DNA from: Vulcanimicrobiota bacterium
GTDB taxonomy: Bacteria; Vulcanimicrobiota; Vulcanimicrobiia; Vulcanimicrobiales; Vulcanimicrobiaceae
Assembly: GCA_013036095.1 (NCBI GenBank)
Contig: JAAXCW010000005.1
Span: forward strand, 124,001 to 188,000
Reading direction: 5' to 3'
DNA: 64,000 nt
Shown here: positions 1 to 64,000 of the stretch, piece after piece
Layout of the letters: every line of letters begins with the position of its first letter
Position numbering within the stretch: position 1 is the first letter of the stretch
Notes under the pieces: generated by a model
Told to the model about the DNA's origin: nothing
The model's input: the letters and a program-made list of their open reading frames with translations, nothing else
Database searches by the model: none
Made by a program: the position numbers and the translations under genes

Positions 1-24
1 AACGCCGCAGCCGACACACGTGCC

Positions 25-468
25 CTAGCGCAGCGAGAGCGTGATGTCCCGCGAGACGTAAACGTTAACGGTGTTCATCGCCACAATCTGCGCCTGATAA
101 TCGCGCAAGTAACGGCGGGGAATGTGCGGCAGTTTATAGCTCAGTTGCCAGATTCCAAAATCGATCCGGTCGAAACGCACGACCTTTCCCACTACTCTCA
201 GCTCGACAGCCGGGACGTTGGTCGACGTAATGACTCTTGCCAAGAACGTATCACCGCTGTGAAAGACCGGCCCATTGATCGCGATGGCGAGGATCTGCGG
301 CGGAGCTTCCGGCGGCAGCACGAGCGGAGTCGGCAGCGGCGATGCAGACGGTAAGGGCGACGCAGATGGCGAGACTGCCGCCGAAGATGACGGCAACGGC
401 GTGGCCGTCTGCGCGAAAGCAGTCAAGGGAGCGGCTGCGATGAGCGCCGCGAAAGCGAACTTCAGCAT
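25..468 (-). CDS. secreted protein, Pro/Ser-rich linker, paralogue of next gene
   Basis: Predicted exported protein of 147 residues with no family I recognise. Residues 1-19 form a signal peptide ending in TAFA before QTA. A low-complexity Ser/Pro/Ala stretch (about 20-55) follows, then a globular, probably beta-rich domain (about 57-147) beginning PPQILAIAINGP. The same domain ends the gene immediately upstream (477-1001): both share PP-x-I-x-AIA, SSNV/STNVPAVE, and a KxPxxPxxxxR block, so the two are tandem paralogues. The spacing of 8 bases and shared strand suggest one transcript. The linker suggests a domain held off the membrane or wall. Function unknown. Confidence 0.7.
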   Translation of the reverse strand: MLKFAFAALIAAAPLTAFAQTATPLPSSSAAVSPSASPLPSASPLPTPLVLPPEAPPQILAIAINGPVFHSGDTFLARVITSTNVPAVELRVVGKVVRFDRIDFGIWQLSYKLPHIPRRYLRDYQAQIVAMNTVNVYVSRDITLSLR

Positions 469-476
469 GTAAGGCT

Positions 477-1001
477 CTAACGTACGGTCAGCGGAAAAGA
501 GCTCGAGGTCGGGTCGCCGCGCGAGTTACGCGCAATAACCTCGACCGTGTACGTGCGGCGCAAGAACGAAGGCAGTTTGGGCACTTTGTAGGCCAACCCA
601 AATTCGCCGACGCCGACCCTGCTCAGGCTCGCGGAATAGCCCGCTAAGCGAACCTCGACGCTCGCGACGTTTGACGACGTCTTTACCGTACCGGTGATGA
701 CTTGACCGCCCACTGCTTCCGGAGAACTGAGCGCGATGGCGATAATGCGCGGCGGATCGTTCGGCGACGACATCAACACCGTCGCCGACGGCATGGGCAG
801 AAGGGCTCGTCCAGTGCCCTGTTTTTGAAGGACGGGCGCGCTCGTTCCCGCGCGAGGCGGAGGCGTGATAATGGTGACCGGAACCGGCGAGGTCACAGCC
901 ACCGGCGCAAAGGCCGCGAACCGCGACCAAGTCTCCCGACCATACCAGCCGCCTGCGACTCCGCAGGCGAAGACGAGCAGGACGAGTAGAGCTCTTCCCA
1001 T
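477..1001 (-). CDS. membrane-anchored protein, paralogue of downstream gene
   Basis: Hypothetical protein of 174 residues. Residues 3-20 are a hydrophobic, glycine-containing signal anchor (LLVLLVFACGVAGGWYG). A Pro/Thr-rich spacer (about 30-80) leads to a C-terminal domain (about 83-174) homologous to that of the gene at 25-468, starting PPRIIAIALSSP. A purine-rich GGGGAAGAG lies just before the ATG. It faces away from the glycosyltransferase at 1065, with 63 bases between starts. The domain looks like a small beta-sandwich, but that is inference from alternating hydrophobic strands. Function unknown. Confidence 0.7.
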   Translation of the reverse strand: MGRALLVLLVFACGVAGGWYGRETWSRFAAFAPVAVTSPVPVTIITPPPRAGTSAPVLQKQGTGRALLPMPSATVLMSSPNDPPRIIAIALSSPEAVGGQVITGTVKTSSNVASVEVRLAGYSASLSRVGVGEFGLAYKVPKLPSFLRRTYTVEVIARNSRGDPTSSSFPLTVR

Positions 1002-1064
1002 TGCTTACTCTTCCCCGTCCGTCGCTGGAGGCCATACAATCGAGGGGCGGCGAACGGCTCGACG

Positions 1065-2024
1065 ATGGCTGCCAACGTAGCGCCCGTCACTTTGAGTGTC
1101 GTCGTACCTCTTTATAACGAAGAAGCGAACGTGGCGCCGCTCGTGGAGCGGGTCACCAGCATTCTGGAGGCGCTTCCGGACCGGCCGAGCTACGAACTCG
1201 TCCTCGTGAACGACGGAAGCGCCGATTCCACGGCTCAATTCATTCGCGAGGAACTGCGGCGGCGGCCGCACGTCGTCTTCGTCAACCTGTCGCGCAATTT
1301 CGGACATCAGCTGGCCGCCACTGCCGGACTAGATGTTTCGCGCGGCGAGGCCGTCGTGCTCATGGACGGCGACCTGCAAGATCCGCCCGAGCTGATCCCG
1401 GAGTTCGTCGAACGCTGGCGTGCCGGTTACGACGTCGTCTACGCGGTGCGCCGCACGCGCAAAGGCGAAAGTACGTTCAAACTCGCCACCGCGCGCGCGT
1501 TTTACCGGATCATCCGGCGGCTTACCAACGTTTCGATTCCCATGGATGCCGGCGATTTCCGGCTCATGAGCCGCAGGGTCGTCGAAGTGCTGAAGCGCTC
1601 GCGCGAACGCCACCGCTTCTTGCGCGGAATGGTCAGCTGGGCCGGCTTCGCGCAGACGCCGGTCGAGTACGATCGCGACGAACGCCGCTACGGCGCCAGT
1701 AAGTATCCGATCTCGAAAATGCTGAAGTTTGCGATCGACGGCGTCACGTCGTTCTCCGATGTGCCGCTGCGCTTCGCAACCTATTTAGGCTTCACCGTGA
1801 GTACGGCATCGTTCATTTACGCGCTGACCATTATCTTTTTCAAAGCTTTCCGCCTCGGTACTCCGGAATACGCGCGCGGCTGGGCATCGACGATGGTCGT
1901 GATTCTATTTTTGGGCGGCGTGCAGTTGATCGGCATCGGCATACTCGGCGAATACATCGGACGCATCTACGATGAGGTCAAAGCTCGCCCGCTCTATCTT
2001 ATTTCTGATATAGAACGATCGTAA
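1065..2024 (+). CDS. GT2 polyprenyl-phosphate glycosyltransferase (GtrB/DPM1-like)
   Basis: Predicted inner-membrane enzyme that moves a sugar from a nucleotide donor to a polyprenyl phosphate. The GT-A fold opens with VVVPLYNEE (12-20), has VNDGSAD (48-54) and the metal-binding region DGDLQDPPE (101-109). Two membrane helices near 235-260 and 272-300 fit the GtrB/ArnC architecture, as does the length of 319. The product probably feeds membrane GT-C enzymes such as the one encoded at 4679. The acceptor and sugar cannot be read from sequence. A palindromic repeat follows directly after the stop. Confidence 0.88.
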   Translation: MAANVAPVTLSVVVPLYNEEANVAPLVERVTSILEALPDRPSYELVLVNDGSADSTAQFIREELRRRPHVVFVNLSRNFGHQLAATAGLDVSRGEAVVLMDGDLQDPPELIPEFVERWRAGYDVVYAVRRTRKGESTFKLATARAFYRIIRRLTNVSIPMDAGDFRLMSRRVVEVLKRSRERHRFLRGMVSWAGFAQTPVEYDRDERRYGASKYPISKMLKFAIDGVTSFSDVPLRFATYLGFTVSTASFIYALTIIFFKAFRLGTPEYARGWASTMVVILFLGGVQLIGIGILGEYIGRIYDEVKARPLYLISDIERS

Positions 2025-2033
2025 TAAGCCCCT

Positions 2034-2079
2034 CGTCCTTCGACGACGCGTGCCTCGCGGCACGCTACTCAGGATGACA
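2034..2079. repeat. palindromic repeat copy 1, intergenic
   Basis: Copy of the window-wide repeat: left end CGTCCTTCGACGACG, central palindrome GTGCCTCGCGGCAC, right end CTACTCAGGATGACA. It separates the convergent genes at 1065-2024 and 2082-3368 and could fold into a hairpin in either transcript. Confidence 0.85.
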
Positions 2080-2081
2080 GG

Positions 2082-3368
2082 CTAAGTCACTACGTCGTAG
2101 ATCAGAGGCGGCGGTTCGACCGGACCGGTTCCGATCTTAAAGGACGCCTCGAGGTTGCGAATGTGCTCCTTGTCCGTGCCGTACATGCGCGCAAGCGGCT
2201 GGCCCGCTTCAACCCGATCGCCGATCTGGGCGATCACGAACAACCCACCGAGCTTGTCGTGCTGCGAGAGGCGCCGGCCGACGTTTCCCAAGTGCACCAC
2301 ATCGATCGAGTGCACGTAACCGCCCTGCGAAGCTTTCACGATGAGTGGCTTGCCGTCGAGTTCCATCCCCTCGAGCGCGCCGCGAGACGCTCCTTGAGCC
2401 TCGAGCATCGCGACGAGCTTTGCGTAGCCGGTTCCGTCGGCCAAGGCTTTAGACGCGAGTTCTTCGCCGCCGGTAACCTCCGAAGCGTCGAGCAGGGCCG
2501 CAACGATCTTTAAAATCAACTTCACCCCTCGACTTCGCTCGGGGTCCTTCGACAAGCTCAGGATGACATCAGAGTGGCGCAAAATATCACGCGCCTCGAC
2601 CATTTCAATGCCGGTGCCGACCGTGCGTCCAAGCGGTTGATGCATGTCGCTCACAAAAGCGATCGCTTTCCGGCCGAAACCCTTGGAAATCTCAACCAAC
2701 CATCGCGCGAGCTCGCGAGCTTGCTCCGGCGACGGCGTGAACGACGCCGGCCCCGTTTTTACGTCATACACGATCGCGTGCGCGCCGCACGCAATCTTTT
2801 TCGAAACGATCGAAGCAGCGATAAGGCCCATCGCCGGAACGGTTCCGGTGCGATCGCGCAGGTTGTAGATGCGTTTGTCGGCAGGAACGAGCGCCTGTGT
2901 CTGCGCCGCTATCGCGCAGCCGATCGATTCCACTTGACGGACGAACGTATCGAGCGACAGGGCGGCGTTGAAACCCGGGACCGCCTCGAGTTTGTCGATG
3001 GTACCGCCGGTATGCCCCAGGGCGCGACCGGAAAGTTTCGCGACATGCGCGCCACATGCCGCGGCCAACGGAACCGCCACGAGTGAAACGATATCGGCGA
3101 CCCCTCCGCTGGAATGCTTATCGACGATAATACCTTTGCCGCGATCGAACGTTACGGTTTCGCCGCTGCGCACCATTGCGTCGGTCAGCGCGTGCGCTTC
3201 CTCGAAGCTCATGCCGCGCCAGACACACGCCATAAACAGCGCGGCGGTCTGCGCTTCGTCGATGCGGCCTTCCATAAAGCCGTCGATGATGCCGTCCCAA
3301 TCGGTGGCCGAAAGGGTGTGGCCGTCGCGCTTGCGTTCGATGCAATGCCGCATCGCCGTCTCGTCCAT
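2082..3368 (-). CDS. deoA: pyrimidine-nucleoside (thymidine) phosphorylase
   Basis: Cleaves thymidine/uridine with phosphate to base and (deoxy)ribose-1-phosphate in nucleoside salvage. The family signature SGRALGHTGGTIDKLE is at 113-128 and the phosphate-binding KHSSGGVAD at 84-92; the small alpha domain, central domain and C-terminal domain are all present in 428 residues. Residues about 267-282 ([14 protein letters not shown]) are not family sequence: they are the in-frame translation of a palindromic repeat, lying between the central domain and the C-terminal part, in a likely surface loop. Whether the enzyme remains active cannot be told. It cannot be separated from a pdp-type enzyme by eye. 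Confidence 0.9.
   Translation of the reverse strand: MDETAMRHCIERKRDGHTLSATDWDGIIDGFMEGRIDEAQTAALFMACVWRGMSFEEAHALTDAMVRSGETVTFDRGKGIIVDKHSSGGVADIVSLVAVPLAAACGAHVAKLSGRALGHTGGTIDKLEAVPGFNAALSLDTFVRQVESIGCAIAAQTQALVPADKRIYNLRDRTGTVPAMGLIAASIVSKKIACGAHAIVYDVKTGPASFTPSPEQARELARWLVEISKGFGRKAIAFVSDMHQPLGRTVGTGIEMVEARDILRHSDVILSLSKDPERSRGVKLILKIVAALLDASEVTGGEELASKALADGTGYAKLVAMLEAQGASRGALEGMELDGKPLIVKASQGGYVHSIDVVHLGNVGRRLSQHDKLGGLFVIAQIGDRVEAGQPLARMYGTDKEHIRNLEASFKIGTGPVEPPPLIYDVVT
2524..2569. repeat. palindromic repeat copy 2, in frame in deoA
   Basis: Contains CCCCTCGACTTCGCTCGGGG followed by TCCTTCGACAAGCTCAGGATGACA. Read on the minus strand it encodes [14 protein letters not shown] within the phosphorylase without breaking the frame. 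Confidence 0.88.
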
Positions 3369-3407
3369 AGCGCCGGATTTCGCGTCGGCCCTAACGAAGC
3401 CCGCCGG

Positions 3408-4688
3408 GTGACGACGTACCCGCCGCCGGACGCACTTTCCGTAATCGCATACGCCGCGTTTTTCGCAGCCGCCGCCGTTATCGCAATGCGACGGCCTATC
3501 TACGCGGTCGCGTTACTCATTGTCGTTCAACCTTTTGCAATTTACGGGGATATCTGGATCACGACGGTCACGCTTCCCAAGGCTACGCTCCTTGGCGTTC
3601 TGCTGGGGCTCGCAACGCATCGCGGATGGCTCCGGCCGTTTGCAGCCGCCGCGCCACGCGCGATTCTTCTTGCCGGTCTTCTTGTGCTGGCCGCCACCAT
3701 GCTGAGCGCCGCGCCCGCGCTCTATCATGCGCCGGTATTGCGCGAATCGCTCAAGGCGATAGAGTACGTCCTGCTCTTCGTCGCAATCGTTTGTGCCTAT
3801 CGTCTCGAGCCTGATCCCGTGCTGGTCCGCAACGCCTGCGTTGCCGTCGTCATCTTCGTTTCGCTCCTTGCGCTCTCACAAGAATTCTTTGGAGCGCCGT
3901 CTAGCTTGCGCATCAATGGTCATCAAATGTTTCGCATAGCCGGACCCATCGAAGGTCCCAATCAACTGGCCGGATACTTCGACGTTGCGATCCCGTTAAT
4001 ATTTGCGCTCGCGATCGAATCGCCGTCACTCGTGATTCAATCTGCGCTCTTTCTTATGGTGCTGGCCGACGTGCTCACCTTTTCGCGCGGCGGCGCGCTC
4101 GGTGCGACAGCCGGCGTGCTTGCCGTCGCACTGACGTTGCGCCACCACATCGCGCGGCCGTTGGCGTACATGGCCGCCGGCCTCGCAACGGGCATCGGAG
4201 CAGCCGGCTTTCTCGCGCACTCATTTGTATTTTTTAGGCTGTATGACTTCAGCGACTCGTCTTATGCCGGCGGAGTCGGCACGCGCTCGAAGTTGTGGCG
4301 CGCAGCGTTTGCATTGTGGCGTCAACATCCAATCCTCGGCGTAGGCGCGGGAAATTTCGAACTCGAGATTCCGCTCACCGGCTTGCGCGGCGTACGCACG
4401 CATGCCAACAGCCTCTATCTGCAGTCGCTCGTTGAAGGCGGGATCCCGCTGTTCGCCGCTACCTTGTGGCTCACGTACGTTTCCGTTGCGACATTTATCC
4501 GAGATCGTTTTCGTTCGCCGTTTATCCTGGCGGCGTTCGCCGGCAGCATTGCGATCGGCTTACACCAGGTCGTCGATCTCCTCGTCTTCTATCCGAAAGT
4601 GGGCGGGTGGTGGTGGATCGTGCTCGGACTCGGAGCGGCGCAACTCGCTGCGGCCCCGGCTCGCGAGCGCGATCCGGTATGCGCTTAG
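3408..4688 (+). CDS. O-antigen ligase / Wzy-type membrane protein
   Basis: Polytopic membrane protein with about ten hydrophobic segments. The C-terminal motif THANSLYLQSLVEGGIPLF and the preceding HPILGVGAGNFE match the Wzy_C/WaaL superfamily of polysaccharide polymerases and ligases. I place the start at GTG 3408, because upstream in-frame sequence is only the reverse of deoA; this gives 426 residues, close to the 436 of its clear paralogue at 53174. The stop overlaps the next gene by 10 bases. It probably acts on lipid-linked glycans at the outer face of the inner membrane. Polymerase versus ligase is undecided. Confidence 0.82.
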   Translation: MTTYPPPDALSVIAYAAFFAAAAVIAMRRPIYAVALLIVVQPFAIYGDIWITTVTLPKATLLGVLLGLATHRGWLRPFAAAAPRAILLAGLLVLAATMLSAAPALYHAPVLRESLKAIEYVLLFVAIVCAYRLEPDPVLVRNACVAVVIFVSLLALSQEFFGAPSSLRINGHQMFRIAGPIEGPNQLAGYFDVAIPLIFALAIESPSLVIQSALFLMVLADVLTFSRGGALGATAGVLAVALTLRHHIARPLAYMAAGLATGIGAAGFLAHSFVFFRLYDFSDSSYAGGVGTRSKLWRAAFALWRQHPILGVGAGNFELEIPLTGLRGVRTHANSLYLQSLVEGGIPLFAATLWLTYVSVATFIRDRFRSPFILAAFAGSIAIGLHQVVDLLVFYPKVGGWWWIVLGLGAAQLAAAPARERDPVCA

Positions 4689-6097
4689 CCTTTCTCGTTC
4701 CGTTAGGTTTTGCGGCCGGCGCCATCGCGTGCCGGCTGCTGCTTTTCAACGCGCCAGCGGCGTTTGCCGTCGACCTCGCGCAACCGCTCGTTGTGGTGAC
4801 GTACTGGGGAAATTTCGGTTTTGCGCTATGGGTCGCGCTCTTCGTTGCAATCGCGATTGCGAGCGTGGGCTATGTGAGCGCGCTCGTCCTTCGACAACGA
4901 GTTCGCTCTGCGAACTCTACTCAGGATGACATACTCCAACGAGTTCGCTCTGCGAACTCTACTCAGGATGACACGTATGGTGCTCCGCTCACAATAATGA
5001 TGTACAGCGCGCTCGCGTGCGCCGCCGCCTTGTGTTTTCCGGTCGTGTTTTCGAGTGATGTCTACGCCTATGCCGGGTACGGATTCATGGCGTTGCACGG
5101 AGTAAATCCGTACGCACATGCCGCCGTTACGATGCGCGACCCGCTGATGGACGCGATTTCGTGGCAGTGGGGAAATCGACCACCGGCTTGCGTCTACGGT
5201 CCAGCCTTCGTCTGGTTCGCGCGAGCGATCGTCGCGATCTTCGCCGGTTTCGGGGCCGCTGCTCCACTCTGGGCGTTTCGAATCAGCGCGTGCGGCCTTC
5301 TCGTGCTCTGCGCTCCGCTTGCGAGCGCGGCGTTCGCGCGGTTCTCTCCTCCGACTCGCGCCGCGGCCGTCGCGGGCATTGCGCTCAATCCCGTGGCAAT
5401 TTGGGCCGCGGCCGAAGGACACAACGATGTCTACCTTATCGCGATCGTACTGGCGGGGATCGCTTTGATCGCGCGCGGTGGTCTCGTTACCGGCGCCGTG
5501 GTCGTAGCATTGTCGGCGCTCGTCAAAGCGCCGGGCTTGCTGGCGGCTGCGTCCGCGCCTTTTTTTGTTGCCGGGCACCGCGCGCGTTCGCGCGTGTTGA
5601 CCGGAGCGCTGTTGGGGCTAGCCGGCGCCGCGGTCGTAGCGTGGCCTGCGCTGCTGCAGCTCTCGCGCAACGCCGGGCACGGAAGCTACTTCCCGCAATT
5701 CTCGCTACAGTACGTCCTGAACGCGGCTTTCGGTCCAGCCGCAGCACTTTCGCTAGCTGCAGCGCTCGTCGCGGCGCTTTCCACCGGCGGGTGTATTCTC
5801 TTAGCGAAAAAGAACCGCGCCGGCGCGCCGCTGCTGGCGCTCGCGTTATGGATCGCCATTCCCAATCCTTATCCCTGGTACGCGCTCTGGATATTGCCCG
5901 CGGCGCTGTTCGCGTGGGAGACTCCGGCCGCTTGGGCGATCGTGGCGCTGGCCTTGAGCTCGGTCTTACGCTATCTCCCCGATGCCACGACGGATTTTCG
6001 AATGGCTGAGAGCATAGCGATCGTTTTCGCCGAGCTTGCAGTGCCGTCGGTTATTTTATTGGCCGGAGCTCGCAACGGGCAACGGCAGAGTCCGTAA
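4679..6097 (+). CDS. GT-C membrane glycosyltransferase (MptB/GT87-like)
   Basis: Multi-pass membrane protein of 472 residues. The extracellular-loop motif SDVYAYAGYGFMALHGVNPY followed by VYGP resembles polyprenol-phosphomannose-dependent mannosyltransferases. The ATG at 4679 overlaps the preceding stop; in-frame sequence farther upstream only shadows that gene. Residues about 69-98 consist of two tandem translations of the palindromic repeat (QRVRSANSTQDD twice) between the second and third hydrophobic segments, so the insertion falls in a loop. The 3' end runs 42 bases into the convergent gene at 6056. Substrate is inferred only. Confidence 0.72.
   Translation: MRLAFLVPLGFAAGAIACRLLLFNAPAAFAVDLAQPLVVVTYWGNFGFALWVALFVAIAIASVGYVSALVLRQRVRSANSTQDDILQRVRSANSTQDDTYGAPLTIMMYSALACAAALCFPVVFSSDVYAYAGYGFMALHGVNPYAHAAVTMRDPLMDAISWQWGNRPPACVYGPAFVWFARAIVAIFAGFGAAAPLWAFRISACGLLVLCAPLASAAFARFSPPTRAAAVAGIALNPVAIWAAAEGHNDVYLIAIVLAGIALIARGGLVTGAVVVALSALVKAPGLLAAASAPFFVAGHRARSRVLTGALLGLAGAAVVAWPALLQLSRNAGHGSYFPQFSLQYVLNAAFGPAAALSLAAALVAALSTGGCILLAKKNRAGAPLLALALWIAIPNPYPWYALWILPAALFAWETPAAWAIVALALSSVLRYLPDATTDFRMAESIAIVFAELAVPSVILLAGARNGQRQSP
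4885..4973. repeat. palindromic repeat copy 3, tandem pair in frame in GT-C gene
   Basis: Two head-to-tail copies (4885-4931 and 4932-4973) of AACGAGTTCGCTCTGCGAAC followed by TCTACTCAGGATGACA. The pair keeps the host reading frame open and codes for a duplicated 12-13-residue peptide. Confidence 0.9.
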
Positions 6098-7588
6098 AGG
6101 AGTCCACCTCGCACCTAGATCGCTCGGCGTTATCGGTGGCGCGTGCCTGAAATAATAAAACGCTGAATCCGGTCCCACATAGACTGTGTCGCCCGGCGAT
6201 AACGGCGGCTGCACGTTCGACGGAGCTGTCCCGTAGTAGACCGTATCGCCGGACGACGGGTCCTTCCGCGGCGACCACGCGAAGCCGGGCGGAAGGAGGG
6301 CGTACGACCAGGAGTTGCTCACGAAATTCTCCGCGCTCGTTCCATTCGAAGCTCTTGCGGCCGCTCGCAGCGACTCGATCGCTTGAATAAGCACGCCGGC
6401 TCCGCCCCGAAAATTGGGTGCCCCCGACGGTTTGTTGGCAAGCGTGTACCATTCAAAGAAATCCCCGTTGCCGATAACCTGGTCGAGCAGCGGCTGAATC
6501 GCATCGTAAGCTTCTCGCAACCTGCCGTGTACGGCGAGCTGCCGCACCATTCTGCCGGCAAACCACGGCCAGATTCCGCCGTTTTGGTAGCAAAACTCAC
6601 AAAGCAGCGGATGCTTGAAAAAACCTAACGGGTATGGCGGAGAGATGCTGCCGGCAATGCTGAATGCGCCGGAGAAGCGTTGCGCGGCGATCATTTGCGC
6701 ATTTGCTTCGGTGATCTCTGCCTCCGAAAGCAAGCCGGCCTCGATGGCGACTGCCGTTCCTCCCTCGTAAAGAATCGCATTTTCGTCAAAGTTTCCGGGA
6801 AACGGCGAGGAACCCAGATAGAGATGCGGGATGAATTTGTCGCGTTTCTCATCCCACAGATAGCGCCTAACGTTGGCGGCGATCGATCTTCTGAGATTCG
6901 ACCAGGTCTGACGGCGCGGGTCGGCCGGCTTCAACAAGCTCGCGAAGTCATCCAACGCAATCACGTACATTGCGTTGGCGTATATCGAGATCGCAGCGTG
7001 TGAGTTGGCATCGAGGGCGCCGCCGGGAACGTCTTCGGCCTGAACGTCACCCCAGTCGATGGTCGTTGCCGCTGTTACCAGTCCGAAGCGCGGGTCGAGC
7101 TTCTCGCGCCTGACGAATTGCAGCGCGGCATCCAAACGATCGGAGACTGCTACCCCGCCGACTTTCTCATCCAAGAACGGAGCGTCGTGAGTGCAAGCAA
7201 CATATTTGAAAACCGCCTGCACCAAAGAACTCTCTTGATCGGATTCGACGGTTCCCTTCGGGTCTACGAGCCCGTCGAGCGGCGTTTTCTTTATACTTTG
7301 CGGCTTGGTCTCTTCGTAAGCGTCGCCGATGCCTCCATCGGCTGTTTGTAATAACAAAAATGGGACGAGGTGGGCTTTAAGATCCGCAGCCGGAAGTACT
7401 TCGCAGCTCGCCGGCAAGAACGTATTGTAGTCGCGAATAAACACGGGCGAATAAATACCGGCGCCGGCGGAAAAACCGTTTCGCAGCAGCGCTTTCGCTT
7501 TGGCTTCAACCACGTCGAGCCGCGAGTCGCTCAGTATCGCCTGCGGCAGCGTCAGCGCCAGCAGCACAAAAACTCGCACGCCGATCAT
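6056..7588 (-). CDS. secreted glycosidase-like (alpha/alpha)6-barrel protein
   Basis: Exported protein of 510 residues with a signal peptide at about 1-20. The body is rich in helices with repeated aromatic and acidic patches: RDYNTFLPAS near 52, QTADGGIGDAY near 82, an ANSHAAISIYANAMYVIAL segment near 200, and NGGIWPWFAGRMV near 345. This pattern resembles six-hairpin glycosidases (trehalase/GH63/GGH relatives), but I cannot name the family. The last 100 residues are a separate, low-similarity tail. It overlaps the next minus-strand gene by 4 bases and the convergent GT-C gene by 42. Confidence 0.55.
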   Translation of the reverse strand: MIGVRVFVLLALTLPQAILSDSRLDVVEAKAKALLRNGFSAGAGIYSPVFIRDYNTFLPASCEVLPAADLKAHLVPFLLLQTADGGIGDAYEETKPQSIKKTPLDGLVDPKGTVESDQESSLVQAVFKYVACTHDAPFLDEKVGGVAVSDRLDAALQFVRREKLDPRFGLVTAATTIDWGDVQAEDVPGGALDANSHAAISIYANAMYVIALDDFASLLKPADPRRQTWSNLRRSIAANVRRYLWDEKRDKFIPHLYLGSSPFPGNFDENAILYEGGTAVAIEAGLLSEAEITEANAQMIAAQRFSGAFSIAGSISPPYPLGFFKHPLLCEFCYQNGGIWPWFAGRMVRQLAVHGRLREAYDAIQPLLDQVIGNGDFFEWYTLANKPSGAPNFRGGAGVLIQAIESLRAAARASNGTSAENFVSNSWSYALLPPGFAWSPRKDPSSGDTVYYGTAPSNVQPPLSPGDTVYVGPDSAFYYFRHAPPITPSDLGARWTPLRTLPLPVASSGQ

Positions 7589-8031
7589 CGCGGACAGAAC
7601 ACGCCCGCGTTCGGGCCTCCCGGAAAACCGTACGCGGGCCCCTGACTCTGCGCTCTCCCGTTTTCCGTAACCGTGTCGTAGATGCGCGCCTGGCGTGCGA
7701 ATTCCGTATTTGCGTCACGCACGAGTGCGGCCACCGCTCTTGCCAAGCGCGCACGCGCCTGAATCTGTGAGCCGCCCATCGCGCGAACCGAAGAACCTTG
7801 AGCGAGGCTCCTCGCAATCGCGTAATAGCCTGCCACGTGCGCGCGTAATCCTGCGTCGTTCGCGGGCGCGGCTTTTTTCATCGTACGAACGGAGAGCATC
7901 AAGCCGGCGCTGGCGGTAAAGGAACGCGAGGTGTGCACAAGGCGCGTCTGCGAGACAGCCGCGGTGAATTCCAGCTGCGGACGAAACGTGCATGGCGTTG
8001 ATGCGGCGACAAAAATGAGCGCGGAAAACAC
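7585..8031 (-). CDS. exported hypothetical protein, DUF922-like
   Basis: Protein of 148 residues with a hydrophobic N-terminus (MFSALIFVAAS) and Cys at 14. The segments HVAGYYAIARSLA and ARQARIYDTVTENGRAQSQ resemble the HExGHFDIAE and QxxYDxxTxHG patterns of DUF922 predicted metalloproteases, but the Glu-His metal ligands of the first motif are not kept, so this would be an inactive relative if the match is right. It is coupled to the glycosidase-like gene by a 4-base overlap. Function unknown. Confidence 0.55.
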   Translation of the reverse strand: MFSALIFVAASTPCTFRPQLEFTAAVSQTRLVHTSRSFTASAGLMLSVRTMKKAAPANDAGLRAHVAGYYAIARSLAQGSSVRAMGGSQIQARARLARAVAALVRDANTEFARQARIYDTVTENGRAQSQGPAYGFPGGPNAGVFCPR

Positions 8032-8078
8032 GAGGCGCCACTCTTTCGAGCGGCGCCTGCCGTCTTACTGTATTGGAC

Positions 8079-8465
8079 TTAAGCTTTGATCGTAATGCGC
8101 TTGGGCTGAGCTTTCGGATGGAGCGCCAGCGTCAGCATCAGCATGCCGTCTTCGACCTTCGCCTCGATTTTTTCGTCATCGACGTCGTCGGGAACGACCA
8201 CGCTGCGCGTGAACGAACGCTTCTCATTTTTTCCTTGAACCGTCAGCACGCCGTCTTCGAGCGTCGCCTCGATTTGGTCCGGCCGGAAGCCGGCCACCGG
8301 AATTTCAACGTCGTAGCCCGTCTCGGTGCGCGTCACTTCCATGCCGGAAAGCTGACCCATCGAGAAGAGATTGCGGAACGGGTCGCCCCACAGGTCTCCG
8401 AGCGGCCGGGCAAGCAAGCTGCCGCCGTTTGCGCCGTTGCGATCGCGGCTAAGAAGATTGCTCAT
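8079..8465 (-). CDS. hsp20: small heat shock protein Hsp20
   Basis: ATP-independent holdase chaperone of 128 residues. A short N-terminal arm leads to an alpha-crystallin domain (about 38-122) with the classic GVLTVQGKNEK and an A-x-x-x-DGMLMLTL strand; the C-terminal RITIKA holds the I-x-I anchoring motif. The start is firm: AGGAGG sits 6 bases before the ATG (complement of 8472-8477). A CIRCE-type inverted repeat lies 22 bases upstream, so HrcA control is expected. Confidence 0.95.
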   Translation of the reverse strand: MSNLLSRDRNGANGGSLLARPLGDLWGDPFRNLFSMGQLSGMEVTRTETGYDVEIPVAGFRPDQIEATLEDGVLTVQGKNEKRSFTRSVVVPDDVDDEKIEAKVEDGMLMLTLALHPKAQPKRITIKA

Positions 8466-8486
8466 AAACTACCTCCTAGCAATATT

Positions 8487-8513
8487 TTAGCACTCTCGAT
8501 CAAGGACTGCTAA
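8487..8513 (-). promoter_or_regulatory. CIRCE operator (HrcA-binding site) of hsp20
   Basis: Plus strand reads TTAGCACTC, 9 bases, GACTGCTAA. The consensus CIRCE is TTAGCACTC-N9-GAGTGCTAA, so the left arm is perfect, the spacer exact and the right arm has one mismatch. On the minus strand a TAAAAT -10-like box overlaps one arm, with a weak TTAGCA -35-like box 18 bases upstream in the other, as expected for repressor occlusion of the promoter. The hrcA gene itself is not in the window. Confidence 0.88.
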
Positions 8514-8555
8514 GCGGAACCTACGGTGCAAGACGGGGGTTACAGCACGGGATGG

Positions 8556-8649
8556 CCCCTCGACAGGCGCCCAAAAGGGCGCTGCTCAGGGTCCTTCGAC
8601 AGGCTCAGGATGACATTTATCGGCTCAGGATGACATTTATCGGCTCAGG

Positions 8650-8655
<6 letters not shown>
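8556..8655. repeat. palindromic repeat copy 4 with tandem 20-base tail
   Basis: A full repeat (CCCCTCGACAGGCGCCC... through CTCAGGATGACA) is followed by two further tandem units of CGGCTCAGGATGACATTTAT. The last unit runs into the start codon of mfd. It fills most of the mfd upstream region, so it lies where a promoter or leader should be. Confidence 0.85.
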
Positions 8656-12228
<3,573 letters not shown>

Positions 12229-12251
12229 GGCCCGGCGCGAATCGGGCGGCG

Positions 12252-13181
12252 GTGATAAAACGTACATTCATAGCCGCGCTCTTGCTTGCGGCGACACTTA
12301 CCGCGTGCGCCACCGGCGGCAGCACGATTTTAACCGTCAACGGCCAGGCGATCACTCGCGATCAGCTCGATACCAAACTCGAGAACAGCTCGACTCCCGT
12401 TACGGCGCGCAACCTGCTGCAACTGATGGTCACCGACGACCTGATCGATCAGTACGCCCAAACCCATAAAATTACGGTCTCGCAACCCGAGATCGACAAG
12501 ATCGAAAATCAGTACAAGGCGCAGTATCCCGCCAATCAGTGGGACCAGCTGCTGAAAGCGCGCGGTCTCACCGAGCAAGACGTGCAAGACTTGATCCGCC
12601 GCCAGATCATCCTGGACAAGGCCGTCGGCGCCGGCGTGCATATTCCGCCGAGCCAAGTTGCTGCGTACTTCAAACTCAACCACGCGCAGCTCGATCAGCC
12701 GGCGCAAGCGCGCGCGCGTCACATCTTGGTTGCGGATCTCGCTACGGCGCAGAAGGTCGAAGCCGATCTGAAGGCCGGTAAAGATTTTGCAGCCGAGGCA
12801 AAACAGTACTCGATGGATACCGGCAGCAAAGACAGCGGCGGCGAACTCGGCTTCTTCCCGCGGGGCCGCATGGTGCCGGCGTTCGACGCGTACGTTTTTA
12901 GCGGACCGATCGGAAAGATCAGCGCACCGATCAAATCGCAACTGGGCTATCACATCATACAGATCGAAGAGCGCAAGCCCGCAATGAAAGCGACGCTGGC
13001 CGGCTCGACGGCGAAGATCACCCAGATGCTCCGCCAGCAGCAAGAGAGTCCGCTGATCCAGCAGTTCTTGCAGCAGCAGCAGCAAACTGCGAAGATCGAC
13101 GTCAGCGATCAGCGCTTCGCCGGTCTCTTTCCGACGCCGCTCCCCGCCGCTGCGGCCCCGGCGCCAGCGCAGACGAAGTAG
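12252..13181 (+). CDS. PpiC/parvulin-type peptidyl-prolyl isomerase lipoprotein
   Basis: Envelope foldase related to PrsA/SurA. The lipobox LTAC puts the lipidated Cys at residue 19. A SurA_N-like helical chaperone domain (about 25-135) precedes a parvulin domain (about 150-250) with ARHILV, GGELGFFPRGRMVPAFD and LGYHIIQIEER. The tail is Gln-rich then Pro/Ala-rich. Translation starts at GTG 12252, 23 bases after mfd, as in Bacillus-like genomes where envelope genes follow mfd. Lgt, needed for its lipidation, is at 28526. Confidence 0.92.
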   Translation: MIKRTFIAALLLAATLTACATGGSTILTVNGQAITRDQLDTKLENSSTPVTARNLLQLMVTDDLIDQYAQTHKITVSQPEIDKIENQYKAQYPANQWDQLLKARGLTEQDVQDLIRRQIILDKAVGAGVHIPPSQVAAYFKLNHAQLDQPAQARARHILVADLATAQKVEADLKAGKDFAAEAKQYSMDTGSKDSGGELGFFPRGRMVPAFDAYVFSGPIGKISAPIKSQLGYHIIQIEERKPAMKATLAGSTAKITQMLRQQQESPLIQQFLQQQQQTAKIDVSDQRFAGLFPTPLPAAAAPAPAQTK

Positions 13182-13194
13182 CCTCTAGCCCACC

Positions 13195-14448
13195 GTGCTG
13201 GTGCGCATCGTCGGGCTCGGGCCGGGCGATCCGGGACTGCTCACGCTGGGAAGTCTCGATGCGCTGCGCGCGTCGCGGCGCGCCGCACTGATGCTCGCCC
13301 CGGCCGAGCTCACTTCATACATCGAATCGCAAGGCGTCGAGATCCTCACCGATCTCGCCGCCGATCCAGCGCTGTTCGTCCGTGGCGCGACCGACGCGGT
13401 TTCCGCGGTCGCTGACGCTATTTCCGATGTCATGGTGAGCTTGTCGAACCACCCCGAGCATGTCATCCTGAGTAGCGCATCTTCGATGCGCGTGTCGAAG
13501 GACGAGGGGACGATCGCAATCGGCATCATCGGAAATCCGCTCTCGGACTTTCCCGGCTTGCCGCAATTCGTGCGGGCGCTCGAAAGCCGCGGGATGCGAA
13601 CGGAGATCGTGCCCGGCGTTCCGCGCGATATACTGTCGGCCGCAATCGCCATGCCGCTCGTGCCGCTGCCCCCCGCTTCCACGCACCATACGTGGAACGA
13701 CTTGATCGAAATCATGGCGCGCCTGCGGCGGTCGTGTCCGTGGGATCGCGAACAAACCCATCGTACACTCGTGCCGTATCTCATAGAAGAGACGTACGAA
13801 GTCGTAGAAGCGATCGAACTGAACGACGAAACCGCGCTGAGCGAAGAACTCGGCGACCTGTTACTGCAAATTGTTTTTCACGCGCAGATCGGCAGCGAAA
13901 CGGGACGCTTCACGAGCGCCGACGTCATCGATGCGCTTTCGAACAAAATGATCCGGCGCCATCCGCACGTTTTCGGCGAAGCCGTCATCGAGGACGTCGA
14001 CGCGCAGTGGAAAAATTGGGAGCGCCTTAAAGCCGAAGAGGCCACCGGGCGCAAACGGCGCAGCCGGCTCGACGGTATTCCCAAACATCTCGGAGCGATG
14101 CAGCGCGGGCAGCGCATGCAAGAGAAAGCGGCCCGCGTGGGTTTCGACTGGCCTGCAGCCTCGCAGATTCTCGATAAGCTCGTCGAAGAGCTGCGCGAAC
14201 TGGCCGAGGCCCGGCGCGCCAAGCAGGACGATCCGCACGTGCGCGAAGAGCTCGGCGACGTCTTCTTCACGCTAGTCAATCTGTCGCGCGCGCTCGGGAT
14301 CGACGCGGAAGCCGCGATGCGCGAGGCGAACGACAAGTTTTACAAACGCTTCAGTTTTATGGAAGCGCGAGCTGCCAAGGAAGGCAAGTCGCTCGCCGAT
14401 ATGACGCTGGACGAACTCGAGGAATTGTGGAAACTGGCAAAGATCTGA
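13195..14448 (+). CDS. mazG: MazG NTP pyrophosphohydrolase with methylase-like N-domain (YabN type)
   Basis: House-cleaning nucleoside triphosphate pyrophosphohydrolase of 417 residues. Residues 1-150 form a tetrapyrrole-methylase-like domain starting [15 protein letters not shown]; residues about 165-410 are two MazG units with the metal-binding [11 protein letters not shown] and [13 protein letters not shown], then [13 protein letters not shown]. The N-domain carries an in-frame repeat insertion (about residues 79-105, MVSLSNHPE... to VSKDEG) shortly before the conserved IGIIGNPL strand. GTG start at 13195. The fused architecture and position near mfd match yabN of Bacillus. Confidence 0.93.
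13429..13510. repeat. palindromic repeat copy 6, in frame in mazG (double unit)
   Basis: Two adjoining units: TGTCATGGTGAGCTTGTCGA...CCCCGAG, then TGTCATCCTGAGTAGCGCAT with central palindrome GCGCATCTTCGATGCGC and GTCGAAGGACGAGGGG. Together they add about 27 residues to the methylase-like domain. Confidence 0.88.
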
Positions 14449-14825
14449 CGAGCACTATTCGCGTGCGGATGAGCTCGAGCGACGCGCACTATGGGGGAGA
14501 CCTGGTAGACGGCGCGCGCATGCTCGAACTGTTCGGCGACGTCGCGACGGAGCTGCTCATCCGCCTGGACGGCGACGAAGGCTTGTTCGCCGGGTACGAC
14601 AGCGTCGAATTTCTCGCGCCCGTGCGCGCGGGCGACTATATCGAAGCGTCGGGGCGAATCGAAAGCACCGGAAATACTTCGCGCAAAATGTCGTTTGAGG
14701 CGCGTAAGGTTATCGCCGCACGTCCCGACGTCGGCCCTTCGGCGGCTGATGCGCTCGCGGAACCGATCGTCGTGTGCCGAGCTTCGGGCACGTGCGTTAC
14801 GCCGCGGAAGAAGAAACGAACTTAG
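14427..14825 (+). CDS. kal: 3-aminobutyryl-CoA ammonia-lyase-like hotdog protein
   Basis: Hotdog-fold protein of 132 residues. The block [20 protein letters not shown], then [33 protein letters not shown] and [10 protein letters not shown] strongly recall Kal, the enzyme removing ammonia from 3-aminobutyryl-CoA in lysine fermentation. No other lysine-fermentation gene (kamA, kamDE, kdd, kce) is in view, so the physiological substrate may differ. GTG 14427 overlaps the mazG stop by 22 bases, implying translational coupling. The last 20 residues are basic and unlike the family. Confidence 0.75.
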
Positions 14826-14828
14826 CGG

Positions 14829-15113
14829 CTACGCGGGAAGGCGGCGTTCCACGTCCTCCAGACGAGTTTCGATCCGGCCGACCCGCCGATCCAGGGACCC
14901 GTAGTGAAACTCCAGGCTATCAAAGCGCTTGTCGTGCTCCACGAGCTTTGCGCCAATCTCAACGAAACGCTTATCGTGCTCCGCGAGTGCTGCGTCGACC
15001 CGATCGAAGCGCTGGTAAATACCTTCGAATTGCCCAGCGACGCCACCCTTAAAATCAATCAAAGCGTCCATAAGCTCGCGAGTGGTCGGATCTCTATCCA
15101 TAAATGCTATCAC
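14829..15113 (-). CDS. small coiled-coil protein
   Basis: Ninety-four residues (90 if the ATG at 15101 is used), mostly heptad-patterned: repeated AEHDKRF and VEHDKRF units followed by LDRRVGRIETRLEDVERRL. No export signal or catalytic motif is visible. The regular heptads and lack of a competing gene make it likely real. It sits convergently 3 bases from the Kal-like gene. Function unknown; similar short coiled coils are often annotated only as hypothetical. Confidence 0.55.
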   Translation of the reverse strand: MIAFMDRDPTTRELMDALIDFKGGVAGQFEGIYQRFDRVDAALAEHDKRFVEIGAKLVEHDKRFDSLEFHYGSLDRRVGRIETRLEDVERRLPA

Positions 15114-15162
15114 GCACTACGAACGTTGCCGGAATTGTTCCTTGTGATTACCTTTATGTGAC

Positions 15163-15209
15163 CGTCCTTCGACAACGAGTTCGCACTGCGAACTCTACTC
15201 AGGATGACA
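15163..15209. repeat. palindromic repeat copy 7, intergenic
   Basis: CGTCCTTCGACAACGAGTTC, central GCACTGC, then GAACTCTACTCAGGATGACA. It lies between two minus-strand genes, upstream of the coiled-coil gene and downstream of the MATE gene. Confidence 0.88.
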
Positions 15210-15226
15210 ACAGGGACCGAACCCAC

Positions 15227-16624
15227 CTAGATTAGGCGCTCGTGCGTCATGCGCTTCCAGAACAGTTCGTAGTAGCCGAATTGTAAGAGCAGAACAACGC
15301 AGTATGCAATCGGATAGCCCATCCAAATGCCGTCGATGCCGTACTTGTGCATCAGGATCCACGCCGCGGGAACTTCTACCGCCCAAATTGCGAAGATACC
15401 GTTGAACGTCGGCCAAAAGACGGTGCCGCTGCTGCGCATCACACCGCTGAGTACCGAGGAGTTACCGAAGAGTAAGTAACTCCACAACGTGATCATCAGC
15501 AGTGCATGCGCGATGTGGAGGGGTCGCTCCGAGGTTACGAACCAACCGAGAATATTCCACGCGAAAATATAGCACAGCAAGATAATAATGCCGCCGATGG
15601 CGTAGTTCAGGCCTACGCCCGACCGGATCACGCTATTGAGTTTGTCTTCGCGCTTTGCGCCGATGCACTGCGCACCGAAAATCGACGCGGCAATGCCGAT
15701 GCTGATGGCCGGGAACTGCACGTAGCCGACGATTTGGTTGACGGCGCCGTACGCGGCGGTCGCGTCCGAGCCGAAGCGGTTCACGAAACTGATGACGGCG
15801 ATTTCCGCAAGCGCGACCATGATGACTTGCAAGCCGATGGGGACGCCCAACCGCACCACGGTCTTGGTGATCTTCCAATCGATGCGCATGTCGCGCATCA
15901 TCTCAAAATCGAACGAAAGCGGATCTTTGCGGCGCTCTAAGAGCACGAGCAACCCTACGAACGCAATGGCATTGCTGATATATCCCGCAATCGCGGCCGA
16001 CGCGACGCCCAGGCGTGGCAGGCCCGCCCATCCTAAAATGAAGGCGGGGGTGAGCACGGCGATCAGAACGGCGCTCACGATCAAGAAATAGAACGGCGTC
16101 TGAGAGTCGCCCGTACCGCGGATGAACGTCGTATAGGCCAAATATGGAAAGAGCATCGGGCACGAACAGAAAATGAGCTGCGAGTACATCGTCGAGGCGC
16201 CCAAGATATCGTGCGGCGTTTGGATGAGCCTCAGCAAGTCGTTGCTCAGGAAGATTCCGATAACCGCGACGATGACCCCGAGAATAACGCTAATCGAAAG
16301 CGTCGTGCCGGCGACGCGCTTCATCGCGTGGGTGTTGCCCGAACCGAATGCTTGGCCGATGAGAATCGTGCTGCCGCTCGAAAGGCCGATCAAGAACGAG
16401 ATCAACAAGAAAATGATCGGAAAGATTCCGGAGACGGCGGCCAATGCGCGCACACCGATCAGCTGGCCGAGATAGATGCTGGCGACCGTTTGCGAAGCGG
16501 ACTGTAAAACGTTGCTGAGGAGCAGCGGGACGAGGAAGATCAGGAAGAGCCGCCACATCGGCCGGCTTTCGTCGAAGATGTTGACCTGGCCGCGGCGCAT
16601 GGCCGGGCGAGCTGCCGTCGCCAT
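15227..16624 (-). CDS. MATE-family efflux transporter
   Basis: Twelve-helix cation-coupled multidrug/metabolite exporter. The body from PMWRLFLIFLVPLLLSNVLQ through the second MatE half (VRLGVPIGLQVIMVALAEIA) shows the two-fold MATE repeat, with AVNQIVGYVQFPAISIGIA typical of helix 7-8. The start is taken at ATG 16624 (465 residues); ATG 16600 is also possible, and in-frame sequence farther upstream only mirrors the S4 gene. It is divergent from the S4 gene by 46 bases. In Bacillus a flippase of the same superfamily (yabM) occupies this place, but here it is clearly MATE-like. Confidence 0.88.
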   Translation of the reverse strand: MATAARPAMRRGQVNIFDESRPMWRLFLIFLVPLLLSNVLQSASQTVASIYLGQLIGVRALAAVSGIFPIIFLLISFLIGLSSGSTILIGQAFGSGNTHAMKRVAGTTLSISVILGVIVAVIGIFLSNDLLRLIQTPHDILGASTMYSQLIFCSCPMLFPYLAYTTFIRGTGDSQTPFYFLIVSAVLIAVLTPAFILGWAGLPRLGVASAAIAGYISNAIAFVGLLVLLERRKDPLSFDFEMMRDMRIDWKITKTVVRLGVPIGLQVIMVALAEIAVISFVNRFGSDATAAYGAVNQIVGYVQFPAISIGIAASIFGAQCIGAKREDKLNSVIRSGVGLNYAIGGIIILLCYIFAWNILGWFVTSERPLHIAHALLMITLWSYLLFGNSSVLSGVMRSSGTVFWPTFNGIFAIWAVEVPAAWILMHKYGIDGIWMGYPIAYCVVLLLQFGYYELFWKRMTHERLI

Positions 16625-16670
16625 CGGCGCTCGGGTTGGCGAGCAGGGTCCGAATCTCTTTTTTCGGGAA

Positions 16671-16943
16671 ATGGTGCGCGTGCGGCTCGATAAGTTCATG
16701 AAGATCTCGCGCTTGAGCAAGCGGCGCAGCGAGGCGCACGAAGCGCTGGTGCACGGGCGCATCACCAAAGACGGCAGGCCGCTCAAGCCCGGGTACGACG
16801 TGCGCCCGGGCGACGTTCTGGTGATCCATTACGCGACCCGATACGTAACTGTGCGGATCCGGGAAGTGCCGCTGCGCATGACTCCGGCCGTCAAACCTGC
16901 CGCGCTGTACGATGTCGTAGAAGAGCGGCCCGACGATGCGTAA
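16671..16943 (+). CDS. rqcP: S4-domain RNA-binding protein (RqcP/YabO-like)
   Basis: Single S4 domain of 90 residues: RLDKFMKISRLSKRRSEAHE, HGRITKDGRPLKPGYDV and GDVLVIHYATR. This is the layout of RqcP (YabO), which binds obstructed 50S subunits during alanine-tailing quality control. I start at ATG 16671; sequence upstream in frame is antisense to the MATE gene. It overlaps whiA by 8 bases. Other small S4 proteins (Hsp15 type) look similar, but the mazG neighbourhood favours YabO. Confidence 0.8.
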   Translation: MVRVRLDKFMKISRLSKRRSEAHEALVHGRITKDGRPLKPGYDVRPGDVLVIHYATRYVTVRIREVPLRMTPAVKPAALYDVVEERPDDA

Positions 16944-17808
16944 CCTTTCCGCCGACACCAAAGACGCGCTGGCGCGTAACTTTCCACCCGAAGCGCACTG
17001 CCGCGAGGCACTCCTCGCCGGCCTGGTCCTTTACGGCACTCGAACGATCCGCAAGCGCACGTACTTCGTCACGCATCGCAACGCGGTGGCGCGATTGTTT
17101 CTCAAGCTTTCCCCTCGAGACGCGCGCTTCGCGCGCTCCTCGGGGTCCTTCGACAAGCTCAGGATGACAAAACGGGTGCAGCGAATTGCAATCCCCGTCG
17201 AGCCGCAGCGCGCGCGCAAACCGGTGCGGAAGTGCGATCGCGTAATGGAAGCGCGGGCTGCATTTTTGACGTGCGGTTCGGTTTCCGCCGGATCGCAAGG
17301 TTATCATTTGGAATTCGTGCCGCCGGATCGCGAGCGCGCGGAACGGCTCGAATGGATCTTGCGTGCCGTTGCGGGACCGCCCAAAAAAATGCGGCGCAGC
17401 GGGCGCGCAACGCTCTACTATAAAGACTTCGAAGCGATCGTCGAGTTTTTCGGAGTCACCGGCGCACACAATACCGTGCTCGAACTCGAAGGCGTCCACG
17501 CGCTCAAGGAAACGAAGAATCGCATCCACCGATTGGTGAACACCGAGGCCGCAAACCTCGAGCGCGTCGCCGGCGCGGCCGCAGCGCAGCGCGAGATCAT
17601 CGATTACGTGAGCTCCGCGCATGGCCTGCGCCACCTTAGCGCGGCGCTGCGCGAAATCGCCGAACTGCGGCTGAACTATCCCGATGAAAGCTTGGCGGAG
17701 TTGGGCAGGCGCTGCAACCCGCCGATATCAAAGCCGTCTGCCGGCGGCCGCCTCAATGCGCTCGCGCGGCTCGCGCGGCGCCTGCGCGGGGAATCGGCCG
17801 CACGATGA
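16936..17808 (+). CDS. whiA: DNA-binding regulator WhiA
   Basis: Homologue of the WhiA regulator, which combines a degenerate LAGLIDADG homing-endonuclease fold with a C-terminal helix-turn-helix. Recognisable blocks are [14 protein letters not shown] (about 22), [20 protein letters not shown] (about 106), [20 protein letters not shown] (about 195) and the HTH region [20 protein letters not shown]. Residues about 59-78 (ending SFDKLRMT) are an in-frame palindromic repeat within the N-terminal domain. It is translationally coupled to the S4 gene upstream and gap downstream (4-base overlap). In Gram-positives WhiA affects division genes; sepF and divIVA are also in this window. Confidence 0.88.
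17111..17169. repeat. palindromic repeat copy 8, in frame in whiA
   Basis: CCCCTCGAGACGCGCGCTTC, GCGCGCTCCTCGGGG, then TCCTTCGACAAGCTCAGGATGACA. It contains two nested hairpins and is read through as part of WhiA. Confidence 0.88.
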
Positions 17809-18839
17809 CTAAAGCCGGAAATTCTATGCGAATCGGCATCAACGGCTTCGGCCGCATCGGAAGAAATTTCACCAAAGCCCTGCTCGAACGGCATCCGGGA
17901 ATCGAGATCGCTGCCGTAAACGATCTTACCAGCGCGGCGGAATGTGCGCACCTGTTCAAGTTCGATTCGAACTACGGCACGTTTGACGGCGACGTCTCCT
18001 GCGAGGGCGACTCGCTCATCATTAACGGCCGCAAAATCAAAGTGCTCGCGGAGCGCGATCCCGGAAAACTTCCGTGGAAGGATCTGGGAGCCGACGTCGT
18101 CATCGAATCGACCGGCTTGTTTACCGACGCCGAAAAAGCGCGCGCGCACATTGCGGGCGGCGGCGCCAAGAAAGTCCTGATCTCCGCGCCCGCAAAAGGT
18201 GAGGACATCACGATCGTGCTCGGTGTGAACGAGCGCAACTACGATCCCGAGAAGCACAACATCATCTCCAATGCGTCCTGCACCACGAATTGCTTGGCCA
18301 CCGCCGTCAAACCCATCGTCGATAATTTGGGTTGGGTCAAAGGGTTCATGTCGACGATCCATTCCTACACGAACGATCAGAACATCTTGGACGCGCCGCA
18401 CAAGGATTTGCGCCGCGCGCGCAACGCCGCGACGAACATCATCCCGACGTCTACCGGTGCTGCTAAAGCGCTCTACCTCACGATTCCCGAAATCAAAGGC
18501 ACCTTCGACGGTTTCGCTCTGCGCGTTCCCACGGCGACGGTTTCGATGATCTACTTGGTCGCGCAGGTCAAGCGCGAGACGACGAAGGATGAAGTCAATC
18601 AGATTCTAAAGAGCGCGGCCGGCGGCGACCTGAGCGAATACGTGCGTTACTGCGATGAAGAACTCGTTTCGAGCGACTTCAAGAAATCACCGTACAGTTC
18701 GATCGTGGATTCGCTGCTGACCAATGCGAACGGCGATCTCATACAGCTCGCGGCCTGGTACGACAACGAGTGGGGATACTCGTGCCGACTGGCGGACCTC
18801 ACCGCGCTGGTTCTCGAAAAAATACCCGCGCGAGCCTAG
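17805..18839 (+). CDS. gap: glyceraldehyde-3-phosphate dehydrogenase
   Basis: Glycolytic enzyme converting glyceraldehyde-3-phosphate to 1,3-bisphosphoglycerate with NAD(P). The Rossmann start [13 protein letters not shown] and the catalytic [11 protein letters not shown] (Cys about 159) are intact; length is 344. Two starts are possible: ATG 17805, overlapping the whiA stop by 4 bases, or ATG 17826, which begins directly at MRIGINGFG and has GGAA 6-7 bases upstream. It opens the gap-pgk-tpiA run. Confidence 0.97.
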
Positions 18840-20023
18840 TGCCCACGCTTGCGACCCTGAAAGACGCGGACGTGCGCGGCAAGCGCGTGCTGCTCCGTGA
18901 AGACCTTAACGTCCCGCTCAAAGAGGGGCGCATTCTCGACTACAAGCGGATCGATTCCGCGCTGCCGACGCTCCGTTATCTCGCCAATCGCGGCGCGCGC
19001 ACGATTATCGTTTCGCATTTGGGACGCCCCGAAGGTAAACGCAATCCGAAATACACGTTAAAACCGGTGGCATCGGCGCTCTCCGAACGCCTGCACAGCG
19101 AGGTGCCTCTTGTACCGGATGTCGTTGGTCCAGCTGCGCAAGAGGTCTCTGAGTCATTGCGCGACGGACAGATCGTCATGCTCGAAAACGTCCGCTTCGA
19201 ACCGGGTGAAGAACAGAACGATCCACACTTTAGCAAACAGCTGGCGTCGCTGGCCGACCTTTACGTCAACGACGCTTTCGGGACCGCGCACCGCGCGCAC
19301 GCTTCGACCGAAGGCGTCGCCCATTGTTTGCCGGCCTTCGCGGGTCCGCTGATGGAAAGCGAGATCGCGGAGCTTTCAACGCTCTTGACGAATCCCGAGC
19401 GGCCGTACGTCTGCGTCATTGGCGGCGCAAAAGTTAAAGACAAAATCGGCGTTTTCAGAAATCTGATGGAACGGGTCACAACGTTTTGCATCGGAGGCGG
19501 AATGGCGAACACGTTTTTGGCGGCGCAAGGAATCGACGTCGGCGCATCGCTGCGCGACGATGACCTGCGGCCGGCTCAAGCGATGCTCGAGCTCGCGCGC
19601 AACCGCGGCGTCGAGATGATGCTGCCGGTCGACGCGGTCGTTTCGGCAAAGTTTGACGACGATGCCGGCGCGCACACGGTCGACTTGTCCGGCGTCGGCG
19701 ATGCGATGATTCTCGACATCGGACCGAAAACTGCTGCGGCGTACGCGAAGACCATCGAAGCGGCGCGCACGGTCGTCTTCAACGGGCCGATGGGCGTCTA
19801 CGAAAAAGCGCCTTACCGCGAAGGGACGCGCGCGGTCGGCGAGGCGATGGCGCGCGCGACGGCGCGCGGCGCACGCACGGTCGTGGGCGGCGGCGACGCC
19901 GCGGCAGCGGCCGAAGAACTCGGCTTCGCGGAGAGAGTCACCCACGTGAGCACTGGCGGTGGCGCGGCACTCGAATTTCTCGAGGGGAAGGAACTGCCCG
20001 GGATAAAGGCGCTCGAAACATGA
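18839..20023 (+). CDS. pgk: phosphoglycerate kinase
   Basis: Transfers phosphate from 1,3-bisphosphoglycerate to ADP. Motifs: [13 protein letters not shown] (substrate-binding, family form VRVDFNVP), [36 protein letters not shown] and the C-terminal [13 protein letters not shown]. The start is GTG 18839, whose G is the last base of the gap stop; it yields 394 residues, the usual size. Longer in-frame sequence upstream is only gap read in another frame. The usual first Asp of the VDFNVP motif appears as Glu-Asp-Leu, a conservative shift. Confidence 0.96.
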
Positions 20024-20772
20024 GACAGCTCATTTGCGCCGGCAACTGGAAGATGCACAAAACGGCCAACGAAGCCGCTGCATTCGTCGACGCGTTTCTG
20101 CCGCTCGTGCGCGCGGTTCCCGACCGCGTCGAGATCGTGCTCTGTCCGCCGTTCACCGCGCTGGCCGCGGTTTCTCCGAAGCTCAGCGCCGGGCGTGTGA
20201 AGTTGGGCGCGCAAGATGTGCACTGGGAAAATAGCGGAGCGTTCACCGGCGCGGTCTCCGCACCGATGCTGCGCGAACACCGCGTGCAGTACGTCATCGT
20301 CGGCCACTCCGAGCGGCGCGAGTATTTCGGCGACACCGACCTAACGGTGCGGCTTAAAACTGCCGCAGCGCTCGCCGGCGGTCTCACGCCGATCGTCGCG
20401 GTCGGCGAGACGCTCGAATTGCGCGACGCGGGGAACACGCTTGCGCACGTAACGCTGCAAACGCGTGCCGCGCTCGAAGGGTTAAGCGAAGCCGACGTCG
20501 CGCGCGTCGTGCTCGCGTACGAACCAATCTGGGCTATCGGCACGGGCCGCAGCTGCGATCCCGCCGAAGCGAACGCGGTCATGGCCGCGATGCGCGCCTG
20601 CGTGCCGGGACTGCGCGAAACCCCGATTCTTTACGGCGGAAGCGTCAATTCCGAAAACATCGCCGATTACACGGCGCAGCCGGAGATCGACGGCGGCCTC
20701 GTCGGCGGCGCATCGCTCGATCCTAAATCGTTCGCCGGGCTCTGCGCGAACGCAGCGAGCGTGTCGCGTTGA
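20020..20772 (+). CDS. tpiA: triosephosphate isomerase
   Basis: Interconverts dihydroxyacetone phosphate and glyceraldehyde-3-phosphate. The barrel begins GNWKMHKT, has the catalytic His region [13 protein letters not shown] and the Glu region [13 protein letters not shown], with the phosphate loop [10 protein letters not shown]; length 250. The ATG overlaps the pgk stop by 4 bases. The palindromic repeat at 20781 separates it from gpmI. Confidence 0.97.
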
Positions 20773-20780
20773 GCACTACT

Positions 20781-20882
20781 GTCATCCTGAGTAGAGTTCG
20801 CATTGCGAACTCGTTGTCGAAGGATGACATGCTCGCGCACCCTTCGAAGACGCGCGCCCGTGGCGCGCTACTCAGGATGACA
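20781..20882. repeat. palindromic repeat copy 9, double unit between tpiA and gpmI
   Basis: First unit GTCATCCTGAGTAGAGTTCG...CGAACTCGTTGTCGAAGGATGAC (perfect outer ends), second unit CACCCTTCGAAGACGCGCGC...CTACTCAGGATGACA. It occupies the whole tpiA-gpmI gap and may form a strong hairpin that affects mRNA stability or read-through. Confidence 0.9.
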
Positions 20883-20887
20883 CACTT

Positions 20888-22387
20888 GTGAGGTTTCGGC
20901 CGGTCGTCATTTGCGTGCTCGACGGGTGGGGCTGCCGCGACGATCCGCACGGAAATGCGATTGCGGCCGCGCGATTACCGGAGTGGAGCGCTTTGCTCGA
21001 GCGCTATCCGTGGACGATGCTGAACGCGTCCGGGGAGTACGTCGGCCTTCCCAAAGGCATCATGGGGAACAGCGAAGTCGGCCATACCAACATGGGAAGC
21101 GGGCGGGTCGTCGCGCAAGGCGTAACGATCATCGACGAAGAGATCCGCTCCGGAGCGTTCGCAAAGAACGCGACGCTGCACGCCTGCATCGATCACGTCA
21201 AGCGCAGCGGCGGAACGCTGCACCTGATGGGCCTGGTATCCGATGGAAAGGTTCACAGCTCGCTGGATCATCTTTTCGCGCTTCTGAACGCGGCGCACAC
21301 AGCCGGCGCGAGCTGCGCCGTTCACGCATTTCTCGACGGACGGGATGTACCGCCGCGATCGGCCGAACTGTATCTGGGCGCGCTGCAACTCAAAATGGAG
21401 TCGCTCAAAACTCCATCGGCGATAAAAACCGTGACCGGGCGCTTTTATGCAATGGATCGAGACAACCGCGCCGAGCGGACCGAAGCAGCCTTCGAGGCCA
21501 TTGCGCACGCGCGCGCCCCATACGATGCTCCGACCGCACAGGCTGCGCTGGCGGCGGCTTACGCACGCGGCGAGGACGACGAATTCGTCAAGCCGACGAC
21601 GATCGCCGGCGGCCTTCCGGTGCGCAACGGCGATGCGTGCATCTTTTTCAACTTCCGTCCCGATCGCGCGCGACAGCTCACGGTGGCTTTTAGCCGCGCC
21701 GGTTATGACGACTTCCTCTTCGCAACGATGACGAAGTATGACGAAACCTTTCCCAATCCGGTACTGTTCGGCCCGCGCCCGCAATTCGAAACGCTCGGCG
21801 AGATCGTTTCGGGGCAAGGACTGCGGCAGCTGCGCCTTGCCGAGACGGAAAAGTACGCGCACGTCACCTACTTTTTCAACGGCGGACGCGAGGACGTCTT
21901 TGAAAACGAGGATCGCAAACTGATTCCCTCGGATCGCAGCGTCGCCACCTACGATCTCGAGCCGGCTATGCGCGCGCCGGAGATCACACAATTTGCCGTC
22001 GAGTCGATCGACGCCGGCATCTACGATGTCATCGTGATGAATTACGCAAACGCGGACATGGTCGGGCATACCGGAAAATGGGCGCCCACCGTTGAGGCCG
22101 TCGAAGTGCTCGACGCGTGTTTGGGCGAGCTCGCGCACGCGACGCTGAAAGCGGGCGGCTTGCTGGCGATCACCGCCGATCACGGCAATGCGGAAGAGAA
22201 AATCGATCCGCAGGGAAACCCTTTGACGGCGCACACGACCAACCTCGTGCCGTTTGTTCTCGTGGCGAAAGATTTCAGATGCACCCTGAAGAGCGGCGGA
22301 AAGTTGGGCGACATCGCGCCGACGCTGCTGCACTTAGCGGGATTGCCCGTACCGGCCGCGATGACTGGTGAGGATTTGATTCAATGA
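20888..22387 (+). CDS. gpmI: 2,3-bisphosphoglycerate-independent phosphoglycerate mutase
   Basis: Manganese enzyme of the alkaline-phosphatase superfamily interconverting 3- and 2-phosphoglycerate. The metal site starts CVLDGWG (Asp12) and the phosphoserine motif MGNSEVGHTNMGSGR places Ser at 62; the second metal cluster is NYANADMVGHTG and TADHGNAEE. Length 499. The start is GTG 20888, only a few bases after the repeat, so no good ribosome site is visible other than repeat sequence. Its stop overlaps punA by 4 bases. Confidence 0.96.
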   Translation: MRFRPVVICVLDGWGCRDDPHGNAIAAARLPEWSALLERYPWTMLNASGEYVGLPKGIMGNSEVGHTNMGSGRVVAQGVTIIDEEIRSGAFAKNATLHACIDHVKRSGGTLHLMGLVSDGKVHSSLDHLFALLNAAHTAGASCAVHAFLDGRDVPPRSAELYLGALQLKMESLKTPSAIKTVTGRFYAMDRDNRAERTEAAFEAIAHARAPYDAPTAQAALAAAYARGEDDEFVKPTTIAGGLPVRNGDACIFFNFRPDRARQLTVAFSRAGYDDFLFATMTKYDETFPNPVLFGPRPQFETLGEIVSGQGLRQLRLAETEKYAHVTYFFNGGREDVFENEDRKLIPSDRSVATYDLEPAMRAPEITQFAVESIDAGIYDVIVMNYANADMVGHTGKWAPTVEAVEVLDACLGELAHATLKAGGLLAITADHGNAEEKIDPQGNPLTAHTTNLVPFVLVAKDFRCTLKSGGKLGDIAPTLLHLAGLPVPAAMTGEDLIQ

Positions 22388-23136
22388 AGATCGGCGATAT
22401 CGATCTCGCGCTCGTCCTTGGAAGCGGGCTCTCGGAGATTTTGGCGAGCGGCGCAATTCCGGCATGGTCGGAGGGCGGACGCATTCCCTTTAGCGAGCTG
22501 AAATTGCCCGTCGCCAAGCTTGCCGGGCACATGGGCGAAGCGGTCGCGGGTGAATGGCACGGAAAGCGCGTCTTGGCGTTCGCCGGGCGCGTTCACGGGT
22601 ATCAAGGATTCACCGCGCCGGAGATCACACGATCCGTCGCGCTCGCGCGCACGCACGGAGCGACGAAGCTGCTGCTCACAAACGCGGCGGGCGCGATCAA
22701 CGAAGAGTTTCACGCCGGCGACCTCATGCTCATTAAGGACCACATCAATCTGACCGGCCTTAATCCGTTGCTCGGAAGCGAGCTCGACGATCCGTTCGTG
22801 AACATGACCGATGCGTATAGTCCGCGCTTGCGCGACGCCGCGCGGAAAGTCGATGCGGATCTTCGCGAAGGCGTCTACGCCGGATTGCTCGGCCCGAACT
22901 ATGAAACCGCGGCCGAAGCGCGCTACCTTCGAACGATCGGCGCCGACGCCGCCGGCATGTCGACAGTGCTCGAGACCATCGCCGCCCGTGCCGCCGGAAT
23001 GGAAGTTTTCGGGGTGAGCCTGATCACGAATTCCGTCGCGGCCGCCGACACGTCGCACGCCGAAGTCACCGCGATCGCAAAGAGCGCCGCAGCGCGCCTC
23101 GCCGTGCTATTGGACGGCGTAGTAGCTGCCGCTTGA
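22384..23136 (+). CDS. punA: purine nucleoside phosphorylase
   Basis: Trimeric PNP of the PNP/MTAP family, cleaving guanosine/inosine-type nucleosides. Motifs LVLGSGLSE (phosphate loop), GRVHGYQGFTAPEIT, LLLTNAAGAINEEFHAGDLM and LGPNYETAAEARYLRTIGADAAGMST are typical, though the family GSGLG is GSGLS. Length 250. It is coupled to gpmI. With deoA and the adenine deaminase at 41119 it indicates nucleoside salvage. It overlaps the minus-strand hypothetical at 23107 by 30 bases. Confidence 0.93.
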   Translation: MKIGDIDLALVLGSGLSEILASGAIPAWSEGGRIPFSELKLPVAKLAGHMGEAVAGEWHGKRVLAFAGRVHGYQGFTAPEITRSVALARTHGATKLLLTNAAGAINEEFHAGDLMLIKDHINLTGLNPLLGSELDDPFVNMTDAYSPRLRDAARKVDADLREGVYAGLLGPNYETAAEARYLRTIGADAAGMSTVLETIAARAAGMEVFGVSLITNSVAAADTSHAEVTAIAKSAAARLAVLLDGVVAAA

Positions 23137-23385
23137 GTCCACGCCCAGCGTTCTTCCGCCGATCGTAACGGCGCGCGTCTGATGGTCCCAAAAGCCGAGC
23201 ACGGAAATCGCAGCCGGACGCAGGTTCGCGAACAACCGCCGCGCGCGCGAAGAAATCGCCAGCGCGTCCCGGACCCAGCGCGGATGTTCGCGCGGTAATA
23301 TGGGCGTTTCGAGTTCGTCGTCGGGGTGCAGCGCAAACGGCAGCGCCGCCGGTACCGAAGATGACTCAACCCAAGGCCGAAGCAT
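23107..23385 (-). CDS. hypothetical protein downstream of sigma factor
   Basis: Ninety-two residues with no recognised family. The C-terminal half has alternating hydrophobic strands (AAISVLGFWD, RAVTIGGRTLGVDSSGSYYAV) and the middle is basic and helical (HPRWVRDALAISSRARRLFA). The start overlaps the 3' end of the sigma-factor gene by 20 bases, which suggests coupling, and the 3' end overlaps punA. Possibly a small regulator or anti-sigma-like partner, but nothing in the sequence shows that. Confidence 0.45.
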   Translation of the reverse strand: MLRPWVESSSVPAALPFALHPDDELETPILPREHPRWVRDALAISSRARRLFANLRPAAISVLGFWDHQTRAVTIGGRTLGVDSSGSYYAVQ

Positions 23386-24037
23386 CGAGCACCTTTCGTA
23401 GATTGCGCAGCGCGGTCACGTGCAGCTGCGACGCGCGTTGCGGAGAAATGGCGAGCGCCCGCCCTATCTCGTAGAGCGACTTGTTGGAATAATAGTAGAG
23501 CGTCACGACGCTGCGCTGGCGGCGCGTCAGCTTCATGAGGGCGTTCTGAATGTACTCGCGATGAAAAGTCCGGCCGGCTAGCAGCGCGGGATCTTGCGTC
23601 CAATCGGGCGGCAGCGACTCGTCGGCCGGCAGCGGCGAATCGAGCGATAGGGGCGCGTACCGGTAGGCGTGCAGCGCCGCGCGCCGCAGCGAAGGCCGGC
23701 GCACCTCCATCTCACTCTGCGTCGGAATAACGCCGCTCTCGAGTGCGAGCGCGTAACGCTCGCGTTCGGCTTCGCGCACCTCGCGGCGAACGCGTTCGGA
23801 AACCGGATCGAGCCGGCGCAGACCGTTCAGCATCGTGCCGGCGACCACGCGCGAAACGTAGACGCGCATCTCCGGACCGCGCTGCGGATCGAAAGCATCG
23901 ACCGCGCGGATCAGACCGACGCAGCCGTCGCCGATCAAGTCATCGAGATCGCTTCCCGGCACCATGCGCTGAATGCGGCGCGCGATGCTGCGCACCAGCG
24001 GAAAATACGAACGGATTAGCGATTCGCGGGCGCTCAC
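23366..24037 (-). CDS. FliA-like (sigma-28/sigma-B/F/G group) sigma factor
   Basis: RNA polymerase sigma factor with region 2 (DLIGDGCVGLIRAVDAF and RVYVSRVVAGTMLNGLRRLD) and region 4 (LTRRQRSVVTLYYY, SLYEIGRALAISPQRASQLH); region 3 is short. The best start is GTG 24037, whose GTGA overlaps the stop of the 52-residue ORF upstream; this gives 223 residues and begins ARESLIRSYFPLVRSIA as the family does. The linkage to two flagellar rod genes suggests it directs flagellar transcription, but a general-stress role is possible. Confidence 0.85.
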   Translation of the reverse strand: MSARESLIRSYFPLVRSIARRIQRMVPGSDLDDLIGDGCVGLIRAVDAFDPQRGPEMRVYVSRVVAGTMLNGLRRLDPVSERVRREVREAERERYALALESGVIPTQSEMEVRRPSLRRAALHAYRYAPLSLDSPLPADESLPPDWTQDPALLAGRTFHREYIQNALMKLTRRQRSVVTLYYYSNKSLYEIGRALAISPQRASQLHVTALRNLRKVLDASALG

Positions 24038-24192
24038 GGCGAGATGCGCGACGCGATCTTCTCCGCGCACGCTTCGGCGACGAGTTCGCCGAATTCGCCC
24101 ATCGCCTCCGCAAGCGGCGCCAAGACGCCTTCCAGCACCGGCTCGAGCGCGAGCGCCGCGATCTGCCGCTGCGGAAGCGAACCTTCAATCAC
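24034..24192 (-). CDS. small ORF of 52 residues between flgG and the sigma gene
   Basis: Reading the minus strand from GTG 24192 gives a 52-residue acidic, helical peptide beginning MIEGSLPQRQIAALALEPVL and ending CAEKIASRISP. Its start overlaps the stop of the rod gene upstream by 8 bases, and its TGA overlaps the sigma start as GTGA. Both junctions look like translational coupling, which is the main evidence that it is real. It resembles no family I know; a flagellar chaperone or sigma regulator is possible on position only. Confidence 0.6.
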   Translation of the reverse strand: MIEGSLPQRQIAALALEPVLEGVLAPLAEAMGEFGELVAEACAEKIASRISP

Positions 24193-24910
24193 GGCTCAGA
24201 TTGTCGGCGATGCGCATCATCTCGTCGGCGGCTTGTACGCCTTTGGCGTTGGCTTCGTACGCGCGCTGCGCAGCAAGAATCTGCATCATCGCCTCGACGA
24301 TCGTAACGTTGGACCGTTCGAGCATCCCGAACTTCAGCTCGGGGCCTCCGTGCTTGCCGGGATCGACAAACCGCGCTTTTCCGGATGCCTTCGTTTCGAA
24401 GAAGAGCGTGCCGCCGGCGGATTCCAAATACTCGGGCGACGCAAACTCCGCCAAACGAACGCGTCCGCACTTCTTCTCTCCGGCCGCGGTTTGCGCAGTC
24501 ACGGTGCCGTCGGGCGCGACGTTGGCCGAAATCGCATCGGCCGGAATGCGCGTGCCGAGGAGACGGCGTCCTTGCGCATTTCGGAGCGAGCCGTCCGCTG
24601 CGCGGGAAAACTCGCCGTTGCGCGTAAACGTGAGACGGCCGGCGCCGTCGGCGACGGCAAAGAATCCGGCCCCCTGGATCGCGAGATCGAACGGACCGCC
24701 GCTGCGTTCGAGCTTGCCTTGCGTGAACATCACGTGTGCGCCCGCGGGCGCGGTACCCAGCGTCCCGCCGCGTGAAGCGATGTCGGTAAACGTTTCGGCC
24801 GCCCCTTTGAAGCCCGCGACGTCGGCGTTAGCCAAATTGTCCGCGACGATCTCCAAATTCTTCTGCTGCGCGGCCATTCCGGTTGCGGCCGCATACAGCG
24901 CGCGATTCAC
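24185..24910 (-). CDS. flgG: flagellar basal-body rod protein FlgG
   Basis: Distal rod protein of 241 residues. The N-terminal rod signature is ALYAAATGMAAQQKNLEIVADNLANADVAGFK, seen here as LEIVADNLANADVAGFK at about 19-35; the middle has GPFDLAIQGAGFFAV and FTRNGEFSRA; the C-terminal helix is MMQILAAQRAYEANAKG. These are secreted by the flagellar export apparatus and form the axial rod. It overlaps the second rod gene by 4 bases. A shorter-than-usual central domain (FlgG is commonly about 260) is noted. Confidence 0.9.
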   Translation of the reverse strand: MNRALYAAATGMAAQQKNLEIVADNLANADVAGFKGAAETFTDIASRGGTLGTAPAGAHVMFTQGKLERSGGPFDLAIQGAGFFAVADGAGRLTFTRNGEFSRAADGSLRNAQGRRLLGTRIPADAISANVAPDGTVTAQTAAGEKKCGRVRLAEFASPEYLESAGGTLFFETKASGKARFVDPGKHGGPELKFGMLERSNVTIVEAMMQILAAQRAYEANAKGVQAADEMMRIADNLSRD

Positions 24911-25425
24911 TTGAACTCCGACATCTTCGAATTCGCGCGCTGCGAACTCTGATCGATGGCGGTCAACACTTTTTGCGCGGTTTCGAACGAACGCTCGGCT
25001 TCGAGCACGTTGACCATCTCACCGACCGCGTCGACGTTGGAGCTTTCCAAGAAACCGCTGCGCACGTAGGAGCCATGTGCCAGCGAGGTTGCCATCAACT
25101 TTCGCCCGGCGTCGTCGCGCAACGCGCCGAAGCGATCGCGCGTGAACGCGCCGCTGCGCGTCCGGATCGTGCGCCCGTCGGTTCCGCGCAGAACGAACGC
25201 GCCTTCACCGACAATAGCGCGGTCGAGCGCCCTGCCGGTACGGCGCAGCGCGCCCTGTTCGTCATCGCGAACTTGATCGACGCGCACGCCGCGAGCCTGC
25301 AGCGATCCGCGCGCGAGCGTGCGCCGGAACCCGTCGGTCGATCCGTTGGCGAGGTTCTGCGCGGCGATCTCCAGCCGCGTTTGCGCGGCGGTCATCGCGC
25401 TTGCCGCCCACGCTATGCCATCCAT
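24907..25425 (-). CDS. flgF: flagellar rod protein, FlgF-like
   Basis: Rod-family protein of 172 residues from ATG 25425 (MDGIAWAASAMTAAQTRLEI). The N-terminal motif is LEIAAQNLANGSTDGFRRT, the core has RAIVGEGAFVLRG and RSGAFTRDRFG, and the C-terminal helix is MVNVLEAERSFETAQKVL. It lacks much of the central domain normal for FlgF (about 240-250 residues), so it is a minimal version. The order flgF-flgG is standard. In-frame sequence upstream of 25425 has no family similarity. Confidence 0.8.
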   Translation of the reverse strand: MDGIAWAASAMTAAQTRLEIAAQNLANGSTDGFRRTLARGSLQARGVRVDQVRDDEQGALRRTGRALDRAIVGEGAFVLRGTDGRTIRTRSGAFTRDRFGALRDDAGRKLMATSLAHGSYVRSGFLESSNVDAVGEMVNVLEAERSFETAQKVLTAIDQSSQRANSKMSEFK

Positions 25426-25469
25426 GCCCGCATGGTAGACGGCGGGCGTGAACGAAAGATGACCGGAAG

Positions 25470-25829
25470 ATGAAAGCCGCTCGCGCACTACTCGCGCTGC
25501 TCATGTTGGCCGGATGTTCGCAGCCGGCGCCCCACGGCGCAGCCGATGCCGCTGCGGCGCGAGAGCTCCGCGCGGTCGAGCCGCTCAAAGCGCAGTACAA
25601 ACCCGTCATAACGGGGATCGACGTGAAAGGAGCGACGCTCGATTTCTTCGTCGATGCGGAGCTGATGAGCGAGATGGATGGTCCCGTCGAACAGGGGATG
25701 GAGGATCAAGCGCTCAAGCGCTGGCGCCTGGCATGGACGGCCAATAATCCCGGGAAGCACGCGACGCTGCACGTGCGGTTCCGCAATTACTTCGGCGAAG
25801 ACGTCTTCAGCGAATCAGCAAAAGTTTAG
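25470..25829 (+). CDS. hypothetical lipoprotein
   Basis: Protein of 119 residues with a short signal and lipobox LAGC (Cys 16). The mature part contains VDAELMSEMDGPVEQGMEDQ and a C-terminal HVRFRNYFGEDVFSES strand. CCGGAAG precedes the ATG. It is divergent from flgF (44 bases apart) and its stop overlaps the convergent leuB stop by 15 bases. Family unknown; the fold looks beta-rich. Confidence 0.65.
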   Translation: MKAARALLALLMLAGCSQPAPHGAADAAAARELRAVEPLKAQYKPVITGIDVKGATLDFFVDAELMSEMDGPVEQGMEDQALKRWRLAWTANNPGKHATLHVRFRNYFGEDVFSESAKV

Positions 25830-26888
25830 AACGCGGTCCGTAAACTCGGCGCTCGATAGAGCCTTTTCGTTCGCGCTCGCCAGATCTGCCGTCCGCGCGC
25901 CGCCCGCAAACGTCTGCTCGACGGCGTTTTCGATTTTCGCAGCGCCGGCTTCGTCGGCCAAACTGTGCCGCAGCAGCATCGCCGCGGATAGAATCGCTGC
26001 CGTCGGGTTGGCAATCCCGCGCCCCGCAATATCCGGAGCCGTGCCGCTGATCGGTTCGTAGAGACCGAATTGCTTCCCAAGCGTCCCTTTCGTCCCGAGG
26101 CTCGCGCTCGGTAAATTTCCAATCGAGCCGGTCAGCATCGCCGCTTCGTCGGAAAGAATATCGCCGAACATATTTTCGGTGAGCAGCACGTCGAATTCCG
26201 CGGGCCGCCGCACGAGCTGCATCGCGGCATTATCCACGAGCAAGTGCGCGACGCGTATGCCGGGGTACTCCGGAGCGATGCGATCGACGACGCGCCGCCA
26301 CAGACGCGACGTCTCCAAAATATTTTGCTTGTCGACCGATGTGACGAGTTTCCGCCGCTTGCTCGCCAGGTCGAACGCGACGCGCGCGATGCGCTCGATC
26401 TCCGGCGCGCGGTAAAACATCGTGTCGACGGCTTCTTCAATGCCGTCGTTACCGGTGCGCTGTTCTTTAGGTTTTCCGAAATAGATGCCGCCGGTCAATT
26501 CGCGCACGACGATCAGATCGAGACCTTTGAGCAGCTCCGGCTTCAGACTCGACGCGGATTCGAGTCCGCGCAAAAGGCGCACCGGCCGCAGGTTTGCGTA
26601 GAGTTCGTAATCGCGCCGCAACAGGAAGAGCGCGTACTCCGGGCGTTCGCCCAGCGGTTTGCCGTCGTATTCGGGTAATCCGACCGAGCCAAATAGGATC
26701 GCGTCCGCCCGATCGCAGAGTGCGCGCGTCTCTTCGGGCAGCGCGGGCTTTCCGGCGCGCAGCGCCGCGCCGCCCACGGCGGATTCCACGCACTCGAGAT
26801 CGGGACGCACTTTTTGCAAAACCCGCAGTGCGGCGCCGGTCACTTCAGGACCGATGCCGTCGCCGGGCAGAACCGCGATCGTGCTAAT
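25815..26888 (-). CDS. leuB: 3-isopropylmalate dehydrogenase, probable non-standard start codon
   Basis: Oxidises 3-isopropylmalate in leucine biosynthesis. The first ATG/GTG/TTG in frame is GTG 26843, but this would cut off the conserved nucleotide-site strand: codons upstream read STIAVLPGDGIGPEV, then only ATT at 26888 remains before a stop. I therefore place the start at ATT 26888, overlapping the divIVA stop by 5 bases and giving 357 residues, the normal size. Later motifs are intact: ANLRPVRLLRG, VVRELTGGIYFGKP, VTSVDKQNILETSRLWR, LTENMFGDILSDEAAML. Other leucine genes are not in the window. Confidence 0.85.
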   Translation of the reverse strand: MSTIAVLPGDGIGPEVTGAALRVLQKVRPDLECVESAVGGAALRAGKPALPEETRALCDRADAILFGSVGLPEYDGKPLGERPEYALFLLRRDYELYANLRPVRLLRGLESASSLKPELLKGLDLIVVRELTGGIYFGKPKEQRTGNDGIEEAVDTMFYRAPEIERIARVAFDLASKRRKLVTSVDKQNILETSRLWRRVVDRIAPEYPGIRVAHLLVDNAAMQLVRRPAEFDVLLTENMFGDILSDEAAMLTGSIGNLPSASLGTKGTLGKQFGLYEPISGTAPDIAGRGIANPTAAILSAAMLLRHSLADEAGAAKIENAVEQTFAGGARTADLASANEKALSSAEFTDRVLNFC

Positions 26889-27438
26889 AGACGGTGATGC
26901 GGTTGGTATCGCTCAGGTCGGCTTCCGAGCTTTCCGGCGCCTGCGCGGGCTCGGCGGCCGCCTGCGGCGTCTCGCCATTGGCTTGCGGGGGCGTTCTTTC
27001 CAACAGCGCGATGTGCGTCATCAACAAGCTTCTGAGCTCGCTGCGGGCTTTCTCGGCCGCTTCGTTGGCGCGCTGGTGTTCGCGCCGCGCGTCGGCGGCG
27101 GCTTCCGTAAACGTAGATATCTCGCGCTCCGCGGCGATGCGCGCTTGCTCTTTGATCAGGTCGGCCTCTTTGTGCGCCGAAGCCTTCACTTCGTCGGCGG
27201 TGCGCTGCGCGAGCAGCAGCGTATTTTGCAGCGACTCTTCCATCGCCTTGAAATGGCTAATCCGCTCTTTGAGGTCGGCGATCTCCGCTTCGAGCGCCGC
27301 GCGATGCTGCGCGTCGTCTTCCAGCGTTTCGATGACCTCGTCCAAAAACTGATCGACTTCCGCGCGGTCGTATCCCTGCAGCGCCTTTTTGAAGGTCTTA
27401 TGCTGGATGTCGACTGGCGTAATTCTTTGCATGTTCAT
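26884..27438 (-). CDS. divIVA: DivIVA-domain cell-division/polar protein
   Basis: Membrane-curvature-sensing coiled-coil protein of 184 residues. The DivIVA N-terminal domain is clear: ITPVDIQHKTFKKALQGYDR followed by AEVDQFLDEVIETLE. A long heptad coil (about 45-145) and an Ala/Pro/Glu-rich tail follow. It overlaps sepF by 4 bases upstream and leuB downstream. The sepF-divIVA pairing is a Gram-positive/cyanobacterial-type division arrangement. In other lineages it recruits polar or septal partners. Confidence 0.93.
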   Translation of the reverse strand: MNMQRITPVDIQHKTFKKALQGYDRAEVDQFLDEVIETLEDDAQHRAALEAEIADLKERISHFKAMEESLQNTLLLAQRTADEVKASAHKEADLIKEQARIAAEREISTFTEAAADARREHQRANEAAEKARSELRSLLMTHIALLERTPPQANGETPQAAAEPAQAPESSEADLSDTNRITVY

Positions 27439-27845
27439 CCTCTATTGGAGAGAAAGTCGAGGGAACCATCGGCCATCATTGACTCGCGCAAGCCTTGCGA
27501 GTTGACGACAACGCCCGCAGGGACGATCAAGTAAATCGCTTCGGCCAGTTTTTGGATCTTGCCGTCGATCGTGTATGCGACGCCGGAGGTAAAGTCCACC
27601 ACGCGCTGCAGCAGCGAGCGATCCGCGTTTTGGAGATTGACGATCACGACTTGGCGATTACGCAGCGCATCGGCGATTTCCGTAACGTCGCCGAACGCGC
27701 GCGGCGCATAGACGCTGACTTCGGTGCCGCCACGACGGGAGACGCCGCTGAGCGGGACGACGTTGCGCGCACCTTCTTCAGCATAAACGTCGTCATCTTC
27801 GTCGCTCATCGAAAAGAACGAGCCGATCCTGGTAAACATGCTCAT
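27435..27845 (-). CDS. sepF: cell-division protein SepF
   Basis: FtsZ-binding membrane anchor of 136 residues. The N-terminal amphipathic helix MFTRIGSFFSM is followed by an acidic linker (about 14-25) and the SepF fold (about 40-128): RAFGDVTEIADALRNRQVVI, VNLQNADRSLLQRVVDFTSG and GKIQKLAEAIYLIVPAGV. It occurs in lineages using SepF rather than, or beside, FtsA/ZipA. It precedes divIVA with a 4-base overlap. Confidence 0.95.
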   Translation of the reverse strand: MSMFTRIGSFFSMSDEDDDVYAEEGARNVVPLSGVSRRGGTEVSVYAPRAFGDVTEIADALRNRQVVIVNLQNADRSLLQRVVDFTSGVAYTIDGKIQKLAEAIYLIVPAGVVVNSQGLRESMMADGSLDFLSNRG

Positions 27846-27884
27846 GTCAGCCTCACTTTAGCTCTAGCTTCGACGGGCCCACTG

Positions 27885-28529
27885 CTAGACCCGCGCGGGC
27901 GCGGCTCGCGGGCCGAATAAAGCGCTGCCTAGCCGCACCATCGTCGAGCCGGCGCGCAACGCCTCGCGCCAATCACCGGACATTCCAAGCGAGAGCACCG
28001 TCCCGCCGACGGCTTGGAAGACGCCGGCTGCAAGCTCGAATGCTTGCGCCGTCTCCGAACTCGACGCGCCAAGCGGGCCGATTGCCATGACGCCGTCCAC
28101 GGCCAGGCTCTCCTCGCGCCGCAGCGCGCGCGCCAGTGCGGGCGCTTCCTCGGGACGCACGCCGAACCGTTGGCCGGGCGAAATATTCAGCTGGATGAGA
28201 ACCCGGAGCCGCTTCCCGGCGGCCGCCGCGGCCTTCGCGAGCGCGAGCCCCGCTTCGATCCGGTCGACGCTCTGTACCACGTCGAACGTCTCGACGATCC
28301 CCTTGGCCTTGTTGCTCTGCACGTGTCCGATGAAATGCTTTGTGCAAGTCAGGCCGGCGGCGGCCGCGAATTTTGCGCGCGCCTCCTGCAGATAGTTTTC
28401 GCCGACGTCCGCGACGCCGGCGGCGACCGCTTCTTCGAGCACGCTCGCCGGCTGCAACTTCGTTACGGCGACGATCGCGACGTGCGCCGGAATTTCGGCC
28501 CGCAGCTGAGCCCAGCGCTCGGCGATCAT
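27885..28529 (-). CDS. yggS: PLP homeostasis protein YggS/PROSC
   Basis: Pyridoxal-phosphate-binding barrel of 214 residues involved in vitamin B6 balance. It shows VAIVAVTKLQP with the PLP lysine, GENYLQEARAKF, HFIGHVQSNKAKG, VLIQLNISPG, and the C-terminal phosphate site LSLGMSGDWREAL with GSTMVRLGSALFG. The start ATG 28529 overlaps the lgt stop by 4 bases; in-frame sequence farther upstream is lgt in another frame. The yggS-sepF-divIVA order is conserved in many Gram-positives. Confidence 0.94.
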   Translation of the reverse strand: MIAERWAQLRAEIPAHVAIVAVTKLQPASVLEEAVAAGVADVGENYLQEARAKFAAAAGLTCTKHFIGHVQSNKAKGIVETFDVVQSVDRIEAGLALAKAAAAAGKRLRVLIQLNISPGQRFGVRPEEAPALARALRREESLAVDGVMAIGPLGASSSETAQAFELAAGVFQAVGGTVLSLGMSGDWREALRAGSTMVRLGSALFGPRAAPARV

Positions 28530-29371
28530 GCGGCCGGAGTTACCTCGGTCCGAACCCCCTTGCGCGCGCATATATACACCATGACGGCGCCGATAGCGAT
28601 CATCGGAAGCGCATAGAACTGGCCGCCGGTAATGCCGTGCCACGAGAAATCCGCTTGTCTCCAGATCTCGGCGATCGAACGGGTGATGCCGTAGAGCGTG
28701 AACCAGCTCCAGGCGACGACGCCGTCGGGCGGACGCCGCTTATAGATGAAGAGCAAAATCGGCAGCGTCAATGCGTCAAGCGCGGCTTCGTAAAGTTGCG
28801 AGGGGTGACGATAGAGCGATCCCCAATCGGCGGTGCTGCCGGGAATCATGCACCATGGCCGATCCGGCTTGCAGACGTCGCCCCACAGTTCGTCGTTGAT
28901 GAAATTGACGAAGCGCGTCAGGGTGATGCCGACCGGCAAGAGGACGACCATTTCGTCCCCCAGCACGCTGAACGTCAGTCCGGGATGCTTGCGCAAAAAA
29001 AGAACGGTTGCGAAGATGGTCGCGATCATCGCGCCGTGGAAGGCCATGCCGCCGTTCCAAATCGCGATGAAATTGATGGGATTGCTGAGATAAGTCGAAA
29101 GATTGTGCTTGCTGATGATATCGTTGATCACGAAGAACGTCCGGCCGCCGACCAGGACGCCCACCAACGCGTACACGAGAAAATCCTGAATCTGATCGCG
29201 AGTCAAACCCAGGCGGCGCATGCCTGCCGGGCGGCTCATCCAAAGATAGACCGCCGCGAACCCGATCAAATAGGATATGCCGTACCAATGGATGCTGATG
29301 CGCCAGATATGAATGGCGATCGGATCGATGTTGGGATACGTGAACCAATGATTCAAGAGCGGTCCTGTCAA
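28526..29371 (-). CDS. lgt: prolipoprotein diacylglyceryl transferase
   Basis: Inner-membrane enzyme that adds diacylglycerol to the lipobox cysteine, the first step of lipoprotein maturation. Seven hydrophobic segments, WYGISYLIGF, the HGAMIATIFA region, GRFVNF-type motif TRFVNFINDELWG and HPSQLYEAALD are present; length 281. No ATG is available near the front: TTG 29371 or TTG 29356 (with ACAGGAC upstream) are candidates. It is divergent from ccdA with about 11 bases between starts, so each promoter must lie inside the other gene. LspA is at 30089. Confidence 0.94.
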   Translation of the reverse strand: MTGPLLNHWFTYPNIDPIAIHIWRISIHWYGISYLIGFAAVYLWMSRPAGMRRLGLTRDQIQDFLVYALVGVLVGGRTFFVINDIISKHNLSTYLSNPINFIAIWNGGMAFHGAMIATIFATVLFLRKHPGLTFSVLGDEMVVLLPVGITLTRFVNFINDELWGDVCKPDRPWCMIPGSTADWGSLYRHPSQLYEAALDALTLPILLFIYKRRPPDGVVAWSWFTLYGITRSIAEIWRQADFSWHGITGGQFYALPMIAIGAVMVYICARKGVRTEVTPAA

Positions 29372-29382
29372 ATGAAGCTTGC

Positions 29383-30111
29383 GTGACCACGCACGTCGGG
29401 GCCGGGATTGCGTTCCTGGCGGGCCTCGTTTCCTTCGTTTCTCCCTGCGTCCTTCCGCTGGTTCCGGCGTATCTTTCGTTTCTCACCGGTTCTACGCTGG
29501 AGGAACTGCAAGGCAGCATGGCTGCTCCGGCGCGAGCTCGCGTCATCGCGCACGCGGTCGCGTTTATCATCGGTTTCACGATCGTTTTCGTCACGTTGGG
29601 CGCATCGGCTAGCGCGATCGGCGGCGTGCTCAAATCCAATCGCGTCCTGATCGCTCAAATCGGCGGCGCAATCATCATCTTGCTTGGACTGCAGATGATG
29701 GGCGTTTTTCGTTTGAAGTTCTTGGCGATGGATAAGCGCTTCCATCTGCAGCAGGCCAACCGGTCGCTGTACGGATCCGGAGTCGTCGGAATCGCATTCG
29801 CCGCGGGATGGTCGCCTTGCATCGGCCCGATTCTGGCTGCGATTCTCGCAATCGCATCGCAAGCGGGCGGCGCGGCCCAGGGCGCGTCGCTGCTCTTCAT
29901 CTATTCGATGGGATTGGCACTGCCGTTCTTCGCGATGGCGGTCGCATTCGGTGCGGTTCTCCCGGCACTCAACCGCATCAAACGCTTCCTGCCGGCAATC
30001 GAAGTAACGGCCGGCGCTTTTATGATCCTCGTCGGTATCGTTCTGGTCACCGATTCGTTCTTGCGCGTTCAGGGTTTCATGGCCCAATATGTTCCGACGC
30101 CAAAGATCTGA
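29383..30111 (+). CDS. ccdA: cytochrome c biogenesis protein CcdA
   Basis: Six-helix membrane protein passing reducing equivalents from thioredoxin across the membrane. The two redox cysteines lie in VSFVSPCVLPLVPAYLSF and AAGWSPCIGPILAAIL; length 242. GTG start at 29383. It probably supports the cytochrome c encoded at 33489, which needs reduced heme-ligating cysteines. Its 3' end overlaps lspA by 23 bases. Confidence 0.93.
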   Translation: MTTHVGAGIAFLAGLVSFVSPCVLPLVPAYLSFLTGSTLEELQGSMAAPARARVIAHAVAFIIGFTIVFVTLGASASAIGGVLKSNRVLIAQIGGAIIILLGLQMMGVFRLKFLAMDKRFHLQQANRSLYGSGVVGIAFAAGWSPCIGPILAAILAIASQAGGAAQGASLLFIYSMGLALPFFAMAVAFGAVLPALNRIKRFLPAIEVTAGAFMILVGIVLVTDSFLRVQGFMAQYVPTPKI

Positions 30112-30562
30112 TTCGCTGCAACTGTTCCTGGTCGCGGCGCTCGTCGTCGCGGCGGATCAGCTCAGCAAACGCTACATCGCGACGCACTTCATGCCGGGCG
30201 AGAGCCGGCTGGTTATTCCGAGCTTGCTGCGCTGGACCTACGAGCAAAACCAGCACGGCGCATTTGGGCTTTTCGGCGATTCGCCCGTACTGCTCATCGC
30301 GATGGCGGCCGTCGTGCTTGCGATCTTTTGGTTTTCGTTTCGCGATCAAGCGCGCACCTCGCAGACGGTGCGCATCGCCTTCGGCATGATCCTCGGCGGC
30401 GCGATCGGCAACATCATCGACCGCCTGCATTACCGCTACGTGATCGATTTCATCGACTTTTACAAGATCTGGCCCAACATCTTCGACGTCGCCGACACCT
30501 GCATTACGATCGGCGTCATTTTACTGATCCTCTCAAGCCTTGCGACTCGCCGTCGCAGCTGA
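30089..30562 (+). CDS. lspA: lipoprotein signal peptidase (signal peptidase II)
   Basis: Aspartic protease of 157 residues removing signal peptides from lipidated prolipoproteins. Four hydrophobic segments with VVAADQLSKRYI, the first catalytic region GGAIGNIIDRLHYRYVIDFI and the second FDVADTCITIG are intact. Overlaps ccdA at the front and rluD at the back (23 bases each). Together with lgt it completes lipoprotein maturation for the several lipobox proteins here. Confidence 0.95.
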   Translation: MFRRQRSDSLQLFLVAALVVAADQLSKRYIATHFMPGESRLVIPSLLRWTYEQNQHGAFGLFGDSPVLLIAMAAVVLAIFWFSFRDQARTSQTVRIAFGMILGGAIGNIIDRLHYRYVIDFIDFYKIWPNIFDVADTCITIGVILLILSSLATRRRS

Positions 30563-31433
30563 AGACGCCGGGAAGCGCGCCGATCTCGTCGTCGCGCACC
30601 GCGCCGGATTTCCACGTTCGCTCGTAGCGCAAGCCGCAGCTATCGGCGATCTGCGCGTGAACGGCGAGGCGGTAAAAGGGAGCTACGTTCTATCGGAAGG
30701 CGAGACGATCGAGTGCGAGGTGAAGCCGCGTTCGCCGCTCGTTGTTGAAGCCGAAGCGATCGACGTTCCGATCGTTTATGAAGACGACGACGTCATCGTT
30801 ATCGACAAACCCGCGGGCATGGTCACGCATCCCGCGCACGGCGCTACCAGCGGAACGCTCGTCAACGCGATCCTCGGACACGTGGGGTCGCTTCCTGGTG
30901 ATGCACTGCGTCCCGGATTGGTACACCGGCTCGATCGCGATACCTCCGGCTTGCTGCTCGTCGCGAAAAACGCCGATGCGCTGAGTTTTCTTTCCAAAGG
31001 CATGAAGACGCGTCATATCTCACGCGAATACCTCGGGTTGACGGCCGGTATTCCGGCGCAGCCGAAGGGCACGATCAACGGCGCGATCGGCCGCGACCCG
31101 CACAACCGGCTGAAATACGCCATCACTTCCGGCGGCAAGCCCGCCGTCACGCACTACGCCATCCGCGAACGCTTGCACGACGCCGCCGAGCTGGTCTTCC
31201 GTCTGGAAACCGGACGCACGCACCAAATTCGCGTGCACATGGCCGCGCTCGGCCATCCGCTGATCAACGATCACGTCTACGGGCGAAACGATCCGCGCTT
31301 CGATCTTCCCGGCCAAGCGCTGCACGCGTGGCGGCTAGGTTTTTTGCATCCGCGAACGCGCGAAGCCATCCAGTTCGAAGCCGCGCCGCCACCCGAGTAC
31401 GAAGACGCTAAACGCATCTTGTCATCGTTATAA
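30540..31433 (+). CDS. rluD: RluD/RluA-family 23S rRNA pseudouridine synthase
   Basis: Pseudouridine synthase of 297 residues with an N-terminal S4 domain (KRADLVVAH to VNGEAVKGSY) and a catalytic domain holding the signature HRLDRDTSGLLLVAK with catalytic Asp. Later motifs: FRLETGRTHQIRVHMAALGH and HPRT. TTG start at 30540 within lspA, coupled translation. The lspA-rluD order is widespread in Gram-positives. Confidence 0.94.
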   Translation: MRLAVAAEDAGKRADLVVAHRAGFPRSLVAQAAAIGDLRVNGEAVKGSYVLSEGETIECEVKPRSPLVVEAEAIDVPIVYEDDDVIVIDKPAGMVTHPAHGATSGTLVNAILGHVGSLPGDALRPGLVHRLDRDTSGLLLVAKNADALSFLSKGMKTRHISREYLGLTAGIPAQPKGTINGAIGRDPHNRLKYAITSGGKPAVTHYAIRERLHDAAELVFRLETGRTHQIRVHMAALGHPLINDHVYGRNDPRFDLPGQALHAWRLGFLHPRTREAIQFEAAPPPEYEDAKRILSSL

Positions 31434-31436
31434 TAG

Positions 31437-33385
<1,949 letters not shown>

Positions 33386-33386
33386 T

Positions 33387-33449
33387 TGTCATCCTGAGCT
33401 TGCCGAAGGACCCCGAGCAGGGCGCGAAGCGCCCGAGCCGAGGGGCTCA
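33387..33449. repeat. palindromic repeat copy 11, before the cytochrome gene
   Basis: TGTCATCCTGAGCTTGCCGA, AGGACCCCGAGCAGGGCG, AAGCGCCCGAGCCGAGGGGC. It lies between the dioxygenase and cytochrome genes. Confidence 0.88.
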
Positions 33450-33488
33450 GCATCGGCTATAAGCATCATTCAGTTGCGGAGGTACATC

Positions 33489-33926
33489 GTGCAAAAATTC
33501 GTTCCCCTGCTTCTCGCTTTGGCCGCGCTCAACGCGTGCGCGAATAATTCGGCAAGCACCCAGCGTGCGGCAACTGCGGCGAAAGTCAGCGCCGTCGCCA
33601 ATGGGCGCATAATTTTCCTCACCGGCAAGGACAGCCAAGGATTTCGCATCAACGCACAGCGCCCGCCACTGCGCACATCCTGCGCCGCCTGCCACGGCGC
33701 CGACGGCGCCGGCGGCGTGCATCTGCCCGGCGGAGCCGTCAGCGCAGACCTGCGCCGCAAAGCGCTTGCGGCCGTCAAGCCGGCCTACACGCTCCTCAGT
33801 TTGGAACGCGCGATTTCCACGGGCGTCGACAACCAAGGCAAGACGCTCAATCCGGTTATGCCGCGATGGAAGATGACACCGCGCGATCTTCACGACGTTG
33901 CGGAGTTTGTCCAGACGCTTCACTAG
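33489..33926 (+). CDS. c-type cytochrome lipoprotein
   Basis: Single-heme cytochrome c of 145 residues. The start is GTG 33489 with GGAGG 6 bases upstream (33478-33482); in-frame sequence farther upstream includes the repeat and is rejected. Lipobox LNAC gives lipidated Cys at about 18. The heme motif CAACH (SCAACHGADGAGG) and a distal Met in LNPVMPRWKM are present, fitting a class I fold. CcdA, Lgt and LspA encoded nearby would mature it. Electron partner unknown. Confidence 0.87.
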   Translation: MQKFVPLLLALAALNACANNSASTQRAATAAKVSAVANGRIIFLTGKDSQGFRINAQRPPLRTSCAACHGADGAGGVHLPGGAVSADLRRKALAAVKPAYTLLSLERAISTGVDNQGKTLNPVMPRWKMTPRDLHDVAEFVQTLH

Positions 33927-33981
33927 TGTCATGGTTCGCATTCGCGCGGGCCTCGACTACGCTCGGCCGCCCTTCGTCCTT

Positions 33982-34028
33982 CGTCCTTCGACTACGAGTT
34001 TGCGATGCAAACTCTACTCAGGATGACA
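33982..34028. repeat. palindromic repeat copy 12, between cytochrome and ileS genes
   Basis: CGTCCTTCGACTACGAGTTT, centre GCGATGC, AAACTCTACTCAGGATGACA. Located between the convergent cytochrome and ileS genes, where a bidirectional terminator would be expected. Confidence 0.88.
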
Positions 34029-34047
34029 ACGGCAGCAACGCCCGACG

Positions 34048-36867
34048 CTATGGCAGAGCGGTCACGATCTCCGCGCACGGGGCGCAGAGCGACGGATGCG
34101 CCGGATCGTTTCCGAGCGGTAAGTATTTCCAGCAGCGTTTGCATTTCGAGCCGCTGGCCGGCTGGAGGTAGACGCGGCGCTCCTCACCATCGCCCACAAT
34201 GCGTTCGACCTGCGAAACCACGAGCGCTTCCCGCAATCCATCGCCCAGCGCGGTCACGTCGTTCAACATCGATTCGGGAACCACCACGCTGCCCGCGTCG
34301 GTCTCAAAGTCGCGCGGCGATTCGTTAGCGGCCACTTGCTGGCGCAACTCTTTGAGGAGCTGCCACAATGCTGCGGAGCTCTCGCCGGCGGGACGGCGTG
34401 ATTCGAACGAGAGATCGAAGACACTGTCGCTGCGGCGCAGTTCCGGCGGAATTGCCTGCCACGCTTCTTCGGCCGTAAACGAAAGCAACGGAGCCAGCAC
34501 CGTCAGCACCCGTTGCAAGATGTAGAAAAGCGCGCTCTGCGCGCTGCGCCGGCGCGATGCTCCGGCGGCGCTCGAATAGAGCCGGTCTTTTAGCGCGTCG
34601 AAATAAAAACTCGACAGATCGTCGCCTTCGAAACGCACGATCTCCAAATAGGCGCCGTGCAAATCGTAGTCGCGCAACGATTCAAGGACCGTGACCGTCC
34701 AGCGATCGACTTGTTCGCACGCCAGCGCGTCGAACGGCTCCATGTTCTCGCGCGCTACGAGGTCGGCCGGAGCCATGTCGCCGAGGTTGCTCACCATGAA
34801 CCGAAGGCGGTTGCGGATATTGCGGTAGACGCGGCTGACTTGTTCGATCACGTGCGGTCCGAAGCGCACGTCGTCGACGAATTCCACCGAAGCCGCCCAC
34901 AGACGCAGCACGTCTGCACCCCATTTTTGCATCGCCTCTTGCGCATCGATGCCGGTGCCGAGCGACTTGCTCATCGGACGGCCGCTCTCGTCGTTCACCC
35001 AACCGTTCTTTACCACGTGTTTATAAGGCGGCGCGCCTTTGACCGCCGTCGCCGTCACGATCGAACTGCGGAACCAGCCGCGATACTGATCGCCGCCTTC
35101 AAGAACGAGGTCGGAGGGCCAGGGCAAGCCGTTCTTGCCCAGCACCGCCAAATGTGTGACGCCCGATTCGAACCAGATGTCTACGATGTTCTTTTCTTTT
35201 TCGAAGCTCGTGCCGCGGCACTTGGAGCAGGCAAAGTTCGGCGGCAGAAAACGGTCGACCGGGTCGCTCCACCACGCGTTGGCGCCGCGTTCGCGAAAGA
35301 CGCCGGCGGTTACGCGTGCGACTTCCGGATCGAGGATCGACTCGCCACATGCTTTGCAAACCACCGCGGGAATTGGCGTTCCCCACGTGCGCTGTCGCGA
35401 GATGCACCACTCCGGATGCGTCTCGAGCATCTGCGCGATGCGCTCTTGCCCCCAGGCCGGCGTCCATTGGACGCTGCGGATGTTTTCGATGGTGCGCGCC
35501 CGCAACCGGTTTTGATCCATTGCGATGAACCACTGCGCGGTCGCCCGGAAAATCACTGGGTTGTGACAGCGCCAGCAGTGCGGATAGCTGTGTTCGAAGT
35601 CGGCATAATCCCAAAGCGCACCGCTTGCCCGCAAGTCTTCGACAATCTTCGGGTTGGCTTTCCAAATGTGCATGCCGGCGTACGGTCCTGCTTCGGCCAT
35701 AAAGATACCGCGCGAGTCGACCGGGTTGACGATCGGCAGATTGTATTTCACGCCGGTTTCAAAGTCGTCGGCTCCGTGGCCGGGCGCCGTATGCACCGCG
35801 CCGGTGCCGGTTTCCATGTCGACGTAATCCGCCAGCACGATCGGCGCGTCGCGATCCATGAACGGATGACGGACGGTGAGCCCTTCTAACGCGCTTCCCT
35901 TCGCGCCGCCGATTCTGCGGGCGCCTGCAAAGCGATCGCCTAACGTTTTTTCCGCGAGCGCATCTGCAACGATCACCGCTTCATCGCCGACCGCGTACAA
36001 ACCATATTCCGCATCCGGGCGCAGCGCGATCGCCGCATTTGCCGGCAGCGTCCACGGCGTCGTGGTCCAGATGAGGATGGAAACTTTCGGTGGCCCCTCG
36101 ACTGCCGCACCTTCGGTGCGTTGCTCGGGGTGGTTCGACAGGCTCACCATGACACTAGAGGCCACCATGACGATGAGAAGCGCGTCCCGTTGCGCATCGT
36201 TGGCCGTGAAGCGTACCGTGACCGACGGCGAGACCCGCGGTTTGTATTCGATCTCCGCTTCGGCGAGCGCGGTTTCGTCGTGAATGCACCAGAGTGTCGA
36301 GCGCAGGCCCTTGTAGATCTGGTTTTTCGACGCGAGCGTCCCCAGCGTTTCGACGATCGTCACTTCGAATTCGGGATCGATCGTGCGGTACGGATGTTGC
36401 CAGTCGCCGAAGTTTCCCATGCGCATGCGCACCGAGCGTTGGCGGTCGAGCCAATAGAGCGCGCGCTCTTTGCATTTCTCGCGTAGCTCGACGGGATCGA
36501 CGTCGTGAAAGTCTTTGATCTTCAAATGTTTGAGCGTCTCGAGTTCGATCGGCAAGCCGTGCATGTCCCACCCCGGCACGAACTTCGCCCAGCGCGAATC
36601 GAGCAGCGCGATCTTCACGAAGATATCTTTCAGGACCATGTTCAGGAAGTGGCCCATATGCAGCTCGCCGTTTGCGTACGGCGGCCCGTCGTGCAAGATC
36701 CACGGCGCATTGCGCGCGTTGCGTTCGAGCCGCCGCTCATAGGTGCGCCGCTCTTCCCACCAAGCGACGCGGTCGGGTTCCCGCTTCGGCAGATCGGCCT
36801 TCATCGGAAAATCGGTCTTGGGCAGGTTCAGCGTCTCGCGATAATCGCGTTCGGGCGGATTACTCAC
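34048..36867 (-). CDS. ileS: isoleucyl-tRNA synthetase
   Basis: Class I synthetase charging tRNA-Ile, 939 residues from GTG 36867 (starting SNPPERDYRETLNLPKTDFP). HIGH-type PPYANGELHMGH, the editing-domain IWTTTPWTLPANAAIAL, catalytic WFRSSI and a KMSKS variant RPMSKSLG are visible; the C-terminal zinc region CKRCWKYL...CAPC is complete. Residues about 238-258 ([10 protein letters not shown]...) are an in-frame palindromic repeat at the front of the editing (CP1) domain, just before VSILIWTTTPWT. The start overlaps csaB by 8 bases. No T-box leader is seen. Confidence 0.96.
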   Translation of the reverse strand: MSNPPERDYRETLNLPKTDFPMKADLPKREPDRVAWWEERRTYERRLERNARNAPWILHDGPPYANGELHMGHFLNMVLKDIFVKIALLDSRWAKFVPGWDMHGLPIELETLKHLKIKDFHDVDPVELREKCKERALYWLDRQRSVRMRMGNFGDWQHPYRTIDPEFEVTIVETLGTLASKNQIYKGLRSTLWCIHDETALAEAEIEYKPRVSPSVTVRFTANDAQRDALLIVMVASSVMVSLSNHPEQRTEGAAVEGPPKVSILIWTTTPWTLPANAAIALRPDAEYGLYAVGDEAVIVADALAEKTLGDRFAGARRIGGAKGSALEGLTVRHPFMDRDAPIVLADYVDMETGTGAVHTAPGHGADDFETGVKYNLPIVNPVDSRGIFMAEAGPYAGMHIWKANPKIVEDLRASGALWDYADFEHSYPHCWRCHNPVIFRATAQWFIAMDQNRLRARTIENIRSVQWTPAWGQERIAQMLETHPEWCISRQRTWGTPIPAVVCKACGESILDPEVARVTAGVFRERGANAWWSDPVDRFLPPNFACSKCRGTSFEKEKNIVDIWFESGVTHLAVLGKNGLPWPSDLVLEGGDQYRGWFRSSIVTATAVKGAPPYKHVVKNGWVNDESGRPMSKSLGTGIDAQEAMQKWGADVLRLWAASVEFVDDVRFGPHVIEQVSRVYRNIRNRLRFMVSNLGDMAPADLVARENMEPFDALACEQVDRWTVTVLESLRDYDLHGAYLEIVRFEGDDLSSFYFDALKDRLYSSAAGASRRRSAQSALFYILQRVLTVLAPLLSFTAEEAWQAIPPELRRSDSVFDLSFESRRPAGESSAALWQLLKELRQQVAANESPRDFETDAGSVVVPESMLNDVTALGDGLREALVVSQVERIVGDGEERRVYLQPASGSKCKRCWKYLPLGNDPAHPSLCAPCAEIVTALP
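36093..36154. repeat. palindromic repeat copy 13, in frame in ileS
   Basis: CCCCTCGACTGCCGCACCTT, CGGTGCGTTGCTCGGGG, TGGTTCGACAGGCTCACCATGACA. Translated on the minus strand it gives [20 protein letters not shown]. Confidence 0.88.
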
Positions 36868-37966
36868 GCCGCGGCCCCTGCGCGATGAACTCGTCGAGCA
36901 CTTCAAAGTTGCGCAGCGCTAATCGCTCCAGCGGCTCGCGTGCGGCGAGCAAATATTCGCGGATCCAATCGCGCCTGTTCCACAAATCGTCGATCGCCGC
37001 ATCGATCGCTTCGGGAGCCGGTTTAGGCTCCGCGGTCTCCAGCGAAAAAAGCGGCGGCAGCGGATAGGCCAGATCCGCGCAAAAAGCCGTGACTTTCGGA
37101 TCGTAGGGAATCGCCAGAAACGGAACGCCCTGGCGAGCCGCCAGAATCAGCGAATGCAGCCGCATGCCGATCAAGACTTTGGCGCGGCGAATAATGTTTG
37201 CAGCGCGGCCGAGCGAGGCTTCGGGCAGCAGCACCGCGGGCGTGCGGCACTTGCGAATGATCGTCGTCGACACCTCTGCATCGGATGCGCCGCCCAGTGG
37301 CAGGAAAGCGACGCGCAGCCCGTGCTGTTCGCTCAAGCGATCGACCGCTCGCGCGAGCACGTCGATGCGATCTTTCAATCCGTTGGCTTTACGCACGCTG
37401 ATAATCGCGAGCGGATCGCTCTGCGGTCCCAATCCATCCGAGGCAAAGTCGTCCGAAGCCTCAGGCGTTTCGAAGAGAAACGCCGGATCGGCAGTCCGCT
37501 CCACCCGAACGTCCGGCAGAAGCGAGCTCAGCAGCTCGCGCGAACGATCGTCGCGGACGGTCGCGCCCGCAACGCCCTTGCACGTTTCGCGCACGACGGT
37601 TCTTCCCCAAAAGTCGAGCGGGCCGATCGACTGAGCGAAGATCATCGTCGTGCGCCGCGCGCGCACGGCCGCGCGAATGATGCCGGTGTAGTAGATGAGG
37701 CTGCGCAGGCTGGTTGCGTTTTGCAGCAATCCCCCGCCGCCCGAGAGCACGACGTCTGCGCGCTCGATCGATGCGCGCACGGCTTTGGAGTCCCAGCGCG
37801 GGGTCGCGTCGACGCGCAATTCGTGAGCCGTCACTTCGGGCTTGGCGCTCAAGACGTCGATCTCGGCGTACGGATGGCGCGTGCGCAGTTGAGCGACGAT
37901 GACGGCCAGCAACGCTTCATCGCCGAGGTTTCCAAACCCATAGTATCCGCTCAGTAACAGCCGCAC
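36860..37966 (-). CDS. csaB: polysaccharide pyruvyl transferase CsaB
   Basis: Adds ketal-linked pyruvate from PEP to a cell-wall polymer; in Gram-positives this anchors S-layer-homology proteins. Visible: LLSGYYGFGNLGDEALLAVI, LSGGGGLLQNATS, FAQSIGPLDFWG and IGMRLHSLILAARQGVPFLA. Start GTG 37966 gives 368 residues; in-frame sequence upstream belongs to the DUF5693 gene in another frame. It lies between ileS and the DUF5693 gene, its usual companion. Whether SLH proteins exist in this genome cannot be seen. Confidence 0.9.
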   Translation of the reverse strand: MRLLLSGYYGFGNLGDEALLAVIVAQLRTRHPYAEIDVLSAKPEVTAHELRVDATPRWDSKAVRASIERADVVLSGGGGLLQNATSLRSLIYYTGIIRAAVRARRTTMIFAQSIGPLDFWGRTVVRETCKGVAGATVRDDRSRELLSSLLPDVRVERTADPAFLFETPEASDDFASDGLGPQSDPLAIISVRKANGLKDRIDVLARAVDRLSEQHGLRVAFLPLGGASDAEVSTTIIRKCRTPAVLLPEASLGRAANIIRRAKVLIGMRLHSLILAARQGVPFLAIPYDPKVTAFCADLAYPLPPLFSLETAEPKPAPEAIDAAIDDLWNRRDWIREYLLAAREPLERLALRNFEVLDEFIAQGPRRE

Positions 37967-37971
37967 GACGG

Positions 37972-39984
37972 TTAGCGGCGGAATGCAAACGCGCGATAGA
38001 TGAGGATGGCGGCGATACCCACGACCGCGCCGATAACGAATCCGTTGAAAATGCGCAGCACCGAGACGAGCAGTTCGGTGTGCAGATGCGAGAACGTGTC
38101 GATGACGTCGCCCAGCCCGATGCCGATCGCGAGCGCCAGCAGCACGCCCAGCCAACGCCGGTGCGGAATGCGGAGCGCCGGCATCAGCATCAGGGCCGGA
38201 AATCCGATCAGGAATTCTTTGAAGCGTGGACGGACCGCAAGCAGCGACGTCAGGTTGTGTCGCAGCGCCAGCTCGAACGACGACGGCGAGATGTCGCTCT
38301 GATTGCCGCTGCGCAGCAGCACCAGTGCTCCGACTCCAAGGACGATGGCGGCGGCGGCGAGCTGATAGATGCGAACGGGCTCCGTCAGCGTTTCGCGCCC
38401 GTCCCGGCGCTGGGGATCGAACTTGTCGGTGAAAAGGTAGAGCGCCAGCGCGATCAGCGGCGGCAGCGCGAGCAGCAGCTTCACGCCGCGGAACGGTTCG
38501 ACTTCTTCCATGACCAGCGGCGAACTCATCACGCCGATGACAACGAGCGCCCCCAGCAGCGTGATGCCCGTTGCGATCAGCGTCCACGCCAAACTGCGGC
38601 GGATCTGCCGTCCCGCCGTCGCAGCCGGGGCTTGCAGAAACGCGCGGCTTAAAACCGAGAACCCGGCGGCTGCGAAGAGCAGCGCGCCGCTTAGCGCGAT
38701 GATCGAGCGCGCGAGCAAGTCGTGATGCGAAGCGATACCGCCGAGATAGAGCAGGACCGTAGCCCCGTACGCCAAGATCGCCCAAAGCGGCCGGTACCAT
38801 CCGTAAAAGCCCAGCAGCAGCAAGAAGATCGACGGGACGGCAAGCGCGGCCATTCCGACCAGGATGCGGCTGTTCCCGCGATAGAGCGGGATCGGCGCGG
38901 CGCGCCCCGGTTTGAACCCGCGCGCGGCCAAGTCGCTCGCAATTTCACGAACCATTTCGACGTTGGTCTTTTCGATCGAGAGGCCGTTGTATTGGTGGGC
39001 GACCGGACGCAGATAGACCACGCGCACGTTACGTTCGCGCACGCCCAGTTCGTAACGCGCGACGATCTCAGGCAGCGCGAGTTTGTCGAGCTCGACTTTG
39101 TTGATCGCCTCAACGCGCACGGTACGGCCCGGGATGAGCGACGCGAGCTCGCTGCTTCCCTTCTGCACTTGGCTGGAGTCGTAGGTTTCAATCTCGCCGA
39201 AGTTGAGCGCGCGGTAGCGCTTCTCGCCAAAGAGCTGCGCCATGTCTTTCACGTGGTCGGGAAATCCCATCACTTGATTGCGCAGCCCGAAGAATACGAC
39301 CGTCGCCAACCGGCTGCCGGCGCCGCTGTAGGCAAACTCGCGCTGAATCTGCGGCAGACTGAAACGTTCGTCGTTTTGAAAGCGCGGGTCGACGAGCAGG
39401 TTCAGATGTCGCGCGAGCGCGATTTGATCGGAAGGAATGCCGAGGCCGGTCGTATTGAAATAGTCGATCTGCGAGCGAAGCGCGATAACGTATGGTTTGA
39501 CGGCGTGTAAGACGCGGATGCTTTTCGTTTCGAAATGCAGCGGGAGCTGCAGCCGGTACCGCAGGTAGCTCGGCGTGTCGAAAACCAGCAGGTAGACTTC
39601 ATCGGCGCGGACTTTTCCGGCGCGCACCAGCGCCAGCAGCGTCGGATCGGCGATCCCGCCCACGTGCGCCTGGGCCGCGAGGGCCGAGCCCGGAAGCGCG
39701 ATCGCGTTGTTCGAACTGCCCACGTTCGATCCGAGCTCTTCGGTCAGCGCGAGCGACGTTAAGCCTGCTCGGCGCATCTCGACCAAGAAATCCGCGGGAT
39801 TGTAATTGTACGAACGCGCCAGCGAAAGAAAGTCGTTGTAGTCCATCGTCAACTCGACCCGGCGCGTAGCCGACTCGATGCGCGCGCGTTCGAACGCCAC
39901 TACCGCGCAAGCGAGCAGAGCAATCAAAAGGATGAAGGCCGCAAAGCGCGTTCGCGGATCGAGCCGGTTCACGCTTGCGCGCAT
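37972..39984 (-). CDS. DUF5693 membrane protein
   Basis: Large membrane protein of 670 residues from ATG 39984. After one N-terminal helix (about 17-33) comes an extracytoplasmic domain (about 45-375) with GLTSLALTEELGSN, VVFFGLRNQVMGFPDHVKDM and VRVVYLRPVAH, then about eight helices to the end. This matches the DUF5693 family that neighbours csaB in several phyla. A role in wall-polymer assembly is inferred from that linkage. TTG 39993 in frame lies inside a terminator T-run, so ATG is preferred. Confidence 0.85.
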   Translation of the reverse strand: MRASVNRLDPRTRFAAFILLIALLACAVVAFERARIESATRRVELTMDYNDFLSLARSYNYNPADFLVEMRRAGLTSLALTEELGSNVGSSNNAIALPGSALAAQAHVGGIADPTLLALVRAGKVRADEVYLLVFDTPSYLRYRLQLPLHFETKSIRVLHAVKPYVIALRSQIDYFNTTGLGIPSDQIALARHLNLLVDPRFQNDERFSLPQIQREFAYSGAGSRLATVVFFGLRNQVMGFPDHVKDMAQLFGEKRYRALNFGEIETYDSSQVQKGSSELASLIPGRTVRVEAINKVELDKLALPEIVARYELGVRERNVRVVYLRPVAHQYNGLSIEKTNVEMVREIASDLAARGFKPGRAAPIPLYRGNSRILVGMAALAVPSIFLLLLGFYGWYRPLWAILAYGATVLLYLGGIASHHDLLARSIIALSGALLFAAAGFSVLSRAFLQAPAATAGRQIRRSLAWTLIATGITLLGALVVIGVMSSPLVMEEVEPFRGVKLLLALPPLIALALYLFTDKFDPQRRDGRETLTEPVRIYQLAAAAIVLGVGALVLLRSGNQSDISPSSFELALRHNLTSLLAVRPRFKEFLIGFPALMLMPALRIPHRRWLGVLLALAIGIGLGDVIDTFSHLHTELLVSVLRIFNGFVIGAVVGIAAILIYRAFAFRR

Positions 39985-39991
39985 TCGCTTC

Positions 39992-40022
39992 AAAAAACAG
40001 GAAGGCCCGCCAAAAGCGAGCC
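39992..40022 (-). terminator. rho-independent terminator or attenuator before DUF5693 gene
   Basis: Minus strand reads GGCTCGC, loop TTTTG, GCGGGCC, then TTCCTGTTTTTT. The 7-base-pair stem (one G-U) and U-run match an intrinsic terminator. It ends only 8 bases before the DUF5693 ATG, so it may end the enoyl-CoA hydratase message or act as an attenuator of the downstream genes. Confidence 0.7.
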
Positions 40023-40030
40023 CTCACTGT

Positions 40031-40071
40031 CGTCGCGTATGCGGTTGCCCGCATACCGGGTGTGGGCGACG
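40031..40071 (-). promoter_or_regulatory. structured leader RNA with GCAA tetraloop hairpin
   Basis: On the minus strand GTATGCGG-GCAA-CCGCATAC forms a perfect 8-base-pair helix (40037-40056) capped by a GNRA tetraloop. It is enclosed by GTCGC/GCGAC (40032-40036 with 40066-40070) with a 9-base one-sided bulge. It directly precedes the terminator at 39992-40022. This fits a regulatory leader, but the class is not one I recognise and a simple palindrome is possible. Confidence 0.5.
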
Positions 40072-40120
40072 CTTTTACATTCTGCACCGGCGGGGCCCAC
40101 GAGCCCGCACGGGAGAGGAA

Positions 40121-40957
40121 TCACGATTCCGCGCGCGCGGTATCGCCCCTGCCGTCATCCACAGATTTTTTTTCGGGCGGGGATCCCCAGCGCGGTGGGC
40201 GCCTTTCCAGGAAGGCCGCCATCCCTTCCTGAGCATCGGCGGCCAACGCGTTCATGGTCATCACTTCCTTAGCGTAGCCGTATGCGTCGTGCTGGTCCAA
40301 GCCATACTGCGCGTAAAAGGCCGTCTTTCCGAGGGCAATGACCATCCGGCTCGACTCGCAGATCTTTTCTGCCAGTGCTAGTGTCTCGGTCCGCAACCGG
40401 TCCGGGGCGACCGCGCGGTTCACGAGCCCCCACTCGGCCGCAGTCGCTGCGTCGATGAAGTCACCGGTCAGCAGCATCTCCATCGCGCGCTTGCGTCCGA
40501 TCGCGCGGGTCAGCGCCACCATCGGCGTCGTGCAGAACAGTCCGATGCGCACCCCCGGCGTCGCGAACTTCGCGTCCGTCGACGCTACCGCCAGGTCGCA
40601 GGACGCGACGAGTTGACAGCCGGCCGCGGTCGCGATCGTCGCCACCTCGGCAATCACGGGCTGCGGAATGCGCTGCATCTCTTCCATGAGCTCGACGCAC
40701 GCATCGAAAATTTCGCGGTACGCCGCCACGTCGCGCTCGCGCAGCTCGCGCAGATCGTGCCCCGCGCTAAAAGCGGGACCGTCGCCCGCCAAGATGGCTG
40801 CGCCGACGTCGCCGCTTTCGCCGATCGCGGAAAACGCGCGCAGCAGCTCGCGCATCACCTCGAGCGAAAGCGCGTTGCGCTTCTCGGGACGGCGCATCGT
40901 CACTATCGCGATGCCGTCCGCGATCTCGGTCGTTACCAGCTCTTTCGCTTGCAGCAT
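40121..40957 (-). CDS. enoyl-CoA hydratase/isomerase family protein
   Basis: Crotonase-fold enzyme of 278 residues from ATG 40957. It shows PEKRNALSLEVM, the oxyanion motif FSAGHDLREL, and the second region TIATAAGCQLVASCDLAVA with FATPGVRIGLFCTTP. The usual catalytic Glu pair is replaced in part (GVRIGL lacks the first Glu), as in ECHDC3-like members, so hydratase activity is not assured. It follows tRNA-Val by 10 bases on the same strand. The tail from about 255 is proline/charged. Confidence 0.82.
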   Translation of the reverse strand: MLQAKELVTTEIADGIAIVTMRRPEKRNALSLEVMRELLRAFSAIGESGDVGAAILAGDGPAFSAGHDLRELRERDVAAYREIFDACVELMEEMQRIPQPVIAEVATIATAAGCQLVASCDLAVASTDAKFATPGVRIGLFCTTPMVALTRAIGRKRAMEMLLTGDFIDAATAAEWGLVNRAVAPDRLRTETLALAEKICESSRMVIALGKTAFYAQYGLDQHDAYGYAKEVMTMNALAADAQEGMAAFLERRPPRWGSPPEKKSVDDGRGDTARAES

Positions 40958-40967
40958 ATTTCTCAAA

Positions 40968-41040
40968 TGGGCGATGACGGGCTCGAACCGCCGACATCTT
41001 GCGTGTAAAGCAAGCGCTCTACCAGCTGAGCTAATCGCCC
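40968..41040 (-). tRNA. tRNA-Val (anticodon TAC)
   Basis: Minus strand folds into a full cloverleaf: acceptor GGGCGAT/ATCGCCC with discriminator A, D-arm GCTC-AGCTGGTA-GAGC, anticodon arm CTTGC-TTTACAC-GCAAG, and T-arm GGCGG-TTCGAGC-CCGTC. The loop gives anticodon TAC, reading GUA and related valine codons. CCA is not encoded. Confidence 0.97.
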
Positions 41041-41118
41041 CCGGCCTTCATCGCTAGCTTGTCCATAACGGCGCGCCGCGCCTCCAGCTTTCCGGGGCCC
41101 GAGCGGAGATCACCGGGC

Positions 41119-42135
41119 ATGCCGGAACCACTCGCCATGATCGACGCGGTAACGTTACCAAAGGCCGAGCTTCACGTACATATCGAAGGGACTTTTGAGC
41201 CCGAACTGATCTTCGCGATAGCCGAGCGCAACCAAATGGAGCTGCCGTTTCCCGACGTCGCGGCACTACGGGCCGCTTACAAGTTTACCGACCTGGAATC
41301 GTTCCTTAAAGTTTATTACCAGGGCATTTCGGTGCTGCGCGTCGAGCGGGATTACTACGATTTAACGACCGCGTATCTGCGCAAGGCGAAGTCACAGGGC
41401 GTGCGCCATGCCGAAATCTTCTTTGACCCGCAAACCCACACCGGGCGCGGTATAGCGTTCCAAACCGTGATCGACGGCATCTGGTCGGCACTCCAAGACG
41501 CCAAGCGCGACATCGGCATCACGTCGCAGCTCATCATGTGTTTCCGCGAAGTCTCGGTGCAGGCCGCAATGCAAACGTACGAAAGCGCGCTGCCCTTCCA
41601 AGATCGCATCGTCGCCGTGGGCCTGGCTTCAGCCGAGGTCGACAATCCGCCGTCAAAGTTTCGAGCCGTCTTCGATCGCGCTCGCGCTCAGGGTTTTCTC
41701 ACAGTGGCGCACGCGGGTCAAGAAGGACCGCCCGAGTACGTCTGGGAGGCGCTGGACGTGCTGAAGGTCTCGCGGATCGATCACGGCGTGCGCAGCATGG
41801 AGGATCCAGCGCTCGTCGATCGCCTGCGCCGCCAGCACGTGCCGCTTACGGTCTGTCCGATCTCGAACACGCGGCTGCACGTCGTGCCGTCGCTGGCTGC
41901 GCATCCGCTCAAGCACATGCTCGAAGCCGGTCTGACCGTGACCTGCAACTCCGACGATCCCGGATACTTCGGCGCCTATATCGCGGATAATTACCGGCAG
42001 GCCGCGGCGGCACTTTCACTCACCGGCGACGACCTCGTTACGCTGGCGCGCAATTCATTCGTCGCGTCGTTCATTGATGAGGCGACGCGCGATGGCTATC
42101 TCGCGGAGCTCGACGCGGCCGTCAGCTCTAGTTAG
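41119..42135 (+). CDS. adenine deaminase of the adenosine deaminase family
   Basis: Zinc amidohydrolase of about 338 residues from ATG 41119 (ATG 41137 is also possible). Metal and active-site motifs: AELHVHIEGTFEPEL, HAGQEGPPEYVWEAL, RIDHGVR and VTCNSDDPGYFGAY. The segment AEIFFDPQTHTGRGI with VGLASAEVDNPPSKF is the pattern of the bacterial/fungal adenine aminohydrolase branch (PA0148, Aah1), so adenine to hypoxanthine is more likely than adenosine deamination. It is divergent from tRNA-Val. It overlaps the convergent protease gene by 8 bases. Confidence 0.88.
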   Translation: MPEPLAMIDAVTLPKAELHVHIEGTFEPELIFAIAERNQMELPFPDVAALRAAYKFTDLESFLKVYYQGISVLRVERDYYDLTTAYLRKAKSQGVRHAEIFFDPQTHTGRGIAFQTVIDGIWSALQDAKRDIGITSQLIMCFREVSVQAAMQTYESALPFQDRIVAVGLASAEVDNPPSKFRAVFDRARAQGFLTVAHAGQEGPPEYVWEALDVLKVSRIDHGVRSMEDPALVDRLRRQHVPLTVCPISNTRLHVVPSLAAHPLKHMLEAGLTVTCNSDDPGYFGAYIADNYRQAAAALSLTGDDLVTLARNSFVASFIDEATRDGYLAELDAAVSSS

Positions 42136-43453
42136 AGACGGCTATTTTCTTCGTGAGAATCGCGATTGCGGCTTGCAGCTGCGCGTCGTTGGTCGTATCA
42201 CCGAAGCGCGCTCCCTGATTTTCGGTCACCGCAAAGTCCGGTATAATGCCCTTGAGGTTGATGTCGTGATTCTTGGGCGTGAGATAGTGGGCGGTCGTGA
42301 TCTTGATCGCGGCACCGTCGGGGAGCTGCGTGAGCGACTGCATCACGCCTTTGCCAAAGGTTTTCTCGCCGACAAGCACGCCGATTCCGTCGTCTTGCAA
42401 CGCCCCCGCAGTTATTTCCGAAGCTGATGCGGTATAGCGGTTGACGAGAATCGTCATGGGTTTGGGCGGCAAGGCGGTTTGCGGAGCCTGAACGGTATAG
42501 ACGCGCTTGCCGCCAAGCTCTTCGACGGTAAGCAGCGGGTCGTTGTTGATGAACTTCGAGCTGATGTCGAGCGCCGAGTTTACGTAGCCGCCGCCGTTGT
42601 TGCGCAGGTCGAGCACGTAGCCGCGCACGCCTTGGTCGTTCAAACGGTTGAGCGCCATACCGAACTGATCGGGAGTGTCGCGGCCAAACGTGAGGACCGC
42701 GACATAGCCGATGTGATCGGCCAGCATCTTATAGATCACGGTCGGCGGCTGCACGTCGCTTCGCGTTACCGAGATAGTCCCGGCCGAAGCGCCGTTGCGC
42801 TGCAGTTGCAGACGCACGACGGTACCGGACGCGCCACGCAGCAATTTAACGGCGTCCTCTTGCTTCAAGCCTTGCGTCGATGTGCCGTTGACGGAAAGAA
42901 AATCGTCGCCGGATTGAATTCCCGCGCGATCGGCCGGTGTGCCCGGCACGACGTAAAACGCGCGAATGTATTTGGTCGCGGGATCGGGTTCGATCAAGAC
43001 GCCGATACCGGAGATTTTCTCCGGGTCGAGCGCCTGGTTAAATTTTTGATATTCGTCCGGCGTGAAAAACGCCGTATACTGATCGCCCAGAGCGCCCGCC
43101 ATGCCGCGAATGGCGGCGTAGGTGAGGCTCGTCTCAGGCTCGTGCGATGCGTTTTGCGCGCGAACGATTTCGTCGGCGATTTGGGAGACGTTTTCGGCCG
43201 CGCCGGTCCGCGCGCGCAGCGCAGGGAGCGACGGGTCCGCGCCGTGCTTTTGCACCTCTGCGTTGAGCGCTTTGCGCGCTCCATCGAGCATCGCCTGGAC
43301 GTCGACCTTCGAATAATAGGTCGTCGTCAGCAGTTCGTAGCTCTGCAGCAGGTCGCCCGAGGCGAGCCCCTGTGGGGCCGCCATAAGGCTGCCCGGTAGC
43401 GCGAAAACGATGGCTGCGACAAAGGCCGCGCGCCTCATGAGGCCGTGTTTCAT
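42128..43453 (-). CDS. ctpA: S41-family C-terminal processing protease CtpA
   Basis: Exported serine protease of 441 residues from ATG 43453, with a signal peptide ending near LPGSLMAAP. A PDZ domain (about 125-215, GIGVLIEPD, VVPGTPADRAGIQSGD) precedes the S41 core: YVLDLRNNGGG, catalytic Ser in YTASASEITAGALQD and the Lys in GEKTFGKGVMQ. Such proteases trim envelope proteins. In-frame sequence upstream of 43453 is Pro/Arg-rich and rejected. Confidence 0.93.
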   Translation of the reverse strand: MKHGLMRRAAFVAAIVFALPGSLMAAPQGLASGDLLQSYELLTTTYYSKVDVQAMLDGARKALNAEVQKHGADPSLPALRARTGAAENVSQIADEIVRAQNASHEPETSLTYAAIRGMAGALGDQYTAFFTPDEYQKFNQALDPEKISGIGVLIEPDPATKYIRAFYVVPGTPADRAGIQSGDDFLSVNGTSTQGLKQEDAVKLLRGASGTVVRLQLQRNGASAGTISVTRSDVQPPTVIYKMLADHIGYVAVLTFGRDTPDQFGMALNRLNDQGVRGYVLDLRNNGGGYVNSALDISSKFINNDPLLTVEELGGKRVYTVQAPQTALPPKPMTILVNRYTASASEITAGALQDDGIGVLVGEKTFGKGVMQSLTQLPDGAAIKITTAHYLTPKNHDINLKGIIPDFAVTENQGARFGDTTNDAQLQAAIAILTKKIAVSN

Positions 43454-43519
43454 GGAAGCATAACGTTCGCCGGGCTGCGGCCGTTTGCATGGCAAGCAGG
43501 CCCACCCGTTAGAGTAAGG

Positions 43520-44293
43520 TTAGCGTAAACTCGCGATCGCTTCCATCGCCTGCCGTTCGATGGACGACAGGTAGCGCGCAACTGTCTCGCGCGCGGGACC
43601 GTCGAAGGCGAGGCGGCCCTTCTCCAGCCAGATCGCCCGGTCGCAGGCCTGCCGGATGAACTCCAATTCGTGGGAGACGACGATGACGGTCACGTGCTCT
43701 TGCCAAAATTGATCGAGCCGCCGCCGGCACTTCTGCTTGAAATGCTCGTCGCCGATTGAGAGCACCTCATCAAGAATCAGGATGTCCGGCTGCACGTCGG
43801 TGGCGATCGCAAATCCCAGCCGGGCCGCCATGCCCGACGAGAGCACCTTGACCGGTACCGATCCGTACTCTTCGAGTTCGGCGAACTTCAGCACGCTCGG
43901 CACCTTCTCGATCATCGCCTTGCGCGACGAACCCAGCAGTACGCCGTAAAGAATGATGTTCTCGACGACCGGAAGCTCGGGATCGAAACCCGCTCCCAGC
44001 TCCAGCAACGGAACGATCTTGCCGGTAGTGCTGACCTCTCCACGCGTCGGATACAGAATTCCGCAGATCGCTTTAAGCAGCGTGGATTTTCCCGCGCCGT
44101 TGGCGCCGATCAAACCGACTTTTTCACCGCGCGCGATCTCGAGATCGATCTCGGAAAGCACAGCCTTGCGCGTTTGTCTTTGATGGCGGCCTTCGAGGAT
44201 GGAAAAAATTTGGTTTTTCAAATCGTAAGAGTACTCGTCGCGCATCAAACGCTCGAGTGTAACGCCCCTTAAAACGACCGCCGGATCCGGCAT
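43520..44293 (-). CDS. polysaccharide ABC exporter ATPase (Wzt/TagH type)
   Basis: Nucleotide-binding subunit of 257 residues that powers export of a lipid-linked glycan. Walker A GANGAGKSTLLK, signature SSGMAARLGFA, Walker B ILILDEVLSIGD and the switch VVSHELEFI are intact. It lacks the C-terminal carbohydrate-binding domain of O-antigen-recognising Wzt, so it should not sense a chain-end modification. It shares one base with the permease gene. Confidence 0.92.
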   Translation of the reverse strand: MPDPAVVLRGVTLERLMRDEYSYDLKNQIFSILEGRHQRQTRKAVLSEIDLEIARGEKVGLIGANGAGKSTLLKAICGILYPTRGEVSTTGKIVPLLELGAGFDPELPVVENIILYGVLLGSSRKAMIEKVPSVLKFAELEEYGSVPVKVLSSGMAARLGFAIATDVQPDILILDEVLSIGDEHFKQKCRRRLDQFWQEHVTVIVVSHELEFIRQACDRAIWLEKGRLAFDGPARETVARYLSSIERQAMEAIASLR

Positions 44294-45087
44294 TAGACGA
44301 AATCCATGAACTTGCGACGGTTGGCCGCGAATACCAGCCAGCCCAACGCCAGAACAACGAGCGCTTCGAGCGCCGCAATCCCCATGAGGCGAAAATCAGG
44401 CGTGCTGCGATCGAGTGCGATCTGCCGTAAGCTTTCGATCACCGGATAGAGCGGATTCAACCATAAAAATGAGCGCAGCTGTTCGGGAACGATCGCCACC
44501 GGATAAAAGACCGGGACGGTGAGCCACAGCAAGAACGTGACCAGCTCGTAGAGATACGGTATGTCGCGAAAAAACACGTAGAGTGCGCTTACAAAGAAGG
44601 CTACGCCCGTGCTCAAAACCACGACGCTTGCAAGCGGCAGCGGCAGAAGCAGCAGGTGGTAGGGAGTTTTTGAGATGAGCACCGTGATGATGGCCAGCGC
44701 GGGAATGCTCGCAACGACGAGCTGAAACGTGTACGCGACCACCATCGAAACCGGGAACACGGCAGGCGGCAACTTTATCTTGTTGAGCAGCATTCCGCCG
44801 GAAACAACCGCCGGCAACGCTTGCGTTGTGGTAGCGGAAAAAAAATTGACCACGATCAAACCGATAAGGACTGCGAGCGCGTACCGGATGGCCGACCCCT
44901 GATAATAACGTTCAAATGTCGCGCTGAAGATAGCGGAGTAGACCACGGTCATGATGATCGGATTGAGCAGCGACCAATAGATCCCGAGCACAGAGCCGCG
45001 GTAGCGCACTTTGAGGTTGCGCAGAGTGAGGATATGAACGAGTTCGTAAAACCGCGATCCGGCCGAACCGGAAGGGTTTACAATCAT
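44293..45087 (-). CDS. polysaccharide ABC exporter permease (Wzm/TagG type)
   Basis: ABC-2 membrane subunit of 264 residues with six hydrophobic segments. It contains the conserved LTLRNLKVRYRGSVLGIYWS entry and NPIIMTVVYSAIFS, then LNPLYPVIESLRQIALD near the end. Partner of the ATPase at 43520. The pair begins the glycan cluster. Only 20 bases separate its start from the divergent lipoprotein gene. Confidence 0.93.
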   Translation of the reverse strand: MIVNPSGSAGSRFYELVHILTLRNLKVRYRGSVLGIYWSLLNPIIMTVVYSAIFSATFERYYQGSAIRYALAVLIGLIVVNFFSATTTQALPAVVSGGMLLNKIKLPPAVFPVSMVVAYTFQLVVASIPALAIITVLISKTPYHLLLLPLPLASVVVLSTGVAFFVSALYVFFRDIPYLYELVTFLLWLTVPVFYPVAIVPEQLRSFLWLNPLYPVIESLRQIALDRSTPDFRLMGIAALEALVVLALGWLVFAANRRKFMDFV

Positions 45088-45107
45088 AAAAGACGATTCT
45101 CTGCCAT

Positions 45108-45986
45108 ATGTATTTTATCCGCGCTTGCGCAGCGATTTCTCTGGTGCTGCTTGCCGCGTGCGCCGGCTCGAATCCGGCCGCGACCACCGCGACGCCCTCC
45201 AAAAGCGGACCGCTCGCCGGGAAGATTCCCGATATCCTCGACGACACGAACGACCTCGCCTTAGGCAAGGGCTGGTATCTCTACGAAACGTTCGCCGGTC
45301 AGACGTTCCGGTGGGTCGACAACAATGCTCAAATCATCGTCAAGAACCCGCGCACGAACGTTAAGGACGTTGCGCTGGAGCTCGAAGCCGGGCCGAGCTT
45401 GGGGACGAAGAAATTTACGCTGCAGATCGTGGAAAACGGAAAAACCGTTGCGTCGCTTCCGGTCGCCGGACATCAGTGGGTCGTCGCGGCGGTTCCGGTG
45501 CGTCCCGGATCGCCGGCCACGTTCGCGCTTCACGTGAACGGCGGCGGCAAACACACGTCTGATCCGCGCATTCTCAATTTCCGCGTCTTCACGGTCGCCG
45601 ACGCGGACATCGTCGATCCGGGAAGCGGCATTACGCTGGGCGGGAACTGGGATGTCGTCGAACGCTACGCCGGTCAAACCTTCCGTTGGGTGAATAACGA
45701 TGCAGCGTTCACCGTAACGTCGAACGCGCCGAAGTCGCAAAAAATCCACATCGTCACCCTGCCCGGCCCCGGCATGGGCGGACATCAGCTGGCGATAAGC
45801 GTTCGCAACGCCACGACAGCGACGGCTGCCACGATCACCCCCGACAAAAAAGGAAACGCGACGTTTACCGTACCCGTGAAAACTGGAGCGAACGCCTTCA
45901 CGCTGCACGTCACCGGCGGCGGCCACAAGAGCGGCAGCGATCCGCGCATCCTCAACTTCAGAGTCTTTTCGCTAACTCCCGGGTAG
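45108..45986 (+). CDS. lipoprotein with two homologous beta-type repeats
   Basis: Exported lipoprotein of 292 residues with lipobox LAAC (Cys 18). Two tandem domains (about 48-162 and 170-290) each begin with G-x-W followed by an AGQTFRWV block and end DPRILNFRVF, so an internal duplication is clear. The repeats look like beta sandwiches of the carbohydrate-binding kind, but no family is identified. It lies divergent from the exporter and convergent with a glycosyltransferase (15-base overlap). A role in the outer surface glycan is guessed from position only. Confidence 0.75.
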   Translation: MYFIRACAAISLVLLAACAGSNPAATTATPSKSGPLAGKIPDILDDTNDLALGKGWYLYETFAGQTFRWVDNNAQIIVKNPRTNVKDVALELEAGPSLGTKKFTLQIVENGKTVASLPVAGHQWVVAAVPVRPGSPATFALHVNGGGKHTSDPRILNFRVFTVADADIVDPGSGITLGGNWDVVERYAGQTFRWVNNDAAFTVTSNAPKSQKIHIVTLPGPGMGGHQLAISVRNATTATAATITPDKKGNATFTVPVKTGANAFTLHVTGGGHKSGSDPRILNFRVFSLTPG

Positions 45987-47174
45987 CTGATAGCGCTCGC
46001 TATACCCGACCTTCTCCAACAGATAGCAGAGGCGCCGGCGATCCTCAGTCCCGGGAACGAAGTGTCGAGCGGCTTCGATCGTAAACGACAGCGTCGCATC
46101 CCATAAGTTCTCGGGAACGGGAACGTTCAGCGTGAACGTGCCCGGCCCGAAACTTTCACGCGCAAAAATCTGGCGTCCGCTTCGCACCACGACCGACTGA
46201 CGCTCGACCGGCGACGGCGGCAGCGTTACGGTCAGTTCGATGTAGCGTCCGTCCGATGGTGGGAGCATCTGGTGAACGCGCGTCGACGCCCACCCGTCGG
46301 AGTATATTCCTTGTGAATGCGTGGCGGCTTGCCCGATCCAATAGTGCGATACGCGCAGGACGCCGCGCTGGAGTTTGCGCTCGAGCCGCGGCCACCATCC
46401 GAAGAGCGTTGCAATCCGGCGGCAGACGATCTTTTCGTACGTGTCCAGTCCATAGATGAAGTAGGCCGGCGGGTAACGGTATGTGCTCTGCGAGCGCAGA
46501 ATGCGCGCGATCTCCCGAAAACGCTGCACACCGCCCGCCGACGTCTTGGCTTCCGGGTACTCGCGAATGCAGCCCATAAATTGCGGGATATATCCCATGA
46601 CGTAGCGCTTGCCCGTACGCATCAGGATCTCCCAATCCAGGCCGTAGTGCAGATCGAGATCGAAAAAGCCGATCGTATCGAAAACCGAGCGCCGCCAGAA
46701 GACCGTTTGCTGCAAGATGTAATCCGAGACGTTGACGAGTTTCCAGAGGTTGTATTCTTCGGTCACTTCGAACCTTGCGATGACGTTGCCACCGGCGTCG
46801 ATGCGATAGCCCTCGCCGTAGACGGCACCCAATTCCGGATGCGCCTGCAACGACGCGACCGCCGCGCTTACGGCTCCAGGCAAAAAGATATCGTCGGAGT
46901 TGAGGTAGGCGACGATCGAGCCATTCGCCATTTGAAACCCTTTGTTGATTGCGTCGCCCTGTCCGCGGTCTTTCTCCGAGAAAAAAGTCAGGCGATCGCC
47001 ATACGGTGCTACAACCGCGCTCGTTCCGTCGGCCGAGCCGCCGTCAACAATGATGTATTCTAGGTTTGGATAGTCTTGCGAAAGGACGCTCTCAATAGTC
47101 GCCCGGATGAATCTTGCTTGGTTGAACGACGGCGTGACGACCGTTACCAGCGGGAGCGTTTCGTTTTCCATCAA
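45972..47174 (-). CDS. GT2 glycosyltransferase with C-terminal accessory domain
   Basis: Residues 1-260 form a GT-A fold: VTVVTPSFNQARFIRATIES, DGGSADGT, AYLNSDDIFLPGA and HYGLDWEILMR. The last about 120 residues (from GIYSDGWASTRVHQML) are a separate beta-rich domain with ELTVTLPP and FTLNVPVPENLWDATLSFTI, not part of the common GT2 fold. It may bind a carbohydrate or position acceptor. It overlaps the neighbouring GT2 gene by 4 bases, implying one operon. Confidence 0.85.
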   Translation of the reverse strand: MMENETLPLVTVVTPSFNQARFIRATIESVLSQDYPNLEYIIVDGGSADGTSAVVAPYGDRLTFFSEKDRGQGDAINKGFQMANGSIVAYLNSDDIFLPGAVSAAVASLQAHPELGAVYGEGYRIDAGGNVIARFEVTEEYNLWKLVNVSDYILQQTVFWRRSVFDTIGFFDLDLHYGLDWEILMRTGKRYVMGYIPQFMGCIREYPEAKTSAGGVQRFREIARILRSQSTYRYPPAYFIYGLDTYEKIVCRRIATLFGWWPRLERKLQRGVLRVSHYWIGQAATHSQGIYSDGWASTRVHQMLPPSDGRYIELTVTLPPSPVERQSVVVRSGRQIFARESFGPGTFTLNVPVPENLWDATLSFTIEAARHFVPGTEDRRRLCYLLEKVGYSERYQLPGS

Positions 47175-48064
47175 CGGCGCTGCAACAATCTTTTACCGAT
47201 GGTGCGGTGGGCTAGCCAATCGCGGAAGAACACCGCGATGCGCCGGCGGTTGATCCAACTTCCCAATGCCAGCGTAAGGGCCGCCGCTACGAACGTATGG
47301 CGCGGTTTGGCAAAGAATTGATCTCTCCGCTCGATCAAAAAGCTCGCGTAACCTTGCACCCATTCGTATGGAACGTAGCCATAATGCGATTGAAGCATCG
47401 AGAAAATTTCACGGTAGAACGCCTTGCGATTGGAGACCGATTTGCTGCCGGAGTGAACGCGAGACTTTGCCAGAAATGGTTCGATTCTCACGAACGGGCC
47501 GACCGCCGCAAGACGCAGCCAAAGATCATAATCGAGCACGTAATGCAGCGACGGATTCAACGCGCCCGCGCGTTCGAACGCTTGGCGCCGCACGAATGCG
47601 GCCGGCTGGCAAATATAGCAGCTGCGCGCCAGGGAGGCGCGATCGAAATCTTCGGTCGGGTACGGCGCGACGGTCGTACCGTCGGCGGCGACGTGGTAGG
47701 CGTTCCCATAGACGACCGCCGCACCGGGGTGCGCTGCAAAAGCGCGAACTGCCTGTCCCACCGCGTAGGGTAAGTAGGCGTCGTCGGCATTGAGAAACGC
47801 GACGATGTCGCCCTGTGACGCCGCCAACCCGCGGTTGATCGCTTGCCCCTGCCCGAAGTCGGGCGCCGAATGGATCCGCGCTATGCGTTCGAGGTACCGT
47901 TCGAGGATCGCAGGCGTCTCGTCGGTCGAGCCTCCGTCCATCACGATGTATTCTATATTCGGGTAATCTTGCGCGAGCACGCTTTCGATGCACTCGCGCA
48001 AAAAACGTGCAGAATTAAACGACGGCGTTACGATGCTGACCAAGGGTTGCGAAGAGCCGGTCAA
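47171..48064 (-). CDS. GT2 family glycosyltransferase
   Basis: Cytoplasmic glycosyltransferase of 297 residues, paralogous to its downstream neighbour. It has VSIVTPSFNSARFLRECIES, MDGGSTDETP, GQAINRGLAASQGDIVAFLN, NADDAYLP and the acceptor-side LHYVLDYDLWLRLAAVG. A short hydrophobic C-terminal part (AALTLALGSWI) may touch the membrane. It overlaps the coiled-coil gene upstream by 4 bases. Sugar specificity unknown. Confidence 0.88.
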   Translation of the reverse strand: MTGSSQPLVSIVTPSFNSARFLRECIESVLAQDYPNIEYIVMDGGSTDETPAILERYLERIARIHSAPDFGQGQAINRGLAASQGDIVAFLNADDAYLPYAVGQAVRAFAAHPGAAVVYGNAYHVAADGTTVAPYPTEDFDRASLARSCYICQPAAFVRRQAFERAGALNPSLHYVLDYDLWLRLAAVGPFVRIEPFLAKSRVHSGSKSVSNRKAFYREIFSMLQSHYGYVPYEWVQGYASFLIERRDQFFAKPRHTFVAAALTLALGSWINRRRIAVFFRDWLAHRTIGKRLLQRR

Positions 48065-49218
48065 CTTTCGTCGGTTTTTTCGCGCAGCAGCGACGTGACT
48101 TCCGAAAGCATGATCGCGCGCCGGTCGGCCTCAGCGGTGATCGCTCGCAGGCCGTCGTCGGTTTCTTTCAGGGCGACTAGCCGCTCCTCGGCCACTCTCT
48201 CCAGCTGCGCGATCCGGCGGTCACGCTCTTCGAGCGCCGCGGTGAGCTCGAAGATGATCTTTTCGCGCTCTTGAGCGGTCGCGTGCATCTCCTGGAAATT
48301 TTTGGCGCCTGCTTGAAGTTCGGTTACGCGAGCGTTTTGCTTTTCCAAGGCGGCGGAAAGCTCTTCGACTTTTTGCGCGCGCAGATCGGCGGCTTCTTGC
48401 AAAGATTTGGCACGCGCATCCGTTTCTGCAAGCGCATCGCGAAGCTCGGCGATGACGCGCTGCCGTTCCTGCGCAACGGCCTGCGCCTCTTGAAAACCGG
48501 CGGCGGCAACCTCGAGTTCCTGCAGTTTTTGCCCGCGCAGATCGGCGGCTTCTTGCAGCGACTTCGCGCGGGCATCCGTCTCGTCTAGAGCGGCGCGCAG
48601 CTCGGCGATGACGCGCTCCCGCTCTTGCGCCACGGAATAGATATCGTGCATCGCCGAAACGGCCGCTTGCAGCTCTTGGAGTTTTTGCAAGCGGGCATCA
48701 GCAGCTTCTTGCAGCAGGGTCGCGCGCCGGTTCGTTTCTTCCAGCGCCGCAGAGAGCTCGACAATCACGCGTTCGCGCGCCTCTGCAGCGGATCGCGTGT
48801 CATCGAGCGTTTCTTGGCGGTTCGACAACTCGGCGAGCCGCGCATTGCGTTCGGTGACGGCCTCCTGCAAGTGCTTGGCATGGGCGTCGCGCTCCACGAG
48901 TGCGGCTTTGAGCTCCACTATTACGAGCTCGCGAGCCTCCGCAGCGCTCCGAAAGACGTCGAAGGATTGAAGTGTCGCGGTGAGCTCCTGGATCTTTTGC
49001 TCGCGAAGGTCAGCTGCGTCTTGAAGCGCCTTGGTGCGGCGGTCGCGATCATCGAGCGCCGCGGTCAGCTCCTCAAGGGCTTTTGCGCGCTCTTCGGCCG
49101 CTTTTCGAACGGAGCGCAGCTCTTTCTCTTGCGCGACCATGTTCTTCAGGCGCGCGTCGCGCGCCGAGAGCGCGGCTCTGAGCTCGGCTACCTTCCTGGC
49201 GAGATCGGATTGTTCCAC
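48061..49218 (-). CDS. coiled-coil protein of 52-residue repeats
   Basis: A 385-residue soluble protein made of tandem 52-residue repeats. Each unit reads like RVIAELRAALDETDARAKSL then QEAADLRGQKLQELE and ends AQERE. Five units of 52 residues run from about residue 45; the next is 66 residues, as if two heptads were added. Heptad periodicity continues to the end. No catalytic or export motif. It sits between GT2 genes and the epimerase gene in one likely operon. A scaffold or length-determining rod is conceivable; nothing proves it. Confidence 0.85.
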   Translation of the reverse strand: MEQSDLARKVAELRAALSARDARLKNMVAQEKELRSVRKAAEERAKALEELTAALDDRDRRTKALQDAADLREQKIQELTATLQSFDVFRSAAEARELVIVELKAALVERDAHAKHLQEAVTERNARLAELSNRQETLDDTRSAAEARERVIVELSAALEETNRRATLLQEAADARLQKLQELQAAVSAMHDIYSVAQERERVIAELRAALDETDARAKSLQEAADLRGQKLQELEVAAAGFQEAQAVAQERQRVIAELRDALAETDARAKSLQEAADLRAQKVEELSAALEKQNARVTELQAGAKNFQEMHATAQEREKIIFELTAALEERDRRIAQLERVAEERLVALKETDDGLRAITAEADRRAIMLSEVTSLLREKTDES

Positions 49219-49243
49219 AGCCGGAGTATTCGGCGTGGACCCT

Positions 49244-50212
49244 CTAGGCGCTTACCGACGAAAGCCTTTCCTTATACCAGGCAACCGTGGCCGCCAGGCC
49301 CTCCCGCAGCGGCGTCGTTGCGCGGAATCCAAAGAACTGCTCCGCCAGCGTGGTGTCGAGCTTGCGCCGGGGCTGGCCATTGGGCTTGCTCGCATCCCAG
49401 GATATATGGCCTTCGTAGCCGCAGAGCTCGGCTGTTATTTCGGCGAGATCTTTGATCGAGATTTCTTCACCGCTTCCCAAGTTGACGGGCGCGGCGCCAT
49501 CGTAACGCTGCGCAGCCTTGACGATCCCTCCGGCTGCATCTTCGGCGTACAAGAACTCACGCGTCGGCGAACCGTCTCCCCAGCAAACGATCTTGTTCGC
49601 GTTCCGGCTCTTGGCCTCAAGCATGCTGCGGATCATGGCGGGAATAACGTGTGACGAGGACGGATCGAAATTGTCGCGCGGGCCGTAGATGTTTCCCGGC
49701 AGCAAATACACGGCGTTCATGCCATACTGCTCGCGATACGCTTGGCATTGAACGAGCAGCACTTTTTTCGCGATTCCGTACGGGGCATTCGTCACTTCCG
49801 GATAGCCGTCCCAAAGAGATTTTTCACTAAACGGTATCGGAGCCAGATTCGGATACGAGCAGACGGTTCCAATAACGACGCTCTTTTCAACGCCGCACCG
49901 GCGCGCGTATTCGAGAACCTGTATCCCCATGATAGCGTTGGCGTAGAAGAACGAGCCCGGGTTTTCCTGATTGGCGCCGATTCCGCCGACAACCGCGGCC
50001 AGATGGAAGAGCACCTGCGGACGCGCGTCTTCGAAGAGACGTTGCACGTCGGATTCCTTGGTGAGATCGTAATCGCGATGTTCGACGACAAATACGTTGG
50101 CGCAACCCGCGTCGCGAAGCGCTTGCACTAAAAAAGACCCTAAAAATCCGGCCCCGCCCGTGACACAGATTCGCTTCAATGTCAGGTCGATCGCGCGCGT
50201 ACCGTTAACCAA
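49244..50212 (-). CDS. fcl: GDP-L-fucose synthase-like NAD-dependent epimerase
   Basis: Extended short-chain dehydrogenase of 322 residues. Rossmann motif VTGGAGFLGSFLVQ, catalytic Ser region GTVCSYPN, YGIAKK (YxxxK), and the fucose-synthase-like NIYGPRDNFDPSSSHVIPAM with FLYAEDAAGGIV. These fit GDP-4-keto-6-deoxymannose epimerase/reductase making GDP-L-fucose; the matching dehydratase gmd is not in the window. Related C4-epimerases remain possible. Confidence 0.82.
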   Translation of the reverse strand: MVNGTRAIDLTLKRICVTGGAGFLGSFLVQALRDAGCANVFVVEHRDYDLTKESDVQRLFEDARPQVLFHLAAVVGGIGANQENPGSFFYANAIMGIQVLEYARRCGVEKSVVIGTVCSYPNLAPIPFSEKSLWDGYPEVTNAPYGIAKKVLLVQCQAYREQYGMNAVYLLPGNIYGPRDNFDPSSSHVIPAMIRSMLEAKSRNANKIVCWGDGSPTREFLYAEDAAGGIVKAAQRYDGAAPVNLGSGEEISIKDLAEITAELCGYEGHISWDASKPNGQPRRKLDTTLAEQFFGFRATTPLREGLAATVAWYKERLSSVSA

Positions 50213-50269
50213 ATCCGACCGCCTCTACGAGCTCCGCTCTGCGCATCTTACCATCCGAGTGCTTGCTAA

Positions 50270-51460
50270 TCAAATATCGGCCGCTTCGTCGCTCGGATTC
50301 AGTAGCCGCCGGTACGCGCCTTCAACAGTTTCCCACCGGCACGAATCGTTAATGAAATCCATACCCTGCCTTCCCAGTTTCTTACGAACCTCTTCATCCA
50401 TCACCGTGAGCGCCGCTTCGAACTCCTCATAATTCGAATACCACAAGCCGCCCCCCGAGCGCTTACATTGTCCGACCAGAGCGGCAGCATGCGCGTTCAC
50501 CAGAACGGCTTTCCCCACCGACCAAGCTTCCAACACGGCAAGCGACAGGCTCTCGTAAGCCGACGGCATGGCGAGCAGCTCGCAGGCCGCTAAGGCGTCC
50601 CATTTTGTCTGCTCGTCCACAGGCCCGAGCACTATCACGTTCTCATGCTTCTTTAATGAAAGGTGGAGCTCGCCGATGAGCACGAGCTTCGCGGGCGCCT
50701 CATGCGCGCTCCGGTACCGCGCAAAGTCCTCAATCAACACGTCGCACCCTTTAGACGCGTCGATCCGTCCGAGATAGAGGACGAACGGCGCGGCTATTTC
50801 AAAACGCGATCTGAACGATTCTGCGTCGGCGTACTGCGGCGGCTGCACACCGGCGCCGGCGATCGGACCGTCCAGGTCCGACCGGGAAAAACGCGCGCGC
50901 ACGAAGTCGTGCTCCTCCGGCGTATTGAAGATGATGCATTGCGGACGCTTGAAAAACTCGTCCCAGATGCTCATGCGCAACGGCCACTCGTCGTGTGCGA
51001 AGGGGACCAGAAACGCCTTCTCTTCAACCAGCGGCAAGATGACGTACGTGGTGGCGTACAAGTAGCCGAAAAAAAAGAATGCATCGTAGCGAAAGCGGTG
51101 AGCTGCAACGTACCGCGCTAATTCGCCGGAAACGGGACCTTGCGCGCGCATCCATTCTTCCTGCAGCGAGATGCTGCTCCGCTCCGCCTCGAAACGTATG
51201 CGCTCGGAAAGCCTGTTGAACTGAAGAACGTCGCGCGGACGATCCACGGGAAAGCGCTGGATGTGAACGCCTTCTTCATAGGCGTGACCTTCGGGATATG
51301 CGTTGCTCCACGTCATGTAGTCTCGCGCGCACGTCGACAGAACGTCGATCTCCCAAAACGCGCCGAGGTGGCGCGCGAGCTCCAGACAGTAGACTTCAGC
51401 ACCGCCGAAAACTTCGGCGCCGCAGCGCGCAACGACGAAAGCGACTTTGGGTCTGGGCAA
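50270..51460 (-). CDS. GT4 family glycosyltransferase
   Basis: GT-B glycosyltransferase of 396 residues. The N-terminal domain holds FGGAEVYCLELARHL; the C-terminal donor-binding domain holds FVLYLGRIDASKGCDVLIED, KLVLIGELH and the EX7E-type MPSAYESLSLAVLEAWSVGK. A paralogue lies directly upstream (1-base separation, 51461). It probably adds one sugar of the exported repeat; donor unknown. Confidence 0.9.
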   Translation of the reverse strand: MPRPKVAFVVARCGAEVFGGAEVYCLELARHLGAFWEIDVLSTCARDYMTWSNAYPEGHAYEEGVHIQRFPVDRPRDVLQFNRLSERIRFEAERSSISLQEEWMRAQGPVSGELARYVAAHRFRYDAFFFFGYLYATTYVILPLVEEKAFLVPFAHDEWPLRMSIWDEFFKRPQCIIFNTPEEHDFVRARFSRSDLDGPIAGAGVQPPQYADAESFRSRFEIAAPFVLYLGRIDASKGCDVLIEDFARYRSAHEAPAKLVLIGELHLSLKKHENVIVLGPVDEQTKWDALAACELLAMPSAYESLSLAVLEAWSVGKAVLVNAHAAALVGQCKRSGGGLWYSNYEEFEAALTVMDEEVRKKLGRQGMDFINDSCRWETVEGAYRRLLNPSDEAADI

Positions 51461-52699
51461 CTACCCGTGCGCCGCGACTGCCGGCTCGCCGGCAATACCA
51501 AGAGCTTCGCGGTAACGCTGGAGCACACGCTGCGGAGTTCCGAATTGCAGGTAGTGTTTTCTTCCGAGGTCGCCGAGCTCGTGCAGCCGTTCAGGACTTG
51601 CACCATCGATGACGGACAGCGCCGCAATCCATTCTGATTCGGAAGACGCCGCCCAGCCGCCGCCGCAATCGCCAACGGCCTCGGCCGTCGGCGCGCACTC
51701 CGCATTGACTGCAACGGGTTTGCCGTAGCTCCACGCTTCCATCACGGAGCGCGAGAAGCTTTCGTTGACGCTCGGCTGCAGCAACGCCGCGCACGATTGA
51801 AGCAGCGCTGCCTTCCGGCGTTCGTCGATCCGGCCAAGAACATGCAGGCCGCCGCTCGATTCTAATCCCTCACCATCGCCGGCGAGAACAAGCCGTAGCC
51901 GCGATCCGGGTCTGTAGCGGCGGTAATCGCGGAACGCCTTCACGATCAGCTTCACGTTCTTCGACTCGCACATTCGGCCCAGATAGAAAACGAATCGCTC
52001 GCGGGGAACCGCCCTGTCGCCGGCTATGCGTTCCGTCTCCGGAGCGGGGACCCAATGGCCGACGACCGAGCTCTTCGCCGCGATCTGCGCACCGTAGAGA
52101 CGGCGCGCGAGATCGTACTCCGCCCTACTATTAAAGAGCAGTCCGCGCGCATCGTGAAACAGGCGCGCGACTTGCGGAAGATAGGCATAGGCCTCGTCAT
52201 GCAGGCACGGCTGCAGAAACGAGCGGGGGCCCGCGAGCTTTACTCCCTGCAGCACCGGACCGTAGAGGTACGGCGTGAAAAGGACGGCGGCGTAACTGCG
52301 CCCCCAGTCGGACAAGTATTTCAAGAGGCCGGGCGATTGAATGTTCTCGCGGCAAAAAGTCTGCGCAATGCCGCCCGGAATGCAACTCGGGTGAGTTCTG
52401 AGGAAATCGAGCGGCTGGCTCAGCAGAAAATGGTTTGCCCGATCGAACGCGTCAGAATCGCGGTCGCGCACGGCAAAGCGGCGCAGCGTAAAGTTCTCTA
52501 AATGCGAGGCGCCTTCGGCGTAATAATTGGCCGACCAATCGTCGCGAAACGATCTCGAACAGGTCGTCAGAACGTCGACACGATGATTCGCAGCGAAGAG
52601 CTCCCGGACGAGCTGTGATGAAAGCAGAGCGGCGCCGTTGGTCTGATCTTCGCCGAACCAGGGCGTCACGAGCGCGATCGTACTGCTAGCGGCCGCCAC
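51461..52699 (-). CDS. GT4 family glycosyltransferase
   Basis: GT-B enzyme of 412 residues from GTG 52699; in-frame sequence farther upstream is only the neighbouring gene in another frame. Motifs: STIALVTPWFGEDQTNGAAL, ERFVFYLGRMCESKNVKLIV, RLRLVLAGDGEG and LLQPSVNESFSRSVMEAWSY with the EX7E pattern. It overlaps the small coiled-coil gene by 14 bases. Shares architecture with the 50270 gene. Confidence 0.88.
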   Translation of the reverse strand: MAAASSTIALVTPWFGEDQTNGAALLSSQLVRELFAANHRVDVLTTCSRSFRDDWSANYYAEGASHLENFTLRRFAVRDRDSDAFDRANHFLLSQPLDFLRTHPSCIPGGIAQTFCRENIQSPGLLKYLSDWGRSYAAVLFTPYLYGPVLQGVKLAGPRSFLQPCLHDEAYAYLPQVARLFHDARGLLFNSRAEYDLARRLYGAQIAAKSSVVGHWVPAPETERIAGDRAVPRERFVFYLGRMCESKNVKLIVKAFRDYRRYRPGSRLRLVLAGDGEGLESSGGLHVLGRIDERRKAALLQSCAALLQPSVNESFSRSVMEAWSYGKPVAVNAECAPTAEAVGDCGGGWAASSESEWIAALSVIDGASPERLHELGDLGRKHYLQFGTPQRVLQRYREALGIAGEPAVAAHG

Positions 52700-53114
52700 G
52701 GCGTTCCGCTTCTTGGAGCCGAGCCTCCAGATTGCGAACCTCGCTTTGCAGGCTCGCGATAAGACCGTGCATCTCTTTGGTGAGCTGCACGTGTTCGCGC
52801 ACGGCCTCGGTAAGTGCAAAATTGACGTGCCGCTGATCGTTGAAGAGAAAGGCAAAAAGCTTCAAAAACATGTGCCGCAAAGCGCGGCTGACATTGAACG
52901 GAAAGACCCAGAGCTTCCGCGGCCATGTGGTGCGAACTTGCGCCATCTTCCGCGCGGTATAGAGCAAAGCTTCAATGCTGGCTGCATCGAGCTCCGAGGC
53001 ATAGACGTATGTGCGCTCCGTGCCGGGCCCGGTTGCGACGCGCTCTTCGCGCCGGACTCGATCGTGCACCCGAGCCATCAGATCGTTGACGTCGACGTTG
53101 GGATTATCGTGCAC
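52686..53114 (-). CDS. small membrane-associated coiled-coil protein
   Basis: Protein of 142 residues. After an N-terminal charged part comes an amphipathic to hydrophobic stretch (VFPFNVSRALRHMFLKLFAF) and then a heptad coil (about 95-140, LTKEMHGLIASLQSEVRNLE). Such N-terminal modules often precede glycosyltransferase or methyltransferase domains in glycan clusters; here it stands alone. It is first in the leftward run of glycosyltransferases and divergent from the polymerase-like gene at 53174. Function unknown. Confidence 0.6.
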   Translation of the reverse strand: MHDNPNVDVNDLMARVHDRVRREERVATGPGTERTYVYASELDAASIEALLYTARKMAQVRTTWPRKLWVFPFNVSRALRHMFLKLFAFLFNDQRHVNFALTEAVREHVQLTKEMHGLIASLQSEVRNLEARLQEAERRGGR

Positions 53115-53173
53115 GGTGATTGTGAATTTCTCCTAAGCGAGGTCGAACTCTTCCCCTAACGAAGCACGCAGGC

Positions 53174-54484
53174 ATGCAATTCGGCCCAGTCGTCCCGGCC
53201 GATGTGACGGCGCCTCATTTCGATCTCGCCGGCGTCGCGGTCTACGCGACGGTTTTCGCCATCGTTGCGATCGCAACGTCCCGCAAACCGATCTGCGGCG
53301 TCGTCGCGCTGCTTCTGCTCGATCCGTTCGCATACTCCCAATCGATCGGGATGACTACACTGACCCTCTCTAAAGTCGCGCTCGCCGCGGCGATTACGGG
53401 ACTGCTGATCCGCAAATCTTCGGTGCGGGTCCTGCGCACGATACCGGTCGCACACCTAGCGCTTGCCGTGCTTCTGGTGGGGTTGGCAACAGCGCTCTCC
53501 ATTTGGCACGCGGCGTTCGTCTCACCGGCGCTGCGCGAAACGATCAAGTGGACCGAATACGCGGTCATCTTGTCCGTCTGCGCGGTCATATTTTTCGATG
53601 ATCCCGCCGAAAACGTGATCCGCTGGTCAGTGCTTGTGGTCACCGCGGCGGTCGTGGCACTTTCAATCCCGGAGCTGTACTTGGGCGCTCATTCCGGACT
53701 CATCATCGCGCATACCGAGGTCCCGCGCATCGCCGGTCCGCTCGACGGTCCCAATCAGCTTGCCGCTTACCTCGGGCTGATGCTCCCGCTGATGCTCGCG
53801 TACACGCTTTTGCAAGGCCGGCGATGGCCGGAGATTTTTGTGATCGCCGGAGGAATTCTCGCGACGCTCATGACGTTTTCGCGCGGCGGCCTCGTCGCGC
53901 TCGCACTTGCGCTCCTCGTGGTCGCACTGCTGTGCGCGAGATCTTCGGCAGCACGAATTGCATTCGGCGCCGCGGCGCTCGCGATCGTCGCCGGTGCCGG
54001 AGTCGCTTGGCGTTCAGTGGCTGGCGGCATCGGCTTGGTAACGTCAGCGCCGCATCATCACATAGAGATTCACGGCGGACTCGGAACGCGCCGCGACTTG
54101 TGGCGCGCCGCGATACAAATGTGGCGCGCCCACCCGATTTGGGGCATCGGCGCCGGCAACTACGAGCTCGAGGTCGGAAAGTTCTTGCGCGCGCCGATCA
54201 AGACGCACGCCAACAGCTTCTACCTGCAAAGCCTCGTTGAGGGCGGCATCCCTCTGCTGGCCGCCACGCTCTTCCTTATTTATGCTTCGGTCGCCACATT
54301 CGCCGGCCGCGCGCGAACGCCGTTGACCGTCGCAGCCCTCGCTGCGAGCGCCGCGCTTGCCGTGCATTTCATCCTCGATTTGCTCGTCTTCTATCCAAAA
54401 GTCGGAATGGAGTGGATGATCTTGCTCGGTTTGGCGGCCGCCGACGTCGCGCGCCGTCTGCATCAGTCCGAGGCGCCGACCTGA
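53174..54484 (+). CDS. O-antigen ligase / Wzy-type membrane protein (second copy)
   Basis: Polytopic membrane protein of 436 residues, clear paralogue of the gene at 3408: both carry THANSxYLQSLVEGGIPL, HPIxGxGAGNxE, DGPNQLA-type EGPNQLAGY/LDGPNQLAAY and LLVFYPKVG. It is the candidate polymerase or ligase for the cluster. The 3' end overlaps the convergent PseB-like gene by 22 bases. Confidence 0.82.
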   Translation: MQFGPVVPADVTAPHFDLAGVAVYATVFAIVAIATSRKPICGVVALLLLDPFAYSQSIGMTTLTLSKVALAAAITGLLIRKSSVRVLRTIPVAHLALAVLLVGLATALSIWHAAFVSPALRETIKWTEYAVILSVCAVIFFDDPAENVIRWSVLVVTAAVVALSIPELYLGAHSGLIIAHTEVPRIAGPLDGPNQLAAYLGLMLPLMLAYTLLQGRRWPEIFVIAGGILATLMTFSRGGLVALALALLVVALLCARSSAARIAFGAAALAIVAGAGVAWRSVAGGIGLVTSAPHHHIEIHGGLGTRRDLWRAAIQMWRAHPIWGIGAGNYELEVGKFLRAPIKTHANSFYLQSLVEGGIPLLAATLFLIYASVATFAGRARTPLTVAALAASAALAVHFILDLLVFYPKVGMEWMILLGLAAADVARRLHQSEAPT

Positions 54485-55464
54485 CGGCGCAGCTCTTCTA
54501 TCGTCAAGAATCGTTCGTTGCTCCCGGAAGTATACTCGAAGTCTTCGCCCACCGCCGCTCCCCGCTGCCCTGAAGCGTCCATTGCATAAGTGCGGCCGGC
54601 CGGCATCGCAATGGATGGACGGATGACGAAGTGCTCAGCAAAGCGCAGGGTCAGGTGCGCTTCATCCTTGGGACAGAGCGTTTCGTGCAGCTTCTCGCCC
54701 GGACGTATCCCAATGACATCGATGCCTAGGCCGGGCGCAATCGCCTTCGCCACATCGATCATGCGCACGGATGGAATACGCGGCACGAAAATCTCGCCGC
54801 CCTGCATGCCCTCGAGACTCGCGAGCACAAAATCTACTCCGGCTTGCAACGTGATCCAAAACCGCGTCATCCGCACGTCCGTGATGGGAAGTTTGGCGGC
54901 GCCTTCGGCCAAAAGTTTTTGAAAATACGGAACCACCGAACCTCGCGAGGTAAAGACGTTTCCGTAGCGCACGACCGAAAATATCGTCGTGCGCGCTTCG
55001 CCGCTCGAATTGGCCGCTACGAAAAGCTTGTCGGAGACCAGCTTCGTCGCCCCGTACAAGTTGATCGGATTCACGGCCTTGTCCGTCGAGAGCGCCATGA
55101 CGCGCGGAACGTTATTATCGATGGCGGCGAAGATCACGTTCTGCGCGCCCAAGATATTCGTCTTAACGGCTTCGATCGGATTATGTTCGGCCGTCGGTAC
55201 TTGCTTGAGCGCGGCGGCATGGACGATGAGGGCGGCCCCTTCACTTGCGCGCGTCAGGCGTTCGCGGTCGCGGACGTCGCCCAGCACGTACCTGACGCTT
55301 TCCCGCGCCACGGAGTGCCGCATCTCGTACTGCTTTTGTTCGTCCCGTGAATAGACGACGACTTCGCGCGGCTTGTAACGCTGCAGCAGCGTAACGACAA
55401 AGGCTTGCCCGAACGAACCGGTTCCGCCCGTGACGAAAATAGACTTGCCGTTTAAGCTATCCAC
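54463..55464 (-). CDS. PseB/FlaA1-like UDP-GlcNAc 4,6-dehydratase
   Basis: Short-chain dehydrogenase of 333 residues converting UDP-GlcNAc to a 4-keto-6-deoxy sugar. Motifs: IFVTGGTGSFGQAF, HAAALKQVPTAEHNP, STDKAVNPINLYGATK (Tyr/Lys of the active site; the S/T-D-K form is typical of the inverting group) and RPGEKLHE. GTG 55464 is preferred: it lies one base after the previous stop. Which aminotransferase follows it is uncertain; two are in the cluster. Confidence 0.88.
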   Translation of the reverse strand: MDSLNGKSIFVTGGTGSFGQAFVVTLLQRYKPREVVVYSRDEQKQYEMRHSVARESVRYVLGDVRDRERLTRASEGAALIVHAAALKQVPTAEHNPIEAVKTNILGAQNVIFAAIDNNVPRVMALSTDKAVNPINLYGATKLVSDKLFVAANSSGEARTTIFSVVRYGNVFTSRGSVVPYFQKLLAEGAAKLPITDVRMTRFWITLQAGVDFVLASLEGMQGGEIFVPRIPSVRMIDVAKAIAPGLGIDVIGIRPGEKLHETLCPKDEAHLTLRFAEHFVIRPSIAMPAGRTYAMDASGQRGAAVGEDFEYTSGSNERFLTIEELRRQVGASD

Positions 55465-55465
55465 G

Positions 55466-56137
55466 TCAGGTTTCAAGATTACGGACCAAGACAAACGCTT
55501 CAGCTGCTAAGATACCCACCGATGCACCCCGCCAACGCGCTAGGTGCGTGATCGCTTCCTGCGAACGCGCGTGCGGGAATTCGCGCATTTCATGCGCGTA
55601 CTCGTTTAGTGCCGAGACCTTTGTTGAAAGCGTATCCGAAATATCCACAAACCAGTCGGGATCGAATGAGTTAGACCGTGGACCTCGCCAGCTCGTGCTC
55701 GACGGTATCTCAAAGCAAAGAATTCGGCGCACTGTTTGACCGGGCGTCGGTCTACAGGCCGTGAGGACGCACTCGCTCAAACGGGTATGGTCGCTATTCA
55801 GATCAGACCAGTGATGCGTATAGACGATTTCCGGCCCATTCTTTTGCACGTGCTCTTCCACAAACCGTGTAATATCCAACATCGCGACGGAATCGAGCTT
55901 GTTATCCGGAAAGTCGTGCAGCGCGAGCGAACGCGCGCCTAAAACCCCATTGGCCCGGCGCGCAGCCTCGCGAAGATCCTCTAGGTCCGAGCGCGCCGCT
56001 CCCGATCTCGCCATCACCCCTTCACCGGCGATAACGACATCGACGCGATCCCCTTGCGCTGCGTGCCGCGCAATCGTACCGCCGCACCCCAGCACCTCAT
56101 CGTCAGGATGCGCGGCTATCACAAGAACACTGGTCAC
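55466..56137 (-). CDS. PIG-L/LmbE-family deacetylase
   Basis: Zinc-dependent N-deacetylase of 223 residues. The metal motif is AHPDDEVLGCGG near the N-terminus with a third ligand in HHWSDLNSDHTR. Family members deacetylate GlcNAc-containing lipids or glycans. It precedes the PseB-like gene and overlaps the GT-like gene at 56134 by 4 bases. The exact sugar substrate is unknown. Confidence 0.88.
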   Translation of the reverse strand: MTSVLVIAAHPDDEVLGCGGTIARHAAQGDRVDVVIAGEGVMARSGAARSDLEDLREAARRANGVLGARSLALHDFPDNKLDSVAMLDITRFVEEHVQKNGPEIVYTHHWSDLNSDHTRLSECVLTACRPTPGQTVRRILCFEIPSSTSWRGPRSNSFDPDWFVDISDTLSTKVSALNEYAHEMREFPHARSQEAITHLARWRGASVGILAAEAFVLVRNLET

Positions 56138-57267
56138 GGCCCGGAGCCGGCTACGATTTGGGGAGGCCAGACTAACTCTTGCACCTCTATTTCGCTCGCG
56201 TCGAACGAACCGCCGTCCTCAGCTTGGGAGACCCACACGTTGTTCTCTTCCAGGATGTCGATCTGCAGCCGTCGTTTACCGGCAGTGGGCGGCGCCTTCA
56301 CTCTGACCAACGCGTCGTGCTGATGGCCGGGAAGAATTTTCGCCGGAAAGGGCGTGCGTATACAGGGCTCGGAGTCTTTTTCCGATTCGGGAAGCCAGGT
56401 GTAGCCAAGCGCGAGCGAACCCCATCGGACGAACTCGCTTTGAGGAAGCAGCGCGCGGTGCGAGTTGTTGACAATCCGCACCGTAATCCAATACGTCTGA
56501 CGGATCGTCATTTTAGCAGGGACATCCAAAATTCGCATATGAATCCCGAATGCGGCGTTACTCTCCCTTACCGGCTCCATCACCGCCGGCTCGGTAGAGT
56601 CGTCTATCCGCCGCGTCTCGAAATAATAATCCTCGTACAGATAGAAGCGCGTCTGATCAAACCCCGTACCCCACTCGTCGTAGGCCTCGTCGTACGTCCG
56701 CAGCTTCGCTTCGCGGGCTTCCCGGCTGTGCCAAGCGAAATTCATGGCGTCCGTATACAGACCCGCGAGGTAAGCCGGTTCGCCGGCAAATGCGATCTGC
56801 TGATGCAGCTTCGAGGGAAGCACGGCAATCGACTCGATATTACGATAGAGCAGGGCGCTAAAATGACCGATATACGGCGCCGTGGAAAGGTAGCGATCTT
56901 CGCTAACGAGGTACCGCGTTGGAACCCAATAGTGCGTCACGCTGCGCATCTTCATCAATTTTTCGAAAACCGCCCGGGTCCAGCGCGAGCTCAGTTTGTC
57001 GTCATCTTCGGCAATGAAAATCCAATCACCGGTGCACCGATAGAAGCTTTGGCGCAGCATCTCGATGAATAACGGATCGTGCACGAAGAAATACACGTGC
57101 TTCGTAAATCTCTTGGCCACCTCGAACGTATCATCCGTCGATGTGTCGTCAACGAGCACGACCAACTCGTCGGCGAGCTCCTTGAACTGTTGAAGAAGAT
57201 TTGCGAACGTTGCCGGTGGATTTCTCGACGAGCCGTTTCGCGTTGCAATATAGATCGACAGCTTCAT
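56134..57267 (-). CDS. GT2-like protein with C-terminal beta domain
   Basis: From ATG 57267 (MKLSIYIATRNG) the protein has 377 residues. Residues 1-220 resemble a divergent GT-A fold: LVVLVDDTSTDDTFEVAKRF, GDWIFIAEDDDKLSSRW. The remaining 155 residues form a beta-rich domain (VRIVNNSHRALLP, LGYTWLPESEKD, KRRLQIDILEENNVWVSQ) reminiscent of the Wzt C-terminal carbohydrate-binding fold. Whether it transfers sugar is uncertain. It is divergent from the methyltransferase by 61 bases. Confidence 0.7.
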   Translation of the reverse strand: MKLSIYIATRNGSSRNPPATFANLLQQFKELADELVVLVDDTSTDDTFEVAKRFTKHVYFFVHDPLFIEMLRQSFYRCTGDWIFIAEDDDKLSSRWTRAVFEKLMKMRSVTHYWVPTRYLVSEDRYLSTAPYIGHFSALLYRNIESIAVLPSKLHQQIAFAGEPAYLAGLYTDAMNFAWHSREAREAKLRTYDEAYDEWGTGFDQTRFYLYEDYYFETRRIDDSTEPAVMEPVRESNAAFGIHMRILDVPAKMTIRQTYWITVRIVNNSHRALLPQSEFVRWGSLALGYTWLPESEKDSEPCIRTPFPAKILPGHQHDALVRVKAPPTAGKRRLQIDILEENNVWVSQAEDGGSFDASEIEVQELVWPPQIVAGSGP

Positions 57268-57328
57268 TATCTTCTCTCTAGCCGCGATTCGCAGCGCTTT
57301 TATTGCTTCCCTACAAGGATCAGTTGAT

Positions 57329-58045
57329 ATGCCGAGTTCCATCGATCTACACAATGTGATCCGCTATTACGACCGCTTGCTCGACAGAAACGCCGGCGAC
57401 ACCCGGGCCGTCGGCTGGAGCAGCCCGGAGAGCCAAGAACGCAAGTTCCTTGAAGTTACGCAGATTTTTGCGCACGAGCGACAGCCCTTCACGGTGTACG
57501 ACGTGGGTTGCGGTCTCGGGCATTTGCACGACTTTTTAAAAGAGACCAATCGTTTCGCGGACTATTACGGGTGCGATATCAATCCCCGCCTGGTCGAAAT
57601 GGCGCGGCAAAGGAGCCCGGGGATCACGCTGGAGTGCCGCGATATTCTACGAACGCCCCCGAAACACAAATACGATTATGCGGTCGCGTGCGGCACGTTC
57701 AACACGTGCCTGAAGACTTCAAAGAGCGCGTGGACGGCTTACGTACAAAACATGCTGCGCATGCTCTATCGAATTGCACGGCGCGGGATCGCGGTAGATT
57801 TCTTGTCATCTTTTGCTAAAGGAAAAGTGGCGACTGAATACTATCCAGACCCCTCCGAAATCCTCGAATTCGTTCAGCGCCGGTTATCGCCGCTCGCGGA
57901 GATCAGCCACTCGTCTTCACCTGGGCACTTTGCCGTACTGGCGTATCGGCCGTTGTTGCGGACGAGTATCTCGAGGCTGCGCGGACCCTCGTTGAAAAGC
58001 AGATCAACGATCGATAAGCGTGGCACGAACGAGCCGAAGCGCTGA
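57329..58045 (+). CDS. class I SAM-dependent methyltransferase
   Basis: Methyltransferase of 238 residues with motif I VYDVGCGLGHLHDFLKE, YGCDINPRLVEMAR and later motif DYAVACGTFN. Family sequence seems to end near YRPLL, about residue 210; the rest is Arg/Ser-rich and runs antisense to the WbqC gene, a 172-base convergent overlap. A lost stop codon is a simple explanation. It may methylate a sugar of the exported glycan. Confidence 0.8.
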   Translation: MPSSIDLHNVIRYYDRLLDRNAGDTRAVGWSSPESQERKFLEVTQIFAHERQPFTVYDVGCGLGHLHDFLKETNRFADYYGCDINPRLVEMARQRSPGITLECRDILRTPPKHKYDYAVACGTFNTCLKTSKSAWTAYVQNMLRMLYRIARRGIAVDFLSSFAKGKVATEYYPDPSEILEFVQRRLSPLAEISHSSSPGHFAVLAYRPLLRTSISRLRGPSLKSRSTIDKRGTNEPKR

Positions 58046-58626
58046 GCGTAGACCGGATGCCGGTACTCCTGAAAGACGACTTCAACGCCGGCGGACGCAA
58101 ACGCCGACAGATCGGCGTAATTCCGGCCTTGAGAGCCGAAGATATACGTACTCGCACCCAGCTCCGAGCACATGTTCACGATATACTCGGATTTCTTGCC
58201 CGCAAAATCGTAGTCGCTCGACACAACTAAGCGGACCCTAATTCCCAGCAATCGGACAAAGAGACGCGTCAGTGCGCTCGTTAAGTCCGCTAGAAACGCG
58301 TAGCGCTTCGTAAGGACCTGATACAGTTCGGCGGCGTACAACTCGTAGTATGGCGCTTTGCTGTATGCGTCATCGATGGTTGCAAGGTGCTTCCTCTGCC
58401 AAGTGTTTTCACGGATTCGTACGTCGCATATCCGCGGGCCGCCGTGGGAGTACACGGGAACACTCAACCAAAGAGGCCCTCGGGCCGTTTTGATCCGGTT
58501 GCGATTGATGAAATCTTTTCTCCGGTACGGAGCCGTATCGAACACGCAGAACGTGTCGCAGAGCGTCATCTTGTGGAAGAGGCCGAGCCACGGAAGATAC
58601 GCGGGTTGATGAGCGGAAAGGATCAC
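57874..58626 (-). CDS. WbqC-family protein
   Basis: Protein of 250 residues with the family front ILSAHQPAYLPWLGLFHKM, YRRKDFINRNRIKT and WLSVPVY, then a helical middle and FGSQGRNYADLSAFASAGVE, EYRHPVYAQRFGSFVPRLSI, LLFNEG. WbqC proteins occur with O-antigen clusters, their function unclear. It overlaps the DegT aminotransferase by 4 bases and the methyltransferase gene convergently. The last 20 residues lack similarity. Confidence 0.88.
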   Translation of the reverse strand: MILSAHQPAYLPWLGLFHKMTLCDTFCVFDTAPYRRKDFINRNRIKTARGPLWLSVPVYSHGGPRICDVRIRENTWQRKHLATIDDAYSKAPYYELYAAELYQVLTKRYAFLADLTSALTRLFVRLLGIRVRLVVSSDYDFAGKKSEYIVNMCSELGASTYIFGSQGRNYADLSAFASAGVEVVFQEYRHPVYAQRFGSFVPRLSIVDLLFNEGPRSLEILVRNNGRYASTAKCPGEDEWLISASGDNRR

Positions 58627-59684
58627 CGGACGAATTGCCGGATCGTCTCCGCGGCAAAGGCGCAGTCATCGTCTGCGAGCAGCGGATAGATCGGCAGCGA
58701 TAGAGCTGTTCGCGCGAACGCGTAAGCGTTCTCGTTCTCGCTTCCGCCGAGCAGATGCCGCACCGCAAACGGCTCGACAGCGGGGATGCCGTGTTGACGG
58801 AGATGTTCGAATAATCCGGGCATCTTCGATGAAAGCGCTACGGCAAAAGATCGAACGGGCCGGCTTGAAGGATCGCTTGCGTCCGCGAACGGGACGCCGG
58901 ACTGCCGATAGATCTGAAAGAGCGTTTCGCGCCTTTCGCAGAATTCAGCCAGGCGCCGGAGCTGAACTCGCCCGACGGCCGCTTGGACATCGGTGATCTC
59001 AAAATTGAAGCGGGCCTTATTGTCGTCTCGATCGGCGTATGTGAGGTAATCCCGGATCTGATCGATGGCGCTGCGCTCTTTAGAGAGAATGGCGCCGCCG
59101 GCGCCGGCTGCAGTAATCATCTTGGTTGGACCAAATGAAAAAACCGCGAGCGTTCCCATGAGGCCCGCAGGCCGTCCGCGAAAAGACGCGCCCAAAGCTT
59201 GCGCGCAGTCTGCGATCACCGGGAACCGCTCGCTCTTGATTTCTTGAGGAATGCCGAACATATGCGGAACGATCGCAAGATCGGGCGTGCTCGCACGAAC
59301 CGCGTGAAGGTCAACGTTGGGATCGCCGGGAGAGCAGGAGTCGACAAATACCGGATTGCCCCTGGCGGCGCGAACGGCGTGCAGCATCGATTGGCCCGCA
59401 TAGGCCGGTAAAGCTACCCGATTCCCGGCGGCCTGCAGTAGCCACAGCGAAAGGTATAACGCCGCAGTTCCGCTCGAAACTGCAACCGCGTGCCCTTCAT
59501 CCAGACCATGCAGCTCGCAAAGTTCGTTTTCAAATTCTGCAGTCTGACGCCCGCGTGCGACCCATCCGGACAGAATCGCCTCGGCTGCTGCTGCCGCTTC
59601 CGCTTCGCCGAGGGTTGGGCTGTTGCGTTTGATTCGCATAGTAATGCCGAGGCGATTTGCGGCCATGTTTAAATCGGAATTCAT
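58623..59684 (-). CDS. DegT/DnrJ/EryC1-family sugar aminotransferase
   Basis: PLP enzyme of 353 residues from ATG 59684, preceded by AAGGGAAG. Motifs: GWVARGRQTAEFENEL, VSSGTAALYLSLWLL, PVIADCAQALGAS, and the PLP-lysine region FSFGPTKMITAAGAGGAIL. It would transaminate a keto-sugar, perhaps the product of the PseB-like dehydratase. It is divergent from the flippase by 76 bases. In-frame sequence upstream of 59684 mirrors the flippase gene. Confidence 0.86.
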   Translation of the reverse strand: MNSDLNMAANRLGITMRIKRNSPTLGEAEAAAAAEAILSGWVARGRQTAEFENELCELHGLDEGHAVAVSSGTAALYLSLWLLQAAGNRVALPAYAGQSMLHAVRAARGNPVFVDSCSPGDPNVDLHAVRASTPDLAIVPHMFGIPQEIKSERFPVIADCAQALGASFRGRPAGLMGTLAVFSFGPTKMITAAGAGGAILSKERSAIDQIRDYLTYADRDDNKARFNFEITDVQAAVGRVQLRRLAEFCERRETLFQIYRQSGVPFADASDPSSRPVRSFAVALSSKMPGLFEHLRQHGIPAVEPFAVRHLLGGSENENAYAFARTALSLPIYPLLADDDCAFAAETIRQFVR

Positions 59685-59760
59685 GTGAAGCGCTTCCCTT
59701 ACCTTGGCTTTCAGCCGGGCCGCCGGGGTGACGCGGTCCTTCGGCGAACTATGAAGCAAA

Positions 59761-61017
59761 ATGTACAGCTCGCCGGGCGAGCATCGCGAAACGGTGCGCC
59801 ACACCGGCCTGGTCTTCGGCGCGACCGCGTTCGTGAACGCCGCCAATTTCGGATTCCATTTCGGAGCGGTTCGGTTGCTGGGTCTGCAAACGTACAGCGC
59901 GCTCGCCGCGCTCCTCGCGTTCGTGCTGATCTGCAGCGTCCCCGCGAACGTTCTACAAGCTGTCGTTACGGTGCTGGCCGGCGAATCGATCGGAAAAGAT
60001 CCCACAAGTACGGGCGCGTTGAATCGATCGGTGATCAAGCTCGCACTGATCGCCGGCGGCTGCATCGCGCTGTTGGGCGGCGCCTTTGCGCCATTCTTGA
60101 AAAACTATTTGGATTTGAGCGAGCCGACGCCGGCGTTCTTTGCGATCTTCGTGATCGCGTTCGGTTTCGCCGCCGCCGCGCTGAGAGGGCTCTTGCAAGG
60201 CGAGCAGCGTTTCGGCGTGCTGGCAGCTTCGTTGATCTGCGAAGCGGGGGGCAATGTCATCTTTGGGCTCATGCTGATCGTACTTTGGGGCGGACTGCAT
60301 AGCGCGATCTTCGGCAACGTCTGCGGCGTCGCCGGTGGATTCCTGTTCTGTTTGGGATGGGCGCGAAAGACCGCCGCAGCCGGCCACGCGCACGTAGACA
60401 TGCGCAGAGTACTGGCAAAATCGATCGGGACAACGCTTGCGCTGGGCGGTTTGGCGGCGATGTCGTGGGCCGACGTCATCCTCGTGCGGCACTTTCTGCC
60501 GCCCGCAACGGCGGGAATCTACAGCGCGCTCTCGATCGTAGGGCGTGTCGTGATCTTCAGCATCGCTTTCATTCCTTTGGTGCTTATCCCGAAAGCCGCG
60601 AAACTGAGCAGCCAAAAACGCACCACCGCGCCGCTGCTTTTGATGATGCTCGCCGCCGGTTTGGGAGTCTGCCTGATCGAACTCACGCTGATCCGGTTTG
60701 CTCCCGCCCTGATTCTCGCTGCGATCGCGGGAAAAGCGGCCATCGCGGCGACACCATACATGCTCCGCTACGGTGTAGCGATGACCGCGCTTGCGCTAAC
60801 CACCATCGTTGCGAACTACGGGATCGGCATGCATCGATTTGCCTTCGTCGTTCCTTTGATTGCCATCGAACTGCTGGAGATTGGCGCCATAACGGTATAT
60901 CACGCCTCGATCGACAACGTGGTCGCTGTGATCATCGCCGGACACTGCGCCGCACTCGCCCTGACGGTTATGGCGCTCCTGCTGGTTGGAAGATCGCGGA
61001 AAAACGCTGATGGTTGA
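59761..61017 (+). CDS. Wzx-type polysaccharide flippase
   Basis: MOP-superfamily membrane protein of 418 residues with about 12 hydrophobic segments, including FGATAFVNAANFGFHFGAVR and a second half ALGGLAAMSWADVILVRHFL. Its size and sequence fit flippases for lipid-linked oligosaccharides. The cluster thus seems to have both a flippase and an ABC exporter, so more than one glycan may be made. It overlaps the next gene by 8 bases. Confidence 0.85.
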   Translation: MYSSPGEHRETVRHTGLVFGATAFVNAANFGFHFGAVRLLGLQTYSALAALLAFVLICSVPANVLQAVVTVLAGESIGKDPTSTGALNRSVIKLALIAGGCIALLGGAFAPFLKNYLDLSEPTPAFFAIFVIAFGFAAAALRGLLQGEQRFGVLAASLICEAGGNVIFGLMLIVLWGGLHSAIFGNVCGVAGGFLFCLGWARKTAAAGHAHVDMRRVLAKSIGTTLALGGLAAMSWADVILVRHFLPPATAGIYSALSIVGRVVIFSIAFIPLVLIPKAAKLSSQKRTTAPLLLMMLAAGLGVCLIELTLIRFAPALILAAIAGKAAIAATPYMLRYGVAMTALALTTIVANYGIGMHRFAFVVPLIAIELLEIGAITVYHASIDNVVAVIIAGHCAALALTVMALLLVGRSRKNADG

Positions 61018-62113
61018 ACTCATCGTGCCGAGTCTCGGAGAAGAGGAGATCGCCGCCGCGCTTGACGTGCTGCGTTCGAGGCAGCTCGCGCAAGGCGCGA
61101 TCGTTGCATCATTCGAGAGCGAATTTGCGAAACTATTGGGCGTGCGCCACGTAGTGGCGGTGAATTCGGGAACGGCAGCCGTGCACTGCGCGTTAAAAGC
61201 CACCGGCGTAGGTGAGGGCGACGAAGTCTTGACGACGCCGTTCACCTTTGCCGCGACCGCGTCGGCGATAGTGATGCAGCGCGGGAACGTGCGGTTTGTC
61301 GATATCGATCCCCGGACTTACAACGTCGATATCGAACGTTACGCGGCCGCGGCAACGCCGGCCACTAAGGCCATCATCGCCGTCGATTTATTTGGACTGC
61401 CGTGCGATTGGGCCGGCGCGGATGCGTTGCGCGCGCGCGGCATCGCGGTGGTCGAGGATGCATGCCAAGCGATTGGCGCCGTGCGCGGCGGCAAGCCGGT
61501 GGGCACGCAGTGCGATGCGGCGGCCTTCTCGTTCTACGCGACGAAAAACATCGTGATGGGCGAAGGCGGCGCGCTGGCGACCAATGACGACGCGGTCGCG
61601 GCGTCAGGGCGGCTTTTTCGTCAACACGGACAGGTTGGCGATGATTTTACGGAGCTTGGTTACAACTATCGGCTCACGGAGGTCCTGGCGGCCATCGGGC
61701 GCGCGCAACTGCACCGCCTGAAGGCGATCACGCAAGCTCGCCGCGCGAACGCGGCATTCTACGACGAACAGCTCGCCGGCGTTCCCGGCGTCACGTTGCC
61801 GTACGCTCCCGAGGGCGTCATCCACGCCTACCACCATTACGCGGTCTTGATCGACAAAGCTACGACGCCGAACCGGCGCGACCGCGACGATGTCCGATCC
61901 GCGCTCTCCGAGCGAGGCGTCGGCAGCGGCGTCTATTATAGGAAGCCGTTGCATCTGCAGCCGCTCTTCGGTGGACCGCAGCGGACCGGCGAATTCCCGG
62001 TCGCCGAACGGGTTGCGGCGCAAGTTCTTTCCCTGCCGGTCCATCCGCAACTCTCGCAAGCCGATCGCGAGCGCGTCGTTTCAGCTTTTAAATCGGCGGT
62101 CGGCGCAGTATGA
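61010..62113 (+). CDS. DegT-family aminotransferase (WbpE/WlbC-like)
   Basis: PLP aminotransferase of 367 residues from ATG 61010. Motifs: VNSGTAAVHCALKA, TTPFTFAATASAI, VDLFGLPCDW, VVEDACQAIGA, and the lysine motif FSFYATKNIVMGEGGAL, ending with NYRLTEVLAAIGRAQL. Followed by a Gfo/Idh dehydrogenase and an acetyltransferase, it fits the 3-amino step of UDP-2,3-diacetamido-uronic acid synthesis. Overlaps the flippase by 8 bases. Confidence 0.93.
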   Translation: MVELIVPSLGEEEIAAALDVLRSRQLAQGAIVASFESEFAKLLGVRHVVAVNSGTAAVHCALKATGVGEGDEVLTTPFTFAATASAIVMQRGNVRFVDIDPRTYNVDIERYAAAATPATKAIIAVDLFGLPCDWAGADALRARGIAVVEDACQAIGAVRGGKPVGTQCDAAAFSFYATKNIVMGEGGALATNDDAVAASGRLFRQHGQVGDDFTELGYNYRLTEVLAAIGRAQLHRLKAITQARRANAAFYDEQLAGVPGVTLPYAPEGVIHAYHHYAVLIDKATTPNRRDRDDVRSALSERGVGSGVYYRKPLHLQPLFGGPQRTGEFPVAERVAAQVLSLPVHPQLSQADRERVVSAFKSAVGAV

Positions 62114-63102
62114 GCGCCAAACTCGCGATCGCGGTCGTCGGCTTCGGCGCCATCGGACGGCAGCACGCGCGCAACCTGGCGAACATCGAAGGCGTTGATT
62201 TCGCCGGCGTCGTCGACCCGCTGTCCGATGCGCGTGCGAGCGCCGAATCGCACGGCTATCCCTCCTTTTCATCGGTTGAGGATCTCCTGAAGAATCCTTT
62301 GGACGCCGCCGTCGTGAGCGTACCGACGGCGCTGCACTATCCGATTTCGCTTCAACTGATCCATGCCGGGATTGGAGTGCTTGTCGAAAAGCCACTTGCC
62401 CAGACGATCGAACAGGGAACCGAGATGATCGAACGCAGCCGCGCTGGGGGCATCCCGCTCATGGTGGGTTACGTCGAGCGATTCAATCCGGCCATCATCG
62501 CCGCGCAGGGTTTGATCAGGGACGGCTTGGTCGGCAAGCCGCTGCAGGTTACCACGCGACGCGTCGGAACCTGGCCGGCGCGGGTGCGCGATGCGAACGT
62601 CATCGTCGATATCGGCGTGCATGACATCGATCTGATCTCGTTCCTCCTGCAAACCAATCTCACGCTGCTCGACGCGCAAGGCGGTATGGCGATATCGACC
62701 GACCGGATCGATTACGCAAGCTTAATGATGGATGCCGGCGGAGTTGCCGCAACCGCCTTGATCAACTGGGTTACGCCGGTCAAGATTAGAGACATGACGA
62801 TTACCGGCTTGGCCGGCTTTCTGCAGATCGACTATCTGCGGCAGCAAACACATTTTGCGCCCGGCCGGGACTTCGTGATAACCGAAAGTTACGAAGATTT
62901 CATCGCGCAATACGAGGAGGGCGTGCTGCTCGAATGTCCCGTCGTTCGCCGGGAACCGCTGCGTCTCGAGCTCGAGAAATTCGTCGACGTGCTGCATGGC
63001 GCCGAGTGCCCCGATCCCAAGATCGCGCTCGAGTCGCTGCGGATCGCGCTGGAAGCGACCGGCATGATCGAAAGAAAGCTGCGCTTGGGCGCTCCCACAT
63101 GA
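62110..63102 (+). CDS. Gfo/Idh/MocA-family sugar dehydrogenase (WlbA/WbpB-like)
   Basis: NAD-dependent oxidoreductase of 330 residues: VVGFGAIGRQHARNLANIEG, the EKPLA motif in VLVEKPLAQT, YVERFNPAI and DIGVHDIDLI with the active His/Asp. The 3-oxidation of a UDP-GlcNAc-derived uronate is the reaction of WlbA/WbpB, which the gene order supports. It overlaps genes on both sides by 4 bases. Confidence 0.92.
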   Translation: MSAKLAIAVVGFGAIGRQHARNLANIEGVDFAGVVDPLSDARASAESHGYPSFSSVEDLLKNPLDAAVVSVPTALHYPISLQLIHAGIGVLVEKPLAQTIEQGTEMIERSRAGGIPLMVGYVERFNPAIIAAQGLIRDGLVGKPLQVTTRRVGTWPARVRDANVIVDIGVHDIDLISFLLQTNLTLLDAQGGMAISTDRIDYASLMMDAGGVAATALINWVTPVKIRDMTITGLAGFLQIDYLRQQTHFAPGRDFVITESYEDFIAQYEEGVLLECPVVRREPLRLELEKFVDVLHGAECPDPKIALESLRIALEATGMIERKLRLGAPT

Positions 63103-63671
63103 TCTACGTGCACGAAAGCGCGTTGATCGAGGAGAACGTCACCATCGGCGACGGGGCACGCATCTGGCACGATGCCCATGTTCGCAAAGGTGCGAGCATC
63201 GGCGAACGCTGCATTCTCGGCAAAGGCGTCTTCGTCGACGCGGGCGTGCCGATTGGCGATGACTGCAAACTGCAGAATTATGCCTGCATTTATCGCGGCG
63301 CAACTCTCGGCCGCGGAGTCTTCGTCGGTCCGCTCGTCGTCTTCACAAACGACATCCGGCCGCGTGCCACCGATCCCCAATTCAAGCTGCGCGGCGAGAA
63401 CGATTGGCAAACCGGATCAATTTTCGTCGCGGACGGTGCTTCGATCGGCGCCCACTCCACGATCCTTCCCGGTGTAACGATCGGCCGCTGGGCGATGATC
63501 GGGGCGGGTTCGGTCGTGCGGCATGACGTTCCCGACTACGCCTTGGCCGTAGGATTGCCGGCACGGCTGATCGGCTGGGTCTGTGCGTGCGGCGATCGGG
63601 TGACGTCACAGGATTGCCGGCAGTGTGGCGAGGTCCCAGGGGACCATCCGCTGCGCAACAATGAAAGCTGA
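63099..63671 (+). CDS. left-handed beta-helix N-acetyltransferase (WlbB/WbpD-like)
   Basis: Hexapeptide-repeat acetyltransferase of 190 residues from ATG 63099. Repeats such as IGDGARIW, IGERCILGKGVFVD and IGAHSTILPGVTIGRW run along the protein, and a C-terminal CACG...CRQCG pair of cysteines may bind metal. It would acetylate the 3-amino group made by the upstream enzymes. In-frame sequence upstream of 63099 is rejected. Confidence 0.92.
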   Translation: MIYVHESALIEENVTIGDGARIWHDAHVRKGASIGERCILGKGVFVDAGVPIGDDCKLQNYACIYRGATLGRGVFVGPLVVFTNDIRPRATDPQFKLRGENDWQTGSIFVADGASIGAHSTILPGVTIGRWAMIGAGSVVRHDVPDYALAVGLPARLIGWVCACGDRVTSQDCRQCGEVPGDHPLRNNES

Positions 63672-64000
63672 TGGCAAAGCTGAGCGTCGTCGTGCCAGCT
63701 TACAACGAAGCCGAAGGCATCGAGCAGCTCCGGAGCAAGCTGCTTCCCGTGCTGGACCGGATCGCGGCGCGCCATGCGGTCGAGCTCGTGCTGATCGATG
63801 ACGGCAGCACGGACGCAACCTTCGATCGGCTGAATCAAGCCTTCGGCGATCGCCCGGCCACGCGGATCATTCGCCATCCGGAGAACCGCAATCTCGGCGG
63901 CGCGATCCGGACAGGCGCGCGCGAATCGAGCGGCGAGTGGATCGCAAACCTGGACAGCGACTGCACCTATGATCCGGCGATTCTCGAGCCGCTGCTGACG
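63671..64000 (+). CDS. GT2 glycosyltransferase, cut by window end
   Basis: Partial gene starting at ATG 63671, one base overlapping the acetyltransferase stop. The first 110 codons read LSVVVPAYNEAEGIEQLRSK, VLIDDGSTDATFDRLN, RNLGGAIRTGARESSG and NLDSDCTYDP. This is a DPM1/GT2-type domain; whether membrane helices follow is out of view. Confidence 0.9.
   Translation, partial: MAKLSVVVPAYNEAEGIEQLRSKLLPVLDRIAARHAVELVLIDDGSTDATFDRLNQAFGDRPATRIIRHPENRNLGGAIRTGARESSGEWIANLDSDCTYDPAILEPLLT

Follow-up and report, generated by a model that had tools for sequence, protein, structure and literature searches.

A GIY-YIG nuclease gene flanked by inverted copies of TGTC-tagged palindromic elements, a candidate mobilising unit in Vulcanimicrobiota

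The window (the whole 64-kb stretch of DNA analysed here) carries deoA, mfd, mazG, whiA, tgt, and ileS among its genes, and TGTCAT-tagged palindromic elements occur at 13 loci between positions 2034 and 36154, where a preliminary description had placed them (Table 1). GTCAT is present in the head of every copy by the search definition, and the enrichment was judged from the counts of the head GTCATCCTGAG. The window contains 14 exact matches and one one-mismatch match to this head against 0.68 expected, and the maximum in 100 shuffles of the sequence was three. With up to three mismatches, TTCGACAAGCTCAGGATGAC matched eight times against 0.03 expected. The genome as a whole holds 150 copies of GTCATCCTGAG in 2.58 Mb, and its congeners hold 30–120 copies each. 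The distribution had been called uneven; no copy was indeed found after position 36154, but this means little, because the gap of 28 kb is unremarkable at a density of about one copy per 17 kb.

Table 1. Palindromic elements and an associated inverted segment in the window (window coordinates; genes in parentheses with their positions and strands)
Feature	Position	Strand	Remark
Intergenic element with CC head and hairpin core	2034..2079	-	Absent in 5/5 congeners compared
CC-headed element with CCCCGAG module, read in frame within deoA (2082-3368, -)	2525..2568	-	
Tandem pair of CC-headed elements, read in frame within GT-C-like gene (4679-6097, +)	4885..4973	-	
Three tandem CC heads in one element, just before/over mfd start	8556..8655	-	
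GG-headed element, read in frame within mfd (8650-12228, +)	10008..10066	-	
GG element with an entire CC element in its second module, read in frame within mazG (13195-14448, +)	13428..13512	+	
Intergenic element, CC head and hairpin core	15164..15209	-	
CC-headed element, read in frame within whiA (16936-17808, +)	17111..17169	-	
Full-length element, TGTCATCCT at both ends, upstream of gpmI-like gene	20780..20828	+	
Second element, same place as 20780..20828	20846..20882	-	Opposite strand
Tandem degenerate heads and element, 5' end of tgt (31461-32615, +)	31416..31531	+	Residues added after GTG
Solo element	33387..33446	+	GIY-YIG nuclease gene at same site in G004, G005, G006; G001, G002 empty
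Segment of a cytochrome-c gene flanked by the two inverted elements	33439..33919		Inverted in G004, G005, G006, not G001, G002
Element, CC head	33981..34028	-	Inverted relative to 33387 element
GG-headed element, read in frame within ileS (34048-36867, -)	36093..36154	-	

The architecture of the elements is close to that of the CGTC-tagged REPs, which, as described in a 2013 survey (Di Nocera, De Gregorio, and Rocco; PMC3733652), are short palindromes, also found within genes, with a CGTC (often TGTC or CCTC) tag, a stem of 8–9 bp opening with a paired AT, a loop of 4–5 nt, and an unpaired tail near CCA. In our elements, T precedes 114 of the 116 CC/GG heads, giving the tag TGTC; the AT of the head is always present, and the two bases that follow it pair with the tail in 84 of 89 cases. 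Paired changes in the stem were seen. Many tails are AAGGAC, and the stem is broken by GAG/TCGA. Unlike the REPs, the elements have mostly longer and variable cores (of the 91 complete copies, 33 have a core of at most 6 nt and 58 a longer hairpin core), a second module, and no CCA tail, the tails being followed mostly by CGAGG, CGGCCGAG, or CCCCGAG. Nested insertion as the source of the tandem heads was rejected, judging by eye, since the number of tails does not rise with the number of heads. Local spread of types was not borne out: neighbouring copies did not tend to share a head, a core, or a second module (p 0.16–0.40), and clustering was confined to strand (p 0.002; 0.036 when taken within contigs).

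The six in-frame placements proposed for deoA, the GT-C-like gene, mfd, mazG, whiA, and ileS were reproduced. Pfam matches back the names given to five of these six genes, and the label of the GT-C-like protein, which had no Pfam match at 0.001, is that of the preliminary description. Copies lie within genes in either orientation, and the 28 in-gene heads in the sample from this genome occupy four open frames (4, 15, 7, and 2 heads) and neither of the two stop-containing frames (0 of 28); therefore, it is the DNA and not the peptide that spreads, as had been proposed. The elements had also been held to supply the starts of mfd and tgt. The mfd ATG (8650) does lie inside a head copy. The tgt GTG lies inside the head-like GTCATCGTGA, which the congeners G006 and G001 keep at the same place although they have no element there, and thus the element extends tgt at its 5' end but is not the origin of its start. 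Clean insertion relative to orthologues was borne out in part: where comparison was possible, the elements are absent from DeoA, the GT-C-like protein, Mfd, MazG, and WhiA of more distant genera, but in WhiA native residues are also missing at the insertion. The contents of the in-gene slots vary between species. The suggested parallel with the Rickettsia palindromic elements holds for the frequent ATGAC/GTCAT end, for the in-frame copies at slots that are common to orthologues and occupied by different element types, and for the absence from comparable proteins of distant genera. The likeness rests on descriptions of RPE-4/6/7, and the present elements differ in being shorter and in belonging to another phylum; slots common to species with changed contents have already been reported in Rickettsia, and no mover is named for RPE-4/6/7 in the available part of that report (PMC3767692).

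A single-domain GIY-YIG endonuclease gene was found in association with inverted copies of the repeat. A side of a locus was scored as flanked when a head facing inward lay no more than 310 bp from the GIY-YIG domain. At the best single-domain GIY-YIG locus of each repeat-rich relative, such heads were present on both sides in 9/12 and on at least one side in 12/12 (11/14 and 14/14 with the addition of two loci picked in the knowledge of nearby heads). No head was present within this distance at any of the 28 other GIY-YIG loci of the phylum. As a control, 4 of 1522 called genes were flanked on both sides, and one of the four was the G006 nuclease gene itself, leaving 3/1521. The gene of the genome under study lies outside the window and has exact heads on one side only. 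The repeat and the gene also go together among genomes: GTCATCCTGAG is present in 22–150 copies in the 11 gene-bearing genomes (G022 aside) and in 0–10 copies in the 30 remaining ones. In a blind test, the different head GTCACGCTGAG, which adjoins the nuclease gene of G022, proved to have 129 copies in G022 versus 0–10 in 40 other genomes. The seven genomes of the genus are non-independent through shared ancestry; counted by genus, gene and repeat match in 6/6 versus 0/23.

The site at 33387-33446 was observed in three states, namely empty in two congeners, occupied by the solo element in the present genome, and occupied by the nuclease gene in three congeners. At this locus in G006, the copies flanking the nuclease gene are 98% and 97% identical. 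The gene is enclosed, in the manner of an IS-like unit, by terminal inverted repeats measuring 57 bp (98%) in G006 and 78 bp (94%) in G054 (Adhaeribacter). At L262, L281, L301, and L318 the terminal repeats are short or absent (at most 18 columns). No target-site duplication was clear by eye at the empty sites aligned.

The protein encoded in the genome under study matches PF01541 with an E value of 3.4e-16. Y7, Y17, G19, R27, and E65, which we take to be the GIY-YIG active-site residues (Tyr, Tyr-x-Gly, Arg, and Glu), are invariant in 11/11 aligned proteins. NCBIfam offered no fitting name for four of the nuclease proteins. Judged by sequence, the nucleases share domain and size with the single-domain proteins of the UPF0213/YazA type (PDB 1zg2 and 1ywl), a group that is housekeeping-like, with fixed neighbours (in Bacillus, trmNF on one side and rsmI on the other) and flanking repeats at 0/28 loci in the phylum. 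The grouping in the tree (93 columns, support 85/82) is counted as a weakness of the GIY-YIG proposal.

Similar arrangements were found in Bacteroidota, Verrucomicrobiota, and Alphaproteobacteria. Outside the phylum, 8/27 and 5/23 GIY-YIG matches had inward heads on both sides, in samples of genomes chosen for holding the repeat, and many genes were unflanked. At plasmid loci whose proteins were picked regardless of repeats, three of seven genes lay between inverted palindromes, all three of them alphaproteobacterial; the other four plasmid loci and 12/12 viral GIY-YIG loci showed no flanking palindromes. No flank-type head was found in 120 kb of G054. G044 had been entered as a second agreement between flank type and genome type and was dropped on recount, because the excess of the flank type comes from the stretch holding the gene (2 of 6 elsewhere).

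Taken together, these observations lead us to favour, with some reserve, the view that the repeats in the window belong with the REP/RPE elements, as non-autonomous palindromes tagged TGTC, and are mobilised by a GIY-YIG nuclease unit. The autonomous form would be a unit of about 450 bp, in which two inverted copies surround one single-domain GIY-YIG gene. The nuclease may recognise the TGTCATNNTGAG hairpin end and nick at the tag when the palindrome is extruded or single-stranded; in this way it would move or copy its own unit and, acting in trans, the solo elements as well. Copies landing in genes would be retained only where the stretch is tolerant and the reading frame is kept, and the survivors would persist while their contents are rearranged by palindrome-driven turnover.

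GIY-YIG nucleases drive mobile elements in the case of homing endonucleases and Penelope elements, but these move introns, genes, and retroelements, not small hairpins. In outline, the arrangement resembles REP/REPIN-RAYT, where, according to the published description (PMC3116915), hairpin repeats flank one gene and many copies are solo; it differs in that the gene encodes a GIY-YIG nuclease and not a Y1 tyrosine transposase, and in that the tag is not GTAG. For the CGTC-tagged REPs, the 2013 survey found no dedicated transposase and left the mover open, and the GIY-YIG gene flanked by repeats sets the present case apart from them (PMC3733652). The GIY-YIG unit may be the missing engine of a widespread bacterial repeat kind. 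We give an even chance to the wider proposal that single-domain GIY-YIG nucleases drive CGTC/TGTC/CCTC repeats across phyla, each enzyme matched to its own hairpin and acting in place of a Y1 or DDE transposase, and that they can write short peptides into housekeeping proteins. If true, a further nuclease superfamily would join the drivers of small mobile hairpins, and the elements would be a natural means by which essential enzymes acquire loops inserted in frame. What is new here is the GIY-YIG gene between inverted repeat copies and the flank type that predicted the repeat of one genome, which make the idea testable in culturable bacteria, Pedobacter or Methylobacterium for example. Our literature search found nothing linking GIY-YIG with repetitive extragenic palindromic sequences; preprints and most subscription journals were outside the search, and an earlier description is possible.

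Among the alternatives, the GIY-YIG gene may be a passenger caught between ordinary RPE/CGTC-type repeats left by an old burst. Many intergenic spaces have repeats around them, three other genes in the control are also flanked on both sides, and neither activity of the nuclease nor movement of the repeats was observed. We nevertheless regard this explanation as unlikely, since the flanking of the nuclease gene is far above that of other genes and recurs at several separate loci of the genus and in other phyla, and since the flank type predicted the G022 repeat. It is less likely still that the nuclease is a host-side controller, which removes or trims extruded palindromes or curbs their spread and whose gene is kept nearby by selection. 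The profile matches to UPF0213 proteins and, weakly, to the structure-specific nuclease SLX1 would suit such a role, as would the retention of the gene by descent within subgroups of the genus, but gene-less genomes have few repeats, not more, and the inverted terminal copies around the gene resemble the ends of a mobile unit.

Movement in trans by an IS200/IS605-type (RAYT) or other transposase appears very improbable. The short-tagged hairpins resemble REP ends, and RAYT-REP is the known precedent (PMC3116915, PMC3733652); however, the tag is TGTC and not GTAG, and Y1_Tnp, the family searched, was present in 0/19 family genomes, on which count a RAYT as the mover was rejected.

We give hardly any credence to the last alternative, that the repeats are immobile, orientation-dependent signals of chromosome architecture or RNA. 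In its favour, in stretches with |GC skew| >0.03 the C-rich strand carries 62 clusters and the other strand 2; against it, these stretches come almost only from two congeners with mostly common sites, the balance in G002 is 27 to 41, in-gene copies take either orientation, and Rfam at the gathering threshold gave no family at the repeats, only a tRNA being matched. Replication-strand polarity was rejected as a rule and stands as an observation, since nearly all of the 62 to 2 signal comes from these two site-sharing congeners, in which 25 of the 34 mapped sites are common and the orientation is the same in 25/25. The overall strand balance, 27 to 41 in G002, is 26 to 9 in G023.

The repeats are TGTC-tagged palindromes with a head, a core, and a tail, the head being typed by a variable dinucleotide. 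The head GTCATCCTGAG is found in 14 exact copies in the window, or 15 allowing one mismatch (0.68 expected), and a second head type, GTCATGGTGAG, contributes more copies. A motif search confirmed that the 13 loci listed in the preliminary description are all confined to 2034–36154. The genome-wide head search that it proposed yielded 150 exact copies of GTCATCCTGAG in the own genome (G000; 2.58 Mb, 19 contigs) and one copy of the reversed control. Head copies numbered 30–120 in each of the six congeners (G001–G006) and 97, 41, 31, and 22 in the further genomes G023, G011, G008, and G024, respectively; the remaining 30 of 41 genomes had only 0–10 each. The repeats belong to a known kind, of which they are a new member, and a literature search found no description of such repeats in Eremiobacterota.

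The anatomy of the element was surveyed in an own-genome sample of 459 kb, consisting of the window and 20 stretches, most of which were picked for holding copies. Its 121 heads comprised 92 CC, 24 GG, 4 CG, and 1 GA, and T preceded 114 of the 116 CC and GG heads. The head dinucleotide complements its tail partner in 84 of the 89 copies having a tail (69/74 in G006, 65/68 in G002, and 30/32 in G023). The paired stem changes are CC:GG and GG:CC within the genus, together with six CG:CG in G002. Heads for which no tail was found within reach or ahead of the following head accounted for 29/118 in the own sample, 24/98 in G006, 32/100 in G002, and 7/39 in G023. GAG...TCGA encloses a short loop in 33 of 91 complete copies and otherwise a longer hairpin core; identical core families occur with differing heads, and a second module, CCCCGAG-core-TCGAGGGG, often trails the short-loop copies. 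The conserved ends with variable palindromic centres described at the outset were borne out. At 8595–8655 and at three loci elsewhere (L174, L175, and L046), truncated heads plus a short flank piece are repeated in tandem in units of about 14–33 bp, which suggests slippage at the hairpin.

No Y1 transposase was found in the 19 family genomes searched (13 + 6), and of four genomes from other families of the class, two have one. At a G023 locus (L038), a small ORF between arrays of plus and minus heads (contig C1, 69137–69355, 60 kb into the contig) matched PF01541, and a PF01541 search of 41 genomes showed several such GIY-YIG genes adjoining paired heads found earlier. A local profile built from the short proteins of GIY-YIG loci matched 69 of 80 loci; its scores lean to flanked genes because the training set partly consisted of them. 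Genes with inward-facing heads on both sides, within 310 bp of the GIY-YIG domain, were counted as flanked. When the best PF01541 locus was taken from each of the 12 repeat-bearing relatives (G000–G006, G008, G011, and G022–G024), nine were flanked and all 12 had inward heads on at least one side; with two loci chosen knowing of nearby heads (L281 and L282), the counts became 11/14 and 14/14. The 28 other profile-matching GIY-YIG loci of the phylum (25 short, 3 long) had no flanking heads, and eight UvrC-type control loci gave no profile match and were left out of scoring. As background, 4 of 1522 called genes from 85 sources were flanked likewise, including the G006 nuclease gene itself and the cytochrome-c gene of the window. 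All 11 aligned nuclease proteins retain the residues of the GIY-YIG active site. One nuclease ORF (L252, G024) reads on through tandem heads, which give it a repeat-coded peptide tail, and one copy (L262, G004) contains an internal stop.

One window locus exists in three states within the genus: a single element in the own genome, an empty site in G001 and G002, and a GIY-YIG gene in G004, G005, and G006.

Features of the three-state locus and the nuclease gene of the own genome
Feature	Position	Observation
Solo element	33387-33446	One element in the own genome
Cytochrome-c segment	33439-33919	Between the solo element and an inverted one at 33981-34028
Own nuclease gene	G000:C12:25307-25528	Exact heads on one side, one degenerate head on the other

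The copies around the G006 gene are 98.2% and 96.6% identical to the own element, and the left junction matches by eye; the flanking copies of G005 have another core. The cytochrome-c segment is flipped in G004, G005, and G006 and unflipped in G001 and G002. A G006 relative of the own nuclease gene (L281) has heads on both sides.

The flank type also gave one blind prediction. The head adjoining the G022 nuclease gene is GTCACGCTGAG, a type not searched for previously, which proved to occur 129 times in G022 and 0–10 times in every other of the 41 genomes. Genomes from other phyla were sampled as well. In a 115-kb sample of G041, the flank type GTCATTGCGAG was the commonest head (4/11), and no flank-type head was found in 120 kb sampled from G054. 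In G044 the commonest head agreed with the flank type (10/33), mostly from the gene-bearing stretch, without which the count was 2/6. G056 was uninformative because its single stretch contains the nuclease gene.

Beyond the phylum, the 20-mer TTCGACAAGCTCAGGATGAC is present in at least 117 stretches, and the 80 matches listed include Bacteroidota, Verrucomicrobia, Eremiobacterota, and others. Flanking was found for 8 of 27 profile matches in 24 genomes chosen from these stretches and for 5 of 23 in 20 further loci, where 10 of 23 had any head. Among seven plasmid records selected by protein alone, two Methylobacterium genes are enclosed by inverted palindromes of the CCTCATCCTGAGG type (51/60 and 92/118 columns identical) and a Sphingomonas gene lies between repeats of 24 columns, each scoring above all 60 shuffles. 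The four remaining loci, including Bacillus yazA, are not between such repeats. CCTC is a named tag variant of CGTC-tagged repeats (PMC3733652). None of 12 viral contigs was flanked, and 15 matching phage records stand outside the flanking counts. In a nuclease tree of 66 rows built on 93 columns, many of whose forks are weak, one group of 20 rows holds 14 flanked and 6 partly flanked genes (support 85/82), and a group resembling housekeeping proteins is unflanked in 29 of 30 rows (99/98). A further 13 rows are mixed, with 5 flanked, 2 partly flanked, and 6 unflanked, and 3 rows fall elsewhere.

Host proteins were aligned with up to five congeners and more distant genera. The in-frame residence previously noticed held: DeoA, GT-C-like, Mfd, MazG, WhiA, and IleS each carry residues encoded by the repeats at fixed slots. 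Distant genera lack these residues (three for DeoA, four for GT-C-like, and five each for Mfd, MazG, and WhiA; none was available for IleS), as do some congeners: G001 (DeoA, GT-C-like, Mfd), G006 (DeoA), and G002 (GT-C-like). The expected clean insertion was upheld as to this absence and failed in WhiA, where native residues of distant genera are also missing at the slot. Length at the Mfd slot varies among distant genera too, so that this loop is tolerant anyway. Slot contents differ by species: in IleS the own genome has a GG element where G006 and G001 have a CC one, and the reading frame of the GT-C-like element differs. Shared slots with changed contents are not new, being reported for RPE-4/6/7 (PMC3767692) and Xanthomonas recB (PMC3733652). 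Only 21 of the 89 own-sample clusters are well inside genes called by a simple codon-usage script, and 37 are centred within such a gene, whereas called genes cover 86–97% of each source; genes are therefore avoided by the repeats.

Sequence comparison of the nuclease family gave matches to UPF0213 structures and weak ones (E 0.012 and above) to SLX1, a structure-specific nuclease. The nuclease would act on an extruded or single-stranded hairpin at the TGTCAT end, and this action would spread solo elements as well as the unit that carries the gene. The association of gene and repeats, the one blind prediction, and the three-state locus are observed, and catalysis and movement are inferred. We consider it somewhat probable that the nuclease mobilises the repeats, and give even chances to single-domain GIY-YIG nucleases being the engines of CGTC/TGTC/CCTC repeats across phyla. 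Our confidence in both readings was lowered slightly because the G044 agreement weakened on recount. A literature search found no published link of such repeats to a GIY-YIG gene. Of 34 own sites mapped onto G006, 25 are occupied, with the same orientation in 25; of 40 mapped onto G002, 26 are occupied, and the set of orientations agrees in 12. Tandem heads, arm switching, and orientation changes at shared slots may reflect ordinary replication of palindromes or repeated insertion.

Over hundreds of kb in own contigs C1 and C2 and G006 contigs C8, C7, and C4, nearly every head is on a single strand, the C-rich one (62 to 2 where |skew| > 0.03), whatever the gene direction; the orthologous G002 region has no such bias. 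Own C1:20001-80000 and C2:222000-310000 both correspond to a single region of G002 contig C1, possibly through duplication or a mixed bin (listed contamination 6.6%). Within the window, a pair of 42-nt direct repeats, 71% alike, lies inside a short gene (14923–15006), and a tRNA gene (40968–41040) is the only Rfam match.
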